NCBI RefSeq assembly: GCF_018595675.2
Contig: NZ_CP092333.1
Location: 3,558,001 to 3,622,000, forward strand
Source of the DNA: Flavihumibacter fluvii
GTDB taxonomy: Bacteria > Bacteroidota > Bacteroidia > Chitinophagales > Chitinophagaceae
DNA: 64,000 nt
Direction of reading: 5' to 3'
Made by a program: the position numbers and the translations under genes. The notes below the pieces were generated by a model. It had not been told where the DNA came from, did not search any database, and was given only the letters and a program-made list of their open reading frames with translations. Positions 1 to 64,000 of this stretch are shown here, in pieces; the first letter of the stretch is position 1, and the number at the start of each line of letters is the position of its first letter.

Positions 1-1085
1 TAACGATACGCAGAAGCACTCTCCCTGATCTGTTGCTGGTTCGAAGGCAGCGCTCCCAGCTCAGCACCCTGGAAATGGTTGGCACAAACAATATAATCCT
101 GTTGCGGATCATATACATCCAGTGAGTCGGGTGTCTTTTCAATGACCACCGCTTTGTTATCTGCAGCTGAACCAACGAGGAAGGATTCAGACACGAACAT
201 GTGGCGGCTGCGTGCGATCTGCAGGGCCTGCGCGATATTGCCGGCATATTGTAAAATCTCACGGGCAACCAGTGAAACGGGCGTTGCCGAGCCCGAAGGC
301 ATATCGGTCTTCGCTGCATTGATGGTAACCGTGAGTCCGGCATCATTCATCCCTGACACAGCACCGGTGAAGCCGCCCCAGGTTACGGTCATATAGCCAT
401 GGCCGTTAGTTGGCTTGAAGAAGGCCACGATCTTGTCTTCCGAAAATTTATCCCCTACATAAAAATCAAAATTACGGCCAATGATGAAGGCGCTATCTGC
501 AGAATGGCCACCCCAGGTGCCAAAAGAGGTACAGCCTACCAGTGCCATACTTTGCAGGGCATGGCCAATATCATGGGCGGCATGGTAATTCAAAATTCGC
601 TGGTAAGGCGAGCCGATATAATCATACTTGTCTGAAGCAGCCATCGACACGCCATAGATCTCGCGCTTGTATTCTTCTTTCACCTGGCTGGCCAGGTGGC
701 GGTTGAACCAGCCAATAAAATACTTCAGGAAATGCCGGTAAAAGGTTGAAGGGATCATCTTCTCGATCTGCGCGCTGAAATGGTCCTCCTGCCTTTGCAC
801 CAGTTCCCTGGTCAGCTTTCCATTGATCACGCCGCGTTCGAAATCATTCCCCTCTACATACAACTCGTATAAGCCGGACTTGCTTTTCCGGAACCAGTTA
901 TTGCCCAGGTAATAAAATCCAGGCGTCACTTCGGTGCGGTTTAATTGCGTTGCGGAACGGTCGGCAATCTCCGGTGGATCTACCTTCGATACCCTGTACA
1001 GGTATATAAACAGGATGACCAGCAGCAATAGGATAACACCCATTGTATAGCCCAACCACTTTCCTATTGTACGCAGTCTACGCAT
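1..1085 (-). CDS. C45-type Ntn-hydrolase / acyltransferase-like protein (3' end beyond window)
   Basis: The reading frame is open from an ATG at 1085 to the window edge (361 residues seen, no stop). A single membrane anchor lies at about residues 12-31, followed by a peptidase C45 / acyl-CoA:6-aminopenicillanate acyltransferase-like domain. The motif VGCTSFGTWG places the likely autoprocessing nucleophile at Cys185; downstream come the family-like stretches GRNFDFY and TINAAKT. Known members are self-cleaving amide hydrolases or acyltransferases. Its ATG overlaps the stop of the upstream FAD oxidoreductase by 8 bases (ATGCGTAG), so the two are translationally linked. C45 proteins are recurrent members of Bacteroidota flexirubin clusters, which fits the neighbours. 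The exact substrate cannot be told; an amide- or ester-forming or hydrolysing role on an acylated product is inference. Confidence 0.8.
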   Translation of the reverse strand, partial: MRRLRTIGKWLGYTMGVILLLLVILFIYLYRVSKVDPPEIADRSATQLNRTEVTPGFYYLGNNWFRKSKSGLYELYVEGNDFERGVINGKLTRELVQRQEDHFSAQIEKMIPSTFYRHFLKYFIGWFNRHLASQVKEEYKREIYGVSMAASDKYDYIGSPYQRILNYHAAHDIGHALQSMALVGCTSFGTWGGHSADSAFIIGRNFDFYVGDKFSEDKIVAFFKPTNGHGYMTVTWGGFTGAVSGMNDAGLTVTINAAKTDMPSGSATPVSLVAREILQYAGNIAQALQIARSRHMFVSESFLVGSAADNKAVVIEKTPDSLDVYDPQQDYIVCANHFQGAELGALPSNQQQIRESASAYR

Positions 1086-2592
1086 GTTTAATTTTTTCTA
1101 CCAGTTTCTCCAGGTCGGTAAAGATACCACAGGTGGATAGCGCGCTGATGGAGACGCCTAAAATACCATGCAACATCAGGTTCTGCCCGGTTAAACCCAG
1201 GTTCTTAATCCGGGTTGACGGTGAAATAAAAGTGCTGAACGGGTCTTTATAATCTTTGGCCACACCATACATCGACCCGTCTGTTGTGCCAATATAATCG
1301 CGGTAGGTCAAAGGTGTGGACGTGTACCAGGATGCAATACTATCGCGGATCCCCGGAAACCAGCGTTCTATAAAACTAATCAGGCGCTCCGCTTTCTGCG
1401 CCTTGAATTCTTCATAACCAGGTCCCCGGTCACCGGGCACTGCATCAGTATTGAAACTGTCTTTCCAGGCATCAAATTCCGATAAAGGCATATAGGTCAG
1501 CACACAGATCCCTTCGGCATATTCCGATGACCGCGTGTTCGCTGAAAAAAACATGCAGCAGGTCTGCGGCCATTGATCTTCTGCACAATGGATACCGCCC
1601 CAAACACCATCCTTTGCATGGATATAATAATTGTGCTTGTAATACGGGAAACTGTTTTTCTTCATCACCAGGTGCAATGTAAAGGATGAAATGCTGTTCT
1701 CCAGGTTGGCAATCCGCTTCCGGTACACCGGCCGCAGGACAGTACTATCAGTCATGGCCAGGGTCTGCTGGGGATGCAGGTTGGAAATAAACTGCTTGCC
1801 GGTTACTATTGTACCATCGGACAAATCAACATGGGTGATGCGTCCTTCGCTTTCCACGAACCTGGTAACCGTTGTATAATTCCTGATCTCACCCCCGTTT
1901 GCCCGGATCACATGGGCCAGGTGTTTCGTGATCTGTGAACCGCCATTGATGCATTTCCAGGAACTTTCAATATAGCTATTCGTGATCAGGGCATGTACAT
2001 AAAACGGGGATTTGTCTGCCTCGCCGGCATACAGGGTATTGTTGCCTGCCAGCACTTCCCGGAGGCGACTGTTCGCTGTTACAGATTCAATATATGTTTT
2101 CGTGTTGATCTCCAGCACATCACCTTTCTCTGCAAAACCATCGGCAATGCGCAGGTTATACATGGGAAACCTGCTGCATACTTCCTTCACTTTGTCGCAA
2201 TACCGGGTAATGTTTTCCCGCTCGCCCGGAAAGGCCGCAGCCAGTGTATCAATGAAGCGGTCATAGCCCTGTGCCAGGTCGTATTCCCTGCCATCCTCCA
2301 GGAAAACGATCCGGTCGAATACAGCTTCGTCCATCTGTTCCAATTTCAACACATCGATCAGGCCGATGTATTTGAAAATCTGGTGCAGGGTCTGACCCGC
2401 GGACAAGCCGCCGAGGTAATGAACCCCGCTGTCAAAAAGCACTTTATCGCGGGCAAAAGTTTGCAGGCATCCGCCGAGCTGCCGGTTTTTTTCCAGTATG
2501 CATACCCGATATCCTTCCCTGCTGAGTATGGCGCCGCAAAGCAACCCGCCCAGTCCACTTCCCACGATCACGATATCATACTCTGGTTGCAT
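1078..2592 (-). CDS. CrtI/CrtISO-like FAD-dependent oxidoreductase
   Basis: Protein of 504 residues from the ATG at 2592, which lies one base after the stop of the upstream fusion gene; a longer start at 2628 would overlap that gene by 35 bases and adds no recognisable sequence. The N-terminus carries a dinucleotide-binding fold (IVIVGSGLGGLLCG, then LEKNRQLGGC) typical of phytoene desaturase / carotenoid isomerase / retinol saturase-like enzymes. The C-terminal part (NLGLTGQNLMLHGILGVS) matches the second FAD contact of this superfamily. In flexirubin-type clusters such proteins are thought to act on the polyene chain, by desaturation or isomerisation; here that role is inferred from position. 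It is cytoplasmic or peripheral at the membrane. A carotenoid substrate is possible but no crtB- or crtE-like gene is visible. Confidence 0.8.
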   Translation of the reverse strand: MQPEYDIVIVGSGLGGLLCGAILSREGYRVCILEKNRQLGGCLQTFARDKVLFDSGVHYLGGLSAGQTLHQIFKYIGLIDVLKLEQMDEAVFDRIVFLEDGREYDLAQGYDRFIDTLAAAFPGERENITRYCDKVKEVCSRFPMYNLRIADGFAEKGDVLEINTKTYIESVTANSRLREVLAGNNTLYAGEADKSPFYVHALITNSYIESSWKCINGGSQITKHLAHVIRANGGEIRNYTTVTRFVESEGRITHVDLSDGTIVTGKQFISNLHPQQTLAMTDSTVLRPVYRKRIANLENSISSFTLHLVMKKNSFPYYKHNYYIHAKDGVWGGIHCAEDQWPQTCCMFFSANTRSSEYAEGICVLTYMPLSEFDAWKDSFNTDAVPGDRGPGYEEFKAQKAERLISFIERWFPGIRDSIASWYTSTPLTYRDYIGTTDGSMYGVAKDYKDPFSTFISPSTRIKNLGLTGQNLMLHGILGVSISALSTCGIFTDLEKLVEKIKHA

Positions 2593-2593
2593 C

Positions 2594-5500
2594 TTAATTG
2601 TCTTTTTGCGCCAATATGAAAATGACATTAGAGGTAAAGTTACTATCCTTTATTTCCCGGCAGTGAAAACCCCGGCTTTCCGCGATCGACCGGATAGCCG
2701 TAGCACTTAAAAAATATAACCTGTCCGTAGCTGTTTTATTGAAGCCCATGATCCGGGTGGAGAAAAATTCTGTCAGCCTTGTCCTTTCGTGCGCTTTGCC
2801 CATTTCACTGTTTCCTTCCCGGACAATGATCTTCCCGCCGGGTAACAGTTGCGACATGCACTTATCCAGCAGGCCTGCCTGTTGCGCCGGCTCCAGGTAA
2901 TGCAATACATCTGCAATGATCATGCAATCATAGTATTCATTCCCGAAATCCATGGCGTTACCATGGATAAAGCGGATCGAGGCATCCTTGCTGAAACAAT
3001 GGCTGGCCGTTAAGATCTTTTCCTCGTCATAATCGATCCCGGTTATCTCCCTTTCCCTGCCGGTGAAATGCAACATATAACTCATGGAGCCATACCCGCA
3101 ACCAATGTCCAGGATCTTACCCTGCAGCGGGACCTCTTCAATAAAAGCCTGGTAATTTTTCTCCAGTCCGGTTTTGATCCGCATGTACCATTCAACAGTC
3201 GGTCCTTTGTACAAATAATTTGCGAGCAGTTGTTTCCGGAACCAGGCCCCCTGTTCATACACCTGCCTTCTCTGCTGGTGGATGGCTTTAAACTGGCGGC
3301 TGATCGCTTTTGTTTGCGCTGCATAGCCCATACCAAAGCTGGTGTCGCCGGATTTTATCCGTGGTAATATTTCAACGATAATATGTCCGTCCTTCAATAA
3401 ATAATCCCCCTTCCCCATCGTGTAGCCGGTACCATGTAACATAACGGGAAGGATATCGGCCTGCAGTTGTTCCGCCAGGTAAAAGGCGCCTTTATGGAAC
3501 CTTTTCATTTCGCCATCAAGGGAACGGGTGCCTTCAGGGAAAACAGCAATGGAGTAGCCCTCCTTAAACCGTGCAGCCAGTTGCTCCAGGTTGTTTTCAA
3601 TGCCTTTGGCCACGGGGAAATAACCTGCCATCCGCACTACAAATCCAAAGACCGGCGAACGCCAGACCCAGTCATTGGTCATCAGGATGATCCTGGGGTT
3701 CAGCATGATAATCGATAATATATCCAGGAAAGACTGGTGGTTGCTGATGATGACAGCCGGTGTGCTGAATTGTTCATTGCCCGGATTGAGCACGGTCTTC
3801 TTCACATTGCCCATGATGTACATCAGGCTCCAGATGAATTTTGACAAAATAACGTGATAAATGTACCTGGCCTTTTCGCCTGCAAAGGGATTCAATACCA
3901 GTAAAAAGATCGCCACAATGGATAACAATATTGCGCCAATTGTAAAGTAGAGGAAGGCAAACACAGAAGTGAAAATGCTCCAGGCAGTTAGTGGTTGGCG
4001 TCCTTTGTCCGTGCGGCTGGTGATGAGGGCCCTGAACAGTACCGGGATCAATACCTGCGAGATCAGTACCACGCAAAAAATGCCGGTGATCGCGATCAGC
4101 GCAATACTGCGTAAGGAAGGATGTTTTGCAAAAATCAGTACGCCCAATCCGGCGATGGTCGTTATTGCCGATAACAGGATGGAGGACCGGAAAGAATCCA
4201 CATTATTCTTACCCGTTTTATATTCCTGCAATAAGCCATCCAGTGTAAATAAACTATAGTCGTCGCCGAGTCCGAATATCAGCGCAGAAATAATGATGTT
4301 TACGATATTGAAAGGAATGTGCAGCAAGGCCATGATACCCAGGATCCAGATCCAGGTGATGAGCATGGGAATGAATGCGATCAGGGTGAGTTCGATCCGG
4401 CCAAAGGACACCAGCAAGACGCTGAATACAATCAGTGCAGCCATCCAGCTGATGCTGTTGAAGTCTTTGCGGACCATATCCACCAGGCGGCTGGTAACGT
4501 ATTGCATATCCAATACCGTCACCTTATCCTGGCGGTCAAAAGCCGCATACACGGCTGCCTTATTTTCTGGAGTGGTCTTCACCATGGTCAGCACTTTCAC
4601 GGCCGTATCCTGGCGGAGGATATAATTATCCAGGAGGCCGCCGGTGATGTTTTTTTCCAGGGTATCCGCGACCGGGGTAAATCTTTTTTCCAGCATGGCC
4701 TTTACCGGTATAAAGGCCTTCGCGCTAAAGCCGATTTGTGCGCCTTCCTTTTGCAGGGTTTCCAGTAAACGAATTTGTTTTTCATTGGTCCAGTAGTTTT
4801 CCCAACGCCTGATACGAAGCTGTTGCAATGAATCAGATACCAGTATAGCCGAAGCCCCGGAGAATTTCCTGATAATGCCTTTTGCGGCCAGGCCATTCAA
4901 TTGGTCCACCACTTTTTCGTTGCGTTGAAGGGCGGCCTGCAGGTTTTTGCCGGAAGAGATAATATATACCGATTGCAGGGCAAAGGCATTCAGCTGGTTC
5001 ATCTCCTGTTCGGCGGTTTTAAGGGAAGCCGACATATAATTCATGCGGTTCATATCCGGCTCAAAGGCCACTTTCCCGGCATAGAAAGCGAAGAAAACGG
5101 TAAGTGCCAGGATAAGTCCGACCAGTATTTTATTAGCGGCAAATTTCTTCGTGGCAAAACGGTCGAGCCAGTTATGCCGGACGGGCAGGGATTTGTTTTT
5201 GCCGGTGATCAGTTGCGGCAGGAAAACCAGGGAAAAGATGGCGGCCCCAATTAAACTGATGGCCCCGAAAAGTCCAAGGTCGCGTAACATATCAGACTCC
5301 ACCCATTGCATGCATAAAAATCCACCGACCGTTGTGATGCTGCCGATGGTCATCGGGTGGCTGAGGTCGCGCAGCACCCTTTCCATATCCTGTTCATGCC
5401 GGAAGTGGTTCAGCACATGCAGGGAGTAATTAACGGCAATGCCCAGGATCACAGAACCTGTACCCAGGGCGATCACTGAAATAGAGCCTTTGAGCAGCGC

Positions 5501-6439
5501 AATACAGGCCAGCGCAAAGAGCGCCCCAAAAACCGCAGGCACCAGGGTCAATACAGGCGCTGATGCCCGCCTGAAATACAATGCCAGGAAAACAACCAGG
5601 AATAAAACGGTGATGCCCTGTGTTACCAGGGTATCTCTCCTAAGCTGCAAGGCGTTGCCCACAGCCACTGCTGTTCCGCCAAAATAGTGTGCCTGGATCG
5701 CAGGATGCAGTTGCTGGAGGCTATCGATTATATGATCCAGTCCAGCCAGGAAAATCGCATTCTTACCGGTATTATTTTTGGGGAAAGCCGGACTGATAAA
5801 CAGGATCGCTTTTTTGAGGTCACGCGTGAGGATATGGCTGTCATACAATTCAAATTGCTGGTCGAATTGCAACAACTGCAATTTCTTCAGGGCCAGGTTT
5901 GAAATGCCAGAGGGGTCTTTCGCGATAAACTGCTTTAGTGCCAGGCCGGCCGGGCCTGTAAGCGTGCGGAAATTCCTTTCCAGTGTGGATCTCACGCCAC
6001 CGGCTCCAATCAGCGTATCAATAGAGGCATAGTCGGATTCTTCCAGGAAAACCGGCAAGTGTTCATTGATAGTGGCCAGTAAGCCAATGCTGGCCTCGTC
6101 ATCAACCACGTGAGAAATATCAGCAATATAGGCCGGAAGGCCGGACTGGACAGCATTTGCCAATTCATCGGAAAACTGCACCAGGCTGTCCGGTTCTGTA
6201 AGGGTGGTATCTTTTACCGAGACCGTGATGATCATTTTATCCAGCAGTTTCGATTGCTGGAAGACCTCGTTCAGAGCCTGTGTTTTGTCGTCCTTAGGAA
6301 TGATACTGGTGATATCTTCTTCCAGGTGAATGCGGCTGGCGACAAGGGCGGGCAATATGAAAGCGGTACACAAAGCGCACCAGAAGAGCATCCGGTGTTT
6401 TTTGAAGAAGCGATGGACCAGCACGAAAATATTTTCCAT
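2594..6439 (-). CDS. MMPL/RND exporter fused to PlsC acyltransferase and SAM methyltransferase
   Basis: A 1281-residue three-part protein. Residues about 1-810 form an MMPL/RND-type exporter: an N-terminal helix, two large periplasmic loops (about 36-270 and 450-660) and two sets of membrane helices, with GIAVNYSLH (about 333) and GLGDDYSLF (723-731) in the helix-4-type positions. Residues about 870-1060 form a lysophospholipid acyltransferase, with the H-x4-D motif at His901-Asp906 and FPEGTRS at 967-973. Residues about 1085-1281 form a class I methyltransferase with SAM motif LDIGCGYGS (1110-1118) and an acidic GIDYDEE segment. Exporter, acyltransferase and methyltransferase activities all occur in aryl-polyene/flexirubin loci, usually as separate proteins or pairs. 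It starts 15 bases after the GT2 gene. I infer that it acylates, methylates and moves a lipid-linked polyene across the inner membrane; the domain reading is firm, the substrate is not. Confidence 0.88.
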   Translation of the reverse strand: MENIFVLVHRFFKKHRMLFWCALCTAFILPALVASRIHLEEDITSIIPKDDKTQALNEVFQQSKLLDKMIITVSVKDTTLTEPDSLVQFSDELANAVQSGLPAYIADISHVVDDEASIGLLATINEHLPVFLEESDYASIDTLIGAGGVRSTLERNFRTLTGPAGLALKQFIAKDPSGISNLALKKLQLLQFDQQFELYDSHILTRDLKKAILFISPAFPKNNTGKNAIFLAGLDHIIDSLQQLHPAIQAHYFGGTAVAVGNALQLRRDTLVTQGITVLFLVVFLALYFRRASAPVLTLVPAVFGALFALACIALLKGSISVIALGTGSVILGIAVNYSLHVLNHFRHEQDMERVLRDLSHPMTIGSITTVGGFLCMQWVESDMLRDLGLFGAISLIGAAIFSLVFLPQLITGKNKSLPVRHNWLDRFATKKFAANKILVGLILALTVFFAFYAGKVAFEPDMNRMNYMSASLKTAEQEMNQLNAFALQSVYIISSGKNLQAALQRNEKVVDQLNGLAAKGIIRKFSGASAILVSDSLQQLRIRRWENYWTNEKQIRLLETLQKEGAQIGFSAKAFIPVKAMLEKRFTPVADTLEKNITGGLLDNYILRQDTAVKVLTMVKTTPENKAAVYAAFDRQDKVTVLDMQYVTSRLVDMVRKDFNSISWMAALIVFSVLLVSFGRIELTLIAFIPMLITWIWILGIMALLHIPFNIVNIIISALIFGLGDDYSLFTLDGLLQEYKTGKNNVDSFRSSILLSAITTIAGLGVLIFAKHPSLRSIALIAITGIFCVVLISQVLIPVLFRALITSRTDKGRQPLTAWSIFTSVFAFLYFTIGAILLSIVAIFLLVLNPFAGEKARYIYHVILSKFIWSLMYIMGNVKKTVLNPGNEQFSTPAVIISNHQSFLDILSIIMLNPRIILMTNDWVWRSPVFGFVVRMAGYFPVAKGIENNLEQLAARFKEGYSIAVFPEGTRSLDGEMKRFHKGAFYLAEQLQADILPVMLHGTGYTMGKGDYLLKDGHIIVEILPRIKSGDTSFGMGYAAQTKAISRQFKAIHQQRRQVYEQGAWFRKQLLANYLYKGPTVEWYMRIKTGLEKNYQAFIEEVPLQGKILDIGCGYGSMSYMLHFTGREREITGIDYDEEKILTASHCFSKDASIRFIHGNAMDFGNEYYDCMIIADVLHYLEPAQQAGLLDKCMSQLLPGGKIIVREGNSEMGKAHERTRLTEFFSTRIMGFNKTATDRLYFLSATAIRSIAESRGFHCREIKDSNFTSNVIFILAQKDN

Positions 6440-6454
6440 AACTGCTGCGGGGAT

Positions 6455-7645
6455 CTATGTAGCGTGACCCGTTTTCCTTGAATACCGTTTTAAAAAAAAG
6501 TAAGCGATACAACCAATGGTGATCCCGGCTACAATGGCCAGGGTGATACTACCGGCTACATATTGCTGCAAATTATGCTGTACTGCAGACAAAGACAATT
6601 CTCCAGTTAAAGGAATGGCTTTGGCGTTATTACCCATCCAGGGAGCGCCGGCCAAAAAACTGCCATACAGGATAAAGGGAATCATGGGGGGGATGCTGAT
6701 ATTGGCTGCAGTGATCACCAGTGCTTTATTTAATTTAAAAACAAAGGCGAGGAAAATACCAACTATCAGCTGGAAGCCCCAGATCGGAATGATGCCCATG
6801 AAAATACCAAAGCCAATGGATAAGGATTTTCGTTCGGGTGATTGTCCGGGTTCCAATATTTTCCGCACCAGGTCCGCCCGTTTTTCCCTGGTGAACAAAG
6901 CGCGGAAAAAGTCCCGGGGTTTAATATACAGGAAGGCTATGAAAAAGAGGACGGTATTTAATAAGCTGATGCGGGTAAAATCCTTGAAAGGCCGGAAATG
7001 GGAAACCCTTTCAGCCGGTGGCGGGTAATACACATCCACCGGGACAAAGTTAACCCCGATGCCATGCCAGGCCGATCTTACGAGCACTTCCACTTCGAAT
7101 TCGTATTTACGGGTAAAGAAAGGGATGGAAGCCATTTCTTTTATGGGGTAGAGGCGGTAGCCGCTCTGGGTATCGGGCGCTTTGATGCCAGTAAAGAGCC
7201 AGAACCAGAAGTTGGAGAAGCGGTTACCGAAGCTGCTTTTGCCGGGAACGTTTTCCTGGTGCATATTCCGGGCACCGACAACAATGGATTTCGGGTGCAG
7301 GTCAATCTGGTCCAGTAAAACCGGGAGGTCAGACGCAAAGTGCTGGCCATCGGAATCGATGGAAATGGCGTAATTGTAGCCGGCTTTGCGGGCGGCGTCG
7401 AAGCCCTGGCGGAGGGCCCAGCCTTTGCCGCGGTTTTTTGGGTAGGAAACCACCTGGACCTGCGGGTAACGGGCAAGGACGGAAAGGGTATCATCGGTAG
7501 AGCCGTCGTTTACAACGATAATGTTATGGGTATAGGAAAGAACATCATCCAGGACGGCTGCCAGTGCGGATACATTATTATAAGTTGGTATAAGAACGCA
7601 GGTTTTGCGTGAGTCAAACCGGGTATGGTAGGTAGGCGCATCCAT
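6455..7645 (-). CDS. GT2 glycosyltransferase with C-terminal DUF2062
   Basis: Protein of 396 residues from the ATG at 7645; a TTG ten codons upstream is open but less likely. Residues about 10-240 are a GT2 (dolichyl-phosphate mannosyltransferase-like) domain: LIPTYNN, VVNDGSTDDT, and the metal/nucleotide site SIDSDGQH. The C-terminal 130 residues contain at least two hydrophobic segments and fit DUF2062 (FGIFMGIIPIWGFQ), a membrane domain often found fused to GT2 enzymes in flexirubin-type clusters. First visible gene of the leftward operon, followed after 15 bases by the exporter fusion. It probably transfers a sugar or acts on a lipid carrier at the inner membrane; the donor is unknown. 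Confidence 0.85.
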   Translation of the reverse strand: MDAPTYHTRFDSRKTCVLIPTYNNVSALAAVLDDVLSYTHNIIVVNDGSTDDTLSVLARYPQVQVVSYPKNRGKGWALRQGFDAARKAGYNYAISIDSDGQHFASDLPVLLDQIDLHPKSIVVGARNMHQENVPGKSSFGNRFSNFWFWLFTGIKAPDTQSGYRLYPIKEMASIPFFTRKYEFEVEVLVRSAWHGIGVNFVPVDVYYPPPAERVSHFRPFKDFTRISLLNTVLFFIAFLYIKPRDFFRALFTREKRADLVRKILEPGQSPERKSLSIGFGIFMGIIPIWGFQLIVGIFLAFVFKLNKALVITAANISIPPMIPFILYGSFLAGAPWMGNNAKAIPLTGELSLSAVQHNLQQYVAGSITLAIVAGITIGCIAYFFLKRYSRKTGHAT

Positions 7646-7690
7646 TCTGCCCGCAAATAACAAAAAAGAATACAATTGGTAATAATAAAA

Positions 7691-7719
7691 AAGGGACTGT
7701 CTACATCAGACAGTCCCTT
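7691..7719 (-). terminator. Rho-independent terminator of the glycosylasparaginase operon
   Basis: A perfect 12-base-pair stem (AAGGGACTGTCT / AGACAGTCCCTT) with a 5-base loop. On the minus strand the stem runs into six T residues followed by ATTATT, which is a classical intrinsic terminator 37 bases after the stop of the gene at 7756. It separates the GlcNAc-Asn operon from the flexirubin-like operon, so the latter should have its own promoter in the 45 bases before 7645. Confidence 0.9.
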
Positions 7720-7755
7720 GTAAAACCATAGGTTCAATGTGCTACTTACCAGAAA

Positions 7756-8787
7756 TCAGGTCAGGTAGGCCTTAGCCTCGTATATTTTTTCTTCCCGGTT
7801 ATTCTTAACGGAATATGTAAATCCTTTATGAATGGCATAGGCGCCATAGTTGCCTTTTTTATCTAAAGCCAGGAAGCCCACCTGCAGCGTCTTCGCCCTT
7901 TCAGGGTTACGCTTCACGATACGCTCCACCGCTTTTTTACAGGCTTTCTCCGGGGATAAACCCTGCCGCATCAGTTCTACCACGGTATGTGAACCACAGG
8001 TACGGATCACCTCCTCACCCAGTCCGGATGAAGTTGCAGCACCTACCTCGCCATCCACATAGAGACCCGCACCAATGATGGGGGAATCACCTACGCGGCC
8101 CCGCATTTTCCAGGCAGCACCACTGGTTGTACAGGCGCCACCCATTTTACCGGTATTGTCAATCGCCAGCATACCAATGGTATCGTGGTTATTGGGCCCG
8201 CCGGGTAATTGTTTGGGGTCAACCGGTTTGAACTGGTTCTCTATATTGATCACCGGTGCATAGAGTGATGTTTTCAGCCATTCCTTCCAGGCTTTTTCAG
8301 AAGCCGGGGTCAGCAGGTTCTCTTTCTGGAAGCCGTTGGCCAGGGCGAACTGCAGGGCGCCTTCGCCCACCAGCATCACATGCGGCGTTTTCTGCATCAC
8401 CAGTTTGGCAACAGAAATCGGGTGCATGATATGCTCCAGGAAAGCCACAGAACCACAGCTGAGGTTGGTGCCTTCCATGATGCAGGCATCGAGGGTAACC
8501 TTTCCATCGCGGTCGGGAAATCCGCCGTAGCCCACCGACTGGTTGGTCGGATCCGCTTCAGGCACCCTTGCGCCGGCTTCCACGGCATCAATTACATCAC
8601 CGCCGGTGCTTAAGAGTTTCCAGGCTTCGGCATTGGCAGCCTTGCCAAAATCCCAGGTGGAAATAACGACCGGATCATTGATCACCGGGGCAATATCACC
8701 AGCAACCGAGGCAAGGGCTTTGCGTTGCCACAATAAGGCAATGGCCCCGGCTACTGATGTTTGCAAAAATTTGCGACGATGCGACAT
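7756..8787 (-). CDS. N4-(beta-N-acetylglucosaminyl)-L-asparaginase (glycosylasparaginase)
   Basis: An Ntn-hydrolase of 343 residues that cleaves the amide bond between GlcNAc and asparagine once the glycan and peptide have been trimmed. The self-processing site is seen at NNHDTIGML, with Thr203 as the new N-terminal nucleophile; other family stretches are GYGGFPDRDG, TTSGAAWKMRGRVGD and GAGLYVDGEVGA. The N-terminus (HRRKFLQTSVAGA) is a twin-arginine-like signal, so the enzyme is probably exported to the periplasm. The gene begins 10 bases after the SusD gene and is the last gene before the terminator. Length and motifs are normal for the family. Context says that its substrate is what the SusC/SusD pair imports. 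Confidence 0.92.
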   Translation of the reverse strand: MSHRRKFLQTSVAGAIALLWQRKALASVAGDIAPVINDPVVISTWDFGKAANAEAWKLLSTGGDVIDAVEAGARVPEADPTNQSVGYGGFPDRDGKVTLDACIMEGTNLSCGSVAFLEHIMHPISVAKLVMQKTPHVMLVGEGALQFALANGFQKENLLTPASEKAWKEWLKTSLYAPVINIENQFKPVDPKQLPGGPNNHDTIGMLAIDNTGKMGGACTTSGAAWKMRGRVGDSPIIGAGLYVDGEVGAATSSGLGEEVIRTCGSHTVVELMRQGLSPEKACKKAVERIVKRNPERAKTLQVGFLALDKKGNYGAYAIHKGFTYSVKNNREEKIYEAKAYLT

Positions 8788-8797
8788 TCAATTATTT

Positions 8798-10474
8798 TTA
8801 TTGTCCTTCTCCAAAAGCAGGGGCATTCTTATCATACCAAACACGCTCCTGTGATAAAGTTAACGCATCCTGTACATTCGGCGTAAAGCCCTGTTCTTCA
8901 TACGCTGCAGACCAGTTGGCACGGTTCACTTCACCCGGATCGTTGATCCAGAAACGGCGTGGGATAGGTTCGTTGAACACTTCACGACCATAATACTCGG
9001 ATGTCTTTTTTGGATAACCGGTCCGCCTGCAGAATACATAAGCTTCCGTTGGCTGGCGAACCAGGTTCAGGTGCTGCTGTATATAGATTCTTTCCAGGTC
9101 GTTCTCACCATTGAATTTAACATCGGCACCATCCAGGTAAGCGTTGATTTCCGAAACACCGGTACCTGTGTAAGGTGTTGTTGAACCGGCAGTTATTGCA
9201 ATTTTGTTCATGGTACGGATGGATGCTTCTACTCCTTTTTTATACCATTCTTCCGCATCACCGCTTCCGTAGCCCTTCTGGATAAATTCTGCGAGTAACA
9301 GGCAGGTCTCACCGGCACTGGCCAACACTTCGGTATAGGTACCTGTTGTTGATCCATCATACCTTGGCGCATAAAACCTGCGGTTAATGGTTGAGATCAA
9401 CATGTATTTATTCTGTGGGGAAACCACAAATGCATTCTTGAAATAATTGGTCTGAGGTGCATCGGTGGTCCAGTCAACCGGTCCACCCTGGAATTGCACC
9501 AACGGATCATTAACATCAATGAAGGAAGGCAGGGTTGCGCCATATTTTTCTACCGTGTCTTTATAACTACCCACGAGGTCATTCGGATTAAAGTAAACCC
9601 CGATGCGCGGATCATTTACCTTCTTCATGAAATCCACCAGAGCAATCGTACCATATTTTATATCACGGTAATTGATCGCACCACCAATAGGTTCAAAGTT
9701 GGTATTGGTGTACAGCAGGTTATCCTCAATGGAGGTAATCGGACCAATGCCGTTAGCCAGAACCTCGGCAACAATTGCCTTGGTTTTTGTAACATCCTGG
9801 TTCTCGTACCTGGCTGCGATACGCAGTTTCAGTGTATTGGCCAATTTCACCCATTTGGTCCAGTCCCCTTTGTATAAAACATCGGAAGCGCCATAGGTTT
9901 TTTCAGTGGCTGTGGCGGGTGCTGACAAGGTAGTGATTGCGCCATTCAGTTCTGACAACCAGGTAGTGAACAGGGTCTCCTGTGAATCAAAAGCAGGATC
10001 ATAAGCCCCTTCATAGCGGCCTTTCATCGCTTCGGAATAAGGGATCGATCCGTTCATGTCGGTAACTTTTATGCCATGAAGGGCCTGGATAACATAAGTC
10101 ACCGCCGCCATTTTCGCATAGTCTGCCTTGTCTGCTTTCAATTCGATCTGCCGCCTGATCTCAAAGAGGTTCGGCAGAATGTTGGCATAATAGGCATTGT
10201 ACCTTGAGTTCGCATTGCTTGTCAACTCATATGGACTCGAACTAAAATGCTGGGTAAAGCGGAACATCTGTTCAAAGCTTTCCCAAACCCACTCATTGCC
10301 CTGGTAAACGGCCAGCTGGTCTTCGGAATAGGTCAACAGGAATTTGACATCCGGATTCACCACCGTAGAGGGGTTGGTATTGGTTTCACCAAAATCTTTT
10401 GTACAACTTACTGCGAACACTGACGATCCCAGTGTTGCCATTAAGAGTATTTTTTTAAACTGAAGAAAGTTCAT
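8798..10474 (-). CDS. SusD/RagB-family outer-membrane lipoprotein (SusD-like_2 type)
   Basis: Surface-exposed binding lipoprotein of 558 residues that partners the SusC protein encoded just upstream (25-base gap). The signal peptide ends in a lipobox with Cys24 (AVSC), followed by the typical KDFGETNTNPS segment. The SusD-like_2 signatures GIKVTDMNGSIPYSEAMKG and VLYKGDWTKWVKLANTLKLR are present. The C-terminus holds WYDKNAPAF. In the family it captures ligands on the cell surface and closes over the SusC barrel. Given the downstream glycosylasparaginase and the ROK regulator, the ligand is inferred to be a GlcNAc-Asn-containing glycopeptide or glycoasparagine. Confidence 0.93.
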   Translation of the reverse strand: MNFLQFKKILLMATLGSSVFAVSCTKDFGETNTNPSTVVNPDVKFLLTYSEDQLAVYQGNEWVWESFEQMFRFTQHFSSSPYELTSNANSRYNAYYANILPNLFEIRRQIELKADKADYAKMAAVTYVIQALHGIKVTDMNGSIPYSEAMKGRYEGAYDPAFDSQETLFTTWLSELNGAITTLSAPATATEKTYGASDVLYKGDWTKWVKLANTLKLRIAARYENQDVTKTKAIVAEVLANGIGPITSIEDNLLYTNTNFEPIGGAINYRDIKYGTIALVDFMKKVNDPRIGVYFNPNDLVGSYKDTVEKYGATLPSFIDVNDPLVQFQGGPVDWTTDAPQTNYFKNAFVVSPQNKYMLISTINRRFYAPRYDGSTTGTYTEVLASAGETCLLLAEFIQKGYGSGDAEEWYKKGVEASIRTMNKIAITAGSTTPYTGTGVSEINAYLDGADVKFNGENDLERIYIQQHLNLVRQPTEAYVFCRRTGYPKKTSEYYGREVFNEPIPRRFWINDPGEVNRANWSAAYEEQGFTPNVQDALTLSQERVWYDKNAPAFGEGQ

Positions 10475-10499
10475 ATAATGATTTTTAAATGGTCAAAAT

Positions 10500-13400
10500 T
10501 TAGAAGCTGGCACGCAATGAGAAGACAATATTCCTGGTCATAGGCAGGAATCCGTTTTCACCTGAAAAGGCCGTATTGTTTGAGTTGTTAGAAGCCGGGT
10601 TGAAATTATACGGCAGGCTATTATACAGGTAAAACAGGTCGCGTCCGGCAACTGATAAGCTCAGGCCATTCAATTTCAATTTAGTGTACAGCTCTTTATT
10701 GAAATTATAGTTCAGGGCAACCTGGCGAAGTGAGATCCATGAACTCTCCACGATCCAGTAGTCAGCAACACCGGTAGAAGATGATCCGTAACGGTAGCCA
10801 AACTGTGGCAGGTGGGTTGGCTCAACCAATCCCTGGTCATACGCTTCCTTGAAAGTAAGTCCGCCAACATTAGCCTGTGATCCATCAGGCTGGGTAACGG
10901 TCTGCCCTTCAGGGAATACACCGTCCACGATAATACCATCATCATAGGTCTGGCCATCATAAGCGCTGGTCCAGGTAATACCGCCATGTTCTGCATCACG
11001 GCCTTTAAGTGTATTCGGGAATACGCCGGTATGCGTTCCGAAACGGTAGCTGGCCAAAACAAAATCGCCACCAATCTTCGCATCGATCAGCACATTCAGG
11101 GAGAAGTTCTTATAGCGGAAGGTGTTGTCCCATCCAAAACGGAATTTAGCATTGATATCGCCTACATCCTGCAGGTAGTTGCTACGCTTGGGGAATGCAG
11201 CGCGGGCGTCACCTCTCCAGTTCAGGATCGGTAAACCGTTTCTTGGGTCATCCACTTTGTTACCGTTTGCATCAACAGCCTGGTAAGGTTGTTGCGCAAT
11301 TGTTGTACGCAGTGTTCCATAAGATTTACCCACAACAGCCCAGGTGCTGATCTCAGCGATATCGGCACCAAGGTTATATTCTGACCTTCCCTCATACAAT
11401 TCCTTGATCAGGTTCCGGTTCCTTGAAATGTTGAAAGCGGTGTTCCAGGAAAAATTCTTATTGCTGATGGGTGTTCCGTCAATGGCAATTTCAATACCCT
11501 TGTTCTGGATCTCACCCGCATTGATCAGGATAGAACCCACACCAGATTCAACCGGTGCAGTAATAGGGAGGATCTGGTTTTTTGTATTATCCTGGTAATA
11601 ACTGAAGTTAAATCCAAGACGATTATTCAGGAACCGCATATCCACACCAATCTCTTTGGAGATCTTCCGGAGTGGTTTGATATTCGGTTGCAGTACCTGG
11701 TTAGATGTGTAGGTCGAGGTCGGAACGCTTCCGCCATTGGTGTTACTAAAACCATTCAGGGCATAACCAGGGTTAAGCGTAAACGGATCAGTATCACCAC
11801 CCAATGCAGCTATACTGGCCCTTAACTTACCAAAGCTGATCCAGCCCGGTAAATTGAATGATTCAGTAAAGATCCATGAGGCGCTGACAGCCGGATAATT
11901 ATAGAAGTTATTTCCTGTACCATTGGTATAGGTCAAAGCAGAAGACCAGTCACCACGCCATGTCGCCTGCAGGAACAACCTGTTTTTGTACCCAAGGTCC
12001 GCACTGGCATAGAGTGAATTGAATTTTTTCCTGCTCTGGATACCACCATTTGTATAGGGTTGTTCAACTGAGTTGGAGATAAAATAGTTACCGGGGTAAT
12101 TCAGTCCACCCCTGGTTTCACTGGTTGAATAAGTGGTTTTATAATTCTGCATTTCCCCACCTACGTATCCTGATAAAGAAAGGTCTTTATTCAGGTCTTT
12201 ATTCATCATCACCCACCACTTTCCAAACTGGCTTTCCTTGGTGTTGAAGCCGAGGCTGTAAAAACCACCGGCATAGTTTGGCAACTGGCCCAGTTCCTTG
12301 GATTCAGACTTCCTGTAGATATTGTTGATGTTTCCTTCCACTACCAATTTAGCCCAACTGGTCAGGTCAATAGTAAGGGCTACGCGTGAACGCAGGAGTT
12401 GCTCGTTCTGTGTATAGTTATTATTATACAGGGAATACCAGAACCTGGATTCAGGTGCTTTATTGGGCTCGTCCGGGTTGTTTGGATCCGGTGTACCGCC
12501 TAAGATGCTGGTATATTTATCAGGTTGCATCCAGTATTTGGTATCATAGTTCCTTGGGAGGACCCAGGTGTACATGTGACCCACGTTGAAAGAACCAAAT
12601 GCATCAAGTCCACCCAAACGTGGTGGGTTTTTACCATCAAAATTGGTATACGCGGCACTCACATCAATATTGATGCCTTTCGTGATCTTATGGGTAACGC
12701 GAAGATCAAAGGCATCTTTCTTCATGTTGTTGTTCAGGTAGATACCCTTGCCTTGATTGTGGTTGTAGGATAACCGGAAAGTTGAACGGTCGGTACCTGC
12801 TTCCAGGGCAATATTTGTATTAGAACCGGTTCCTTGCTGGTAAGCATCCAGGAAGTTATTCGGCTGGGCAACATATTTGGTCATGGTACCATCATAGTTC
12901 TGCACTTCCTGGCCCAGCATGCGTGGTCCCCAGTTTTCCAATTCACGGTTGATCTGGCGATCGATATATTCTTTGCCGGTAATGGGGTCAATCGGGAATA
13001 CTTTGGTTCTCCAGTTTTCGTCGGGCTTGTAGTTCGGTTCGCGGTTATCGGTGAAGAAAGCACCAACGGTACCACCACCAAATTCATTCTGGAATTCCGG
13101 ACCGGCATAAGGATCTGAAATACTAAAACTCTGGGCAACTGCTACGCCAATCCCTTTCTGTTGTTTACCTTTTTTTGTCGTGATCAACACCACTCCGTTG
13201 ATCGCACGGGTACCATACAAGGCAGCAGCAGCTGATCCTTTCAGAACGGAAACCGTTTCGAAATCTTCCATGTTCAGGTTCTTCAGGTCATTACCAAAAT
13301 CACGGCCTGTACCATTGAACACATCATTGTCCATGATAACCCCGTCAATAACAAAAATGGGCTGGTTGTTACCACCCAGTGTTGAGTTACCACGGATCAG

Positions 13401-13901
13401 GATCTTTGTATTACCAAATAATCCGCCGGCACCCTGGTCGATCTGCACACCAGCAACTTTACCTTGTAAAGCGTTGATGGGATTCACCTCATTGGTCTTG
13501 GCCAATTCAGCACCTTTAACTTCGGTAACCGAATAACCCAATGCCTTTTTTTGTTTTGAAATTCCCAGGGCGGTCACCACTACTTCATTCATAGTGCCTT
13601 CGCTGGATTTTAATGTAACAGATAAGATACTACCAGTACCCACAGAAACTTCCGTGCTGTTAAAACTTACCGAACTGATCACCAGGACGGCATTCGCTTT
13701 ACTCACGGTAATGCTGAAGTTTCCGTTTTGATCTGTGGAACTTCCATTATTGGTTCCTTTTTCTACAACAGAGGCCCCTGTAACCGGCGCTCCTTTTTCA
13801 TCTTTAACGGTTCCGGTTACCTGTTTTTGCTGCGACATAGCCATCATTGCCACAAAGCAAAACAAAGTAACGAACAGCAACCGAAGTGTACCTTTCATCA
13901 T
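10500..13901 (-). CDS. SusC/RagA-family TonB-dependent outer-membrane receptor
   Basis: A 1133-residue SusC-type transporter. Order: signal peptide (about 1-23), carboxypeptidase-regulatory-like N-terminal domain (VTGTVKDEKGAPVTGASV), the junction EVVVTALG, a plug domain (NALQGKVAGVQI, then IRGNSTLGGNNQPIFVIDG and VSVLKGSAAAALYG), and a large beta-barrel ending in NIVFSLRASF with terminal Phe. It pairs with the SusD protein 25 bases downstream and follows the ROK regulator gene after 33 bases. It moves ligands too large for porins across the outer membrane using TonB-ExbBD energy. Substrate is inferred from context (N-glycan remnants). Confidence 0.95.
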   Translation of the reverse strand: MMKGTLRLLFVTLFCFVAMMAMSQQKQVTGTVKDEKGAPVTGASVVEKGTNNGSSTDQNGNFSITVSKANAVLVISSVSFNSTEVSVGTGSILSVTLKSSEGTMNEVVVTALGISKQKKALGYSVTEVKGAELAKTNEVNPINALQGKVAGVQIDQGAGGLFGNTKILIRGNSTLGGNNQPIFVIDGVIMDNDVFNGTGRDFGNDLKNLNMEDFETVSVLKGSAAAALYGTRAINGVVLITTKKGKQQKGIGVAVAQSFSISDPYAGPEFQNEFGGGTVGAFFTDNREPNYKPDENWRTKVFPIDPITGKEYIDRQINRELENWGPRMLGQEVQNYDGTMTKYVAQPNNFLDAYQQGTGSNTNIALEAGTDRSTFRLSYNHNQGKGIYLNNNMKKDAFDLRVTHKITKGINIDVSAAYTNFDGKNPPRLGGLDAFGSFNVGHMYTWVLPRNYDTKYWMQPDKYTSILGGTPDPNNPDEPNKAPESRFWYSLYNNNYTQNEQLLRSRVALTIDLTSWAKLVVEGNINNIYRKSESKELGQLPNYAGGFYSLGFNTKESQFGKWWVMMNKDLNKDLSLSGYVGGEMQNYKTTYSTSETRGGLNYPGNYFISNSVEQPYTNGGIQSRKKFNSLYASADLGYKNRLFLQATWRGDWSSALTYTNGTGNNFYNYPAVSASWIFTESFNLPGWISFGKLRASIAALGGDTDPFTLNPGYALNGFSNTNGGSVPTSTYTSNQVLQPNIKPLRKISKEIGVDMRFLNNRLGFNFSYYQDNTKNQILPITAPVESGVGSILINAGEIQNKGIEIAIDGTPISNKNFSWNTAFNISRNRNLIKELYEGRSEYNLGADIAEISTWAVVGKSYGTLRTTIAQQPYQAVDANGNKVDDPRNGLPILNWRGDARAAFPKRSNYLQDVGDINAKFRFGWDNTFRYKNFSLNVLIDAKIGGDFVLASYRFGTHTGVFPNTLKGRDAEHGGITWTSAYDGQTYDDGIIVDGVFPEGQTVTQPDGSQANVGGLTFKEAYDQGLVEPTHLPQFGYRYGSSSTGVADYWIVESSWISLRQVALNYNFNKELYTKLKLNGLSLSVAGRDLFYLYNSLPYNFNPASNNSNNTAFSGENGFLPMTRNIVFSLRASF

Positions 13902-13934
13902 AGCAGTTGTTTTTTTGTTAACTCATTTAATACA

Positions 13935-15170
13935 TCAATTCAAGACAGGTAATACCTGTTGTTTATTCAAAGTTGTCTGGTCAGGATTTGATTCGTCATA
14001 GTGTTCCATCACCAATGCAGCAGCACCGATCAGCTCGGCATCATTACCCAAAGGAGAAATGCTGATCTCCATTTTTTCGGCGATTTTGGGAATACAATGT
14101 TCATTTAAAGCCTGCTGAATGGGGGTCAGCCACAATTTTCCACCAATCGATCCCCTGCCACTCAGCACTATAGATTCCGGGTTCAGTAAATGCACCAGGA
14201 TGGCAATCCCCCTGCCGATATTATATCCGGCATGGGATAAGATCTCTATGGCGAACTGATCGCCTTTTAAGGCAGCATTAATAATGGCTTCATACTCTGC
14301 TTCAGGATGGCCGGAATGACGGGACTTGCTTAATATGGAAGTCCGGCCCGATTTTAAACCCTCATTCACTTTCTCGATCAGTACCAATAAGGAGGTCTCT
14401 GTTTCCAGGCAGCCGGTTTTACCGCAGCTGCACAACTTATTGTTGTTGAACAGGGGCATATGGCTGAACTCACCGGCAAATCCACTGTGCCCGCGAAATA
14501 ATTCCCCATTGAGGACCAGGCCTAGGCCTACCCCCCAACTGATGTTGAGTACCATGGCGTTTGCCTTGTTCCGGGCATTACCAAATTTCAATTCTGCCAG
14601 GGCGATAAGGCTGGAATCATTGTCGATATAAACTGGCAGGTTGATCTTTTCACTGAGGTACTGGATGATGTTTTTGTCCGTGGTTTCCAGGAAGGAGTGG
14701 TTGATGCCCCTTTTACTATCAATAAACCCGGGCATACCAATACCCACGCCAATGATCCGGCATTTATCCACGCCCGATTTTGCGATGACCGCCTCAATAC
14801 TTTCCGCCAGGATGGGTAAAGCATCCGGATTATTATGCAGGGGCAGTTCAATCTTTTTGATCTCCCCAAAATGGTTGTTGTGGTTAGCGACCAGGGAAAT
14901 ACGGGTGACCAGTTGGTCCATGGCGACGGATAACACGTAAAAGATATTGTCCTGCAGGGAATACATCATCGGCCGCCGGCCGCCACTCGAAGGGGCGAAG
15001 CCCACTTCCATCACGTAATCCTCGTGGATCAGCTCTTCGATAATGCGGGTAGTCAGCGGGATGCTCCGGTTGATTTTAGTACTGATCTCGGCGCAGGACA
15101 TTACATTCTGGAAGTATAACTGCTTCAGAATAGCCCGCTTGTAAATCAGATTTTTGGGATTATCGACCAT
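13935..15170 (-). CDS. ROK-family transcriptional regulator (NagC/Mlc-like)
   Basis: Protein of 411 residues: an N-terminal winged-helix DNA-binding domain (about 5-60, with SCAEISTKINRSIPLTTRII) and a ROK sugar-binding domain. The ROK zinc site is visible in SHMPLFNNNKLCSCGKTGCLE-like order (His, then C-x-CG-x2-GC-x-E), and the sugar-contact segment is VYIDNDSS. Known NagC/Mlc-type members sense GlcNAc-6-P or a sugar and repress uptake genes. First gene of a four-gene operon (ROK, SusC, SusD, glycosylasparaginase), so it probably regulates its own operon. A near-palindrome 62 bases upstream is a good operator candidate. A GlcNAc-type ligand is inference. Confidence 0.9.
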   Translation of the reverse strand: MVDNPKNLIYKRAILKQLYFQNVMSCAEISTKINRSIPLTTRIIEELIHEDYVMEVGFAPSSGGRRPMMYSLQDNIFYVLSVAMDQLVTRISLVANHNNHFGEIKKIELPLHNNPDALPILAESIEAVIAKSGVDKCRIIGVGIGMPGFIDSKRGINHSFLETTDKNIIQYLSEKINLPVYIDNDSSLIALAELKFGNARNKANAMVLNISWGVGLGLVLNGELFRGHSGFAGEFSHMPLFNNNKLCSCGKTGCLETETSLLVLIEKVNEGLKSGRTSILSKSRHSGHPEAEYEAIINAALKGDQFAIEILSHAGYNIGRGIAILVHLLNPESIVLSGRGSIGGKLWLTPIQQALNEHCIPKIAEKMEISISPLGNDAELIGAAALVMEHYDESNPDQTTLNKQQVLPVLN

Positions 15171-15199
15171 ACTAAAAAAACCTTATCAATAATTTAACT

Positions 15200-15219
15200 C
15201 AAATTAATAACAAATTAAT
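15200..15219. repeat. Two direct copies of CAAATTAAT upstream of the ROK gene
   Basis: The nonamer CAAATTAAT occurs twice with an 11-base period, about one helical turn, 30-50 bases before the ROK start codon. It may be a second regulatory site or simply AT-rich promoter DNA. Weak on its own. Confidence 0.3.
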
Positions 15220-15231
15220 TTAGCAGGGCCT

Positions 15232-15254
15232 ACTTACTAAATATTTTAATAAGT
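15232..15254. promoter_or_regulatory. Candidate ROK operator (23-bp near-palindrome)
   Basis: Read on the minus strand the site has the form ACTTA-n-TAAA-nnn-TTTA-n-TAAGT, so all 18 arm positions are complementary and only the two n positions and the centre break symmetry. Its size and AT-rich TTA/TAA arms resemble operators of NagC/Mlc-type ROK repressors. It lies 62-84 bases before the ROK start codon and is the only strong dyad I see in this promoter region. Function as an autoregulatory operator is inferred. Confidence 0.5.
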
Positions 15255-15333
15255 CAATTTTATCTGAAGCCTCCTGAAAATTAACCCCTGCCTTAAAATT
15301 ACCTTGCCGGATTACCGTTAATAGTAAAAAAAA

Positions 15334-15357
15334 GACCGCTGCAGGTCTGCAGCGGTC
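15334..15357 (-). terminator. Rho-independent terminator of typA
   Basis: A 10-base-pair GC-rich stem (GACCGCTGCA / TGCAGCGGTC) with a 4-base loop, followed on the minus strand by eight T residues. It sits 26 bases beyond the typA stop codon and insulates the downstream ROK operon. Confidence 0.93.
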
Positions 15358-15382
15358 CATTATTATCTTGATAATCAATATA

Positions 15383-17197
15383 TTATCCTACTTCTTCCGT
15401 CTTCATCATTTTAGTGAGCCGGTTACGGTCGTTTTCATCCAGGTAGATCTTACGCATCCTGATAAAATTCGGGGTAACCTCGATGCACTCATCGCCCTGG
15501 ATATATTCCATACATTCTTCCAGGGTCAACTGGGTCTTTGGTGCGATGCGGCTCGCATCATCGCTACCGCTTGCGCGGTGGTTGGTCAGTTTCTTTGGCT
15601 CGGTCACATTCACCACCAGGTCACCCGGCTTGATGTTCTCTGCCACGATCTGTCCGGCATAAATTTCTTCGCCCGGATCCACAAAGAAGGTACCGCGGTC
15701 CTGTAGTTTATCGATAGAATAGCCGGTTGTCTTCTCGGTGTTTTTAGAGATCAGCACCCCTTTATCACGGCCCGGAATTGGCCCCTTCCAGGGTTTGTAT
15801 TCCAGGAAACGGTGTGCCATTACAGCCTCACCGGTTGTAGCGGTTAACATCTGTGTACGCAGCCCGATGAGACCGCGGGAAGGAATTTCGAATTCCAGGT
15901 GTTGCATATCCCCCTTGGTTTCCATCACATGCATTTCACCTTTACGGCGGGTCACCAGGTCAATTACTTTAGAAGCAAATTCCTGGGGAACATCTACCAC
16001 CAGCACTTCAAAGGGTTCATTTTTCTTACCATCGATGGTCTTCACGATCACCTGTGGCTGTCCAATGGTCAGCTCATAGCCTTCGCGGCGCATGGTTTCG
16101 ATCAGGATACCGAGGTGCAAAATACCACGGCCATAGACCATGAAACTATCCCCGCTATCAGTATCCAGTACACGCAATGCCAGGTTCTTTTCCGTTTCCT
16201 TCATCAGGCGGTCGCGCAGGTGACGTGAGGTCACGAACTTACCATCCTTACCAAAGAAAGGGGAGTTATTGATGCTGAACAGCATGTTCATCGTAGGTTC
16301 ATCCACACTGATCAAAGGCAGGGCTTCCATCACTTCTGTATCAGAAACAGTATCCCCGATATTGAAATTTTCCAGTCCCACGATGGCACAAAGGTCACCG
16401 GCCAATACTTCCGTAACCTTGCGTTTACCCATGCCTTCAAATACGTACAGTTCGCGTACGCGTTGCTTTTTGAACGTACCATCCGCCTGCATTAAAGCGA
16501 TCGGCTGGTTTTCCTTTATACTGCCACGGGCTACTTTTCCAATGGCGATACGGCCAAGGAAGGAAGAGTAATCGAGGGAAGTGATCTGCATTTGCAGCGG
16601 GCCTTCGGCAACTTTCGGCTCGGGTACATATTTAATGATGCCATCCATTAAAGGGGTGATGTCATCACACTCTTCATTTTTATCATTGAACCAGCCATTC
16701 TTTCCGCTACCATAAAAAGTAGGGAAATCCAGCTGCTCTTCGGTAGCATCCAGGTTAAAGAACAGTTCGAATACCGCATCATGCACTTCATCCGGACGGC
16801 AGTTCGGTTTATCGACTTTATTGATGACAACGATGGGTTTGAGGTTAAGTTGCAGGGCCTTCTGGAGAACAAAGCGGGTCTGCGGCATAGGGCCTTCAAA
16901 GGCATCTACCAGCAGGATCACCCCGTCAGCCATTTTCAGCACCCGTTCTACCTCACCGCCGAAATCGGCGTGTCCAGGGGTGTCAATAACGTTGATTTTC
17001 ACATCTTTGTAAACAACGGCGGCGTTCTTACTAAAGATGGTAATACCTCTTTCACGTTCCAGGTCGTTGCTGTCCATGATCAGCTCACCCGTTTCCTGGT
17101 TGTCGCGAAACACTTTGGCGGTGTGGAGGATGCGGTCAACCAGGGTAGTCTTACCGTGGTCAACGTGCGCAATGATTGCTATATTTCTGATGTCCAT
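15383..17197 (-). CDS. typA: Translational GTPase TypA/BipA
   Basis: Ribosome-associated GTPase of 604 residues, close to the family length of about 607. G-domain motifs are complete: P-loop AHVDHGKTT (10-18), ERGITI switch [10 protein letters not shown] (G3) and NKVD (G4). Then come the EF-G-like domains II, III and V and the BipA-specific C-terminal domain ([20 protein letters not shown]). It assists ribosome biogenesis and translation under stress or cold. Transcribed alone: it has its own promoter at 17266-17295 and terminator at 15334-15357. Confidence 0.97.
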
Positions 17198-17265
17198 TTT
17201 CCTAATTACTTGATGATGAGATGGTTATACGGATTGCTCCATAACGCCAAATGCCTTAAGGCGCG

Positions 17266-17295
17266 CAAAGGTACGCCTATTTGTCGGGCTGACAA
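17266..17295 (-). promoter_or_regulatory. Bacteroidota-type promoter of typA
   Basis: On the minus strand a TTG (-33 element, 17293-17295) is followed after exactly 19 bases by TACCTTTG (17266-17273), a perfect match to the Bacteroidota -7 consensus TAnnTTTG. It predicts a transcript start near 17261 and a leader of about 60 bases before typA. Confidence 0.8.
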
Positions 17296-17336
17296 GCAAT
17301 GTTGGAATAAAGATTTTGTTATATAAGACGCCCTTT

Positions 17337-17378
17337 CTCACTGCTTCCTGCTCACTGCTTCCTGCTCACTGCTCACTA
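17337..17378. repeat. Six tandem heptamers (CTCACTG / CTTCCTG)
   Basis: Units are CTCACTG, CTTCCTG, CTCACTG, CTTCCTG, CTCACTG, CTCACTA, i.e. alternating heptamers that make a 14-base composite period. The array overlaps the last codons and stop of the GH130 gene (its Ser-Glu-Gln end is encoded inside the array) and extends into the intergenic space. A second heptamer array with a different unit occurs at 41147-41181. Confidence 0.85.
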
Positions 17379-18502
17379 ACCGCTACAGCTATCTTTGAAT
17401 CGGCCGTACCGTAGTAAAGATACCACCTATCCTTGAAATGTACCAGTCCCTCGAGGAAACAAACATTATTCACCTGGCCGGTGATCTCAAAAGGCCGGTC
17501 AGGCTTAAAGAAATAGTCTTCAGACCGACTGATCACCCTGGTGGGGTCTTTGGGGTCTATCAGCACCTGGCCGGCTGCATAGGTTCCCTTGGGAAGGCTG
17601 GTATCACCGACCTTATCGCTGTTCATACTATTATAGATGAACAGGATGCCTTTTTCGGTTACCATGGCAGGGGGACCAGATTCCACCAGGCGGCTGTCGA
17701 AGCGGCCGGGCCTTGGGGCCAAAACAATTTTAAAGGCCTCGTAGTGGTTGGTGGAATCATATTGTTTTTTCGCAGGATCGGTTTCCTGAACAGGTGTCCA
17801 ATTCACGAGGTCGTCGGAACTGGCGGCATAAATATTTGAATCACCCCAGTACATCCAGTACTTCCCGTTGATCTTTGTGGCCACCAGCTGGTCTCCTTCC
17901 CTGCGGCAAATAATTGCGCCGGATTTTGACCAATGGTTAAGGTATTTCCCCCCGTCTGCATTTTTGAATACCGAACCATGCTTGGTCCAGTTCACCAGGT
18001 CGTCGGAACTCGCCACGAAAAGTCGTGCGATGGTGCCATCATAGGTAGTATAGGTCATAAAATACCGGCCAGCTTCATTCATTACAATTCTTGGGTCTTC
18101 GCAGCCGCCCTCCCATTCGTACTGTTTATGTTCATCTTCAGCAGGAAATAAAACCGGTGCAGGCCTGCGGGTGAAATGGATGCCATCCGAACTTTCGGCA
18201 AGCCCGATTCGGGAAGTGCCGGCATACCGGCCAATGGTATCTTCTGCGCGGTATAATAAATAGACCTTACCATCCCGAACGATGGCAGCAGGGTTAAAAA
18301 CATCTTTGTTCTCCCATGCAATCACCCGTTTCAAAATAGGATCTTCAAAGGTGCCGGTACCCGGCTGGAGGCAGGGGTTGACACTATCCACTTTCTCAAA
18401 CCCGGTCAACATCCAATCTTCATTGGGCACACCGGATGAGCATGCCACAAACAAAAAAACCTGGCCGGCAATGGCCCATTTGGCAAGTGATCTTGTAGTC
18501 AT
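17366..18502 (-). CDS. GH130-family glycosidase/phosphorylase-like lipoprotein
   Basis: Protein of 378 residues with a lipoprotein signal (LFVAC, Cys21), so it is anchored in a membrane facing the periplasm or surface. The five-bladed propeller of GH130 is indicated by FNPAAIVRDGKVYLLYRAED, the family motif EDPR (135-138) and repeated ASSDDLVNWT blades. GH130 includes beta-mannoside phosphorylases (for example acting on Man-beta-1,4-GlcNAc) and beta-1,2-mannosidases. Phosphorylases normally work in the cytoplasm, so a lipoprotein is more likely a hydrolase; this is inference. Its last codons lie within a tandem repeat array, so the C-terminus may vary. Stands alone, divergent from the hydrolase gene at 18551. 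Confidence 0.85.
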   Translation of the reverse strand: MTTRSLAKWAIAGQVFLFVACSSGVPNEDWMLTGFEKVDSVNPCLQPGTGTFEDPILKRVIAWENKDVFNPAAIVRDGKVYLLYRAEDTIGRYAGTSRIGLAESSDGIHFTRRPAPVLFPAEDEHKQYEWEGGCEDPRIVMNEAGRYFMTYTTYDGTIARLFVASSDDLVNWTKHGSVFKNADGGKYLNHWSKSGAIICRREGDQLVATKINGKYWMYWGDSNIYAASSDDLVNWTPVQETDPAKKQYDSTNHYEAFKIVLAPRPGRFDSRLVESGPPAMVTEKGILFIYNSMNSDKVGDTSLPKGTYAAGQVLIDPKDPTRVISRSEDYFFKPDRPFEITGQVNNVCFLEGLVHFKDRWYLYYGTADSKIAVAVSEQ

Positions 18503-18550
18503 GTTCCGAATTTAAGGTACATGTTGTAGTTTCCGGTAATAAATTTGTTT

Positions 18551-19534
18551 ATGTCTAAAAAATGGCTGCTGGGTATCCCGGTTATTTTATTGGTTGGATA
18601 CATGACTGGTCCAAGGCCGGCAACGCCGCAGTATGCCCTGGACATGCCTTCCGTTCCCGGCGAGCCGGTTGCGCTTGAACAATATATTACCGCAAGGGAA
18701 AGCGAGCACCGCATCAAACCAGACAATGAAGCCCGTATCATCTGGAAGGATTCCCTGCGCCAGCAAACGGAATATGCCATCGTTTACCTGCACGGATTTT
18801 CGGCGTCACAATTTGAAGGAGCACCCACGCACCAGAATGTTGCCCGGAAATTCGGAGCGAACCTTTACCTGGCCCGACTGGCTGAACACGGTATCGATAC
18901 GACAGCCCCATTTGCCAATCTTACCCCGGAGAAATACTGGGCTTCTGTAAAAGAAGCCCTGGCAATCGGCAAAAAAATTGGTAAAAAAGTTATCCTTATG
19001 GGAACTTCAACCGGTGGAACGAATGCCTTGCAGCTGGCCGCCGCATTTCCCGATGATGTATATGCGCTGGTGTTACTATCGCCTAATATCGCCATCAATG
19101 ATCCCAATGCCTGGATCCTGAATGATCCCTGGGGATTGCAAATCGCTAAAATGGTTACTGGTGGCCCTATCCGGGCATCCCGTGATGAGGATCCGGTATA
19201 CAGGCAATATTGGAATGCCTACTACCGCCTGGAAGGCGTGGTTGCCCTGGAAGAATTATTGGAAACAACCATGACCCCCGGGACATTTGCCCGGGTAAAA
19301 CAACCGGTCCTGATGCTCTACTATTATAAGGATGAAGCCAACCAGGATAAAGTAGTAAAAGTATCCGCCATGCTCGATATGTTTAAGCAGTTAGCAACAC
19401 CGGCAACTCTAAAACATGCGGTGGCCATGCCAAATACAGGCAATCATGTGATCGCCTCACCATTCAAATCAAAAGATGTGGCTGGCGTGCAAAGGGAAAT
19501 TGAATCTTTCCTGCAATCCACTGTCATCAAATAA
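18551..19534 (+). CDS. Alpha/beta-hydrolase, membrane-anchored or exported
   Basis: Protein of 327 residues from the ATG at 18551. One N-terminal hydrophobic helix (about 5-18) is followed by a serine-hydrolase fold: the HGFSAS oxyanion region, nucleophile motif GTSTGG (Ser153), an Asp candidate in YYKDEANQD and His in NTGNHVI. Resembles carboxylesterase / monoacylglycerol-lipase-like enzymes. Substrate unknown. Alone on the plus strand, 48 bases from the divergent GH130 gene. Confidence 0.8.
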   Translation: MSKKWLLGIPVILLVGYMTGPRPATPQYALDMPSVPGEPVALEQYITARESEHRIKPDNEARIIWKDSLRQQTEYAIVYLHGFSASQFEGAPTHQNVARKFGANLYLARLAEHGIDTTAPFANLTPEKYWASVKEALAIGKKIGKKVILMGTSTGGTNALQLAAAFPDDVYALVLLSPNIAINDPNAWILNDPWGLQIAKMVTGGPIRASRDEDPVYRQYWNAYYRLEGVVALEELLETTMTPGTFARVKQPVLMLYYYKDEANQDKVVKVSAMLDMFKQLATPATLKHAVAMPNTGNHVIASPFKSKDVAGVQREIESFLQSTVIK

Positions 19535-19539
19535 AAAGA

Positions 19540-19887
19540 TCAGGCACCAACCATCCTGGATGATTCATACATCTGGGTGAGGTTATAATCAGTGGCCAGC
19601 CTTTTATAATTAACTACGTCCACGATCGTACCTACCAGGCACAGGCCACCTGTTAAAAGATATAAGACACCCATGCCAACCTGGCCAATAACAAACCGCT
19701 GGATACCGGCAACCACCACAAATCCCAGGCAGGTCAGCAAAAGGATTTCCTGCGGTTTTTTACGCTTGCCGGTGTAGAGCATAAAAAACTGCGCCTGCTG
19801 TGATTCAGACATATTCGCAGTAAGTTCCCTAATGCCAGCCAGTTCCTCTGGCTGCAGGTCGGGCATACCCATCAGGTAATTGTTCAT
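19540..19887 (-). CDS. TM2-domain membrane protein
   Basis: Small protein of 115 residues with a polar N-terminal half (about 1-45), then two hydrophobic helices (EILLLTCLGFVVVAGIQRF and GMGVLYLLTGGLCLVGTIVDV) joined by a short turn, the TM2 domain pattern. Function of bacterial TM2 proteins is not established. Its first 59 bases lie inside the upstream DUF2752 gene in another frame, so the two are translationally coupled. Confidence 0.8.
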   Translation of the reverse strand: MNNYLMGMPDLQPEELAGIRELTANMSESQQAQFFMLYTGKRKKPQEILLLTCLGFVVVAGIQRFVIGQVGMGVLYLLTGGLCLVGTIVDVVNYKRLATDYNLTQMYESSRMVGA

Positions 19888-20212
19888 GGAGATGTTTTTT
19901 GTTGGTGGTTATTAAAGATATGACTCTGAAGAAAATAATGAGTAGTGCGGGAAGGCCAAACCAATGATATTCCCAGGAAATTCCCCACTGGCCATGTAGC
20001 GCAGCATGCATACTGCGCCCGATACCGCAACCCGGACAAACGGTAAATCCCAGCCAGTGAAAAGTGCAAAAGCTGGTTTGCTTTTCTGCCGGGTTAATGC
20101 CAAAATAAATCCATAACAAAGCAGCTATCCAGATCAGCAGTTCATTGTTTCGGTATATCCAGCGAAAAATCATTGTTGCAATGAATATAAATGAATAGAC
20201 TGAATTGACCAC
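19829..20212 (-). CDS. DUF2752 family membrane protein
   Basis: Protein of 127 residues with three hydrophobic segments and the family motif VCPGCGIGRSMHAALHG, whose cysteines suggest a metal site or disulfide. Function unknown. It is followed by, and overlaps by 59 bases, a TM2-domain gene; DUF2752 and TM2 genes are repeatedly neighbours in Bacteroidota. The C-terminal 20 residues (after TTNKKH) are encoded in the overlap and look unlike the rest. A second start at Met14 is possible. Confidence 0.8.
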   Translation of the reverse strand: MVNSVYSFIFIATMIFRWIYRNNELLIWIAALLWIYFGINPAEKQTSFCTFHWLGFTVCPGCGIGRSMHAALHGQWGISWEYHWFGLPALLIIFFRVISLITTNKKHLHEQLPDGYARPAARGTGWH

Positions 20213-20289
20213 AAGATGGTTGTATCTGAAACAGTTTCATTAATGGAAGAATTTCCAAATCCCTACTTTTATAGCCTAAACAGCTTGCT

Positions 20290-21333
20290 ATGATTCATTC
20301 CAGGATCGCCGGAATCGGTATGTACCTGCCCAAAAATGTAGTCACTAACCATGACCTTACCCGTTATATGGAAACCAGTGATGAATGGATACAGGAAAGG
20401 ACGGGCATCAAAGAACGGCGTTACGCTGACCGCACCGGAGAAACCACTACAACCATGGCTGTGGCGGCAGCCACTATAGCCATCGAAAGAGCCGGCATCA
20501 CGCCCGGGGATATTGACTTTATCGTTTTTGCCACGCTATCACCCGACTATTATTTCCCGGGATGCGGCGTGCTGGTGCAACGCGCCTTAAAAATGAAAGA
20601 AATCGGCGCCCTGGATATCCGCAACCAATGCAGTGGTTTCGTTTATGCCATATCGGTAGCTGACCAGTTTATCAAATCGGGCATGTATAAAAACATATTG
20701 GTGATAGGCAGTGAAAAACATTCCTTCGGACTGGACTTCTCAACCAGGGGCAGGAATGTGTCGGTGATCTTCGGGGATGGTGCCGGCGCTGTTGTGCTGC
20801 AGGCCAGTACTGCAGCAGGAACCGGTATATTAAGTACCCACCTGCATAGCGATGGTGAAAGTGCCGAGATGCTGGCCATGTGCAATCCGGGTACCCACGC
20901 TAACCATTGGGGGCATTTTGCAGATTTCAACGAGGCTCAGATCGGCGATATGTTCATGAGCCATGCCATGATCGATAACGCGCAGAATTATCCAAACATG
21001 GATGGCCCGGCCGTTTTCAAAAAAGCCATTGTAAAGTTTCCAGAAGTAATACTGGAAGCACTTGCTGCCAACAACCTTACAACAGCAGATATCAATATGC
21101 TGATCCCGCACCAGGCCAATCTGAGGATTGCACAATTCGTGCAGCAAAAACTTGCACTGCGGGATGACCAGGTGTATAATAATATCCAGCATTACGGAAA
21201 TACTACGGCAGCATCAGTACCCATTGCGCTGTGTGAAGCCTGGGAAAAGGGATTAATAGAAAAAGGCGACCTGGTTTGCCTGGCCGCCTTTGGAAGTGGT
21301 TTTACCTGGGCCAGTGCATTGCTGCGCTGGTAA
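20290..21333 (+). CDS. Beta-ketoacyl-ACP synthase III (FabH-like)
   Basis: Thiolase-fold condensing enzyme of 347 residues with the full FabH triad: Cys114 (NQCSGF), His274 (IPHQAN) and Asn304 (YGNTTAAS). It condenses an acyl-CoA with malonyl-ACP to start fatty-acid chains. It is slightly longer than typical FabH (about 320-335) because of an insertion around residues 200-235 (NHWGHFADFNEAQIGDMFMS), which is seen in a subgroup of Bacteroidota/Proteobacteria synthases. It stands alone, without other fab genes, so it may be an accessory or specialised KAS III rather than the housekeeping one. Confidence 0.88.
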   Translation: MIHSRIAGIGMYLPKNVVTNHDLTRYMETSDEWIQERTGIKERRYADRTGETTTTMAVAAATIAIERAGITPGDIDFIVFATLSPDYYFPGCGVLVQRALKMKEIGALDIRNQCSGFVYAISVADQFIKSGMYKNILVIGSEKHSFGLDFSTRGRNVSVIFGDGAGAVVLQASTAAGTGILSTHLHSDGESAEMLAMCNPGTHANHWGHFADFNEAQIGDMFMSHAMIDNAQNYPNMDGPAVFKKAIVKFPEVILEALAANNLTTADINMLIPHQANLRIAQFVQQKLALRDDQVYNNIQHYGNTTAASVPIALCEAWEKGLIEKGDLVCLAAFGSGFTWASALLRW

Positions 21334-21348
21334 ACCAGGAAGGAAGAC

Positions 21349-22689
21349 CTATAATATTTTTTTAGTGTCTGTCATGAACACCCTGGTGCTGACCGTATAC
21401 GGGTTGCCATTAACATCCCTGTATTTAAGGTCTACATAGAAAGCCCGGAAACCTGATCCTGGCAACGGCTCGGTGATGCTAAGTTTATCCTTCTTTGAGA
21501 TTTTAGTATCATGACTGGTCCATGTATCATTGCGGAAATCCGTATCCGGAGAATCGGCATGCCAGACAATTACATCCATGAGCTTGTCTTTTGAAGCGTT
21601 GATACTAACATTAACGCCTTTATTACTTACCGTGGTTGTCCATTTACATTGTGGAGATGCATTATTTGTCATCGTTTCGCCAAAGAAAGCACTCAGGGCC
21701 TGTAAAGCCTGTTTTTTATCACCCAGGTCGTGCCCGGCATTGGGCACATAATGCAACCGGTTTTTTCCAGGGATGCTATCGAGGTAATTCTTGATATTAT
21801 CCACGACCCAATATTCATCATTGGTGCCCATAAAGATCAATTTAGGCATGGTCAATGTTTTGCGGTAGGAATAAGGATCCACCATTGTGTTAATCGCTTT
21901 TCCGTTTTCAGTTTCTGAACCCTGGGGAATACCCAATTTTACATAATCTTCAATCTGGATACTATAGTCCCCAAAAGCTTTGACCTGGTATTGCAGGCTC
22001 ACGGGCATATTCAGCACATCAATCACCATAGGTGCGATAGCCTGCGCCCGTTGATCATTTGCGCCGGTAAGCCAGGTTGTCCAGCCACGCTTGGAGGCCC
22101 CGGAAATCACAAAGCGGTTCACATTATGATGGAGTTCGCTTTTTGAAAATTCCTGCACCGCATCCATAGCCCTCACGGCGCTCTTCACCATGGGAAATAG
22201 TAGTGGCCAGGTGTAGTCATTACTCGCTTTGAAATTATGGAGTGTATAGGAAATCAGTGCATCTTCAGTGAGGCTATCGTACAAGGGCTGGTTAGGCGTC
22301 TGCCTCAGCACGGCAACAATGGCGTGATTCGCTTCAGCAATTTTGGCCATGGCATTATTAAAATCATCATCGCGGCCATTCCACCTGGGAAGACCTTCTT
22401 TCAGGGACCCGCCGGTGATAAAGAGCAGCGCGCCGTCATACTTATTTTCTTTTGGTATTAATATAGTAAGCTGGTGCTTCCAGGTGAACTCCCGCCATTT
22501 TTGAGAGGTCACCAATAATCCGTAAGCCTTTATATTACCAATGTCGTAGCTATCCTTCACTTCCCACTTAAAGCTGGCATCGCCATTATGCAAATAGTTT
22601 TGCAAGGCATTGGAAGGCGTAATGGGCGCCTGGGCAATAACCAGTATGGTTAAAAACAGGGCCGCAAAACTCAGGTATATTTTCTTCAT
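21349..22689 (-). CDS. PhoPQ-activated pathogenicity-related (PqaA) family hydrolase
   Basis: Exported protein of 446 residues from the ATG at 22689, chosen because a clean signal peptide begins there (MKKIYLSFAALFLTILVIAQA). An ATG at 22740 overlaps the upstream stop by four bases (ATGA) and would add 17 residues. The PqaA-like alpha/beta-hydrolase domain covers most of the protein: nucleophile region ISGASKRGWTTW, DVLNMPVSLQYQ, MGTNDEYW (Asp) and NAGHDLG (His). The C-terminal 110 residues form a beta-rich module. Family activity is poorly defined. Probably co-transcribed with the ceramidase-like gene upstream. The name reflects homology to a Salmonella gene, not evidence of virulence. Confidence 0.85.
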   Translation of the reverse strand: MKKIYLSFAALFLTILVIAQAPITPSNALQNYLHNGDASFKWEVKDSYDIGNIKAYGLLVTSQKWREFTWKHQLTILIPKENKYDGALLFITGGSLKEGLPRWNGRDDDFNNAMAKIAEANHAIVAVLRQTPNQPLYDSLTEDALISYTLHNFKASNDYTWPLLFPMVKSAVRAMDAVQEFSKSELHHNVNRFVISGASKRGWTTWLTGANDQRAQAIAPMVIDVLNMPVSLQYQVKAFGDYSIQIEDYVKLGIPQGSETENGKAINTMVDPYSYRKTLTMPKLIFMGTNDEYWVVDNIKNYLDSIPGKNRLHYVPNAGHDLGDKKQALQALSAFFGETMTNNASPQCKWTTTVSNKGVNVSINASKDKLMDVIVWHADSPDTDFRNDTWTSHDTKISKKDKLSITEPLPGSGFRAFYVDLKYRDVNGNPYTVSTRVFMTDTKKIL

Positions 22690-22736
22690 ATGAACTGAAT
22701 AAATTTTAATTGTTTGGTGTTGAAACAGGGCCGTAC

Positions 22737-24017
22737 TCATTTGGTATCTCCTTGTGAGGCGGGGCTTTCTTTAATTAACTTAAGCGCTTCTTGAATATAA
22801 ATTTCGCCAGTCATTTCACCCAGGCTGGTACGGCTTATATAATTATATCTTTCGAAGCTTTGGAAGTCGACCTGGGTGAGCATGTAACCAAATGCATCAT
22901 TGGTCAATCCAAAAAGGAAAGGCTGCTTCGTATGCATATTCCTTTTTACATAGTACCCGATATTGGGTAAAGCCTCACCTGGAATAGTCAATACCTGTGC
23001 CGTTCCAATATTCAGCAGGTTAATTTGTGTAACAGCAGAATCCGTGCTGGTGTTACCCTTTGTCAAATTGAGGGGGGAATGTGTGATGACATATTTCATG
23101 ATATCAGATGCAATAGGAAAGCCGATCTTTCTGGAGGTGCAATACAGAGTTGGATCCGCCTGCAAAGGGGCGTTCGAAATAATGCGGAGGGCTTCATCTG
23201 CCAATAATTCCCCGATGCGAATGCACTCCTGCCAATCATTAGCTTCCTTGTCGTTTTCAAGCCTGTTATCAGCAGTAACCATTCCACCCTGCGCACTATT
23301 CATAAACAAAGCAATACCGCCGGCCTTTGCTTCAATCCGGGCGTATAACGGACCACAGAGATCCGGGCTCAAAATATCCTGGCCCGAGCCAATAATTTCC
23401 GGATGTATGGCGTAGTTGACCAGCGTCGCGATAGCCTTACCTTTATTCTTTCCACCAGTTGCAATAGCCTGTATTACACCACAGCGCGGATCATACAATT
23501 TGGGCGCATAATAATTATACGCAATTTTCCCCTTTGCATCACCAACGGCTGTCTTTAATACAGCAGGCTCCAGCTTTGAAACAGCCTCATTCACGGCATC
23601 CGCAATTTGTTGAACGCACCAGTCCAGGTATTTGAGATCGGCATAGGATGCGCCTTTTTCATCCGGGAATCCGTAAGCATCCGGGGCACTGTGGGTATGG
23701 GTAACTCCGATTAAAATATTCCCGGGAGGAATCCCCTTAATGAGCGCCCTTGATTTGTCCCCTAACACGGATGGCCATCCCAGGTTATCAATATTCACGA
23801 TGGCAATCCTTGTACCGGCTTTTTCAAGAACAAGGGCACGTGCGTACAGCTCGCCCTGCTTGATTTTTGCCGGCCTGGGAGTGCCAATACCGCCAGACAC
23901 GGGCAATAATGGATCGGGTGTTATCACCCTTACTGCCGCACCGGCTTTAAAGGCCTGGCTGTTCGCAAAAGGTATAATACCAACAATACAAAACAGATAA
24001 ATCAATATTCTTTTCAT
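22737..24017 (-). CDS. Neutral/alkaline ceramidase N-terminal-domain-like amidase
   Basis: Exported protein of 426 residues (signal peptide to about residue 20). It carries the zinc-type motifs of the neutral ceramidase N-terminal domain: GVTHTHSAPD, LVNYAIHPE and LFMNSAQGGMVTADN. It lacks the C-terminal immunoglobulin-like domain of true ceramidases (about 650 residues or more), as do many Bacteroidota homologues found in carbohydrate loci, so a sphingolipid substrate is uncertain. Upstream lies a SusD remnant, suggesting that the gene once belonged to a larger utilisation locus. Confidence 0.82.
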   Translation of the reverse strand: MKRILIYLFCIVGIIPFANSQAFKAGAAVRVITPDPLLPVSGGIGTPRPAKIKQGELYARALVLEKAGTRIAIVNIDNLGWPSVLGDKSRALIKGIPPGNILIGVTHTHSAPDAYGFPDEKGASYADLKYLDWCVQQIADAVNEAVSKLEPAVLKTAVGDAKGKIAYNYYAPKLYDPRCGVIQAIATGGKNKGKAIATLVNYAIHPEIIGSGQDILSPDLCGPLYARIEAKAGGIALFMNSAQGGMVTADNRLENDKEANDWQECIRIGELLADEALRIISNAPLQADPTLYCTSRKIGFPIASDIMKYVITHSPLNLTKGNTSTDSAVTQINLLNIGTAQVLTIPGEALPNIGYYVKRNMHTKQPFLFGLTNDAFGYMLTQVDFQSFERYNYISRTSLGEMTGEIYIQEALKLIKESPASQGDTK

Positions 24018-24078
24018 CGCAAAGGGTTGTTTATATACGGTTAAAAGATCGGATTAATTTACAAGGGTATTACACATT

Positions 24079-24228
24079 TTAATAGTGAAGGGCCAGTGAG
24101 TTCGCAAATTTCTGCCATTTGTTAAGGTCGCCCCCGTAGTACACATCCTTATTCCCGATAGGCGGTTCTGTATTTTCATTGCCACCGATATCTCCTTTCA
24201 CGGCTTGAGAATAAGGTACATCTCCCCA
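24079..24228 (-). pseudogene. SusD-like gene remnant
   Basis: Minus-strand translation gives about 49 residues with no start codon and stops on both sides. It begins WGDVPYSQAVKGD and ends KDVYYGGDLNKWQKFANSL before a stop. These are two hallmark segments of SusD-like_2 proteins; the intact SusD at 36545-37939 has WGDLP at 136-140 and FFYGGDLDKWKKLAYTLKARY at 189-209. In the remnant the roughly 40 residues between them are shortened, and everything before and after is gone. No SusC remnant is visible. Confidence 0.8.
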
Positions 24229-24526
24229 CTAATATTATTTAATATAAAAAAAGTGTTTTGATATTATTCTCTGACAAGAACCTATCATAAACGCGGAATA
24301 ACATGCCACAAAAAATAATGCATATTCAATCATCAATTAATTCAACATTTTATTTCGGAGTTTAAAATCAGGATTTATTAGGCCTTCTGCATGGGTTTGT
24401 GCTGGCAGGGAGGCTGCCCGTATTTTACCCTATTATTACCGTTTTTTGATACCAATGAGGTAATTTATTAGAAATATGCTAGCTTGACTTTCGGATTGCT
24501 TCCGTTCCATTTCTAAAACCACAAGT
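24229..24526. other. AT-rich intergenic region without a recognisable gene
   Basis: Together with the SusD remnant this makes a 509-base gap between the ceramidase-like gene and the AraC gene. I see no coding frame, no RNA gene and no clear TAnnTTTG promoter in these 298 bases. It presumably holds the promoter of the AraC gene. Confidence 0.5.
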
Positions 24527-25438
24527 ATGAAAGTGCTGCAATTCACGATCCCGGTTCCTGGAGAAAAGAATATCATCGTACAAAAAGAAAGCCTCCCTTT
24601 CTTTTACCCGCATTTACACCGGCATGATGAGATGCAATTGACCTGGATACAGCAAGGCGAAGGGACCCTTGTTGTTGATAATAACATGCATCACTTCCGG
24701 TCTAATGAAATCTATTGTATTGGTGCAAACCAACCGCATGTATTTAAAAGTGATCCAGACTATTTTGATCCGGCGAATACGTTGCAGGTGCAATCCATGA
24801 CGATATTTTTTAACCCCAAGGGGAAACTGCAGAATATATTCGAACTGGCAGAGATCAAGGCAGTCAGGTCATTCCTGTTAAAACACCGGTCGGGGTTTAT
24901 GATACCGGAAGACAAGGTGGAAGAAGTTGCTGACCTGATGAATACGATCAGTGAACAAAACGGGTTGGAACAATTGATCTCCTTCCTTGAACTGCTGAAA
25001 AAATTCTGCAGCATTCCCCAGCTCAGGGAGTTATCGGCATTATCCGAAATGGACAGGGTCAGTGAACATGAAGGAATAAGGCTGGGGAATATATACAATT
25101 TCATCATGATGAATTATTCCCGGCAAATAACACTGGAAGATGTAGCCGCCCAGGCACATATGACACCGCAGGCATTCTGCCGGTATTTTAAGAAAAGGAC
25201 GCGGCACACTTTTGTGTCATTCCTGAATGAAGTGCGTATTAATGAGGCTTGCAAGAAGCTTACGGATGGTGGTTTTGAGAGTATTTCCACCATTGCATAT
25301 ACCTGCGGTTTCAACAGCATCACCAATTTTAACCGGGTATTTAAAACCATCACTGGGAAATCACCCAGCGAATATGTGGATGCATACCATACCAACACTT
25401 TTGAGACCACACCAAATCATTCGGTACTGGCCTATTGA
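24527..25438 (+). CDS. AraC-family transcriptional regulator with cupin sensor
   Basis: Protein of 303 residues. The N-terminal cupin-like sensor (about 15-85) has LHRHDEMQLTWIQQGEG and NQPHVF. The C-terminal AraC domain (about 195-290) has two helix-turn-helix units: LEDVAAQAHMTPQAFCRYFK and ISTIAYTCGFNSITNFNRVF, ending in GKSPSEY. Such regulators in Bacteroidota carbohydrate loci respond to a sugar. It is convergent with the GH127 gene (15 bases apart) and is the only regulator in the hydroxyproline/arabinose region, so control of that region is likely but inferred. Confidence 0.88.
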   Translation: MKVLQFTIPVPGEKNIIVQKESLPFFYPHLHRHDEMQLTWIQQGEGTLVVDNNMHHFRSNEIYCIGANQPHVFKSDPDYFDPANTLQVQSMTIFFNPKGKLQNIFELAEIKAVRSFLLKHRSGFMIPEDKVEEVADLMNTISEQNGLEQLISFLELLKKFCSIPQLRELSALSEMDRVSEHEGIRLGNIYNFIMMNYSRQITLEDVAAQAHMTPQAFCRYFKKRTRHTFVSFLNEVRINEACKKLTDGGFESISTIAYTCGFNSITNFNRVFKTITGKSPSEYVDAYHTNTFETTPNHSVLAY

Positions 25439-25453
25439 GCAAGCATCAGCCGG

Positions 25454-27865
25454 TTATTTTACGATCCATTCCTGGATGCCGGCTGAATGTTCTTTCGGCA
25501 ATTGGACTTCCAACCGCAGTGCATTGGTTTTTACCGGTTTGAAGTGAATGGTATCATACTGGTCTTTATGGATACCATAGTTCCCGGTCACTTCTACCGG
25601 TAACCATTGGTCGCCGTTTTTATACAGGAGTCTCCAGCTTTCCGGAATGGTGCAGCCACCGAATGGACTATCATCAAACCAATACACAGAAGACTGCCCG
25701 ATAGTGTAGGCCTGGTCAAAATCATATTGCACCCATTCAGCCGAATTTTGCTTCGGCCACCAATGGAGGAAAACAGCATTATGGTCATTCGAATTTTCCG
25801 GTTCATACTGGTCATTTAACCCTTTGAGCATCTTCTTGTTGCTTACGGAAGAACTGGCAATGCTTTTGGAGGCAATAGTAGGTGCAGGTTTTGGATGAGC
25901 AACCGATGCATTATAAGGGATCCACACTTCCATTTCACCTGCACCGCGGTTATTCCAGGAATAGTACGGTATTGCCTTAACGGTTTGTGCTGTCTGCAAT
26001 AAAACATCTGAATTCAATTGTCTCTTAGCCGAGGTTCCCCTGGCTGTTAATACCATTACGCCATTCAATAACTGGTTATTAAAACCTGCAGTAAACACTT
26101 CATCCTTATTCACCACAATATTCTGCACAGTACTATCCAGGTTATCGGGACCTTCCAGGCAATATACAAGCGGACCCCGCTCCAGGGCAAATTTTTGCCG
26201 GTCATCTTTAACTTTCTCATTAGCGATCACTTTCCTGATGTCCATGGGCAATTCAAGTTCAACCAGGTCGCCCTTTTTCCAGCTCCGCGTAATGACCAGG
26301 TACCCTTTTACCGGATCAGCAGTTATTAATTGTCCATTCAGTTTCAGGCGAACGGGTGCCTTTTTCTGGTCCATAAACTGGTAGAGGCTTCCGGGTACAA
26401 CATCATCCTGAGACCAGCCCGGCACCCTTACATGCAGGCTGAATTTTGCCGTGCGCTCGGGATTGATCCGCATACGTACCGTGCCTTTCCAGGGATATTC
26501 CGTCTCCTGGTCAATCGTCAGCTTGCCGGCGGGTAAGGTTATTTCTGCTGTATTGGCGACATACAGGTTCACATAAACATTATTCTGTTGCTGCGCGTAT
26601 ACATAACCGGGAACCGATGGCATGAACCTGGTCATATTTGAAATGCAACAGGCACAGCTGAACCAGGGACTACGCTGGTGCTGGCCCATGGAGGTCAGTG
26701 GATTGGGGTAGAAAAATTTATCGCCGCTCAAGGAAACACCAGATAATAATCCGTTGTATAAGATCCGTTCCAGAACATCCATATACTGTCCATCGCCGTT
26801 CATCAGGAACATGCGGCTGTTCCAATACACATTGGCAATAGAGGCACAGGTTTCTGCATAAGCCGACATATTCGGTAATTCATAAGCAGCCCCGAAAGCT
26901 TCACCATTTCCGGTTGCCCCGATTCCCCCGGTGAGGTATAATTTATGGTCCACCACATCCTGCCAGATATCGTTGATAGCGCCAATGTATCTTTTATCGC
27001 CCGTTAAAGCTGCCACATCAGCCATGCCAGTGTACATGTAGGCCGCACGAACCGCATGCCCAACTGCTTCGTGCTGGTCGGTCACCATTTTGTGCGACTG
27101 GCTGTATTCGGAACCTTTTATTTTCCCGTTACCCCTGATATCGAGGAAATATTTTGCGAGGTCGAGATAGGCCTGTTTTCCGGTGACCCGGTACATCCTG
27201 GCAAGACCCATTTCCACCACCTGGTGGCCCGGGAAATAAGGTGCTTTACCAATGCCAAAAACCTGCACCAGCAGGTCCGCATTCTTTATGGCAATATTCA
27301 AAAAGGATTTTTTCCCTGTGGCTAAATAATGCGCGACTGCAGCTTCATACAGGTGACCGGCATTATATAATTCGTGGCTGAGTTCCGGATCATATTCCCA
27401 GCGGTTCGGGCTGATCCATTCATGCAGCTTCCCGGGCTTCATGGTCCGGAAAGTGTAGAGGTAGCCATCCGGTTCCTGGGCATCACCAATAATGGCGATG
27501 AGGCTGTCCACCGTGAGGTCCATCGCCGGATCGGGTTTGACCTGCAGGGAATAAGAAATGCCCTCAATCAGTTTGTAGAGGTCTGAATCATCAAAAGGGT
27601 ATTCCGTAATTTTTCCGACAGGCATCTTACCCGCTGCTTTCAGGAAGTTATCGATACGCCCTGTTTCCCGGCATTTCTGCAGGGTATATGGAATGGTGAC
27701 CGTCCTGTTCGTTTCAATTTTTGGGGCCCAGAACTGATCATGCAAATGCACTTTGGTAAAAGGAACCGGCTGAATAGGATAATCGCCCCTGCCGGATTGT
27801 CCAACACTGATCAATTGCGACCCAATAAGAAAAGACGTGATCCCTGCGGACAAAGCTTTCAGCAT
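25454..27865 (-). CDS. GH127 beta-L-arabinofuranosidase-like enzyme (DUF1680)
   Basis: Protein of 803 residues with an N-terminal signal-like stretch. The catalytic (alpha/alpha)6 domain (about 35-440) carries the HypBA1 metal/catalytic set: Glu322 (GNGEAFG), Glu338 and Cys340 (AETCAS) and the pair Cys406-Cys407 (SCACC), which correspond to Glu322, Glu338, Cys340, Cys417 and Cys418 of Bifidobacterium HypBA1. Beta-sandwich domains follow, and the C-terminal 130 residues (from about 670) form a discoidin-like module. HypBA1 releases L-arabinose from beta-L-arabinofuranosyl-hydroxyproline chains. Nearby hydroxyproline catabolic genes support the same role here. Divergent from the Gfo/Idh gene. 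Confidence 0.9.
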   Translation of the reverse strand: MLKALSAGITSFLIGSQLISVGQSGRGDYPIQPVPFTKVHLHDQFWAPKIETNRTVTIPYTLQKCRETGRIDNFLKAAGKMPVGKITEYPFDDSDLYKLIEGISYSLQVKPDPAMDLTVDSLIAIIGDAQEPDGYLYTFRTMKPGKLHEWISPNRWEYDPELSHELYNAGHLYEAAVAHYLATGKKSFLNIAIKNADLLVQVFGIGKAPYFPGHQVVEMGLARMYRVTGKQAYLDLAKYFLDIRGNGKIKGSEYSQSHKMVTDQHEAVGHAVRAAYMYTGMADVAALTGDKRYIGAINDIWQDVVDHKLYLTGGIGATGNGEAFGAAYELPNMSAYAETCASIANVYWNSRMFLMNGDGQYMDVLERILYNGLLSGVSLSGDKFFYPNPLTSMGQHQRSPWFSCACCISNMTRFMPSVPGYVYAQQQNNVYVNLYVANTAEITLPAGKLTIDQETEYPWKGTVRMRINPERTAKFSLHVRVPGWSQDDVVPGSLYQFMDQKKAPVRLKLNGQLITADPVKGYLVITRSWKKGDLVELELPMDIRKVIANEKVKDDRQKFALERGPLVYCLEGPDNLDSTVQNIVVNKDEVFTAGFNNQLLNGVMVLTARGTSAKRQLNSDVLLQTAQTVKAIPYYSWNNRGAGEMEVWIPYNASVAHPKPAPTIASKSIASSSVSNKKMLKGLNDQYEPENSNDHNAVFLHWWPKQNSAEWVQYDFDQAYTIGQSSVYWFDDSPFGGCTIPESWRLLYKNGDQWLPVEVTGNYGIHKDQYDTIHFKPVKTNALRLEVQLPKEHSAGIQEWIVK

Positions 27866-28018
27866 AAAATTGGCGTTAACTGTTGAGGATAAATGTACGA
27901 CTGACGCTTACAACAATATTCACAAAATTTGACACTTGCTTATCGGATTTTCCCTTTTATCCGCATGGTAAGGATATTGTTAGTAAATTATCCGGAGAAA
28001 CGATTTAAACTGAATGCC

Positions 28019-29338
28019 ATGACAAATCATCGTCGGAAATTCCTTCGCACAACCGGTAGCCTGTTACTGGGATCAGCCGTCCTTCCAGCCATCGGGGCAG
28101 ACCTGTTAGCAGCATATCCCTCGCGGCTGGGCGCCGCAGACCGCCTGAATGTTGGTGTAATTGGCGTTAACGGCATGGGCTGGAGCGACCTGCAGGCCAT
28201 ACTGAAAATCGATGGGGTAAAATGTATCGCCCTATGTGATGTGGATGACAACGTGCTGCAAAAAAGGGCCGCAGAACTACAGAAGATCAACATGCCCGTA
28301 AAGACCTATAATGATTACCGGAAATTACTGGACAATAAGGAAGTAGACATTGTGATCATCGGAACACCAGATCACTGGCATTGCCTGATGATGGTCGCCG
28401 CATGTGCCGCCGGGAAACATGTGTATGTAGAAAAGCCTTGTGGTAATTCCATCACTGAATGCCGCATAATGGAAGAAGCCCAGGTGAAATACAAGAGCAT
28501 TGTGCAGGTTGGTCAATGGCAAAGAAGTGCCCCGCATTTCCAGGATGCCATCGCTTTTGTACACAGTGGGAAACTGGGAAATATCCGCACGGTAAAATCA
28601 TGGGCTTACATGGGCTGGATGAAACCGGTTCCGATTTTACCCGACGGACCTGTTCCGGCGGGAGTGGATTACAATACCTGGCTAGGGCCAGCCACCAAAC
28701 GGCCTTTCAATGCCAATCGTTTTCATTTCAATTTCCGCTGGTTCTGGGATTATGCAGGCGGACTGATGACCGACTGGGGCGTGCACATGATCGATTATGC
28801 CTTGCTGGGAATGAAGGCCGGCTTTCCCAAACAGGTCGTAGCATCAGGAGGCAAGATGGCCTACCCGGATGATGCTGCCGAAACACCAGATACGCTGACC
28901 ACTATTTACGAATACGAAAAATTCAACCTGGTCTGGGAACAAGCCACAGGCATAGACCTTGGCCCATTTGGATTGACCCATGGTACAGCATTCATAGGGA
29001 ACAATGGCACCCTGGTACTTAACCGTGAAGGCTGGTATGTGACTGCTGAAGGTGAAAAGATGCAGGCCGTGCCCATGCAAAAAGACCAGGGCAATTCACT
29101 GGTACGCCATATGCAGAATTTTGTGGATGCCATCCGCGCCGGCAATGGCAGCAACCTGCATACACCGATACAGGAAGCCTCCAAAACAGCACAGGTTTGC
29201 CAGTTGGGAAATATCGCTTTCCGCACCCGTGAAAAATTAAGCTGGAATGCTACGACCAATTCTTTTGATCTGGACGCCGCCAAAAAACTGATGACTGCAG
29301 GTTACCATAACGGGTACAGCCTTCCGAAACTGGGCTAA
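28019..29338 (+). CDS. Exported Gfo/Idh/MocA-family oxidoreductase
   Basis: Protein of 440 residues from the ATG at 28019, where a twin-arginine signal begins (NHRRKFLRTTGSLLLGSA). The Rossmann domain has VGVIGVNGMGWSD and the family motif VEKPCGN; the C-terminal substrate domain has NFRWFWDYAGGLMTDWG with HMIDY. Exported members of this family keep a tightly bound NAD(H) and act on sugars, often in glycan-utilisation loci. Divergently transcribed from GH127 across about 150 bases, and followed by a terminator. A sugar or sugar-derivative substrate is inferred. Confidence 0.87.
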   Translation: MTNHRRKFLRTTGSLLLGSAVLPAIGADLLAAYPSRLGAADRLNVGVIGVNGMGWSDLQAILKIDGVKCIALCDVDDNVLQKRAAELQKINMPVKTYNDYRKLLDNKEVDIVIIGTPDHWHCLMMVAACAAGKHVYVEKPCGNSITECRIMEEAQVKYKSIVQVGQWQRSAPHFQDAIAFVHSGKLGNIRTVKSWAYMGWMKPVPILPDGPVPAGVDYNTWLGPATKRPFNANRFHFNFRWFWDYAGGLMTDWGVHMIDYALLGMKAGFPKQVVASGGKMAYPDDAAETPDTLTTIYEYEKFNLVWEQATGIDLGPFGLTHGTAFIGNNGTLVLNREGWYVTAEGEKMQAVPMQKDQGNSLVRHMQNFVDAIRAGNGSNLHTPIQEASKTAQVCQLGNIAFRTREKLSWNATTNSFDLDAAKKLMTAGYHNGYSLPKLG

Positions 29339-29366
29339 TATGTAATTAATAGATGTCAATATTTAC

Positions 29367-29394
29367 AAAGCGATCACCTTAGCGTGATCGCTTT
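29367..29394 (+). terminator. Rho-independent terminator after the Gfo/Idh gene
   Basis: Perfect 11-base-pair stem (AAAGCGATCAC / GTGATCGCTTT) with a 6-base loop, followed by CATTTTAT on the plus strand. It lies 28 bases after the stop codon and 38 bases before the permease start, so the permease probably needs its own promoter or depends on partial read-through. Confidence 0.8.
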
Positions 29395-29431
29395 CATTTT
29401 ATATCTTACAGCAGCTGAAACCAACACAAAC

Positions 29432-30835
29432 ATGAGCGAGAGCAATTTTAAACCGACCCTGAGATTATTGGATGCAACGATGATCGTAGCCGGATCGATG
29501 ATCGGTTCCGGGATCTTTATTGTAAGTGCAGATATTACCCGCAATATCGGTGGCGCCGGATGGCTCATCGCCGTCTGGCTCATTACAGGATTCATGACCA
29601 TCACTGCTGCATTGAGTTATGGCGAACTGAGTGCCATGTTCCCAAAAGCAGGCGGGCAATATGTGTACCTGAAAGAAGCTTATAACCCATTGGTGGGTTT
29701 TTTATATGGATGGAGTTTCTTCGCGGTGATACAAACGGCTACCATCGCAGCTGTGGCCGTGGCGTTTGCAAAATTCACCGCCTACCTTTTTCCGGCCATC
29801 AGTGAAGACAAGGTAGCGCTGGACCTTGGTTTCATGACGATCTCACCGGCACAGCTTTTATCTATCGTGGTAATAGTGATCCTGACGGCGATCAATACCC
29901 GGGGCATTAAAAGCGGGAAATTGATCCAGACCACGTTCACCCTAACGAAACTATTCAGCCTGTTTGGTTTGATACTTTTCGGGCTGATGGCATTTCGGGC
30001 AGATGTATGGACGGCCAACTGGTCAAATGCCTGGGCGCTTCAGTCCAGGACACCAGCGGGGGTTTTAGGTGACTACACTTTATTTGCGGCATTAGGCGCT
30101 GTTGCTGCTTCCATGGTAGGCACCATATTCAGCAGTGATTCCTGGAACAATGTGACTTTCATTGCAGGAGAGATCAAAAATCCCCAGCGCAATATCGGCC
30201 TGAGCCTTTTCCTGGGAACCCTGATCGTTACCGTTATATATGTATTGACCAATGTGATGTATACGGCCGTCCTGCCTTTAAATGAAATTGCGGGAGCTGA
30301 AAAAGACCGGGTAGCTGTTACTGCGGCCCAGGTAATTTTTGGTCATGCAGGAACTCTGATCATTGCCATCATGATCATGATCTCCACTTTCGGTTGTAAC
30401 AATGGCCTGATCCTGGCAGGGGCAAGGGTGTACTATACCATGGCAAAAGACGGACTGTTTTTCAACAAGGCCGGAAGCCTGAATACCAATGGTGTACCTG
30501 CTTATGCATTATGGCTGCAATGCGTATTTGCCTGTGCCTGGAGCCTCAGTGGGAAATACGGGCAACTGCTGGATATGATCTCGTTTGTAGTGGTGGGCTT
30601 CTATATGCTCACCATTGCCGGAATATTCATCCTCCGCAAAAAAAGGCCCGATGCAGAAAGGCCCTATAAGGCATTTGGATATCCCGTGCTGCCCATAATT
30701 TATATTGTGATGGGACTAAGCTTCTGCATCTTACTGATCATTTTTAAACCTGCTTTTACCTGGCCCGGACTGATCATCACTTTATTGGGGATTCCAATTT
30801 ATTCGATGCTCCCGGGGAAGAAAACCGGCGCGTAA
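29432..30835 (+). CDS. APC-superfamily amino-acid permease
   Basis: Inner-membrane transporter of 467 residues from the ATG at 29432. The first helix has the APC substrate-binding stretch IVAGSMIGSGIFIVSADI, and about 12 helices follow. It resembles LAT-type exchangers and permeases. It is convergent with, and three bases from, the D-hydroxyproline dehydrogenase operon. Its position among hydroxyproline catabolic genes makes import of hydroxyproline or hydroxyproline-containing products a reasonable inference; specificity cannot be read from sequence. Confidence 0.85.
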   Translation: MSESNFKPTLRLLDATMIVAGSMIGSGIFIVSADITRNIGGAGWLIAVWLITGFMTITAALSYGELSAMFPKAGGQYVYLKEAYNPLVGFLYGWSFFAVIQTATIAAVAVAFAKFTAYLFPAISEDKVALDLGFMTISPAQLLSIVVIVILTAINTRGIKSGKLIQTTFTLTKLFSLFGLILFGLMAFRADVWTANWSNAWALQSRTPAGVLGDYTLFAALGAVAASMVGTIFSSDSWNNVTFIAGEIKNPQRNIGLSLFLGTLIVTVIYVLTNVMYTAVLPLNEIAGAEKDRVAVTAAQVIFGHAGTLIIAIMIMISTFGCNNGLILAGARVYYTMAKDGLFFNKAGSLNTNGVPAYALWLQCVFACAWSLSGKYGQLLDMISFVVVGFYMLTIAGIFILRKKRPDAERPYKAFGYPVLPIIYIVMGLSFCILLIIFKPAFTWPGLIITLLGIPIYSMLPGKKTGA

Positions 30836-30838
30836 TCG

Positions 30839-32080
30839 TTAAAACCGGTTAGGGTCAAAAGCTTCTATGGCAACAGACGTCTTTTGGTGGGAAGCAAGCT
30901 CAGCAACGAGTTTACCGGTAGCCGGCCCAAGGCTCAGGCCCATCATGGCATGCCCCCCGGCCACAATCAGGTTATCTAACGACTTTGCATAACCGATATA
31001 TGGCAGGCCATCCGGAGAACAAGGCCGGAAACCATACCAGACATCTTTTTTTTCAGGCATTGCCAGCTGCAGGTCGGGGAAATAGGCAGGTATTGACTCA
31101 ACAATCCCTTGTACGCGGGTCATATTAACGGTGTTATTCACCGGACCCAACTCCATCGTTCCACCATACCGCATCTTACCCGCCATGGGCGTAATAGCCA
31201 CCCTGGCCTCACATAAAATAGCAGGGATATTCAGGCTCTGCCGCGGTTGGTCAATCGTAAAAGAATAGCCCTTGCCCGGCATGATCGGAATACGCTGTCC
31301 GCATAAATGCATCAGCTCACCCAGCCAGGAACCGGCAGCAAAAACAAATACATCACCGCCAACCGACTGGTCGCCTAATTCAACAGCACTGATCCGGCCA
31401 TTATGGCGCTGGATATTTTTTACGGATTTACCGGTAAGTATCGTAACCCCACGTGCTATTAACAGCGCCGACAATTGCCTGTTGAGTTTGTTGGGATAAA
31501 GATGCGCATCACATTTATAATGAATAGCACCTAAAACATCCAGTTTGATGCCTGGTTCCAGCAACTGTGCCTGGTCTTTGCTGAGGGTATCCACATCCAA
31601 CCCCATTTTCCGTGCCTTTTCAGCAAGGTGTATTTCTTCTTCAGCTGTTTTATGGTCCCTGAAATACATCAGGATGCCTTTCCGTTCATAGCTGAAATCA
31701 AATCTAGGTAGGGCCTTCAACGATTCGTAAAGGGAGCGGCTCAATAAATTGATATCCCTTAAGTAAGGGCCTGCCTTTTCTACTTTTGAGGCGGTGGCAC
31801 TTTGCTTGAATTTTAATCCCCAGGAGACCAGGTTCCAGCTTAATGATGGCTTTACATAAAAAGGGCTTTTCTCATCGAACATCCAGCGAATGCCCTGTGA
31901 GATAATACCCGGGGCAGCCAATGGTACAAAATGACTGGGCACGATCATGCCGAGGTTGCCATAGGAGCAATTATCGGATAAATCGGACCGGTCAATCACA
32001 GTTACTTCATAACCGGCTTCCGACAAATAATAAGCACTGCACAACCCAATGATCCCTCCGCCTATAATGACTGCTTTCAT
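30839..32080 (-). CDS. D-amino-acid dehydrogenase, likely cis-4-hydroxy-D-proline dehydrogenase
   Basis: FAD enzyme of 413 residues of the DadA/glycine-oxidase superfamily: N-terminal GGGIIGLCSAYYLS, and C-terminal YGFRPCSPDGLPYIG and GGHAMMGLSLGPATG. In the epimerase route of hydroxyproline degradation a DadA-like enzyme oxidises cis-4-hydroxy-D-proline to 1-pyrroline-4-hydroxy-2-carboxylate. It lies in one operon with the next two enzymes of that route (5-base gap to the aldehyde dehydrogenase), which makes the assignment strong. Other D-amino acids remain possible. Confidence 0.88.
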   Translation of the reverse strand: MKAVIIGGGIIGLCSAYYLSEAGYEVTVIDRSDLSDNCSYGNLGMIVPSHFVPLAAPGIISQGIRWMFDEKSPFYVKPSLSWNLVSWGLKFKQSATASKVEKAGPYLRDINLLSRSLYESLKALPRFDFSYERKGILMYFRDHKTAEEEIHLAEKARKMGLDVDTLSKDQAQLLEPGIKLDVLGAIHYKCDAHLYPNKLNRQLSALLIARGVTILTGKSVKNIQRHNGRISAVELGDQSVGGDVFVFAAGSWLGELMHLCGQRIPIMPGKGYSFTIDQPRQSLNIPAILCEARVAITPMAGKMRYGGTMELGPVNNTVNMTRVQGIVESIPAYFPDLQLAMPEKKDVWYGFRPCSPDGLPYIGYAKSLDNLIVAGGHAMMGLSLGPATGKLVAELASHQKTSVAIEAFDPNRF

Positions 32081-32085
32081 AAATT

Positions 32086-33684
32086 CTACGCGACTATTGG
32101 TTCACGGGTATAGGCACCATTCACTTTTCTCATAATGCCCAGCGGGTTAGCATCCTGCAGGCAGGCAGGCAATGATGCCGGTGGACAATCCTGCAAACAA
32201 ACCGGTCGCAGGAATCTTTTCATGGCTTCTGCTCCAACTGATGTAGACCTTGCGTCTGTTGTAGCAGGAAAAGGGCCGCCATGCACCATAGCATGACAAA
32301 CTTCCACACCTGTTGGTACATTGTTATAAATCAACCGGCCCACATGGCCTGATAAAGCATCGATAATTTCCTGGTGAGCAGCGAGGTCCGATTCAATAGC
32401 AAAGACGGCGCCAGTCAGTTGTCCATGCAAACCTTGCATGGCCGCCAGCATTTCCCGTGCATCATCACAGACCACCAGCATAGAGGCTGGTCCGAATATT
32501 TCATCCTGGAGTACAGGATGCTGTATAAAAGCTTTTGCACTCACCTGTAACAGGCTGGGGCTACCTTTATGGCTTCCTGATTCATTTGCCCCCTCCAGTA
32601 AAACAGCCACACCCTCTACGGCACTTATTTTCTGGCGATCACGGTAATAACTTGAACAGATGCCCTGGTTCAGCATAGTACCGGCAGGAATTGCCTGCAG
32701 TGCGGATTTCAGGTCAGTTATAAATTGCTCGCTGGCTTCATCCCTTAACAGGAACAACAATCCCGGATTGGTACAAAACTGTCCGACACCCAGTGTAATT
32801 GAACCCGCTAATTGTTGCGCCAGTGCGGCTGGATCTTGTTTCAGTTTCCCGGGAAATAACAAGACCGGATTGATACTGCTCATCTCTGCATATACGGGAA
32901 TCGGTGTATGCCGGTCATTCGTGGCTGTTTTATACAAAGACATACCTGCGCGGAAAGAACCGGTAAACCCGATGGCTTTGATACCCTCATGTTTAGCCAG
33001 GTCCTGGCCGAGAGTTGCGCCTTCTCCAACCAGTGCAGAAAAAACTCCGTCAGGCATACCGGTTTTCAGTGCAGCGGCCTGTACAGCAGTAGCCATCAGT
33101 TCATTTGTGCCCAGGTGCGAGCTATGTGCTTTCACGATCACAGGGCATCCGGCTGCAAGGGCAGATGCAGTATCACCGCCGGCGGTAGAAAATGCAAAGG
33201 GAAAATTACTCGCAGCAAATACAGCAACGGGTCCAACCGGTACCTGCATTTTTCGCAGGTCAGCGCGGGGAAGCGGTTTCCGGTCAGGTTGTGCTGTATC
33301 GATCACTGCTTCAACCCAGGAACCTTCTTTCAGTATGGAAGCAAATAAGCGAAGCTGGTTAACCGTGCGGTCGCGCTCACCGGTAAGGCGGGCAAGTGGC
33401 AATCCAGACTCAAGATTGGCGCGTTCCAGTAACGGATCGCCAATGGCTATGATTTCTTCAGCAATTGCCTCCAGGAACTTCGCCCTTTCCAGGGCAGACA
33501 AACGACTGAAAACAGGAAAAGCCTTCGTTGCTTTTTGAATGGCCAGTTCAACTTCATTGGCCGAAGCAATGGAAAAACCTTCTGACAAAAAAGCACCCTT
33601 CAGGGTGCTGAATGCATAAATTTTTTCTTTCTGATCTGCGGATCTTTCGAGTCCGATTATACTATGCCCAGTTAGCATCTGCAT
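32086..33684 (-). CDS. Alpha-ketoglutaric semialdehyde dehydrogenase (2,5-dioxovalerate dehydrogenase)
   Basis: Aldehyde dehydrogenase of 532 residues, the size and type of the KGSADH family. The catalytic Glu is in YAEMSSINPV and the nucleophilic Cys in GVGQFCTNPG; GFTGSFRAG fits the cofactor-binding region. It oxidises 2-oxoglutarate semialdehyde to 2-oxoglutarate, the last step of hydroxyproline (and of L-arabinose non-phosphorylative) breakdown. The start (ATG at 33684 or 33678) overlaps the end of the upstream deaminase gene by about 20 bases. Note that L-arabinose degraded by the Weimberg-type route would end in the same semialdehyde, so one enzyme could serve both halves of an arabinosyl-hydroxyproline substrate (inference). 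Confidence 0.9.
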   Translation of the reverse strand: MQMLTGHSIIGLERSADQKEKIYAFSTLKGAFLSEGFSIASANEVELAIQKATKAFPVFSRLSALERAKFLEAIAEEIIAIGDPLLERANLESGLPLARLTGERDRTVNQLRLFASILKEGSWVEAVIDTAQPDRKPLPRADLRKMQVPVGPVAVFAASNFPFAFSTAGGDTASALAAGCPVIVKAHSSHLGTNELMATAVQAAALKTGMPDGVFSALVGEGATLGQDLAKHEGIKAIGFTGSFRAGMSLYKTATNDRHTPIPVYAEMSSINPVLLFPGKLKQDPAALAQQLAGSITLGVGQFCTNPGLLFLLRDEASEQFITDLKSALQAIPAGTMLNQGICSSYYRDRQKISAVEGVAVLLEGANESGSHKGSPSLLQVSAKAFIQHPVLQDEIFGPASMLVVCDDAREMLAAMQGLHGQLTGAVFAIESDLAAHQEIIDALSGHVGRLIYNNVPTGVEVCHAMVHGGPFPATTDARSTSVGAEAMKRFLRPVCLQDCPPASLPACLQDANPLGIMRKVNGAYTREPIVA

Positions 33685-34606
33685 GCGTTTTTAAATGTAA
33701 GTAATCAGGCAAAACAGGGCGAACAGCGAGTGCATCATGAATGGTTTTCAAAACAGTGGTTCTTTCATCGCCCGTTAATACCAGGCGTGGTGCCCGAACA
33801 TATTCACTGCCGATGCCTGTTATGCTGGCAGCCAGTTTTATGTACTGCACCAGTTTCGGTTGGATATCCAGTTCAAGCAATGGCATGAACCACCTGTAAA
33901 TCGCCAGTGCTTCCTGGATCCGGCCGGCTTTCACCAACCTGAAAATGGCCACGGTCTCTGCAGGGAATGCATCCACCAGTCCGGCTACCCAGCCATCAGC
34001 ACCCACTACCAGGCTCTCCAGCGCAACCGGATCAACTCCGGTCAGGATCTTATAACGATCTCCGAATCGGTTGATCATCCGTGTTATATTCATGGTATTT
34101 CTCGTCGATTCCTTTACTGCCTCTATGTTCTTGCAAGGTAACATTTGTTCAAACATATCCAGTGTGATCTCGATCTTATAATCTACCGGATTATTGTACA
34201 ATAAAATCGGAAGTGATGTTTTATTGGCAACATCCATAAAAAAGCGGACGGTTTCCTCATCAGAAGCTTTATATCGCATGGGTGGCAGGAGCATCAGTCC
34301 GTCTGCACCATTGGCCTCTGCCTCTTTAGCCTGGTCAATAGCTTCTTTAGTACTTTGTTCGGCAATATTGACGAGTACCGGGAAACCGGCGTCGGCAATT
34401 TCTTTTGAATAAATCAACAACTCTTTTTTCTCCTGGCGCAACAATGTGCTGGCTTCTCCCAATGATCCGCCAATAATTACGCCATCAACACCTGCAGCAA
34501 TCTGAGCATCCAGGTTAATTTTATACATAGAAAAATCGACCTGCCCATTGTTATCAAACGGGGTCAATAAGGCCGGATAAACGCCACTCCAGTTAATTGT
34601 TGCCAT
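33662..34606 (-). CDS. DapA-family 1-pyrroline-4-hydroxy-2-carboxylate deaminase
   Basis: Class I aldolase-fold enzyme of 314 residues of the dihydrodipicolinate synthase family. The Schiff-base lysine is Lys165 (EAVKEST) and the conserved tyrosine Tyr137 (LLYNNP); GGSLGEASTL corresponds to the carboxylate-binding loop. In hydroxyproline operons this family member deaminates and dehydrates pyrroline-4-hydroxy-2-carboxylate to 2-oxoglutarate semialdehyde. First gene of the three-gene catabolic operon. DHDPS-like or keto-deoxy sugar aldolase activity is an alternative that the neighbours make unlikely. Confidence 0.88.
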   Translation of the reverse strand: MATINWSGVYPALLTPFDNNGQVDFSMYKINLDAQIAAGVDGVIIGGSLGEASTLLRQEKKELLIYSKEIADAGFPVLVNIAEQSTKEAIDQAKEAEANGADGLMLLPPMRYKASDEETVRFFMDVANKTSLPILLYNNPVDYKIEITLDMFEQMLPCKNIEAVKESTRNTMNITRMINRFGDRYKILTGVDPVALESLVVGADGWVAGLVDAFPAETVAIFRLVKAGRIQEALAIYRWFMPLLELDIQPKLVQYIKLAASITGIGSEYVRAPRLVLTGDERTTVLKTIHDALAVRPVLPDYLHLKTHADANWA

Positions 34607-34632
34607 AAAAGAAATGTTTTGATATTATACGT

Positions 34633-34640
34633 CAAAGATA
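34633..34640 (-). promoter_or_regulatory. Candidate -7 element of the hydroxyproline catabolic operon
   Basis: Minus-strand TATCTTTG matches the Bacteroidota -7 consensus TAnnTTTG and lies 27 bases before the first start codon. No TTG is found at the usual 19-base distance, so this would be a promoter that needs an activator, or a chance match. Confidence 0.4.
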
Positions 34641-34696
34641 AGTGCAGCAGGCCCGTTTGCCTATCAGCTATTTAATTTAAAATTTACCATTTTTAA

Positions 34697-34716
34697 CTGC
34701 TATTAAAAAATAGCAG
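34697..34716 (-). terminator. Hairpin between the DUF885 gene and the hydroxyproline operon
   Basis: Eight-base-pair stem (CTGCTATT / AATAGCAG) with a 4-base A loop, starting four bases after the DUF885 stop codon. It is AT-rich and lacks a good T-run on the minus strand (TTAAAAATGG follows), so termination may be partial, leaving read-through from the SusC-SusD-DUF885 operon into the catabolic genes. Confidence 0.5.
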
Positions 34717-34719
34717 ATT

Positions 34720-36456
34720 TTATTTTGCCGATAACGGGTAGAACCGCCATTGTGTAGTAAAATCTTTAGCCGGCGGCTTCCCTGATAATAAAGTGCGCAA
34801 TAGTTCCACGGGCATTTGATTTTCCCGGAGAACGGCATCATGGAATTGTTTGGCGGTCATTTTACCGGAACCCACCAGCTCTTTATTCAAGGCATAAAAC
34901 TGGAGTCCGCCAATTAAGTAGGCCACCTGATACAAAGGGCCATAGCCGCCTGTAAATGAGCGGCGGACCTCTCCTTCTGCATTAGCGCGTTCATGGCCAA
35001 CCCGGTCTACAAGGAAATCAATACATTGTTGCGGCGTCCATTTTCCCAGGTGGTAATTCAGAGAAAAAATGATCCGGGCGCAACGGTGCATCCGCCAGAA
35101 CAGCATCCCGATCTTATCTTCCGGTCCGCGTGGGAATCCTTTATCCCACAATAATAATTCCCAGTACAATGACCAGCCTTCTATCCAGAATGGGGTATAG
35201 AAATTACGGTAGCTGCGGTAACGGCTGTTCATAAACATCTGCAAATGATGCCCGGCGATAAGTTCATGGTGTACAGTTGCCCTGGAAAAATGCGGATTAT
35301 TTCCCCGCATGCTCATCAGTTTGTCTTCTTCTTTCATGGTGTTGGTGGGATAGGAAATAATAATTTCTTCGCCGCCCAAAAAAAACGGGTTCACCAATTG
35401 CCGTTCAGGTGTCATCATGCTCATCCGCCAGGTTTCTTCTGCGATGGGTGGAATGGTGACCAGGTCATTCTTCTTCAGGAAATCAACGCTTTGGTTGTAG
35501 AGGTCAAGGATCATTTCAGGTTGCTTGCCCACGGGCACATAGGTGTTCTTAACTTTTTCCTGGGCCTTTTTCCAATCTGTGCCAAAGCCCATTTCAGCAG
35601 TGGCCTTTAATAATTCTTTATCGCACCAGGCAAATTCTTTCTCGGCAATGCTGATCAATTCTTCCGGTGAATAGGCAATGAATTCCTGCTTAAGTTGCCG
35701 GATGATCTCAGCCTGCCCGATTGGCCTGCCAATGATCCCGGAACCATCATCAGCACCCGCAGAATTCTTCCGGGCCTGCTTTACCAGGTTCTGTCCATAC
35801 AGTTTCAACAGGCTGTCGGTTGCAGGATATGGCACTGCAGTCCACCAGGAATATACCGGGTCATAGCCTTTATAAAACTCATCCACGGATTTCAATGCCA
35901 TGGCAAGGTCATTCCCCAATTTCTGGACAGCAAATGCCGTGGGCAGGTCAACCTGTTTATCAGTCTCCAGTTTTTTCAGGGCAGTGTTCAGTTGGGTCGT
36001 CCAACCGGCCATGGACTTTGCCAATTGGGCTGCATCGGGAACAGCCCCGCGGCGGCGGGATTTCTCTACACCAAACACTTCTTCCGCGAAGGGCAGGTAC
36101 TTATAGGCCAGCCGGAAATTCTTTTCATCCGTTGCCAGATTGACCTGGTCATCCTGGAGGTTGCGGCGGAATAAAATAAGATCCACTTTCCCTTCATTAC
36201 TCAATTGGTCAAAATTGAACCGGGCCAGTATTTGGGAATACTGCTGGTTTAGTGCTACCAGCCTGGCTATCCTTTCCGGCGATGACTCCAGGAAGTAAAA
36301 CCGGTCGAGGCTTCCGCGGTCTTCGCGGTATTGTATGATGGTATTCGTAAGTTCAGAGGCCTGGAGGGCTTGTTCGGCTGTGGTTTGCACCTGGGCTGGA
36401 ACCAGGACCGGAGCCAGCAGGAGGCAGCAAAAAGCCAACCCAACTATTTTTTTCAT
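34720..36456 (-). CDS. DUF885 family peptidase-like exported enzyme
   Basis: Protein of 578 residues from the ATG at 36456, where a signal peptide begins (MKKIVGLAFCCLLLAPVLVPAQ). The DUF885 hallmark HHELIAGHHLQ (an HE-x3-GHH zinc-type motif) lies in the C-terminal third, followed by FWIEGWSLYWELL. The fold resembles M32/gluzincin-type metallopeptidases; activity of the family is poorly characterised. It is the third gene of a SusC-SusD-DUF885 operon. With hydroxyproline catabolism next door I infer that it trims imported proline/hydroxyproline-rich peptides in the periplasm. Confidence 0.85.
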   Translation of the reverse strand: MKKIVGLAFCCLLLAPVLVPAQVQTTAEQALQASELTNTIIQYREDRGSLDRFYFLESSPERIARLVALNQQYSQILARFNFDQLSNEGKVDLILFRRNLQDDQVNLATDEKNFRLAYKYLPFAEEVFGVEKSRRRGAVPDAAQLAKSMAGWTTQLNTALKKLETDKQVDLPTAFAVQKLGNDLAMALKSVDEFYKGYDPVYSWWTAVPYPATDSLLKLYGQNLVKQARKNSAGADDGSGIIGRPIGQAEIIRQLKQEFIAYSPEELISIAEKEFAWCDKELLKATAEMGFGTDWKKAQEKVKNTYVPVGKQPEMILDLYNQSVDFLKKNDLVTIPPIAEETWRMSMMTPERQLVNPFFLGGEEIIISYPTNTMKEEDKLMSMRGNNPHFSRATVHHELIAGHHLQMFMNSRYRSYRNFYTPFWIEGWSLYWELLLWDKGFPRGPEDKIGMLFWRMHRCARIIFSLNYHLGKWTPQQCIDFLVDRVGHERANAEGEVRRSFTGGYGPLYQVAYLIGGLQFYALNKELVGSGKMTAKQFHDAVLRENQMPVELLRTLLSGKPPAKDFTTQWRFYPLSAK

Positions 36457-36544
36457 CGTGATGGTGTTTGTTGATTCAATATATACTAAACGACTCATCC
36501 GGAGATGAGTCGCCATTAACAATCCGAAAAACTGCCAAACAAGC

Positions 36545-37939
36545 TTATTGGGCATCCCACCAGAGCCGGTCGGTTAATTTGGCGGTCTGCTGGGATTGCG
36601 GATTAGAGATCTTTTCAGATTGCGGATACAGGGTCCGCCTGGGAATATCTGACAAGGCATTGGGTACTTTGGTCAATACCGGATAGCCGGTACGGCGCCA
36701 ATCCACCCAGTTCTCCATATTCAGGAAGTTGGCTGTTGCCTTTTCCTCCATGATCAGTTGTAAAGCATTCCCGGCAGACAAACTACCCCTTGCAGCCAGG
36801 TAGCTGGTTACTTCGGCAGCTGCCGGATCAAGTCCAAGTTTTTCCATATTGGATTGTATCGCAGCCTTGTAAATAGGTTCAGCAGCCGCGGCACCTGATT
36901 TGATAAATGTTGCTTCTGCTTTCAGGAAAGCGGCTTCATCGAAAGTGACCAGGAAATTATCAGCGCTGGCCCCACCATAAAATTCATTGGGAATGGAATA
37001 GTCTTCCAGGCTTCCAACAAAATCTTCACCAATATCTTTACCAGTGTACAAACCGGTAGCAACGGAAGGTGCAACGATCACAGGCAGGCGCGGATCATCG
37101 CGGTCTTTCAGTTCATTCACCAGGTGCGAAGACAATACCAGTGTGGAACCAGGCAGGAAGGTATTGTACCAGGGATTTTCATTACCGGCACTACCGGGAT
37201 AGGCAAACTTGAAATCATCTTCATTGGATGCCATGCCATTGGCCAATGCATCGAGTGCAAGCGTAGCCTGCCCTTCCGCAGTATAACCCGGGGCCTTGGT
37301 CAGGTGCATATAATAACGGGCCTTCAGTGTATAGGCCAGCTTTTTCCATTTATCCAGGTCACCGCCATAAAAGAAGTCATCTGATGACGGGGATTTCTTG
37401 CTGTCGCCACCAAGATCCGCGATAGCATTATCGAGTTTCTCCTGGATGGCTTTGTACACATCTTCCTGGCTGGTGTAGATGGGTATAAAATTATCGCTGC
37501 CTTTGAGGGCTTCCACCAGTGGTAGGTCGCCCCAAATGTCGGTAGCAGTACCCAGCGTATAGGCGAACAATACTTTACCTATACCTGCATAAGCTGCATT
37601 GCCATTCGTTTCGGCTTTGGTGATCAGTCCGTTCAGGTTATTGAGGATCGTCACATACACATTGCTCCAATCGCCATCTGCTTCTGAATTAACCATCAGG
37701 TAAGTGCCCGTATTGGGTACGGGTTGGTTCAGGCAAACAGTCTGGGTATAATGCTGTGAATATATCGCCAGTAAGCCGGCATTCAGGCTATGCGAAATGG
37801 ACAGTTCAACAGGCGGCAGGATCAAAGATTCCTGTACACTGATCGGGCGGTTCGGGTCATCGTTCACATCAATGAACTTTTTGCAACCGGCGAAAAGCAC
37901 TCCGCTTCCTATGACTAGTATTGTGATTAATTTTTTCAT
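36545..37939 (-). CDS. SusD/RagB-family lipoprotein (SusD-like_2 type)
   Basis: Surface lipoprotein of 464 residues; lipobox FAGC with Cys19, then KKFIDVNDDPNRP. Diagnostic segments are TDIWGDLPLVEALKG and FFYGGDLDKWKKLAYTLKAR, and MENWVDWRRTGYPVL near the end. Partner of the SusC protein encoded 21 bases upstream. Its ligand is inferred to be hydroxyproline-containing (glyco)peptides because the operon also encodes a peptidase-like protein and adjoins hydroxyproline catabolism. The remnant at 24079-24228 belongs to the same SusD subfamily. Confidence 0.93.
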   Translation of the reverse strand: MKKLITILVIGSGVLFAGCKKFIDVNDDPNRPISVQESLILPPVELSISHSLNAGLLAIYSQHYTQTVCLNQPVPNTGTYLMVNSEADGDWSNVYVTILNNLNGLITKAETNGNAAYAGIGKVLFAYTLGTATDIWGDLPLVEALKGSDNFIPIYTSQEDVYKAIQEKLDNAIADLGGDSKKSPSSDDFFYGGDLDKWKKLAYTLKARYYMHLTKAPGYTAEGQATLALDALANGMASNEDDFKFAYPGSAGNENPWYNTFLPGSTLVLSSHLVNELKDRDDPRLPVIVAPSVATGLYTGKDIGEDFVGSLEDYSIPNEFYGGASADNFLVTFDEAAFLKAEATFIKSGAAAAEPIYKAAIQSNMEKLGLDPAAAEVTSYLAARGSLSAGNALQLIMEEKATANFLNMENWVDWRRTGYPVLTKVPNALSDIPRRTLYPQSEKISNPQSQQTAKLTDRLWWDAQ

Positions 37940-37960
37940 GATAATTCAATTTTTACACCA

Positions 37961-40900
37961 TTAAAAAGAAACTCTTACGGAGAAATTAACTGACCTCGAA
38001 GTCGGTGTAGAGAAGGAATAAATTCCCTGTGCACCATTGGATGATCCAAAAGAACTTACTTCCGGATCAGCACCTGTAAAATGCGGTGAATAGATCCAGA
38101 GGTTCCTTCCGGTTACGGAGAAGTTCAGGCCTTTGACAAAAGACTTTTGCAGCATTTTTTTAGGGAATTCATAACTGAGGCTAACGTTGCGGAGCTTGAC
38201 ATAGGTGCCATCCTGAATAACCGCTTCGGTGATACTGTTCAGCCTGCGCCAGTAATCCTGGCCGGTTACACTGATATCGTTCACCTTGCCATCGGATGCT
38301 TTAACACCTGGGACAATACGGTCATCGCGGTCTTCAGTGGCTTTTGGTGTTCCGTAGAAATACCCGTATCCGTCAACATTATTCTCTATATCCCCACCCA
38401 TCTTCATGTCGAAGAAAAAGCTGAAGCTGAAGGGACCATAGCGGAAAATATTGTTGATACCGGCCATCCAGTCTGGGGTGATATTACCAATGATGCCATC
38501 ATTTGCATCGCGGAAAGGAAGACCATCATCACCAATCAGCAGCTGGCCATCAGCAGCACGGGCAAACCGGCCACCAAATTTCACACCATAAGGCTCGCCC
38601 TTGATGACCTGTGTGAATCCGTTACCCAATTGTTCAATCGGCGGATTTGATTCATCATTTATCGCCAATACCTTGTTGCGGATTCGGCTGTAATTAAATG
38701 CGACATCCCAGCTAAAACGTGATGTCCGGACCGGTGTGGCGTTGACCAGCAATTCAATGCCTTTGTTCTCCAGCTTCGCACTGTTAATCGTTGTGGAAGA
38801 ATAACCGGATGCAGCGCTTACCAAAACACCGGGTATAATACCATCAATAGTTTGTTTATCAAAATAGGAAAGTTCAATCCCTAATTTGTTCCTGAAAAAG
38901 CGGCCTTCGAAACCCACTTCAAATTCATTCAACCTTTCATTTTTCAGGTTGGGATTACCCAAATTGGAGCTCAGTAAAAAACCTGATTGTCCCTGGAACG
39001 GGAAGGTAATAGTGCCTACGCTGGCAGAGCTGTACGGGGTTTGCAAGGCATAAGGACCAACCTGGTCATTACCGACAGTTGCATAGGAAACCCTAAGCTT
39101 GGCAAGGTCTACCCAGGTTCTTGTCCTTTCCCCCAAAAACTCTGAAAAGATGAAAGAAGCTGCTGCAGAACCATAAGGATAAAATGAATTTTCTTTAGAC
39201 AATACAGAGCTTCCATCATAACGGCCCGTTAATGAAAGGTTCAAAAACCGGTTATAATCAATATTTGCCTGCAGGTAAAAACCCACTTTTCTTTGCGTGT
39301 AGTTGCTTTCACTGTAGGTAATTGTTGAGGCATTACTGATATTGGTGAAATCATCAATGGAAGTACCTAAACCATTTCCGCGGTAATACTGTGAATAGGT
39401 CGATAACATATTACTTCCCAATAAGAGGTTGGTATTGAATTTGCCGAATTCTTTGTGGGCGTTTACAATGAAATCATTATTGAACTGCCTGAAATTGGTA
39501 TTCTGGTCAATGATATGTCCGACTGATGCCAGTGCACTACTTGGTGCCTCTACATATTTCGCCTGCTCCGAATAAATATCAGCACCCAGCCTTTCAGTAA
39601 TGGTCAACCAGTTGGTAGGGTTATAATTGAAGGTCATGACCGGGATTACCCGATTCACTGTGGCGGACAGGTTGATATTGTCCAGCACCCAGTAAGGGTT
39701 GTTCCTGGAAAAGCGATATACCCGTTGTGTACCATCTTCGTTCAGGTAGGGTAAAGGATTCCAGGAAACCGGCGCAGTATAGATGGTCCATATCGGGCTC
39801 TCCAGCACATATCCTTCAGGCGTACGGTTGCTTTCCGAACCAGAGTAAGTCACCTGTATGGTACTGGTCAGTTTATCCGTGATCTTGTTGGTGAATTTTG
39901 TAAAAAATGAATGCCGCTTGTAATCACTGTTGGGTATTGTGCCTTTCTGGTCGAAATATGAATACGACATATAATAGCTGGATGCAGCGCCGCCACCACT
40001 TACACTTACACTATTGTTGGATGTGACGCCGGTTTGGAAAAACAGGTCATTCTGGTCATACCTTGGAGCAGGTTTACCATCTATGGTGAGGGTATCCATT
40101 AAGGGACCCCATACACCACTGGTTTTTTGGTCTTCCCCATTATAGTATTGTCCGCCAAGACCCTGCCCATACCTGGTTTGGATTTCCGGTGTCAATGGTT
40201 TTTCAAAGGAAAGGTCCGATGAAAAAGTAACTGTGGGTTTCCTGTTTACACTTCCGGTTTTGGTGGTGATCATTACAACACCCCTTGCACCTGATGATCC
40301 ATAGAGCGCTGTTGCTGCTGCGCCCTTCAATACGTTCACAGATTCTATGGTTGCAGGATCAATATCAGCTAAACGGTTGGTACCCGGACCAGAATAGAGG
40401 TTTCCAGTTTCATCATTATTAACAGGAACACCATCTACGACGATCAGTGCCTGGTTATCACCATAAATGGAGGTGGTACCCCTGATCACAATCCTGGAAG
40501 ATGCACCAGGTGTGCCGGAGGAACTGGTGATCTGCATACCAGCCACCTTACCCGCCAAAGCATTCACCACATTGGGTTCCTTGGTTTTCAGCAACTCATC
40601 CCCCTTCACCTCCTGGGTACTGTAGGTCAGGTTGCGTTTCTCCCTTTTAACACCAAGTGCTGTTACCACCACTTCTTCCAATTGCGCACTTGTATTTGAC
40701 AGGCTGATACTGATATCGGTCTGTCCGTTTAGAACAATCTCCTGTTCCTTGAAACCCAGTGAAGAAACCACCAGGGTAGCATTGCCTGAGTAGGGCAAAG
40801 AGAAGGTTCCATCATTCGCTGTGGAAGCGCCCACCGTGGTGTTTTTGATTTTTACCGTAGCTGCTGAAATGGGTGCGCCATTCTTATCCAGGATCTTACC

Positions 40901-40987
40901 CTGCAGCATCTTGGTTTGTGCGTTGACCATTAGGCAGGCTATTGCCATAAGGGTGGTCAGTATGACCCTTTTTAGTTGTAGTATCAT
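37961..40987 (-). CDS. SusC/RagA-family TonB-dependent outer-membrane receptor
   Basis: Protein of 1008 residues from the ATG at 40987 (an upstream TTG gives 8 more residues but breaks the signal peptide pattern). Signal peptide to about residue 24, carboxypeptidase-regulatory-like domain (LQGKILDKNGAPISAATV), junction LEEVVVTALG, plug (NALAGKVAGMQI, IRGTTSIYGDNQALIVVDG, VNVLKGAAATALYGSSG) and barrel ending RSVNFSVRVSF. About 125 residues shorter than the other SusC in this window. First gene of the SusC-SusD-DUF885 operon; imports the ligand captured by SusD. A TAnnTTTG match (TAAGTTTG, 41009-41016) lies just upstream. Confidence 0.95.
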   Translation of the reverse strand: MILQLKRVILTTLMAIACLMVNAQTKMLQGKILDKNGAPISAATVKIKNTTVGASTANDGTFSLPYSGNATLVVSSLGFKEQEIVLNGQTDISISLSNTSAQLEEVVVTALGVKREKRNLTYSTQEVKGDELLKTKEPNVVNALAGKVAGMQITSSSGTPGASSRIVIRGTTSIYGDNQALIVVDGVPVNNDETGNLYSGPGTNRLADIDPATIESVNVLKGAAATALYGSSGARGVVMITTKTGSVNRKPTVTFSSDLSFEKPLTPEIQTRYGQGLGGQYYNGEDQKTSGVWGPLMDTLTIDGKPAPRYDQNDLFFQTGVTSNNSVSVSGGGAASSYYMSYSYFDQKGTIPNSDYKRHSFFTKFTNKITDKLTSTIQVTYSGSESNRTPEGYVLESPIWTIYTAPVSWNPLPYLNEDGTQRVYRFSRNNPYWVLDNINLSATVNRVIPVMTFNYNPTNWLTITERLGADIYSEQAKYVEAPSSALASVGHIIDQNTNFRQFNNDFIVNAHKEFGKFNTNLLLGSNMLSTYSQYYRGNGLGTSIDDFTNISNASTITYSESNYTQRKVGFYLQANIDYNRFLNLSLTGRYDGSSVLSKENSFYPYGSAAASFIFSEFLGERTRTWVDLAKLRVSYATVGNDQVGPYALQTPYSSASVGTITFPFQGQSGFLLSSNLGNPNLKNERLNEFEVGFEGRFFRNKLGIELSYFDKQTIDGIIPGVLVSAASGYSSTTINSAKLENKGIELLVNATPVRTSRFSWDVAFNYSRIRNKVLAINDESNPPIEQLGNGFTQVIKGEPYGVKFGGRFARAADGQLLIGDDGLPFRDANDGIIGNITPDWMAGINNIFRYGPFSFSFFFDMKMGGDIENNVDGYGYFYGTPKATEDRDDRIVPGVKASDGKVNDISVTGQDYWRRLNSITEAVIQDGTYVKLRNVSLSYEFPKKMLQKSFVKGLNFSVTGRNLWIYSPHFTGADPEVSSFGSSNGAQGIYSFSTPTSRSVNFSVRVSF

Positions 40988-41146
40988 AAGCAGTGTTTTC
41001 CGTTCTTTCAAACTTACCGTGAAATACTGCCGGGCTATTTATTTGATTTAGCTGATACTTTACATATATTAACCCATCCGAAATGCTTACCGGCAGGGAT
41101 TATTGTTTTTTATACATTTAATAGAAGAAGGGAAAGAGGGAATAGG

Positions 41147-41181
41147 TGAATGGTGAATAGTGAATGGTGAATAGTGAATGG
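41147..41181. repeat. Five tandem heptamers (TGAATGG / TGAATAG)
   Basis: Units alternate strictly: TGAATGG, TGAATAG, TGAATGG, TGAATAG, TGAATGG. The array lies in the divergent promoter region between the SusC gene and the hydroxyproline epimerase gene, about 80 bases before the latter. Copy-number change here would alter promoter spacing. Confidence 0.88.
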
Positions 41182-41261
41182 CTAAAATTTGTAAAGAAAT
41201 CACTAATTGATGGTAGGTACTATTTGCTATTCTCAATTACCTTCGAACCAATGCAGCTACC

Positions 41262-42263
41262 ATGAAAAAAACATTCTTTTGTATTGATGCACATACCTGT
41301 GGCAACCCTGTCCGGCTGGTTGCCGGAGGCGGGCCAGTCCTTACCGGGAATTCCATGAGCGAGAAAAGGCAGGACTTCCTGAAAAACTTTGACTGGATCC
41401 GGAAGGGACTCATGTTTGAGCCCCGTGGCCATGACATGATGAGCGGTTCTATTTTATATGCACCGCATGATCCGGCCAATGATGTGGCAGTACTGTTTAT
41501 TGAAACAAGTGGTTGTTTGCCGATGTGCGGTCATGGGACCATCGGCACCATTACTATCGCTGTAGAGGAAGGCCTTATCATTCCGAAAACACCGGGCGTT
41601 ATTCGTATGGAAGCGCCGGCCGGACTCGTGAACATTTCTTATACACAGGAAGGTCCTAAAGTAAAATCGGTGAAGCTGACAAATGTTCCCGCATACCTGG
41701 AGGCCACTGAGCTAACTGCAGACTGCCCTGAATTGGGTGAACTGGTTGTTGATGTTTCCTATGGAGGCAACTTTTATGCTATCGTGGATGTGCAGAAAAA
41801 TTTCGCCGGACTCGAACATTACTCTGCAGATAAGCTCATCGCGTGGGCCCGGGTATTACGGCAACGCATCAACGAAAAATATACTTTTATCCATCCTGAA
41901 AACCCAACCATTAACGGGTGCTCGCATATACTCTGGACCGGGGCTGTATTGAACCCGTCATCTACGGCGCGCAATGCCGTGTTTTATGGTGACAAAGCGA
42001 TCGACCGTAGTCCATGTGGCACAGGCACCTCTGCCCGGATGGCCCAATGGTACACCAAAGGACTACTGAAAAAAGGCGACCGTTTTATCCATGAAAGCAT
42101 TATCGGTTCTACGTTCATCGGTACTATTGAAGAAGAAACCAGCGTTGCCGGGAAACCCGCTATCCGCCCCGGCATTGAAGGCTGGGCGAGGGTTTACGGC
42201 TACAATACCATTTCCATTGACCCGGAGGACGACCCATATGCTTATGGTTTCCAGGTTTTATAA
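41262..42263 (+). CDS. 4-hydroxyproline 2-epimerase (proline racemase family)
   Basis: Cofactor-free epimerase of 333 residues. Both catalytic cysteines are present: Cys89 (MCGHGTIG) and Cys252 (SPCGTGTSAR). This separates it from trans-3-hydroxyproline dehydratases of the same family, in which the first Cys is replaced by Thr. It converts trans-4-hydroxy-L-proline to cis-4-hydroxy-D-proline, the first step of the route completed by genes at 30839-34606. Proline racemase is an alternative, but the neighbours argue for hydroxyproline. Followed after 10 bases by a GH127/GH146-type gene. Confidence 0.92.
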   Translation: MKKTFFCIDAHTCGNPVRLVAGGGPVLTGNSMSEKRQDFLKNFDWIRKGLMFEPRGHDMMSGSILYAPHDPANDVAVLFIETSGCLPMCGHGTIGTITIAVEEGLIIPKTPGVIRMEAPAGLVNISYTQEGPKVKSVKLTNVPAYLEATELTADCPELGELVVDVSYGGNFYAIVDVQKNFAGLEHYSADKLIAWARVLRQRINEKYTFIHPENPTINGCSHILWTGAVLNPSSTARNAVFYGDKAIDRSPCGTGTSARMAQWYTKGLLKKGDRFIHESIIGSTFIGTIEEETSVAGKPAIRPGIEGWARVYGYNTISIDPEDDPYAYGFQVL

Positions 42264-42273
42264 TACTTACTAC

Positions 42274-44628
42274 ATGAAAAGAATTCTCTGCCTGCTATTG
42301 GCTGTACCATTATTTAATACCGTGCTTCAGGCGCAATCCTATATCCCTGTTAAAAATGATACGCGTTTTAAGGTGCGGCCGGTTGTTCCCATCAAAGCGT
42401 ATGGCTTCGACCTGAAAGATGTGCGGATGGGTGATGGAAGTCCATTGAAGAACGCGATGGATAAAGACGCTGCGTATCTCTTATACCTCGACCCCAACAG
42501 GTTGCTGAACCGGTTTTATACAAATGCCGGCTTACCTGCCAAAGGGGATAAATACGGCGGCTGGGAAAGTGAGTCCCTATCCGGACATACCCTTGGCCAT
42601 TACCTGTCAGCCATCAGCATGATGTATGCCTCAACCGGAAATATCGAATTCAAAAAACGGGCAGATTATATTGTTGCTGAACTGGCGCGTTGCCAGCAAG
42701 CCAGGGGAACAGGTTATGTGGGTGCCATACCCGGCGAGGACAGCGCCTTTGGTAAAGTATCCAGGGGTGATATTAAAACAGGCGGGTTCGACCTGAATGG
42801 ACTTTGGTCGCCCTGGTATGTGGTGCATAAAGTAATGGGCGGATTAGTGGATGCCTATTATTATACCGGCAACCAACAAGCGATAAAAGTTGTGGTGGGT
42901 ATGAGCGACTGGACTGCAGGGATATTGAAGAACCTGAATGAAGAACAATTGCAAAAAATGCTGCGTTGTGAATATGGTGGCATGAATGATGTACTGGTGC
43001 AGGTGTATGCAATCACTGGCGATAAAAGGCACCTGGCCACTTCCTACAAATTCTATGATGATTTTGTAATGGCGCCATTATCAAAACAAATCGATCCCCT
43101 GCCCGGAAAACACAGTAATACCAATGTGCCAAAAGCCATCGGAAGCGCTGCCCAGTATGATTATACCGGTAACAAAGGCGACCAGACCATTGCTTCATTT
43201 TTCTGGAATACCATGGTGCATCACCACAGTTATGTCATCGGCGGGAACAGCAATTATGAGTACTGCGGCGAGCCGGACAAACTAAGCGACAGGCTGAGTG
43301 ATAATACCTGCGAAACCTGCAATACCTATAATATGCTGAAGCTGACCCGGCACCTGTTTTCCTGGTCACCATCGGCCAGACTGGGTGACTATTATGAGCG
43401 GGCATTGTACAATCATATCCTGGCTTCGCAAAACCCGGATGATGGTATGATGTGTTATTTTGTGCCGTTGCGAATGGGTACAAAAAAGCAGTTTTCTGAT
43501 TCATTGAATACCTTCACCTGTTGCGTGGGCAGTGGCATGGAAAACCATAGTAAATATGGCGAGGCCATTTATTATGAAGGCGCGGATGGCAGCCTGTTCG
43601 TGAACCTTTTTGTTGCATCAACACTGAACTGGCGGGCGAAGAAAATAAGCATCCGCCAGGAGACCAGCTTCCCGGCAGGTGACACAGTTAATTTCACGAT
43701 CCAATCAGCAGCAGTTACACCCTTTACTCTGAAGCTCAGGAAACCAGGTTGGTCGGGCAGCACAACTGTCCGGGTCAATGGGCAACCCGTTACTACCACA
43801 ACAGATAGCGATGGGTTCCTCGAGATCAATCGCAACTGGAAAAATAAGGACCGGGTACAATTGATCGTATCGAAGGCCTTGTACACAGAGGCGATGCCGG
43901 ATAACCCCAATCGTATTGCCATATTGTATGGACCATTGGTATTGGCCGGCGCCCTGGGCAATACCATGCCCGATCCGGTATTTGGCACACCGGTTCTTTT
44001 AACTGATGATAAAAATGTTCAGAACTGGATCAGGCCGGTAGCTAACCAACCGCTGCATTTTGATATGGTGGGCGTAGGCAAACCGAAGGATGTGCAACTG
44101 GTGCCTTTTTACCAGATGTACAAGGAATATTATAGCGTCTACTGGGATTATTTCACCAATACCGACTGGATCTCAAGGCAGGCAGAATATGAGGCCGATA
44201 AAAAGCGCCGCCAGCAAATCGAAGCACGGACCATTGATGTATTCCGCATAGGTGAAATGCAACCGGAGCGGGACCATAACCTGGTGGCCAGTGAAAAAAG
44301 TTATGTGAGTGATGCTATCGGGATCAATGGCCGTGAAGTAAGGGCAGGTGGATACTTTTCGTTTGAAATGACAGTAGATCCGAAATTGGAGAATAGCCTG
44401 CTGCTGACCTATATAGGCGATGATAAGGACCGCAAGTTTGATATCCTGGTTGATGGGGTATTGATCCGCACGGAAGAACTTACTGGTGGAAAAACCGGTA
44501 AGTTTTACGACCGTGAGTATGCGATCCCCATAGCCGTTATCGGGGAGAAGAAAAAAGTGACTGTCCGCATAGAATCAAACTATGGCAAGACGGCGGGCAG
44601 GGTATTTGGCGTAAGGGTGGTGAAGTGA
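42274..44628 (+). CDS. DUF1680 beta-L-arabinofuranosidase-like enzyme (GH146/GH127 type)
   Basis: Exported protein of 784 residues from the ATG at 42274, where a signal peptide begins (MKRILCLLLAVPLFNTVLQA). Catalytic domain about 40-450 with the metal/nucleophile set Glu347 and Cys349 (CETCNTYN) and Cys416-Cys417 (TCCVGSGMENH); the CC-V-G-x-GMEN pattern is closer to GH146 than to HypBA1-type GH127. Beta-sandwich domains follow, with a C-terminal module of about 110 residues (DAIGINGREVRAGGYFSFE onward). These families hydrolyse terminal beta-L-arabinofuranosides. Co-transcription with the hydroxyproline epimerase (10-base gap) points to arabinosyl-hydroxyproline as substrate. Confidence 0.88.
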   Translation: MKRILCLLLAVPLFNTVLQAQSYIPVKNDTRFKVRPVVPIKAYGFDLKDVRMGDGSPLKNAMDKDAAYLLYLDPNRLLNRFYTNAGLPAKGDKYGGWESESLSGHTLGHYLSAISMMYASTGNIEFKKRADYIVAELARCQQARGTGYVGAIPGEDSAFGKVSRGDIKTGGFDLNGLWSPWYVVHKVMGGLVDAYYYTGNQQAIKVVVGMSDWTAGILKNLNEEQLQKMLRCEYGGMNDVLVQVYAITGDKRHLATSYKFYDDFVMAPLSKQIDPLPGKHSNTNVPKAIGSAAQYDYTGNKGDQTIASFFWNTMVHHHSYVIGGNSNYEYCGEPDKLSDRLSDNTCETCNTYNMLKLTRHLFSWSPSARLGDYYERALYNHILASQNPDDGMMCYFVPLRMGTKKQFSDSLNTFTCCVGSGMENHSKYGEAIYYEGADGSLFVNLFVASTLNWRAKKISIRQETSFPAGDTVNFTIQSAAVTPFTLKLRKPGWSGSTTVRVNGQPVTTTTDSDGFLEINRNWKNKDRVQLIVSKALYTEAMPDNPNRIAILYGPLVLAGALGNTMPDPVFGTPVLLTDDKNVQNWIRPVANQPLHFDMVGVGKPKDVQLVPFYQMYKEYYSVYWDYFTNTDWISRQAEYEADKKRRQQIEARTIDVFRIGEMQPERDHNLVASEKSYVSDAIGINGREVRAGGYFSFEMTVDPKLENSLLLTYIGDDKDRKFDILVDGVLIRTEELTGGKTGKFYDREYAIPIAVIGEKKKVTVRIESNYGKTAGRVFGVRVVK

Positions 44629-44634
44629 CGCGGA

Positions 44635-46824
44635 TTATTTTGTTTCAGGCAATGCAAATGCGATGAATTTATCCCCGGATTTACTGCCGATTTTTCCACC
44701 GCCACAGGCAATGACCACAAACTGGCGACCATCAATAGCATAGGTAGCCGGGGTTGCATACCCGGGAACAGGCAAGTCTGCTTCCCACAGCACTTTACCG
44801 GTCTTTTTATCGAAGGCCCTTATTTTGGCATCCTTTGATGCAGCAATAAAAACCAGTCCGCCTTTAGTCACCAATGGGCCGCCATACCCTTCAGTGCCGG
44901 TTGGCGGAATACCTTTACCGGTAAGTTCTTTAAACTCCCCTAAAGGCACTTTCCATAACAATTTCCCTGTATTCAGGTCCACTGCGTTCAGCGTGCCCCA
45001 GGGCGGTTTGATACCAGGATAGCCATTCTTATCATAAAACCGGTTATAGCCGGTCATGGTATAGGGTACTTCATCCAGGATACTTTTCTTTCCCTTTTCA
45101 GTACTAACCGCACCCGGTTCTTTATCCGGGAGATCAAGCAAAAAAGCCAGCAATGCTTTTTTCTCGCCTGCGCCAATCTGTTTGAATGCGGGCATCATGT
45201 TCTTCCCATTTGTAATGATCTTACCGGCCTCCTCTTCAGTATATTTTTTGTCCAGGTTAAGTAGCGACGGATAGCTCGGGCCATTCCCCTTCAAATCTGC
45301 CCGATGGCAGGACAGGCAATATTTTCCATAGACTTCTTTCCCGATCCTTTTCAATGAAGCATCACTGTGCTGCGCCGGCACATCGATCATGGTTAAGGCC
45401 CAGGGCAATTCAGTACTATTAACATACAGGATCCCTGATTCCGGGTCAACAGCGGCACCGCCCCATTCACCGCCGCCATCGAAGCCCGGGAAAACCCAGG
45501 AACCCTCTTTAGCGGGAGGTGAAAACAACTGGCGATGCTTGATTTTATCGTAGCTGGCCTTTAGCTCTTCATAGGTTTCAGGGAATAAGGTATTCAATTC
45601 ATCAGGCCCAAAATTTTGCCGGGCAAAAGGCTCAGGTAAAGTAGGTATAGGTTGGGTAGGCCAGGCCTCTTCGCCAGGCAGGTCGGAAGCCGGCACTTTT
45701 ATTTCCTCGATGGGAAATACCGGTTTTCCGTTAACGCGGTCAAATAAAAATATATAGCCATGTTTTGTGATCTGCGCAACTGCATCAATATTTTTTCCAT
45801 CGTGTTTGATCGTAACAAGATTTGGGTTGGCAGGCAGGTCCCGGTCCCAGAGGTCATGATGAATGGTTTGATAATGCCACAGGTATTTCCCCGAAGCAGC
45901 ATCCAGTGCGACCAGGGAATTTCCAAACAAATTAGTACCCTTCCGGATACCGCCATAAAAGTCACCGGCAACCGAGCCAGTCGGAACATATACGATCCCT
46001 CTTTTCTCGTCCAGGGACATACCCGCCCAATTATTAGCGCCGCCCAATTTTTTCCATGCTTCGCGATCCGGCCATGTTTCATAGCCAAATTCCCCGGGTT
46101 GCGGGATGGTGTGAAAAATCCATTTACGTTGTCCGGTAACTATGTCGAAAGCCCTGATATGGCCGGGCGCGGCATCAGCCGATTCAGCCACCCTTGTCCC
46201 GATGATCAGTAGATTGTTGAACACTATACCGGGCGTGGTGCCTGCCACATAAGGGTTAAAGGTTTCGGGATCACGATCCAGGTTTTCCGTGAGGTCAATG
46301 AAGCCCTGCTTACCAAAGCTCCTGACCGGTTGTCCATTTGCTGCGTGGATGCTCCAGGTTTTTGCACCAACACTATACAGGATCCGCTTGTCCTTCCCTG
46401 AACTATCCTGCCAGTACATTACACCCCGGCTAACTTTAAAGAAAGCAAAGGGATCGTTCTTTGAAGCAGTATCCTCAGTTGCAGGGTCAAAGACCCATTT
46501 TTCCTTTCCGGTAACAGCATCCAACGCAAACAATTTCATTTTAGGGGAGGTGCCGTATAAAATGCCATCCACCACAATCGGGTTGCACTGGTTCTGGGTG
46601 CGGTTGCCGGTATCCTTATCATTAGAACTATATTCCCAGGCCACCTTCAGTTGCGCGACATTTTCAATGTTTATACCTGTATTGGATGAGTACCTGCTGC
46701 CGTCCTTCGATCCGGCATAGGCGGTCCAGCCGCTATAATCAGTTTTAGGCGGTTGCTCACTGCAGGAATTTAGCAATAACAAAATAACAAGCGGCATTAC
46801 AGCCACGATACTATTCATTTTCAT
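44635..46824 (-). CDS. PQQ-dependent dehydrogenase lipoprotein with inserted cytochrome c domain
   Basis: Quinohaemoprotein-like protein of 729 residues. The lipobox LNSCS (Cys21) anchors it in the periplasm. An eight-bladed PQQ propeller is marked by LFALDAVTGKEKWVF, WHYQTIHHDLWDRDLPANP and, near the C-terminus, NAVDLNTGKLLWKVPLG. A cytochrome c domain with CLSCH (503-507) is inserted between blades at about 490-575 instead of being terminal; its likely Met ligand is in KNMMPAF. This architecture occurs in quinoprotein glucose-dehydrogenase-like enzymes that oxidise aldoses or alcohols. Convergent with the GH146-type gene (6 bases). Oxidation of released arabinose is an inference. Confidence 0.85.
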   Translation of the reverse strand: MKMNSIVAVMPLVILLLLNSCSEQPPKTDYSGWTAYAGSKDGSRYSSNTGINIENVAQLKVAWEYSSNDKDTGNRTQNQCNPIVVDGILYGTSPKMKLFALDAVTGKEKWVFDPATEDTASKNDPFAFFKVSRGVMYWQDSSGKDKRILYSVGAKTWSIHAANGQPVRSFGKQGFIDLTENLDRDPETFNPYVAGTTPGIVFNNLLIIGTRVAESADAAPGHIRAFDIVTGQRKWIFHTIPQPGEFGYETWPDREAWKKLGGANNWAGMSLDEKRGIVYVPTGSVAGDFYGGIRKGTNLFGNSLVALDAASGKYLWHYQTIHHDLWDRDLPANPNLVTIKHDGKNIDAVAQITKHGYIFLFDRVNGKPVFPIEEIKVPASDLPGEEAWPTQPIPTLPEPFARQNFGPDELNTLFPETYEELKASYDKIKHRQLFSPPAKEGSWVFPGFDGGGEWGGAAVDPESGILYVNSTELPWALTMIDVPAQHSDASLKRIGKEVYGKYCLSCHRADLKGNGPSYPSLLNLDKKYTEEEAGKIITNGKNMMPAFKQIGAGEKKALLAFLLDLPDKEPGAVSTEKGKKSILDEVPYTMTGYNRFYDKNGYPGIKPPWGTLNAVDLNTGKLLWKVPLGEFKELTGKGIPPTGTEGYGGPLVTKGGLVFIAASKDAKIRAFDKKTGKVLWEADLPVPGYATPATYAIDGRQFVVIACGGGKIGSKSGDKFIAFALPETK

Positions 46825-46926
46825 GACCCCTAATGTAACAATTTAAGGTGGGTTCCATTAGCGGCTACGGGTATACGTGTAGTGCGTATATTTGGAACGG
46901 GCTGGACAAATCCACCCTTTTATCGC

Positions 46927-47853
46927 ATGAACAAGTGGAGCCTATTGCTTTCTTTTTTGTTGCCGGCATTCGCCCATGCGCAACAAGACAGTGTATACCT
47001 CTTTTCCTATTTCAAAAATAATGGTGAAGACGGGCTGCACCTCGCCTATAGTGAAGATGGGCTGCAATGGAAAGCATTACATAATGACCAGTCGGTGCTA
47101 CAGCCGAAGGTGGCGAATGACAAACTCATGCGGGATCCCTGCATCATCAGGGGCCATGACGGACAGTTCCATATGGTTTGGACGGTGAGCTGGAAAGACC
47201 GGGGTATAGGTTATGCATCATCAAAAGATCTCCTCCATTGGAGTGAACAACAGTTCCTGCCGGTAATGGCAAAAGAGCGCACTGCAGAAAATTGCTGGGC
47301 CCCTGAAATTTTCTATGACGCGGCGAACCGGCAATACATCCTATACTGGTCTACCACCATCCCCGGCCGCTTTCCCGAAACAGCCGGCCGTGGGGATAAT
47401 AACCACCGGATCTATTATGTAACGACTTCAGATTTCAAACAGTATAGTGATACCAGGCTTTTGTATGACGGGGGATTCAATGTGATAGATGCCACTATCC
47501 AAAAATCCGGCGATACTTACCTGATGTTTGTAAAAGATGAAACCCTGAAGCCAGCCCCGCAGAAGAACCTGCGGCTGGTAACCAGTAAAAAGGCAACAGG
47601 CGGGTATTCCGCTGCTTCAAAACCGATCACCGGTAATTATTGGGCAGAGGGACCCACTGCGCTGTATATAAAGGGCCGCTGGATCGTTTATTTTGATAAA
47701 TATACCCTGCACCAATATGGTGCTGTTGCATCCACCGACCTGGTGAACTGGTCGGATATTTCAAGCGAGGTCAGTTTTCCGGACGGTGCCAGGCATGGAA
47801 CAGTGCTGGCTATTTCAAGGGCTGAACTGGACCGGCTCCGCAAGGGATTCTAA
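46927..47853 (+). CDS. GH43-like exported beta-propeller glycosidase
   Basis: Protein of 308 residues from the ATG at 46927, where a signal peptide begins (MNKWSLLLSFLLPAFAHAQ). Five-bladed propeller features of GH43/GH32-clan enzymes: LHLAYSEDGLQWKAL, MRDPCIIRGHDGQFHMVWT (general-base-type Asp), WAPEIFYD and WAEGPTALYIKG (acid Glu). GH43 members are often arabinosidases or xylosidases. It overlaps the end of the convergent DUF4386 gene by 4 bases. It extends the arabinose theme of the region but is at its edge; exact specificity is unknown. Confidence 0.8.
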   Translation: MNKWSLLLSFLLPAFAHAQQDSVYLFSYFKNNGEDGLHLAYSEDGLQWKALHNDQSVLQPKVANDKLMRDPCIIRGHDGQFHMVWTVSWKDRGIGYASSKDLLHWSEQQFLPVMAKERTAENCWAPEIFYDAANRQYILYWSTTIPGRFPETAGRGDNNHRIYYVTTSDFKQYSDTRLLYDGGFNVIDATIQKSGDTYLMFVKDETLKPAPQKNLRLVTSKKATGGYSAASKPITGNYWAEGPTALYIKGRWIVYFDKYTLHQYGAVASTDLVNWSDISSEVSFPDGARHGTVLAISRAELDRLRKGF

Positions 47854-48572
47854 GTAGTTGTTTGTTCATTCCATTTATCCATATTCACGCCTTTAAAAAG
47901 CAACCACAGGCACATAGCAAATTCACCTATAAAGATTGGTGCCATGAGTATCTGGAATAGTATACCAGCCAACCTGGGGGCAAGAATCAGGGCAAAGCTA
48001 TTGGTCAGGTAGCATAAGCCAGCAATAGCGATCAGAATGCCCAGCATCCTGGGTAAAAAGCCCGATCTGAATATTAAATACCCATCAATAAGGCAATTAA
48101 AGCCAAAGAAAATAAGGCCGATACCAAAACCATAGCCATGCGCCTTTACAGAAATATAGGCTAAAACCTGGAGCTGTTGCGGTTCAAATGCTTTAAGGTA
48201 GTCTTCATTGTCCAGGAGAAAGGTCGGCATCAGCAGGTTCAATTTGTTGGCCACTAAAACGGCGGTTTGTATTAAACCAAAAAGCACTGAAAGCATGGCC
48301 AGGTTTTTATTCACCCGCCTGAAGAGTAAAAAATAGACCATTGCTAAAATGAGGTCACAAACATGCATGAGGATATCACCGGCAATGCCTATGCGCCACA
48401 ACAATGGGGAGGCGGCAATATTATGCGCCGTAGCCGATGGATCGCCAGATACAACGATGGTATTCCTGATGAACAATTCACCGAATGCGCCGGCAACAAT
48501 GATGAACAGGTAGGCGAGCCCGCCAATTCGGGCATACACTTGGGGGGATGTCTCCCGCTTAATACCAGGCAT
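47850..48572 (-). CDS. DUF4386 family membrane protein
   Basis: Integral membrane protein of 240 residues with about six hydrophobic segments and the DUF4386 pattern YARIGGLAYLFIIVAGAFGE near the N-terminus. Function unknown. Convergent with the GH43-like gene, sharing four bases. Not evidently linked to the neighbouring loci. Confidence 0.8.
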   Translation of the reverse strand: MPGIKRETSPQVYARIGGLAYLFIIVAGAFGELFIRNTIVVSGDPSATAHNIAASPLLWRIGIAGDILMHVCDLILAMVYFLLFRRVNKNLAMLSVLFGLIQTAVLVANKLNLLMPTFLLDNEDYLKAFEPQQLQVLAYISVKAHGYGFGIGLIFFGFNCLIDGYLIFRSGFLPRMLGILIAIAGLCYLTNSFALILAPRLAGILFQILMAPIFIGEFAMCLWLLFKGVNMDKWNEQTTT

Positions 48573-48700
48573 TCAGGTGTGTGTGTTTAATAATACCGTT
48601 AAATTATCATTTTATCTCCAGGAATTTACTTCCGGATATATAAACGGTACTATCTGGCAGATGGGGTGATCTTCTCGTGCCTGATGCCTTTTGGAGGCTC

Positions 48701-48715
48701 ATAGTTTTTATCTAT
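48701..48715. promoter_or_regulatory. OxyR-like half-operator upstream of katG
   Basis: ATAGTTTTTATCTAT fits the OxyR half-site consensus ATAGntnnnanCTAT at every fixed position, 89-103 bases before the katG start. The expected second half seven bases further is not conserved, but the inverted repeat TTATCTAT / ATAGATAA spans 48708-48738. OxyR control of catalase genes is well known in Bacteroidota; binding here is inferred. Confidence 0.45.
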
Positions 48716-48785
48716 GAGATAATCAATTAAATAGATAATTCTTTTGGCTAATTGATTGATACTTTCGCCATGGGATTGCCTATAA

Positions 48786-51038
<2,253 letters not shown>

Positions 51039-51065
51039 TTTACAAGCTGAGTTATATAATTTTAG

Positions 51066-51091
51066 AAGGTGGCCTATTTTAAGGTCACCTT
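51066..51091 (+). terminator. Rho-independent terminator of katG
   Basis: Nine-base-pair stem (AAGGTGGCC / GGTCACCTT, one G-T pair) with an 8-base loop, followed by a T-run (TTTTTTAG) on the plus strand, 28 bases after the katG stop codon. Confidence 0.85.
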
Positions 51092-51172
51092 TTTTAGTTG
51101 GAATGCCTTTGCTACAATAGTTTGAACCAGTAAGGCAGAAGCGCTGAATCATGGCTGTTGCTGTGCGCCCCC

Positions 51173-51598
51173 TTACCCATTATTGTATTTTGTTTGCAGG
51201 TAATTAATCGTTGTCTTCATTAACTCCTTTAGTTTCCCCTTATCAATGTCTGACAGTTTCTTTATGTAAATACAAGCCTTTCCTATCTTGAATTTTCCAA
51301 AGTTTTTTAACAGGTGTTCGTGTTCTTTAAGCCCGGTAAATACATATAATGAAATAGCTGCTTTTCGCGGGGAAAAGCCAATAAGAGGCGCATCACCTTC
51401 GTGTCCACTGGCATATTTATAATGATAATTTCCAAATCCGATAATACTGGGTCCCCACATTCTTGCTTCATAACCAGATACATTCTGCATGAGTTCCAGT
51501 AATTCATAGCTGTCCTTTCGTTTCTGTTCGGACTCAGCAAACTCTTTGATAAAATCCAGGACGTTCTTGCCTGTTTCTTTCGTTTTGTTCTTTGCCAT
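51173..51598 (-). CDS. DUF1801 domain protein
   Basis: Cytoplasmic protein of 141 residues. The DUF1801 (YdhG-like) pattern is visible: ARMWGPSIIGFGNYHYKYASG, then GFSPRKAAISLYVF and FGKFKIGKACIYIKKLSDID. Related to frataxin-like and YdhG proteins; the molecular role is not established. Stands between katG and the TIM-barrel gene without clear operon partners. Confidence 0.85.
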   Translation of the reverse strand: MAKNKTKETGKNVLDFIKEFAESEQKRKDSYELLELMQNVSGYEARMWGPSIIGFGNYHYKYASGHEGDAPLIGFSPRKAAISLYVFTGLKEHEHLLKNFGKFKIGKACIYIKKLSDIDKGKLKELMKTTINYLQTKYNNG

Positions 51599-51636
51599 TG
51601 CCTTTTTTGATTAAGCGTTGATGATGGGGATGCCTG

Positions 51637-52527
51637 TTAAAAAGATGCCGCGGCCGTTTTATCGCCTATTGATTCCAGGATAGCCTTCAGTCCAGACATA
51701 TTCATCTTTAAACCAACCTCAGCATCGGGATGGGTATTTTCATTGATGATACCGATTGGGCCTTTATAGCTACTTTTCCAAACAATTTCAATCATCCCGC
51801 TTTCACTATCCCCTTGCCCTATTGGATATATGTGTTGATCACCCTTTTTCAACCCGGCCAGGTTTATGGCCATCAAATGCGGGAGCAGTTTTGGATAGAA
51901 TTTCGGGAACCGCTCAATCTGATCCTGGGCGTGGTTAAAATTATACACGATACCTACATTCGCCATTTTCAGCATTTCAATAATAGCCAGTTCATTTTCC
52001 GGTTCACCAAACCAACCTTCGTGATTATATAAGCCAACTGTACACCCTAAAGAATCCGCCCTTTTAGCAATATAACTTACTGCTGAGACAGCTATCCCAA
52101 GTTTCTGCTTTTGTGGCAAACTATCAAATCCTGCCGGCGGGAAGAAAAGATACCAGATCTGTGTCTTTACTTTTCTTCGTGCCAGGAATTTAAACACTTC
52201 TTCCACACCTTTTTCGCCAGAAGGATTAACACCAGATGTAAGCCAGAATGCCTGGAGGAGAATATGATGTTGCTTAAGTGCATCAAGTTCCTGGTCGAAG
52301 GTTGGAATATTATTGTCTCTCCAGTCGTAGGCGAGTTTTGTAATCCCGATTTCATTCAACATGTTGGCTCTTTCAACAGGTCCGCGATTCTTACTATCAA
52401 AAGGAACGATACACCACGCGACAATATCCTGTTTGGAAAAATTGCGCTTATGCGAAATCTGCTGGGCATTAAGAGATACGGAAAACTGGGTGAACAGCAT
52501 TGCGCTCAAGAACAGCCAGCCACGCAT
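51637..52527 (-). CDS. Exported xylose-isomerase-like TIM-barrel protein
   Basis: Protein of 296 residues from the ATG at 52527, which gives a good signal peptide (MRGWLFLSAMLFTQFSVSLNA); an ATG at 52560 adds 11 residues. Sugar-phosphate isomerase/epimerase (AP-endonuclease-2) fold features: LYNHEGWFGEPENELAII, NFNHAQDQIERFP and a C-terminal KMNMSGLKAIL. Metal-binding Glu, Asp and His candidates are present at the strand ends. Exported members of this superfamily are common in Bacteroidota; substrates are mostly unknown. Confidence 0.78.
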   Translation of the reverse strand: MRGWLFLSAMLFTQFSVSLNAQQISHKRNFSKQDIVAWCIVPFDSKNRGPVERANMLNEIGITKLAYDWRDNNIPTFDQELDALKQHHILLQAFWLTSGVNPSGEKGVEEVFKFLARRKVKTQIWYLFFPPAGFDSLPQKQKLGIAVSAVSYIAKRADSLGCTVGLYNHEGWFGEPENELAIIEMLKMANVGIVYNFNHAQDQIERFPKFYPKLLPHLMAINLAGLKKGDQHIYPIGQGDSESGMIEIVWKSSYKGPIGIINENTHPDAEVGLKMNMSGLKAILESIGDKTAAASF

Positions 52528-52780
52528 GGCATATGACCCGAACAAGGAGGGTGATTTCATAATAGCAATTATACAGGAATTTGAGAAAGTATTTGCTTCA
52601 ATCTATGCCTGCCTTTCGTAAAGTCATTGTACTTTTTAGTTAACCCAGACTGCATGGCCTTGCCGGTATCGCCCAGGTATTATTACAAACAGGTTTTGGG
52701 AGAGGGGCTATTATTGCGTTGGCTTTTTCTGAAGAACAGCATTGCCTCATATTGAGAGGTTCTTCGTTACGATGGACGAT

Positions 52781-53137
52781 CTATTTTTTTTCCTGTATGC
52801 AATATGAGGTTATTTTCTCCAACTCCTTCCTGTCGTTGAATTCGTACACATCACAAGCCCAAACATAGGAAACACGTTTGCCGTCTCTGCTAAATTCAGC
52901 AGTTCCATCAATTGCAACCCGGTTATTGTCAACAATAACGTTATCTATTTTGAAATTCGTGGTTACAGCCTGGAAATAAGCTGCTACTTGTTCACAATTG
53001 TCAACCACCGCTTTTTTTCCAACAAAACTATTTTCTCCGACAACGTTCCAAATAATATTGTCGGAGAAGTGCTGGTATATTTTGGCAAATTGTCCGCCTG
53101 AAAAAAATTCCGCAATTTGTTGTAGTGTCAAGCTCAT
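52781..53137 (-). CDS. NTF2/SnoaL-like protein
   Basis: Small protein of 118 residues with the NTF2-like cone fold pattern: an N-terminal helix (LQQIAEFFSGGQFAKIYQHF), ENIIW-type strand IIWNVVGENSFVGK and a C-terminal sheet with VDNNRVAIDGTAEFSRDG. Members bind small hydrophobic ligands or act as simple isomerases or cyclases; no function can be assigned. The 250 bases upstream of 52780 towards 52527 hold no recognisable gene. Confidence 0.75.
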   Translation of the reverse strand: MSLTLQQIAEFFSGGQFAKIYQHFSDNIIWNVVGENSFVGKKAVVDNCEQVAAYFQAVTTNFKIDNVIVDNNRVAIDGTAEFSRDGKRVSYVWACDVYEFNDRKELEKITSYCIQEKK

Positions 53138-53230
53138 TTTTTGGTGGATTTATAGATAAGTTTCTGTCCGGCAACACTAGCAGCAATATTCAATTCAGCG
53201 GATTATGCTATTTTCTTCTCTAACAATATC

Positions 53231-54196
53231 TTATTCCCTGCCACTACTGTTATCCCAAACCATTACCACCTTTCCTTTAGTATGCATAGCTTCAATATGG
53301 TTAATGGCTTCCGGGATATGCTTATAAGAATAGGTCTTTTCCAGGTGAACTTTAATTTTCCCGTTTTGAACCAAAGCTGCCAGGGTCTCCAGATCCTGCG
53401 TGTTGGCTTCAGCAGTAAATTGTACCAGCGGGAATTTGCTGAAAGCTTTTTTTAAAAGCACCCGCATCATATGTCCCATTGTTGTAAACCCCACCATTAC
53501 ACCCCGCTGGCCCATACGTTTGAAGTCATCATGAGAAAGATTGCCATTCGTATCAATAATGAGGTTGTATTTCCCATTATGCTGATGAATGTTTTCTTTA
53601 TCGTAGGCAATAACCTGGTCGGCACCTAATGTCTTTACAAAGTCACTGTTTTTACTGGAACAGACAGCGGTTACTTTAGCGCCATAAGCTTTTGCAACCT
53701 GCACGGCAAAATGGCCGACACCACCAGAAGAACCGTTGATTAAAACCGATTCACCTTCCTTGAGTTGTCCATGTGTAATGAGTGCCTGCAAAGCCGTTAC
53801 TCCGGCTATCGGACAGCCTGCCATTTCGGGAAAAGCTGTTCCTTCCGGCATAAGGGCACAAACATTTGCCGGGACACAAGTGTATTCAGCAAAAGCGCCT
53901 CCTTTAAGGGTTTCGCCAAATACACGGTCACCAACCTTAAAATGCTGTACATTGTTTCCTGACGCCTCTACAACACCTGCAAAATCGGCTCCAGGAATTT
54001 TATCTTTTGGTTTGAATAAGCCGAAAGTAAACCGTGCAAAAAAAGGTTTTCCCCGAAGAATATGCCAGTCCACCGGATTGGCTGAATTTGCAACAACTTT
54101 AACCAGGATGTGGTCATCTTTCAGGGTCGGCTTTTCAACCTCTTCCAATTGAAGTACCTCCGGGCCTCCATATTTGGTTCTTGTAAATGCTTTCAT
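53231..54196 (-). CDS. MDR-family NAD(P)-dependent quinone oxidoreductase / alcohol dehydrogenase
   Basis: Medium-chain reductase of 321 residues from the ATG at 54196. N-terminal GroES-like domain (KVVANSANPVDWHILRGKP, IPGADFAGVVEASG) and Rossmann domain with NGSSGGVGHFAVQVAKAYGA. The structural and catalytic zinc cysteines of true alcohol dehydrogenases are absent, so it belongs to the zinc-independent quinone/enoyl reductase branch. Cytoplasmic. It is followed at a distance by a cupin and an AraC gene, all leftward, possibly a small stress or detoxification group. Confidence 0.87.
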   Translation of the reverse strand: MKAFTRTKYGGPEVLQLEEVEKPTLKDDHILVKVVANSANPVDWHILRGKPFFARFTFGLFKPKDKIPGADFAGVVEASGNNVQHFKVGDRVFGETLKGGAFAEYTCVPANVCALMPEGTAFPEMAGCPIAGVTALQALITHGQLKEGESVLINGSSGGVGHFAVQVAKAYGAKVTAVCSSKNSDFVKTLGADQVIAYDKENIHQHNGKYNLIIDTNGNLSHDDFKRMGQRGVMVGFTTMGHMMRVLLKKAFSKFPLVQFTAEANTQDLETLAALVQNGKIKVHLEKTYSYKHIPEAINHIEAMHTKGKVVMVWDNSSGRE

Positions 54197-54256
54197 TTTA
54201 ATCTCCATCCTGCTATCAAAGATGATTAAAATTAATGTATGTACGATTTAAGAAAT

Positions 54257-54805
54257 TTACCTGCTTAACGGCGGCCCTAAATGCTTCATACCGTGTTTCA
54301 AAGCCAATTTGTCGATTTCTTCCTGTGTCGGTTCTTTTAAGTTGTTCGCTTCCTGGAAAAAGTCTTCCAATTCACCCGCCGGATTTACAGTATATATCAA
54401 TTTCCCATTTTCTGAAAGCTGTAGCCATTGATGCGGAATATTTCGCGGAAGAAAAATGGTATCGCCTGCATTTAATTCGGCGTCAACTTCTCCGCAAACG
54501 AAGCGGTACTTTCCTTCAATTACCGTAAAAAATTCGTCCTGGTTAAAATGCACATGCAAGGGAGTGCCCACATTGCCATATCCGGTAAATAAAAAAGCAC
54601 TCAATGCATTGTCGGTATCCTTTCTTGAAACTACTACATCGTTGGGATGAATACCCATAAACTTCATCATGGGTACCCCGGAACGGTTATTGCCGGCCTG
54701 AACAATGAAAGGGAGCTTTGTGCGGCTGGTATGGGTTTCAGTTTTTCCTAAGGCAATCGCAGGCAAAGCGGCAATAGGAGCCAGTAAAAATTGTTTTCGT
54801 TTCAT
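54257..54805 (-). CDS. Exported cupin-domain protein
   Basis: Protein of 182 residues with a signal-like N-terminus (KRKQFLLAPIAALPAIALG). One cupin barrel: metal motif 1 THLHVHFNQDEFFTVIEGKY-like region (LHVHFNQDEFF), and motif 2 GDTIFLPRNIPHQW. The metal ligands (two His, Glu, His) are present, so enzyme activity (dioxygenase or isomerase type) is possible. Substrate unknown. Encoded 71 bases downstream of the AraC regulator at 54876, which may control it. Confidence 0.82.
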   Translation of the reverse strand: MKRKQFLLAPIAALPAIALGKTETHTSRTKLPFIVQAGNNRSGVPMMKFMGIHPNDVVVSRKDTDNALSAFLFTGYGNVGTPLHVHFNQDEFFTVIEGKYRFVCGEVDAELNAGDTIFLPRNIPHQWLQLSENGKLIYTVNPAGELEDFFQEANNLKEPTQEEIDKLALKHGMKHLGPPLSR

Positions 54806-54875
54806 GTTGAAAGAGTTTAGGATACAAACCTATTTTCAAATGAAACGGATGCAGTGGTAAAAACTGGACTTTTTA

Positions 54876-55715
54876 TCACACTTCAGCGTCGCCAAAAGCA
54901 CGTTCCGGCGCCTGATTATCTATCACAAAAAACTGGGTGGGTGTATATCCTGTAAATTCTTTATAGTCTTTTACCAAATGCTGGTAGTCATAATACCCGC
55001 AATGCAGCGCAATAGAAAGCCAATCCTTTTGAGGAAACCGGTTCTTCATACGGAAAGCTTTATCGAAGCGGGACATTTGTAAAAATTGTTTCGGTACCAG
55101 GCCTATCCGCTCTTTAAACTTACGGTCAAGCTGCCGGTGGGAAAGGCAAGCGGCCTTAAGAAATTTATCCAAAGAAAAGTTTTCATGCTCAAAAGTCATC
55201 ATTTTGCCTATTTCATCAACCGGGTGCTTATGTTGTTTTCTCCTTTTAATAAGCGCTGAAAGAAACCGTTCCACGATACAGATCATTTCGGGGTAATTAC
55301 TTGAATGAAACAATTGTTCATTGACAAGGCGGGTGCAGTTTCCAAAAAGCTCTTCTGCATCCATGTACTTGTTTGTTAACTCATCAGAAGAAATTTGTGT
55401 TATTTGGCAAATAGCTCCGGGTTGAAAAATAACCTGTACGCCTAATGTTTTTTTACCTGGATAACGATGGATTATAGTTGTATGCGGCCCCATAAACAGG
55501 ACTTTCTTAGGGGAGATAAATACCCCTGAATCAGGATACTGAATAGTTTCCGGGTCTTTCGGCATAAATTGAAGGCAATGCTCAGGCCGTGGCGGGTACG
55601 CCTTGAAGGGAATTACATAGCCGTCAGAAAAATTAAAATCAATAATCCTGTATAGCCGGATATATTCGGCCAAAAAGGGACTTGGTTTGAATTCACTTAA
55701 TGTCACTTGGGTCAA
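54876..55715 (-). CDS. AraC-family transcriptional regulator (non-ATG start)
   Basis: Protein of about 279 residues. N-terminal DUF6597-like sensor domain (FLAEYIRLYRIIDFNF, LQFMPKDPETIQY) and C-terminal AraC helix-turn-helix (LDKFLKAACLSHRQLDRKFKERIG, then WLSIALHCGYYDYQHLVKDYKEFTGYTPTQF). No ATG exists near the 5' end: the frame opens with TTG at 55715, or GTG at 55706, and an in-frame stop lies a few codons upstream. Probably regulates the cupin and reductase genes downstream; ligand unknown. Confidence 0.85.
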   Translation of the reverse strand: MTQVTLSEFKPSPFLAEYIRLYRIIDFNFSDGYVIPFKAYPPRPEHCLQFMPKDPETIQYPDSGVFISPKKVLFMGPHTTIIHRYPGKKTLGVQVIFQPGAICQITQISSDELTNKYMDAEELFGNCTRLVNEQLFHSSNYPEMICIVERFLSALIKRRKQHKHPVDEIGKMMTFEHENFSLDKFLKAACLSHRQLDRKFKERIGLVPKQFLQMSRFDKAFRMKNRFPQKDWLSIALHCGYYDYQHLVKDYKEFTGYTPTQFFVIDNQAPERAFGDAEV

Positions 55716-55923
55716 ATTTGATATTGCTCTTCCCGGTCACACCTAACCGAAATACAACTTCAGGATAACATATTCCCGGCATTTACGCAACCGGGGAAAT
55801 TCACTGTATTGCTGGAATACCTGGAAAAAGGGGTACGGGTGTAAAGGTATAGCAGGGATGCATCAAATTGGCTCCAGGACGGGCAATTGAAGGCATTTTC
55901 CCGGCATTATACCGGCATCACCC

Positions 55924-55962
55924 ACCGTTCCTTAACCGTTCTTTCACCGTTTTTATACCGTT
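55924..55962. repeat. Four ACCGTT hexamers with exact 11-bp period
   Basis: ACCGTT starts at 55924, 55935, 55946 and 55957, each 11 bases apart, so all copies face the same side of the helix. Spacers are T/C-rich. The array ends 17 bases before the TTG of a good promoter candidate (55979-56008) for the lipid kinase gene. Direct repeats with 11-base period are typical of PhoB/OmpR-type response-regulator sites. Confidence 0.7.
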
Positions 55963-55978
55963 CACCTTTCGTTTTACA

Positions 55979-56008
55979 TTGTATTATCTACTGTAATTAG
56001 CAGGTTTG
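55979..56008 (+). promoter_or_regulatory. Candidate promoter of the lipid kinase gene
   Basis: TTG (55979-55981), a 19-base spacer and CAGGTTTG (56001-56008), which matches the -7 consensus TAnnTTTG except for its first base. Predicted transcript start near 56013, about 25 bases before the first ATG. The rest of the 322-base gap between the AraC gene and this promoter holds no gene, only the ACCGTT array. Confidence 0.5.
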
Positions 56009-56037
56009 GCCGATATACGACCTATCCAGTAGATTAC

Positions 56038-56991
56038 ATGAAATGCCCTAGCTTTATTGGCTATTACTACCTGATGCCCAAAACGCCGATCAACAGGAAA
56101 TTCATCGTCCTTATCAACCCTATTTCGGGTACCCGGTCCAAGGCGGACCTGGGCAAAAAGATTGTGGGGGAAGCTAAACTTTACAATTTTGATGCCATTG
56201 TTTTACCAACTGTGTCCAGCGGCGACTACCAGTTTGTGGCACAAAAGATCAAAGAGGAAGGGTTTACCGATGTGGTGGTCTGCGGCGGAGACGGCTCGGT
56301 GAACCAGGTAGTAAACAGCCTGCAAGGTACCGGCGTGAATTTTGGCATCATCCCCATGGGATCGGGAAATGGACTGGCGAATACCGCCGGCATCCCCAAG
56401 GCGACCGACAAGGCCATCAGCCTTTTATTTACCGGCAAGCCCCGCTTTATTGATGCCTTTATGGTCAATGACCAATTCGCCTGTATGCTCTGTGGCATTG
56501 GATTCGATGCGCAGGTGGCCCATGATTTCGCGCAGCAACCAGGTCGTGGCCTATTGACCTATACCCAGCAAACACTAAAGAATTATTTTACGGCTACACC
56601 TTACCGGTTTGAACTGGTGGTAAATGACCATGTCATAAAAACGGAAGCTTTCTTTATCAGTATCGCCAATAGCAACCAGTTCGGGAACCAGTTTACCATC
56701 GCGCCTAAAGCCAGCCTGAATGATGGATTGCTGGATGTCGTCATCGTTCCAAAAATGAATAAGGCCATCCTGCCGTTTGCCCTGATCCAGCAAATCAGCG
56801 GCGGTAAACCGGGAATCGCCAAAGAATTCAGCGGCACAACCATACAGTATTTCCAGACAACAAAGATCCAGGTACGCAACAAAGACCTGGCCCCGGTGCA
56901 TATTGATGGCGAACCACGCGAATCTGAAGCGGTCTTAACTATTAAATTATTGCCCCGGCATTTTCAACTCATCCAGCCCATCAACAACTGA
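56038..56991 (+). CDS. YegS/BmrU-type lipid (diacylglycerol-family) kinase
   Basis: Protein of 317 residues; Met13 (56074) is an alternative start directly before the conserved domain. The DAGK catalytic domain shows VLINPISGTRS, the nucleotide motif VVCGGDGSVNQV and IPMGSGNGLA; a C-terminal beta-sandwich ends with the family VHIDGEPRE. It phosphorylates a lipid such as diacylglycerol or a related membrane lipid; in Bacteroidota a sphingoid base is also conceivable. Its 3' end overlaps the convergent patatin gene by 45 bases, so the two transcripts are antisense there. Confidence 0.9.
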   Translation: MKCPSFIGYYYLMPKTPINRKFIVLINPISGTRSKADLGKKIVGEAKLYNFDAIVLPTVSSGDYQFVAQKIKEEGFTDVVVCGGDGSVNQVVNSLQGTGVNFGIIPMGSGNGLANTAGIPKATDKAISLLFTGKPRFIDAFMVNDQFACMLCGIGFDAQVAHDFAQQPGRGLLTYTQQTLKNYFTATPYRFELVVNDHVIKTEAFFISIANSNQFGNQFTIAPKASLNDGLLDVVIVPKMNKAILPFALIQQISGGKPGIAKEFSGTTIQYFQTTKIQVRNKDLAPVHIDGEPRESEAVLTIKLLPRHFQLIQPINN

Positions 56992-59217
56992 CGTGCTGTC
57001 AATACGCCGAAACTGCTGGTAACCCTGCTTATTCAGGTCATTATCCAATGCCTGGACGATATCCCGTTTCTCCTGTTTAGTGAGGTGAAAATTAAGAGCA
57101 GCTTTAGTGTCTTCTTTTGCAGGAATATATTGAAAGGTGATTTTGTGGAATTGACCACCCAGCATATCTGCCGTTAAGTTCAATTGTTCAGCCTGGTTAA
57201 ACTGCTGCATTTTATACCAGTTATATTGCAGTAATAACAAAGGCTTGGTAACAACTTCGGATATATCTTTTGATTCAAAGGGGTATTCCCAGCCGCCGCC
57301 ACGCCTGTCGCGAATCTGCAGCAGCACCACGCCGCTGGTGTTTTCTTTGATCCAGTCTTTGAACACATTAATAAACCTTAAGGAAGTCTCCAATCCATAA
57401 TTGTCCCGCAGGCCGGCATCCATCACATCAATAGTTGGTTCAGTTGGCAGCCATACGTTTGGCAGCACATAGGGAAAGGTTGCATTCATCCGGAGAGCCG
57501 TGAGCAACCGAAGATTCATGGGATCCTGTTTCTCGAAAAGTGCCGCAAAATCAATGGCATCGGGATCGCCAGTTTCCTGGAGCCGGGCATCCCTGCCGGG
57601 TTGCATTAAAAAACTGACAGGTAAGGTACTGATCAGCATTTTCCGACCGTCGCGCGTGATCACCGCATTGAACAGCATGTTTGGAATCACAGCAGACCGC
57701 TCATCTGCGGCCAGTTCACTTAATTCCTTATCCAGCAAAAACCGGGTATTCTGGTTTAATTTCTGTTCAAAAGAATAGGCCCGGTCTTTCACATATTCAT
57801 AATTGCCCACTTTAAATTTTTGCGCAGGAGCAGCCAGGTCGCGGGCCACGAAAGAGGAAAAAGTAGGGTTCAGCAGGTCCTTCGAAATGTCATCAATATA
57901 GGCCGGGTCTTGCAGGTTGATCTGCTCACCCTTGTCTTTTTGGTGGGAGAGCGCCCTGAAATAAGCGGCCCCCAGCATGCCGCCGGAAGCGCCGGTGATC
58001 ATAAAGGTCTGCCGCATAAACTTTCCGCCGGAAATGCTGTCCAGCTTCTGCAAAACGCCCATCGTAAAAGTGGCGCTGCGAGTTCCGCCGCCACTAACCG
58101 CGACCATGTATAAAAAAGGCTTTGGTGAGGTTTGCCTTGCTTTCCATTTCTCCAGAACGCCTAACATGACAGCTTTATCCGCTGCAATTTTTTCAGGCGT
58201 ATTCAATTTTTGCAAATTCCCGGGAGTATAGGCGGCGCGTGCAATTTCTTTCCGGTAATCCAGGCCATAGGCTTTGTTAGTAGGATCGATGATGCCATTC
58301 CGGTATAAAATATTCAGCAGGATGATCAACAATAAAGCAAAGGGAACACTCCAGCTTTGCAGGAAATAAGAGAAGGCACCAACGACGGCTACAAGGATCG
58401 CGAGAAACAAGGTGATGCTGGCTGCAGCAGGTAACTGGAAAATCTCATAATCCAGCAGGAAACCGATCAGCATCAAAAACACAAATGCAATGAAAATGGA
58501 TAATACTGCCGTGAAATGGTGCCGGTTAAAAATATTCTCCAGGAAGTCCTTGCTGTAATGCGCTACATCACGCACTGCTTTTACTGTCCCGCGCCCACTT
58601 AAATAGGTAGTTACTTTGATCAGCCGGCTACCACCACTATTCAAAACAATATGGGGTTTCAGGCCACGGTGAAAAGGGATGGGGGAAGGATGCAGGTTGA
58701 TCATATTCCGGGAAATATGCATATCTGCACCAAAGAAGTAACCAAAGGAAATTGCAACAATAAACACAAGGCCTATGATAAATCCAATCACCAGCGATAA
58801 AACCTCGCCATATCCCATCAGCTCTTTGTAGCTGTCGAATCGAACTGCCCTGAAAAAATAAAATAAGAGGAAAACCAGGGGCAGAACGGCATTATTGATA
58901 CAGTATTTCAGGAATGGCCGGGTAGTGGTTGCCAGAAAGCGAAAATGGCGGCTGAACAGGATGAAAGTGGTGATGTTCCAGCTCATGATGAAAATGCCAA
59001 TGGCCATGCCTACGATACCTGCACTCAGGGCATTAACATTCCCCATATATTCAGGCGACAAAAAAAGCGAATTAACGCCAAACGAACTCATGAAGCTGCC
59101 ATTCACCGCACCAAACAAGATAAACCAGAATACCAGCAGGATCTGGAACTTCTTAAAATGAAGCAGGATCAGCTGTACCGCGAAGGAATAGAATATGGCT
59201 TTTGATTTCTGCTTCAT
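56947..59217 (-). CDS. Patatin-like phospholipase with multi-helix membrane domain
   Basis: Protein of 756 residues. Residues 1-310 hold about seven hydrophobic helices. The patatin domain starts near 368: oxyanion hole GGGTR (376-380), nucleophile GASGG (Ser411), and the dyad Asp in DAG (Asp600; DAG in place of the usual DG-A/G). It is thus a membrane-embedded lipase facing one side of the inner membrane. The family releases fatty acids from phospholipids. The 45-base convergent overlap with a lipid kinase gene hints at linked lipid metabolism, but this may be coincidence. Confidence 0.87.
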   Translation of the reverse strand: MKQKSKAIFYSFAVQLILLHFKKFQILLVFWFILFGAVNGSFMSSFGVNSLFLSPEYMGNVNALSAGIVGMAIGIFIMSWNITTFILFSRHFRFLATTTRPFLKYCINNAVLPLVFLLFYFFRAVRFDSYKELMGYGEVLSLVIGFIIGLVFIVAISFGYFFGADMHISRNMINLHPSPIPFHRGLKPHIVLNSGGSRLIKVTTYLSGRGTVKAVRDVAHYSKDFLENIFNRHHFTAVLSIFIAFVFLMLIGFLLDYEIFQLPAAASITLFLAILVAVVGAFSYFLQSWSVPFALLLIILLNILYRNGIIDPTNKAYGLDYRKEIARAAYTPGNLQKLNTPEKIAADKAVMLGVLEKWKARQTSPKPFLYMVAVSGGGTRSATFTMGVLQKLDSISGGKFMRQTFMITGASGGMLGAAYFRALSHQKDKGEQINLQDPAYIDDISKDLLNPTFSSFVARDLAAPAQKFKVGNYEYVKDRAYSFEQKLNQNTRFLLDKELSELAADERSAVIPNMLFNAVITRDGRKMLISTLPVSFLMQPGRDARLQETGDPDAIDFAALFEKQDPMNLRLLTALRMNATFPYVLPNVWLPTEPTIDVMDAGLRDNYGLETSLRFINVFKDWIKENTSGVVLLQIRDRRGGGWEYPFESKDISEVVTKPLLLLQYNWYKMQQFNQAEQLNLTADMLGGQFHKITFQYIPAKEDTKAALNFHLTKQEKRDIVQALDNDLNKQGYQQFRRIDSTSVVDGLDELKMPGQ

Positions 59218-59261
59218 GTCACCATCAATATAGTGCTATAAACGAATAGACAAGGGGTAAA

Positions 59262-60335
59262 TTATGCCTGCTGCCTCCGCTTACCGAAAAGATAATACAT
59301 GGTTACCAGCGATAACAGGAGAAACATAGCTACTAACTGGTGCAACTGGGCCATCCATTCAAAATTCCCCCAATGGTTGGGTACAATTTCCGGACTGGTC
59401 AGCAAGGATAAGATACCCAGCAAAACCTGGATGACGACCAGCATAACCGGTAACCGGTTATATCGCCTGATTAAAGGTGTATTCGAGACCTGGCTGCTTT
59501 TCCTGTACCATACGATGACCAAAATGGTCAGCAGGTAAGCCAGGTTCCGATGAACAAAATGTACGGTAACCGGATTGTCGATGAAGTTCAACAGGACAGG
59601 GCTATCGCGCCACAAGGTGTCGGGCCACCAGCTGCCATTAATCGTTGGCCAGGTTGGCGCTACGGTTGCGGCCTTATGCCCGGCCATCAAAGCGCCAAAC
59701 ATCAATTGAATACCCAGTAAAACGATGAGCAGGAGGTTTAGTTTTCTCACCGGGACCGAACTGGTCCGGTCTTTTTCCGGCACCAGTAATTTCAGGGCAA
59801 ACCAATAAGTATAACATAACAAACCGAGGGCCAGAATAAAATGTAAGGCCAGGCGGGTGGGCTTAACGTATACCGCATCACCAACTAATCCGCTTGCCAC
59901 CATGATCCAGCCCACCGCACCCTGCAAGGCGCCCAGCATGAAGAGTGCCAGCAATGGGTTGACCATGTCTTTCCGCAGGTACTTTTTGGCGATCAGGTAA
60001 ACAAAACCGATGATAAATACGAAGCCGATCAGCCTTGCCCACACGCGGTGAAACCATTCCCAGAAAAAGATAAATTTAAAATCATCCACGCCGAAGTCGG
60101 TATTCAACAGGCGGTATTGTGGTGTTTGCTGGTATTTCAGGAACTCCTGCTGCCATTGCTGGTCACTTATCGGAGGCAGGGCCCCGGTTACAACATCCCA
60201 TTCCGTAATAGATAATCCAGAGCCGGTCAACCGGGTTATTCCGCCCAATAGCACCTGCACCATTACCATTCCAACACCAATCAATAACCAGGTGGCCACT
60301 GCACGGTTCCCTTGTTGTTGTAAACTCTTCTCCAT
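59262..60335 (-). CDS. ctaA: Heme A synthase (CtaA/COX15)
   Basis: Inner-membrane protein of 357 residues with about eight helices. Hallmarks: GGITRLTGSGLSITEWDVVTG near the N-terminus, the E-x3-H haem-ligand motif in FWEWFHRVWARLIG, and HFVHRNLAYLL and AQLHQLVA in later helices. It oxidises the C8 methyl of haem O to give haem A for aa3-type oxidases. It follows cydB by 28 bases, although bd oxidase itself uses haems b and d, so the operon combines maturation for one terminal oxidase with structural genes for another. Confidence 0.94.
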   Translation of the reverse strand: MEKSLQQQGNRAVATWLLIGVGMVMVQVLLGGITRLTGSGLSITEWDVVTGALPPISDQQWQQEFLKYQQTPQYRLLNTDFGVDDFKFIFFWEWFHRVWARLIGFVFIIGFVYLIAKKYLRKDMVNPLLALFMLGALQGAVGWIMVASGLVGDAVYVKPTRLALHFILALGLLCYTYWFALKLLVPEKDRTSSVPVRKLNLLLIVLLGIQLMFGALMAGHKAATVAPTWPTINGSWWPDTLWRDSPVLLNFIDNPVTVHFVHRNLAYLLTILVIVWYRKSSQVSNTPLIRRYNRLPVMLVVIQVLLGILSLLTSPEIVPNHWGNFEWMAQLHQLVAMFLLLSLVTMYYLFGKRRQQA

Positions 60336-60363
60336 AGGGTGTCAAAGTTATCTTTAGTTTCTA

Positions 60364-61398
60364 TCAATAACTCATTTCGTCTAATTTCACTTTCCCTTTG
60401 AAGGTCCAGAAAACAAAACTCGTATAAACAGCTACAAGCGGTACACCTATGCCTGCGAAAACCAGCATGTAGCCCAGGCTTTTTTCGCTGCTGGAAGCAT
60501 TGGCAACAGTGAGGCTGTACGCGGGGTCCAATGTTGAAATAACCATATTGGGATATAACTCCACCGCCACGATGACCAATAACAAACTGATAACCACAGC
60601 AGAGCTGAAAAATGCCTGCCGGTAGCGTTGCTGGCTGATGCTCCGGGTGATATTCGCTACAGCCAATACCATTAAAACCGGAATGATAAACATCCAGGTG
60701 TTTGCCTTGATCCTTTCGGTCAGGTGTTCCCGGTATAACAAGGTATAAAAGCTTAACAGCAAGACGCTGATCACAAAAAAGATCGTTGTATTTTTTACCA
60801 GGATGGTCAATTTTGTATACAGGCGCTTTTCGGTTTTCATCACCAGGTAAATAGCGCCATGCATCATGAATAAGGCTAATGTAGAAATCGCCACCATAAA
60901 GGCATATGGATTTAAAAAGTAGGTCCAATCACCCTGGAAATTACCATTCCTGTCCAAAGGAAGGCCTTGCAGGATATTACCCAGGACGAGGCCAAGCGCC
61001 AGGGCGATGACACAACTGGATAAACAATAACTCCAATCCCACAGTTTTCGCCACCAGGCCATAGGTTCCTTACTTCTGAATTCAATACTGATAGCCCTGA
61101 AAATAAGGGCTACGAGGAAAATCATGAAGGGGATATAAAAGGCAGAAAAAACGGCCGCATATACTTTAGGGAAACCGGCAAAAAGTGCACCCCCGCCAAT
61201 CACCAGCCAGACTTCATTACCATCCCAAACCGGTCCGATCGCATTGATGGCGATACGGCGGCTTTCTTCTTTCTTGAGGAATAAATGGATCGCACCTGCC
61301 CCCAGGTCAAATCCATCCAGGATGGCATAGCCGGTAAATACGGCACCGATGACCAGGAACCATAGTGTGGCATAATCCAGAGAAAATATTGTGGCCAT
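60364..61398 (-). CDS. cydB: Cytochrome bd ubiquinol/menaquinol oxidase subunit II
   Basis: Membrane protein of 344 residues with about eight to nine helices; N-terminal signature GYAILDGFDLGAGAIHLFL, then GPVWDGNEVWLVIGGGALFAGFPKVYA, both diagnostic of CydB. Forms the bd oxidase with CydA, encoded 9 bases upstream. The complex reduces oxygen to water with high affinity without pumping protons. Complete by length. Confidence 0.95.
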   Translation of the reverse strand: MATIFSLDYATLWFLVIGAVFTGYAILDGFDLGAGAIHLFLKKEESRRIAINAIGPVWDGNEVWLVIGGGALFAGFPKVYAAVFSAFYIPFMIFLVALIFRAISIEFRSKEPMAWWRKLWDWSYCLSSCVIALALGLVLGNILQGLPLDRNGNFQGDWTYFLNPYAFMVAISTLALFMMHGAIYLVMKTEKRLYTKLTILVKNTTIFFVISVLLLSFYTLLYREHLTERIKANTWMFIIPVLMVLAVANITRSISQQRYRQAFFSSAVVISLLLVIVAVELYPNMVISTLDPAYSLTVANASSSEKSLGYMLVFAGIGVPLVAVYTSFVFWTFKGKVKLDEMSY

Positions 61399-61407
61399 AC
61401 AATTATT

Positions 61408-62796
61408 TTACGGCATTTTTTTTTCACCAAAACGATCGCTCATTTCTTCCAGTTGCGGACTATGCATTTCATCTGCATGAAGTGCAGGTCCATGGATGAT
61501 CTTCTTGTTTAATAAATACAAGAATAAGACCAGCAGGAGTGAATAAACCAGCGCAAACAGGACCAGGGAGAATAAAACCTGACCGGCTTTTACGGATGCG
61601 CTAAGTGCATCAGAAGTTCGCAGCAGTCCATAAACCACCCAGGGTTGTCGACCGGTTTCTGCAGTAAACCAGCCTGCCTCATTGGCCAGTTGGGGCAATA
61701 AAACCGCCCAAACGAAGATCTTCATCAACCAGGTCTTTTCAAACAGGCTTCCTTTTTTCCAATACCAGGCAGCCAGGGAGGTGAGAGCGATCATCAGCAT
61801 ACCACAGGCGATCATCAGGTGATAGGACTGAAAAACCAGGTTAGGATTGCCTGGCCGGTCTTTAACCGGAAAAGCATTGAGCCCTTTTACCGGGGCAGTA
61901 AAATTATAATGCACCAGGAAACTAAGTCCGCCGGGGATCGACAACCCTTTTACGGTCTGCTTTTCTTTATTCACCCACCCGAAGAGATACATATCAGCTT
62001 TTTCATTTTCCGGAAAATGCCCTTCCATAGCCGCCAGTTTTGCAGGCTGGTATTCTGCGACAACTTCTGCGCTTTTATGGCCCACCACTACTTGAGCATA
62101 GGAAGAAAAGAGGGCAACAAATAATCCGATGGTGAATGCTGCTTTGGCAAACTCAAGGTGTTTCTTTTTCACGATATACCATGCGGCGATACTGGTCACC
62201 AGGAATGCGCCGGATAAAAAAGCACCTATCCATACATGTGATATCCTTTCAAGGGAAGATGGGTTAAAGACCATCGCCCAGAAATCGGTTATTTCAGCAC
62301 GGGCATCCAGGCCTTCGCCAACAATATGGAAGCCAGCCGGTGTTTGCTGCCAGCTATTGGCCACAACGATCCAGATGGCCGAAAACATGGAACCAAGGGT
62401 AACCATAATGGTGGACAGGAAATGAACACGCGGGCTTACTTTGTTCCAGCCGAAAATCAGGACACCCAAAAAGCCGGACTCAAGGGCAAAAGCAAAAATG
62501 CCCTCAGCTGCGAGGGCGCTACCAAAAACATCACCCACGTATTTCGAGTAGGTGGCCCAGTTAGTCCCAAATTCAAACTCCATAACTATACCGGTTGCTA
62601 CACCGATGCCAAAAATAAGGGCAAAGATCCTGGTGAAATACCGGGTCATCTGCTCATACAGCGGGTTCTTTGTTTTTAGGTACAGCCCTTCCATAAAAAC
62701 CATGCAAAGCCCTAACCCAATACTTAATGGCGGGTAGATATAATGGAAAGAAATAGTAAATGCGAACTGAATGCGCGAAAGGATTTCAACATCCAT
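61408..62796 (-). CDS. cydA: Cytochrome bd oxidase subunit I
   Basis: Membrane protein of 462 residues with nine or so helices. Haem ligand His18 ([15 protein letters not shown]), the EFEFGTNW and [12 protein letters not shown] segments and the C-terminal [19 protein letters not shown] identify CydA. The Q-loop is short, as in the CIO/Bacteroidota-type enzymes. Preceded by the universal stress protein gene after 10 bases and followed by cydB, forming one operon that fits low-oxygen or stress respiration. Confidence 0.95.
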
Positions 62797-62806
62797 ATCT
62801 CACATT

Positions 62807-63637
62807 TTATTTATGACCTGTGGGTAAAGCCAGCAGCGGGATCTTAATGCCATCTGCCACTTTTGAAGTTATGCTGTAGTTAAAGAGTTTTTCCAAAACG
62901 GTCCGCTCATGCACAAACATCAGCAGAAGGGCATTATGATAGGTGGCGGTAAATTGCACCAGGTTGCGCCACATTGGCAAATCATCTTTTTTGGGAACCA
63001 AATGTGCCTTTATTTCCGGGTGAGCAGCCATGGCCTGGTCAAGGCTAACCTGGTCTATCTCCGGAATAGAACTGATGCAAACCAGTTCAGGGGATGCTTT
63101 CATCCATTGCGACCACTTCAGGATATCCCCGATGCATTTGCCGATCTCCTTCAATGAAACAGCAGCGATCAATTCGGTAAATACGGCTGCGTTCCAATTT
63201 CTTGGGATGGCCAGAATTGGAAATAAGGCGTGATTGATCATGGTTGCGGTATTGGAACCCCAAAACCGGTCAAGGGCATTCGTTGCACCATGTGTACCCA
63301 TAATGATCAGGTCGGCATGTGTTAATAACATCTGGTTGATCACACCGCCATTGATCATGGCACTTTCTTTTACCAGGCCGGTGATATCTATGGACCGATC
63401 GCCACACAAAACAGATTGCCTTTGTTGTATTGCATCATCAAGTCGGTGTTGAATGAATCCAACAGTTTTATGCGCCGGGTCTGATTTCCAGCCAACGGGA
63501 TAATCATGTACCACTTCTGCGTTGGTAATATGAAGCACTTCAATACTGATGGAATTCTGGTCGGCCAGTAAGATGGCCTGGTCCAATGCCGCTGTTGCAT
63601 TGGCTGAAAAATCAAAAGGAACTAAAATATTTGCCAT
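62807..63637 (-). CDS. Universal stress protein with two Usp domains
   Basis: Protein of 276 residues made of two tandem Usp domains (about 1-145 and 150-276). Domain 1 is intact: ILVPFDFSANATAALDQA and the ATP-binding motif GTHGATNALDRFWGSN (G-x2-G-x9-G-S). Domain 2 is degenerate and lacks that motif. Located directly upstream of cydAB, a common arrangement in Bacteroidota, suggesting a role under oxygen limitation or redox stress. Mechanism unknown. The promoter should lie in the 122 bases towards 63759; no clear consensus is seen there. Confidence 0.9.
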   Translation of the reverse strand: MANILVPFDFSANATAALDQAILLADQNSISIEVLHITNAEVVHDYPVGWKSDPAHKTVGFIQHRLDDAIQQRQSVLCGDRSIDITGLVKESAMINGGVINQMLLTHADLIIMGTHGATNALDRFWGSNTATMINHALFPILAIPRNWNAAVFTELIAAVSLKEIGKCIGDILKWSQWMKASPELVCISSIPEIDQVSLDQAMAAHPEIKAHLVPKKDDLPMWRNLVQFTATYHNALLLMFVHERTVLEKLFNYSITSKVADGIKIPLLALPTGHK

Positions 63638-63759
63638 TGGTCATTAGTTATTCTTCATCTGTTCAGTTGTAAGCCCATCCGGCAAAGAAATATGACCAGG
63701 GTAATCGCTGATATATCTTTTCCTTCAAAGCAGAACTTTAGAACAAGATACGCCAGAAA

Positions 63760-64000
63760 CTACGCTGTTCCTTTTAAAATTTTATGCCAATACATCCATG
63801 GTAAAATATACTTTTTCAGGATCCACATACTCCAGCTGGGTTTGGATTGGTCGAAAGGAAATGTTTCATCCAGTTTATTATCATAGTCAAATTCTGCGAG
63901 GATAAGTTGGCCATACCCTACCACTAAAGGGCAGCTGCCATAACCAGAATACTTGCCTTCAAGGGCCAGGCCATCCATATGACTGAGCAGGTTCTGTACC
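63760..64000 (-). CDS. Sulfide:quinone oxidoreductase-like flavoprotein, C-terminal part (5' end beyond window)
   Basis: The frame is open through the window edge; 79 residues are visible. The segment ALEGKYSGYGSCPLVVGYG, then LAEFDYDNKLDETFPFDQSK and MWILKKYILPWMYWHKILKG, matches the C-terminal end of SQR enzymes, including the amphipathic membrane-binding helices. SQR oxidises sulfide and feeds electrons to quinone at the inner membrane. With bd oxidase genes immediately downstream this suggests sulfide detoxification coupled to a sulfide-resistant oxidase; that link is inference. Confidence 0.85.
   Translation of the reverse strand, partial: VQNLLSHMDGLALEGKYSGYGSCPLVVGYGQLILAEFDYDNKLDETFPFDQSKPSWSMWILKKYILPWMYWHKILKGTA

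Follow-up and report, generated by a model that had tools for sequence, protein, structure and literature searches.

Bacteria break down trans-4-hydroxy-L-proline (Hyp) through four enzymes, namely 4-hydroxyproline 2-epimerase (HypE), D-Hyp dehydrogenase, 1-pyrroline-4-hydroxy-2-carboxylate (Pyr4H2C) deaminase and 2-oxoglutarate semialdehyde dehydrogenase (KGSADH). Removal of beta-L-arabinofuranoses and of the terminal alpha-arabinose from Hyp glycans is described for the hyp cluster of Bifidobacterium longum (HypBA1 of GH127, HypBA2 of GH121, HypAA of GH43 and an ABC importer; PMC7263609, PMC6085000), whose role in the sections cited is arabinose supply, with no Hyp catabolism named. XeHypBA1, XeHypBA2 and XeHypAA of Xanthomonas euvesicatoria bring GH146 and GH43 enzymes to bear on Ara-Hyp, and XeHypAA has a gene for a prolyl oligopeptidase as its neighbour (PMC6085000, PMC10850190); this neighbour is classed there as a pseudogene, and the cited text has neither the terms "catabol" and "TonB" nor a SusCD pair (PMC6085000). 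The nearest earlier idea is an in silico proposal, in the cited part of PMC4454575, that links GH127 of Latescibacteria single-cell genomes to extensin.

The window analysed here (the whole stretch of 64,000 nucleotides, from a Chitinophagaceae-like genome of 5.0 Mb) holds genes for all four Hyp steps and, as a difference from the pathway as usually described, joins them to SusCD and arabinofuranosidases. From gene content, order, conservation, co-localisation and catalytic motifs we read the locus, with a probability of about 0.77, as a utilisation system for arabinosylated Hyp glycopeptides of the extensin type, from plants or green algae; activities, substrates, cellular location and regulation are predictions. 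Hydroxyproline-rich glycoproteins (HRGPs) are abundant in the walls of plants and green algae, and little is known about how microorganisms recycle them whole. Genes were called from open reading frames (ORFs) and profile searches (Pfam on 40 window proteins, NCBIfam on 20), and the features are as follows.

24527..25438, + strand: AraC-type regulator (PF12833/PF02311)
25454..27865, - strand: GH127a, predicted beta-L-arabinofuranosidase with C-terminal F5/8-type domain (PF07944/PF20736/PF20737)
27929..29338, + strand: GFO/IDH/MocA oxidoreductase (PF01408; NF058561 172 bits, under the cut-off of 750)
29384..30835, + strand: amino-acid permease, predicted inner-membrane hydroxyproline uptake (PF13520)
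30839..32080, - strand: FAD-dependent D-amino-acid dehydrogenase (DAO), predicted cis-4-D-hydroxyproline dehydrogenase (PF01266)
32086..33684, - strand: aldehyde dehydrogenase (ALDH), predicted KGSADH (PF00171; best PDB matches 1EYY, 3V4C)
33662..34606, - strand: DHDPS-family protein, predicted Pyr4H2C deaminase (PF00701; under the dapA cut-off)
34720..36555, - strand: DUF885 protein, predicted peptidase for (hydroxy)proline peptides (PF05960)
36545..37939, - strand: SusD-like_2 outer-membrane lipoprotein (PF12771)
37961..41011, - strand: SusC-type TonB-dependent importer (TIGR04056, 660 bits, cut-off 368)
41262..42263, + strand: HypE (NF010578, 583 bits, cut-off 376; MCGHGT and SPCGTGT motifs)
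42274..44628, + strand: GH146-like predicted beta-L-arabinofuranosidase, the second DUF1680 protein (PF07944, PF20736, DUF4986, DUF6805)
44635..46824, - strand: PQQ/cytochrome c dehydrogenase, between the second DUF1680 gene and the GH43-like gene
46882..47853, + strand: GH43-like predicted alpha-L-arabinofuranosidase (PF22847, 40.5 bits, cut-off 27)

A minus-strand block runs from SusC through SusD, DUF885, deaminase and KGSADH to the D-Hyp dehydrogenase (successive spacings of 21, -11, 113, -23 and 5 bp) and is divergent from the plus-strand pair of HypE and GH146-like genes, 10 bp apart; a region of 250 bp separates the two sides. GH127a, the permease, the AraC regulator and the GH43-like enzyme flank this central block. 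All genes listed by the first-pass annotation (Hyp pathway, SusC/SusD, DUF885, permease, two DUF1680 proteins, GH43-like enzyme and AraC) were found again, and its layout needed amending in two places: the ORF start given for the second DUF1680 gene (42091) overlaps HypE, the likely start being the ATG at 42274, 10 bp past the HypE stop and followed by a signal-like peptide (by eye), and the PQQ/cytochrome c gene had been left unnamed. The close SusC/SusD pair with GH146-like, GH127 and GH43-like genes nearby is the composition of a polysaccharide utilisation locus, and the locus resembles those of Bacteroidota in this pair, the regulator and glycoside hydrolases with signal-like N-termini, but it also carries catabolic genes for the backbone amino acid. 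SusCD stands here in place of the ABC importer of B. longum; no ABC transporter family occurred among the 40 window proteins (Pfam), and the HypBA2 model matched, among the 20 proteins searched with NCBIfam, the F5/8 domain of GH127a only (19.7 bits). A Bacteroidota locus joining Hyp catabolism with GH127/GH146 was not found in open-licence PMC papers (preprints lying outside this scope), and the annotation did not know its proposed system as one already described; the cited parts of PMC8424115 and PMC11321411 hold nothing on such a locus.

The epimerase has the features of a Cys/Cys enzyme, scoring well above the NF010578 cut-off and carrying both motifs, whose two cysteines are presumably the active-site pair. 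For DAO, DHDPS and ALDH no curated NCBIfam model was above its cut-off among the matches listed, and for this reason we infer their exact steps. Among the best 80 of 590 HypE loci, which are thus close to the query, the DAO cluster was present in 62, ALDH in 58 and DHDPS in 58, and the clusters of the AraC regulator, the permease and the MocA-like protein in 21, six and five, respectively. In several Hyp loci the AraC relatives and the deaminase gene are divergently arranged, and MocA-like relatives lie between HypE and GH127 in some.

Both DUF1680 enzymes contain PF07944, and their ETC and CC motifs align with those of 6EX6, 4QJY and 5OPJ (Zn-binding Glu/Cys and nucleophile Cys; the role of Cys in GH127/GH146 catalysis is treated in the cited part of PMC10728902). 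Both thus carry the catalytic residues of GH127/GH146, and release of L-arabinose from Ara-Hyp is predicted for them. GH127a (51% to PDB 6EX6) has a signal-like N-terminus (by eye) and conserves ETC 338-340 and C406/C407. It was rejected as an aceric acid hydrolase acting on RG-II, its 476 bits and the other value of 102 bits lying below the NF049879 cut-off of 950. The GH146-like enzyme had its best PDB match in 5OPJ (481 bits). In a tree with 60 hand-picked comparison genes (59 labelled far, one near) and without XeHypBA1 and Bll4HypBA1, 19 of the 21 HypE-near enzymes fell, together with eight others, in one Hyp-linked GH146 clade; of the two outside it, one grouped with 5OPJ, an enzyme of solved structure. 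The cited part of PMC10850190 reports GH146 enzymes from both Xanthomonas and Bifidobacterium that cleave Araf-beta-Hyp. In two genomes of the same genus (G008 and G108) HypE has no adjoining GH146.

In the proposed sequence of events, SusC/SusD would import glycopeptides into the periplasm; a GH43- or GH51-type enzyme would remove the terminal alpha-L-arabinofuranose, GH127a the beta-linked arabinofuranoses and the GH146-like enzyme the last arabinofuranose on Hyp. DUF885, with S9, M24 or M1 peptidases in relatives, may then cleave the peptide, and the permease would take up Hyp, which HypE, the D-amino-acid dehydrogenase, the DHDPS-family deaminase and the aldehyde dehydrogenase would convert to 2-oxoglutarate; the freed L-arabinose would enter arabinose catabolism. 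AraBAD was absent among the 40 window proteins scanned, and araA of this genome lies at 4.055 Mb, away from the locus.

The partners that extensin would predict (GH51, GH27 with an alpha-galactosidase residue, aminopeptidase P, S9 and araBAD) occurred in related loci. A census covering a further 95 ORFs in the vicinity of HypE/DUF1680 in 37 loci, two of them each present twice, gave GH27 nine times, GH51 six, aminopeptidase P five, and S9 and M1 three times each; matches to GH51 (PF06964) number at least 150, and the GH51 of genome G106 lies outside those listed. As examples of gene order rather than of frequency, since some loci were selected for DUF1680 or DUF885 content, locus L051 reads DHDPS-ALDH-HypE-DAO-DUF885-S9-GH146-GH127, and in L123 SSF-araA-araD-araB and AraC are divergent from DHDPS-ALDH-HypE-GH146-DAO-M24-x-GH127, which places araBAD beside the Hyp locus in one related genus. 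GH27, which stands next to GH127 and Hyp genes in relatives, had Asp-Asp at the specificity position in all 12 copies long enough (two further fragments end before it). According to the cited part of PMC4598101, Asp-Asp marks alpha-galactosidases and characterised arabinopyranosidases have Ile or Glu; the Hyp-locus copies carrying Asp, we prefer alpha-galactosidase over the beta-L-arabinopyranosidase considered from a Chitinophaga pinensis paper. Extensin bears galactose on serine (PMC7933510, part cited). The window locus itself has no GH27, S9 or M24 gene, and GH27 was not found in its genome at E <= 1e-20.

We take extensin, rather than arabinogalactan protein (AGP) or algal glycoprotein, to be the likely target. 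The same machinery may instead serve another source of Ara-Hyp, namely the walls of green algae or the signalling peptides that plants secrete. Lakes or groundwater appear in several locus titles, and the cited parts of the literature describe HRGPs in green-algal walls (PMC4454575) and the same inner arabinoses on plant CLE peptides (PMC7933510); GH27 and terminal alpha-arabinofuranosidases, however, match extensin's Ser-Gal and its fourth arabinose, while being compatible with algal glycoproteins, and we hold this reading to be unlikely. The part of the first-pass reading that concerned use of arabinosylated-Hyp glycopeptides is supported by co-localisation and partners, but its word "extensin" is narrower than the evidence.

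A target in AGPs, with arabinose trimmed from type II arabinogalactan and Hyp coming from the AGP core, appears improbable. The nearest solved relative of GH127a is 6EX6, which we take to be BT3674. BT3674 is tied to arabinogalactan and works with exo-galactanases (PMC10850190, part cited), and AGPs carry Hyp too; against this, no beta-galactanase family appeared among the 25 commonest of 60 census families, and the GH27 residue differs from that of the characterised arabinopyranosidases.

Co-localisation was assessed in 60 HypE-positive genomes of the family, chosen from 94 among 195 (of the 34 left out, all but one are in >=100 contigs), with 150 matches listed each for DUF1680 and GH78, so that counts are lower bounds. 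DUF1680 lay within 5 kb of HypE in at least 24 of the 60, from 16 genera (hand count), and within 10 kb in at least 26, against a chance expectation of 0.28/60 at 5 kb and a maximum of five in 200,000 simulations. The control GH78, a rhamnosidase family with a comparable number of listed members, gave 0/60 within 20 kb among the matches listed. On these two results, a chance neighbourhood of HypE and DUF1680 is ruled out. The link recurs in 7/35 HypE-positive genomes from the rest of the class (hand count). Among the named loci, which overlap with the genome set (at least L036 = L121, L054 = L122 and L033 = G008) and are therefore not independent of it, all 30 DUF1680 genes of the 80 share the HypE strand, and in 21 of 79 DUF1680 is in a same-strand run with HypE, where only the four pathway genes are more common. 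A sizeable fraction of related bacteria keeps import, arabinose-removal and Hyp genes together.

No DUF1680 was listed within 10 kb of HypE in 34/60 family genomes, and the link was not seen in 28/35 of the rest of the class; since HypE is often without a nearby DUF1680, the Hyp pathway also works without it. The annotation had proposed a neighbourhood search, which gave the counts above, and had named conserved neighbourhoods of DUF1680 with other sugars rather than Hyp genes as evidence against its reading: the link to Hyp held, but GH127a-clade relatives also occur beside GH51, and in part beside GH97, in six genomes (G114, G185, G172, G067, G085 and G162) that have no Hyp genes within the 19-20 kb fetched. 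Two unrelated neighbouring systems, one for general Hyp use (collagen, free amino acid) and one for removal of pectin/arabinan side chains, would agree with HypE being frequent without DUF1680, with the B. thetaiotaomicron GH146 of a rhamnogalacturonan-I locus (PMC10850190, part cited) and with the aceric acid hydrolase match of GH127a, but are highly improbable given the co-localisation and GH78 counts, the same-strand runs in which Hyp genes flank DUF1680 on either side, the separate GH146 clade and the score of that match under its cut-off.

The DUF885 protein contains HHELxAGH and EGW motifs and a signal-like segment (by eye), and 13 of the 60 family genomes have DUF885 no more than 10 kb from HypE. 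With its structure model (mean pLDDT 83.5), the fold matches at E <= 0.001 were exclusively DUF885 structures of unknown function, and the oligopeptidase 4PUT ranked eighth without significance (E 0.82). DUF885 is a candidate peptidase for Hyp peptides, with no proven peptidase among its fold matches at that threshold.

For Bacteroidota more widely, we lean slightly towards a widespread modular system in which extensin-type glycoproteins are consumed in both their halves, with one linked gene set for import, removal of alpha- and beta-arabinose and serine-galactose, Hyp-peptide cleavage, and full Hyp and sometimes arabinose catabolism, including a GH146 clade dedicated to the last arabinose on Hyp and a DUF885 clade of Hyp-peptide peptidases. 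The conserved locus offers a direct genetic handle on the flow of HRGP carbon and nitrogen; it predicts substrates for the GH146 clade and for DUF885, a function-unknown family that has solved structures, and it indicates cultured strains for testing them.

The window GH43-like protein, above the PF22847 cut-off, reached 89 bits with the model of the alpha-arabinofuranosidase BAD_1527 (NF052546, cut-off 500). A general tie of GH43 to HypE in relatives was rejected, three genomes (G000, G179 and G009) having it within 10 kb among the matches listed. In Flavihumibacter profundi (L032) the GH43-like gene lies directly behind GH146, and a same-genus genome has a GH146-GH43 fusion ORF behind HypE (L114:7969-11253).

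In the first-pass annotation, the locus had been proposed to serve the use of arabinosylated hydroxyproline-rich glycoproteins (extensin-like). Every gene and family claimed for it was present (ORF and Pfam/NCBIfam evidence) in this stretch, positions 3,558,001-3,622,000 of a single-contig genome of 5.00 Mb. Two compact gene units lay back to back with 250 bp between them; the permease and MocA genes, GH127a, and the AraC and GH43-like genes were located outside both.

Minus-strand unit (-): SusC, SusD, DUF885, DHDPS-family, aldehyde dehydrogenase (ALDH) and DAO genes; gaps of 21, -11, 113, -23 and 5 bp
Plus-strand unit (+): HypE, then the second DUF1680 gene (GH146-like, 42274-44628); gap of 10 bp
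25454-27865 (-): GH127a, the other DUF1680 gene

HypE (4-hydroxyproline 2-epimerase) scored 583 bits against a curated model cut-off of 376 and contained both cysteine motifs; its closest named relative among the best 80 of 590 loci was that of Flavihumibacter profundi (92%), which makes the genome Chitinophagaceae-like. Hydroxyproline is degraded through pyrroline-4-hydroxy-2-carboxylate and 2-oxoglutarate semialdehyde to 2-oxoglutarate. From this pathway we presume the reactions of the DAO, DHDPS-family and aldehyde dehydrogenase proteins, none of which exceeded the cut-off of the curated models shown. HypE was accompanied by the DAO cluster in 62, the aldehyde dehydrogenase cluster in 58 and the DHDPS-family cluster in 58 of these best 80 loci. 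A PQQ/cytochrome c dehydrogenase gene (44635-46824, -) separated GH146 from the GH43-like gene; in F. profundi (L032) HypE, GH146 and GH43 were consecutive, with gaps of 13 bp, and the PQQ gene was not at that place, so either the lineage of the window gained it by insertion or F. profundi lost it. Elsewhere in the window (7756-13901, -) an Asparaginase_2 family gene accompanied another SusC-like/SusD-like_2 pair, a further importer whose substrates may be amino acids or peptides.

GH127a aligned at 51% to 6EX6 and at 46% to 4QJY, and the GH146-like enzyme at 44% to 5OPJ, over the alignment stretches shown. The zinc Glu-x-Cys and the nucleophile double Cys were conserved in both enzymes, and in 49 of 50 HypE-near DUF1680 rows (plain text match; two genomes counted twice). 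The assignment of cysteine as the nucleophile comes from the literature (PMC10728902), where cleavage of Araf-beta-Hyp by Xanthomonas and Bifidobacterium GH146 members is also reported (PMC10850190).

HypE was present in 94 of 195 genomes of the own family, 60 of which were chosen for the neighbourhood search that the first-pass annotation had suggested. Among the matches listed, DUF1680 lay within 5 kb of HypE in at least 24/60 genomes, within 10 kb in at least 26/60 and within 20 kb in at least 29/60, versus 0.28, 0.56 and 1.12 expected at random placement and simulation maxima of 5, 6 and 8 (200,000 runs). The genomes with the 5-kb association came from 16 genera; of the 31 DUF1680 genes listed at this distance, 26 shared HypE's strand (hand counts). 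The control GH78 rhamnosidase was within 20 kb of HypE in 0/60 of the same genomes (150 genes among the matches listed). Class-wide, HypE (E <= 1e-80) was found in 40/395 genomes, five from the own family; seven of the other 35, from two families, had DUF1680 within 10 kb (G258, G305, G366, G394, G468, G489 and G550; hand count). DUF1680 occurred in 25 of the best 80 of 590 named loci, all 30 genes on HypE's strand, and within HypE's same-strand run in 21/79, being the commonest gene there apart from the pathway's own. Counting against the reading, over half of the HypE-positive genomes examined had no DUF1680 near HypE among the matches listed.

In the GH146 tree (54 rows), the window enzyme fell in a clade of 27 (94/81; 26 of them 99/94) comprising 19 of the 21 HypE-near rows and 8 others, four of which still had neighbours typical of hydroxyproline loci: DHDPS-DUF885 in G071 and in G150, and a permease together with ALDH in G065 or with AraC in G127. 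The 5OPJ-containing clade held 1 near and 19 far rows, the far rows being a hand-chosen comparison set, and the remaining near row, L131, was a lone long branch. In the GH127 tree (61 rows) the near label required 10 changes versus 20.0 in shuffles, although in both trees such clustering can arise from relatedness alone. Window GH127a clustered with three same-genus relatives; the wider clade was intermixed with GH51/GH97 loci without hydroxyproline genes, so that GH127a is not exclusive, which counts against the reading. From these patterns, the GH146 clade looks dedicated to hydroxyproline loci, and GH127a less so.

Related loci had varied arrangements and one common parts list, as follows.

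L051: DHDPS-ALDH-HypE-DAO-DUF885-S9-GH146-GH127
L047, L060, L073: HypE and DAO with GH127 and GH146 in between
Mucilaginibacter loci: GH127-GH27-DHDPS-ALDH-HypE-DAO
L054 (= L122): DUF885, DAO, SusC and SusD a few kb ahead of HypE-GH127-GH51-aminopeptidase P
L123 (G018): transporter (sodium symporter), araA, araD, araB and AraC, divergent from DHDPS-ALDH-HypE-GH146-DAO-aminopeptidase P-x-GH127
L210 (G187, genus of L123): as L123 without GH146; araD assigned by resemblance only
L124: SusC (incomplete at end), SusD, GH127, DUF885, GH146 and S9, convergent with DHDPS-ALDH-HypE-DAO
L131 (another family): DHDPS-ALDH-HypE-DAO-permease-S9-GH146-like (laminin-G domain)-DUF885, adjoining SusC/SusD
L114:7969-11253 (G179, window's genus): GH146 and GH43-like domain fused in one 1095-residue ORF, immediately after HypE

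In L123 and L210 the AraC gene stood between the araA-araD-araB side and the hydroxyproline operon. In 37 loci that contained both HypE and DUF1680 (two included twice), a census of the 95 other ORFs no farther than 3 kb from either gene counted GH27 nine times, GH51 six, aminopeptidase P five, S9 and M1 three each and M28 twice, among the 25 commonest of 60 families. GH27 occurred at most 10 kb from HypE in 5/70 genomes (hand count), GH51 in at least three and DUF885 in 13/60; four genomes had DUF885 within 10 kb of DUF1680 and no HypE within 25 kb, two of them (G071, G150) with an adjacent hydroxyproline-type DHDPS gene. Further points weighed against the reading: three of the GH43-like genes among the matches listed were within 10 kb of HypE, the others being elsewhere; the peptidase role of DUF885 is only a candidate one; and G008 and G108, of the window's genus, had no GH146 by HypE, GH127a being kept about 12 and 16 kb off. 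The DUF885 gene by HypE in L127 (G106) was read in two different frames, which may reflect a disrupted gene or faulty assembly.

As to the source of the glycopeptides, extensin carries Ser-Hyp repeats, beta-arabinofuranose chains on Hyp, an alpha-1,3 cap and serine-linked galactose (PMC7933510 and PMC6085000), and each linkage can be answered from the parts list (GH146/GH127, GH43/GH51 and GH27, respectively). All 12 GH27 copies of sufficient length had Asp at the position marking alpha-galactosidases (PMC4598101). GH27 had no match in the window's own genome (E <= 1e-20), and the window was without this predicted alpha-galactosidase. Arabinogalactan protein is spoken against by the lack of beta-galactanase among the commoner neighbours (25 of the 60 census families). 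Co-localisation beyond random expectation and the parts list support, from sequence and neighbourhood, the prediction of an arabinosylated-hydroxyproline glycopeptide utilisation locus, upholding the earlier proposal at this level; the glycopeptides most likely derive from extensin proper. The enzyme families are individually known, DUF885 excepted. For the joined, conserved system, the searches made of open PMC papers gave no description in Bacteroidota, and the earlier proposal likewise knew of none.

GH127a-GH51 pairs in stretches without hydroxyproline genes (L117, L118, L198, L200, L202 and L203), some with GH97, SusC-like genes, S9, M1 or DUF885, are a sister type of locus; GH97 occurs in loci of this kind. 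A GFO/IDH/MocA oxidoreductase (window 27929-29338), weakly like a glycoside 3-dehydrogenase family, recurred between HypE and GH127 in L070 and L073, perhaps a hint that glycosides are cleaved oxidatively. DUF5695 proteins (~900 aa) were repeatedly near GH146, GH127 or hydroxyproline genes (L129:13065-15803, L195, L200), and GtaA six-hairpin/DUF5127 proteins adjoined GH127 in L069, L070 and L205.
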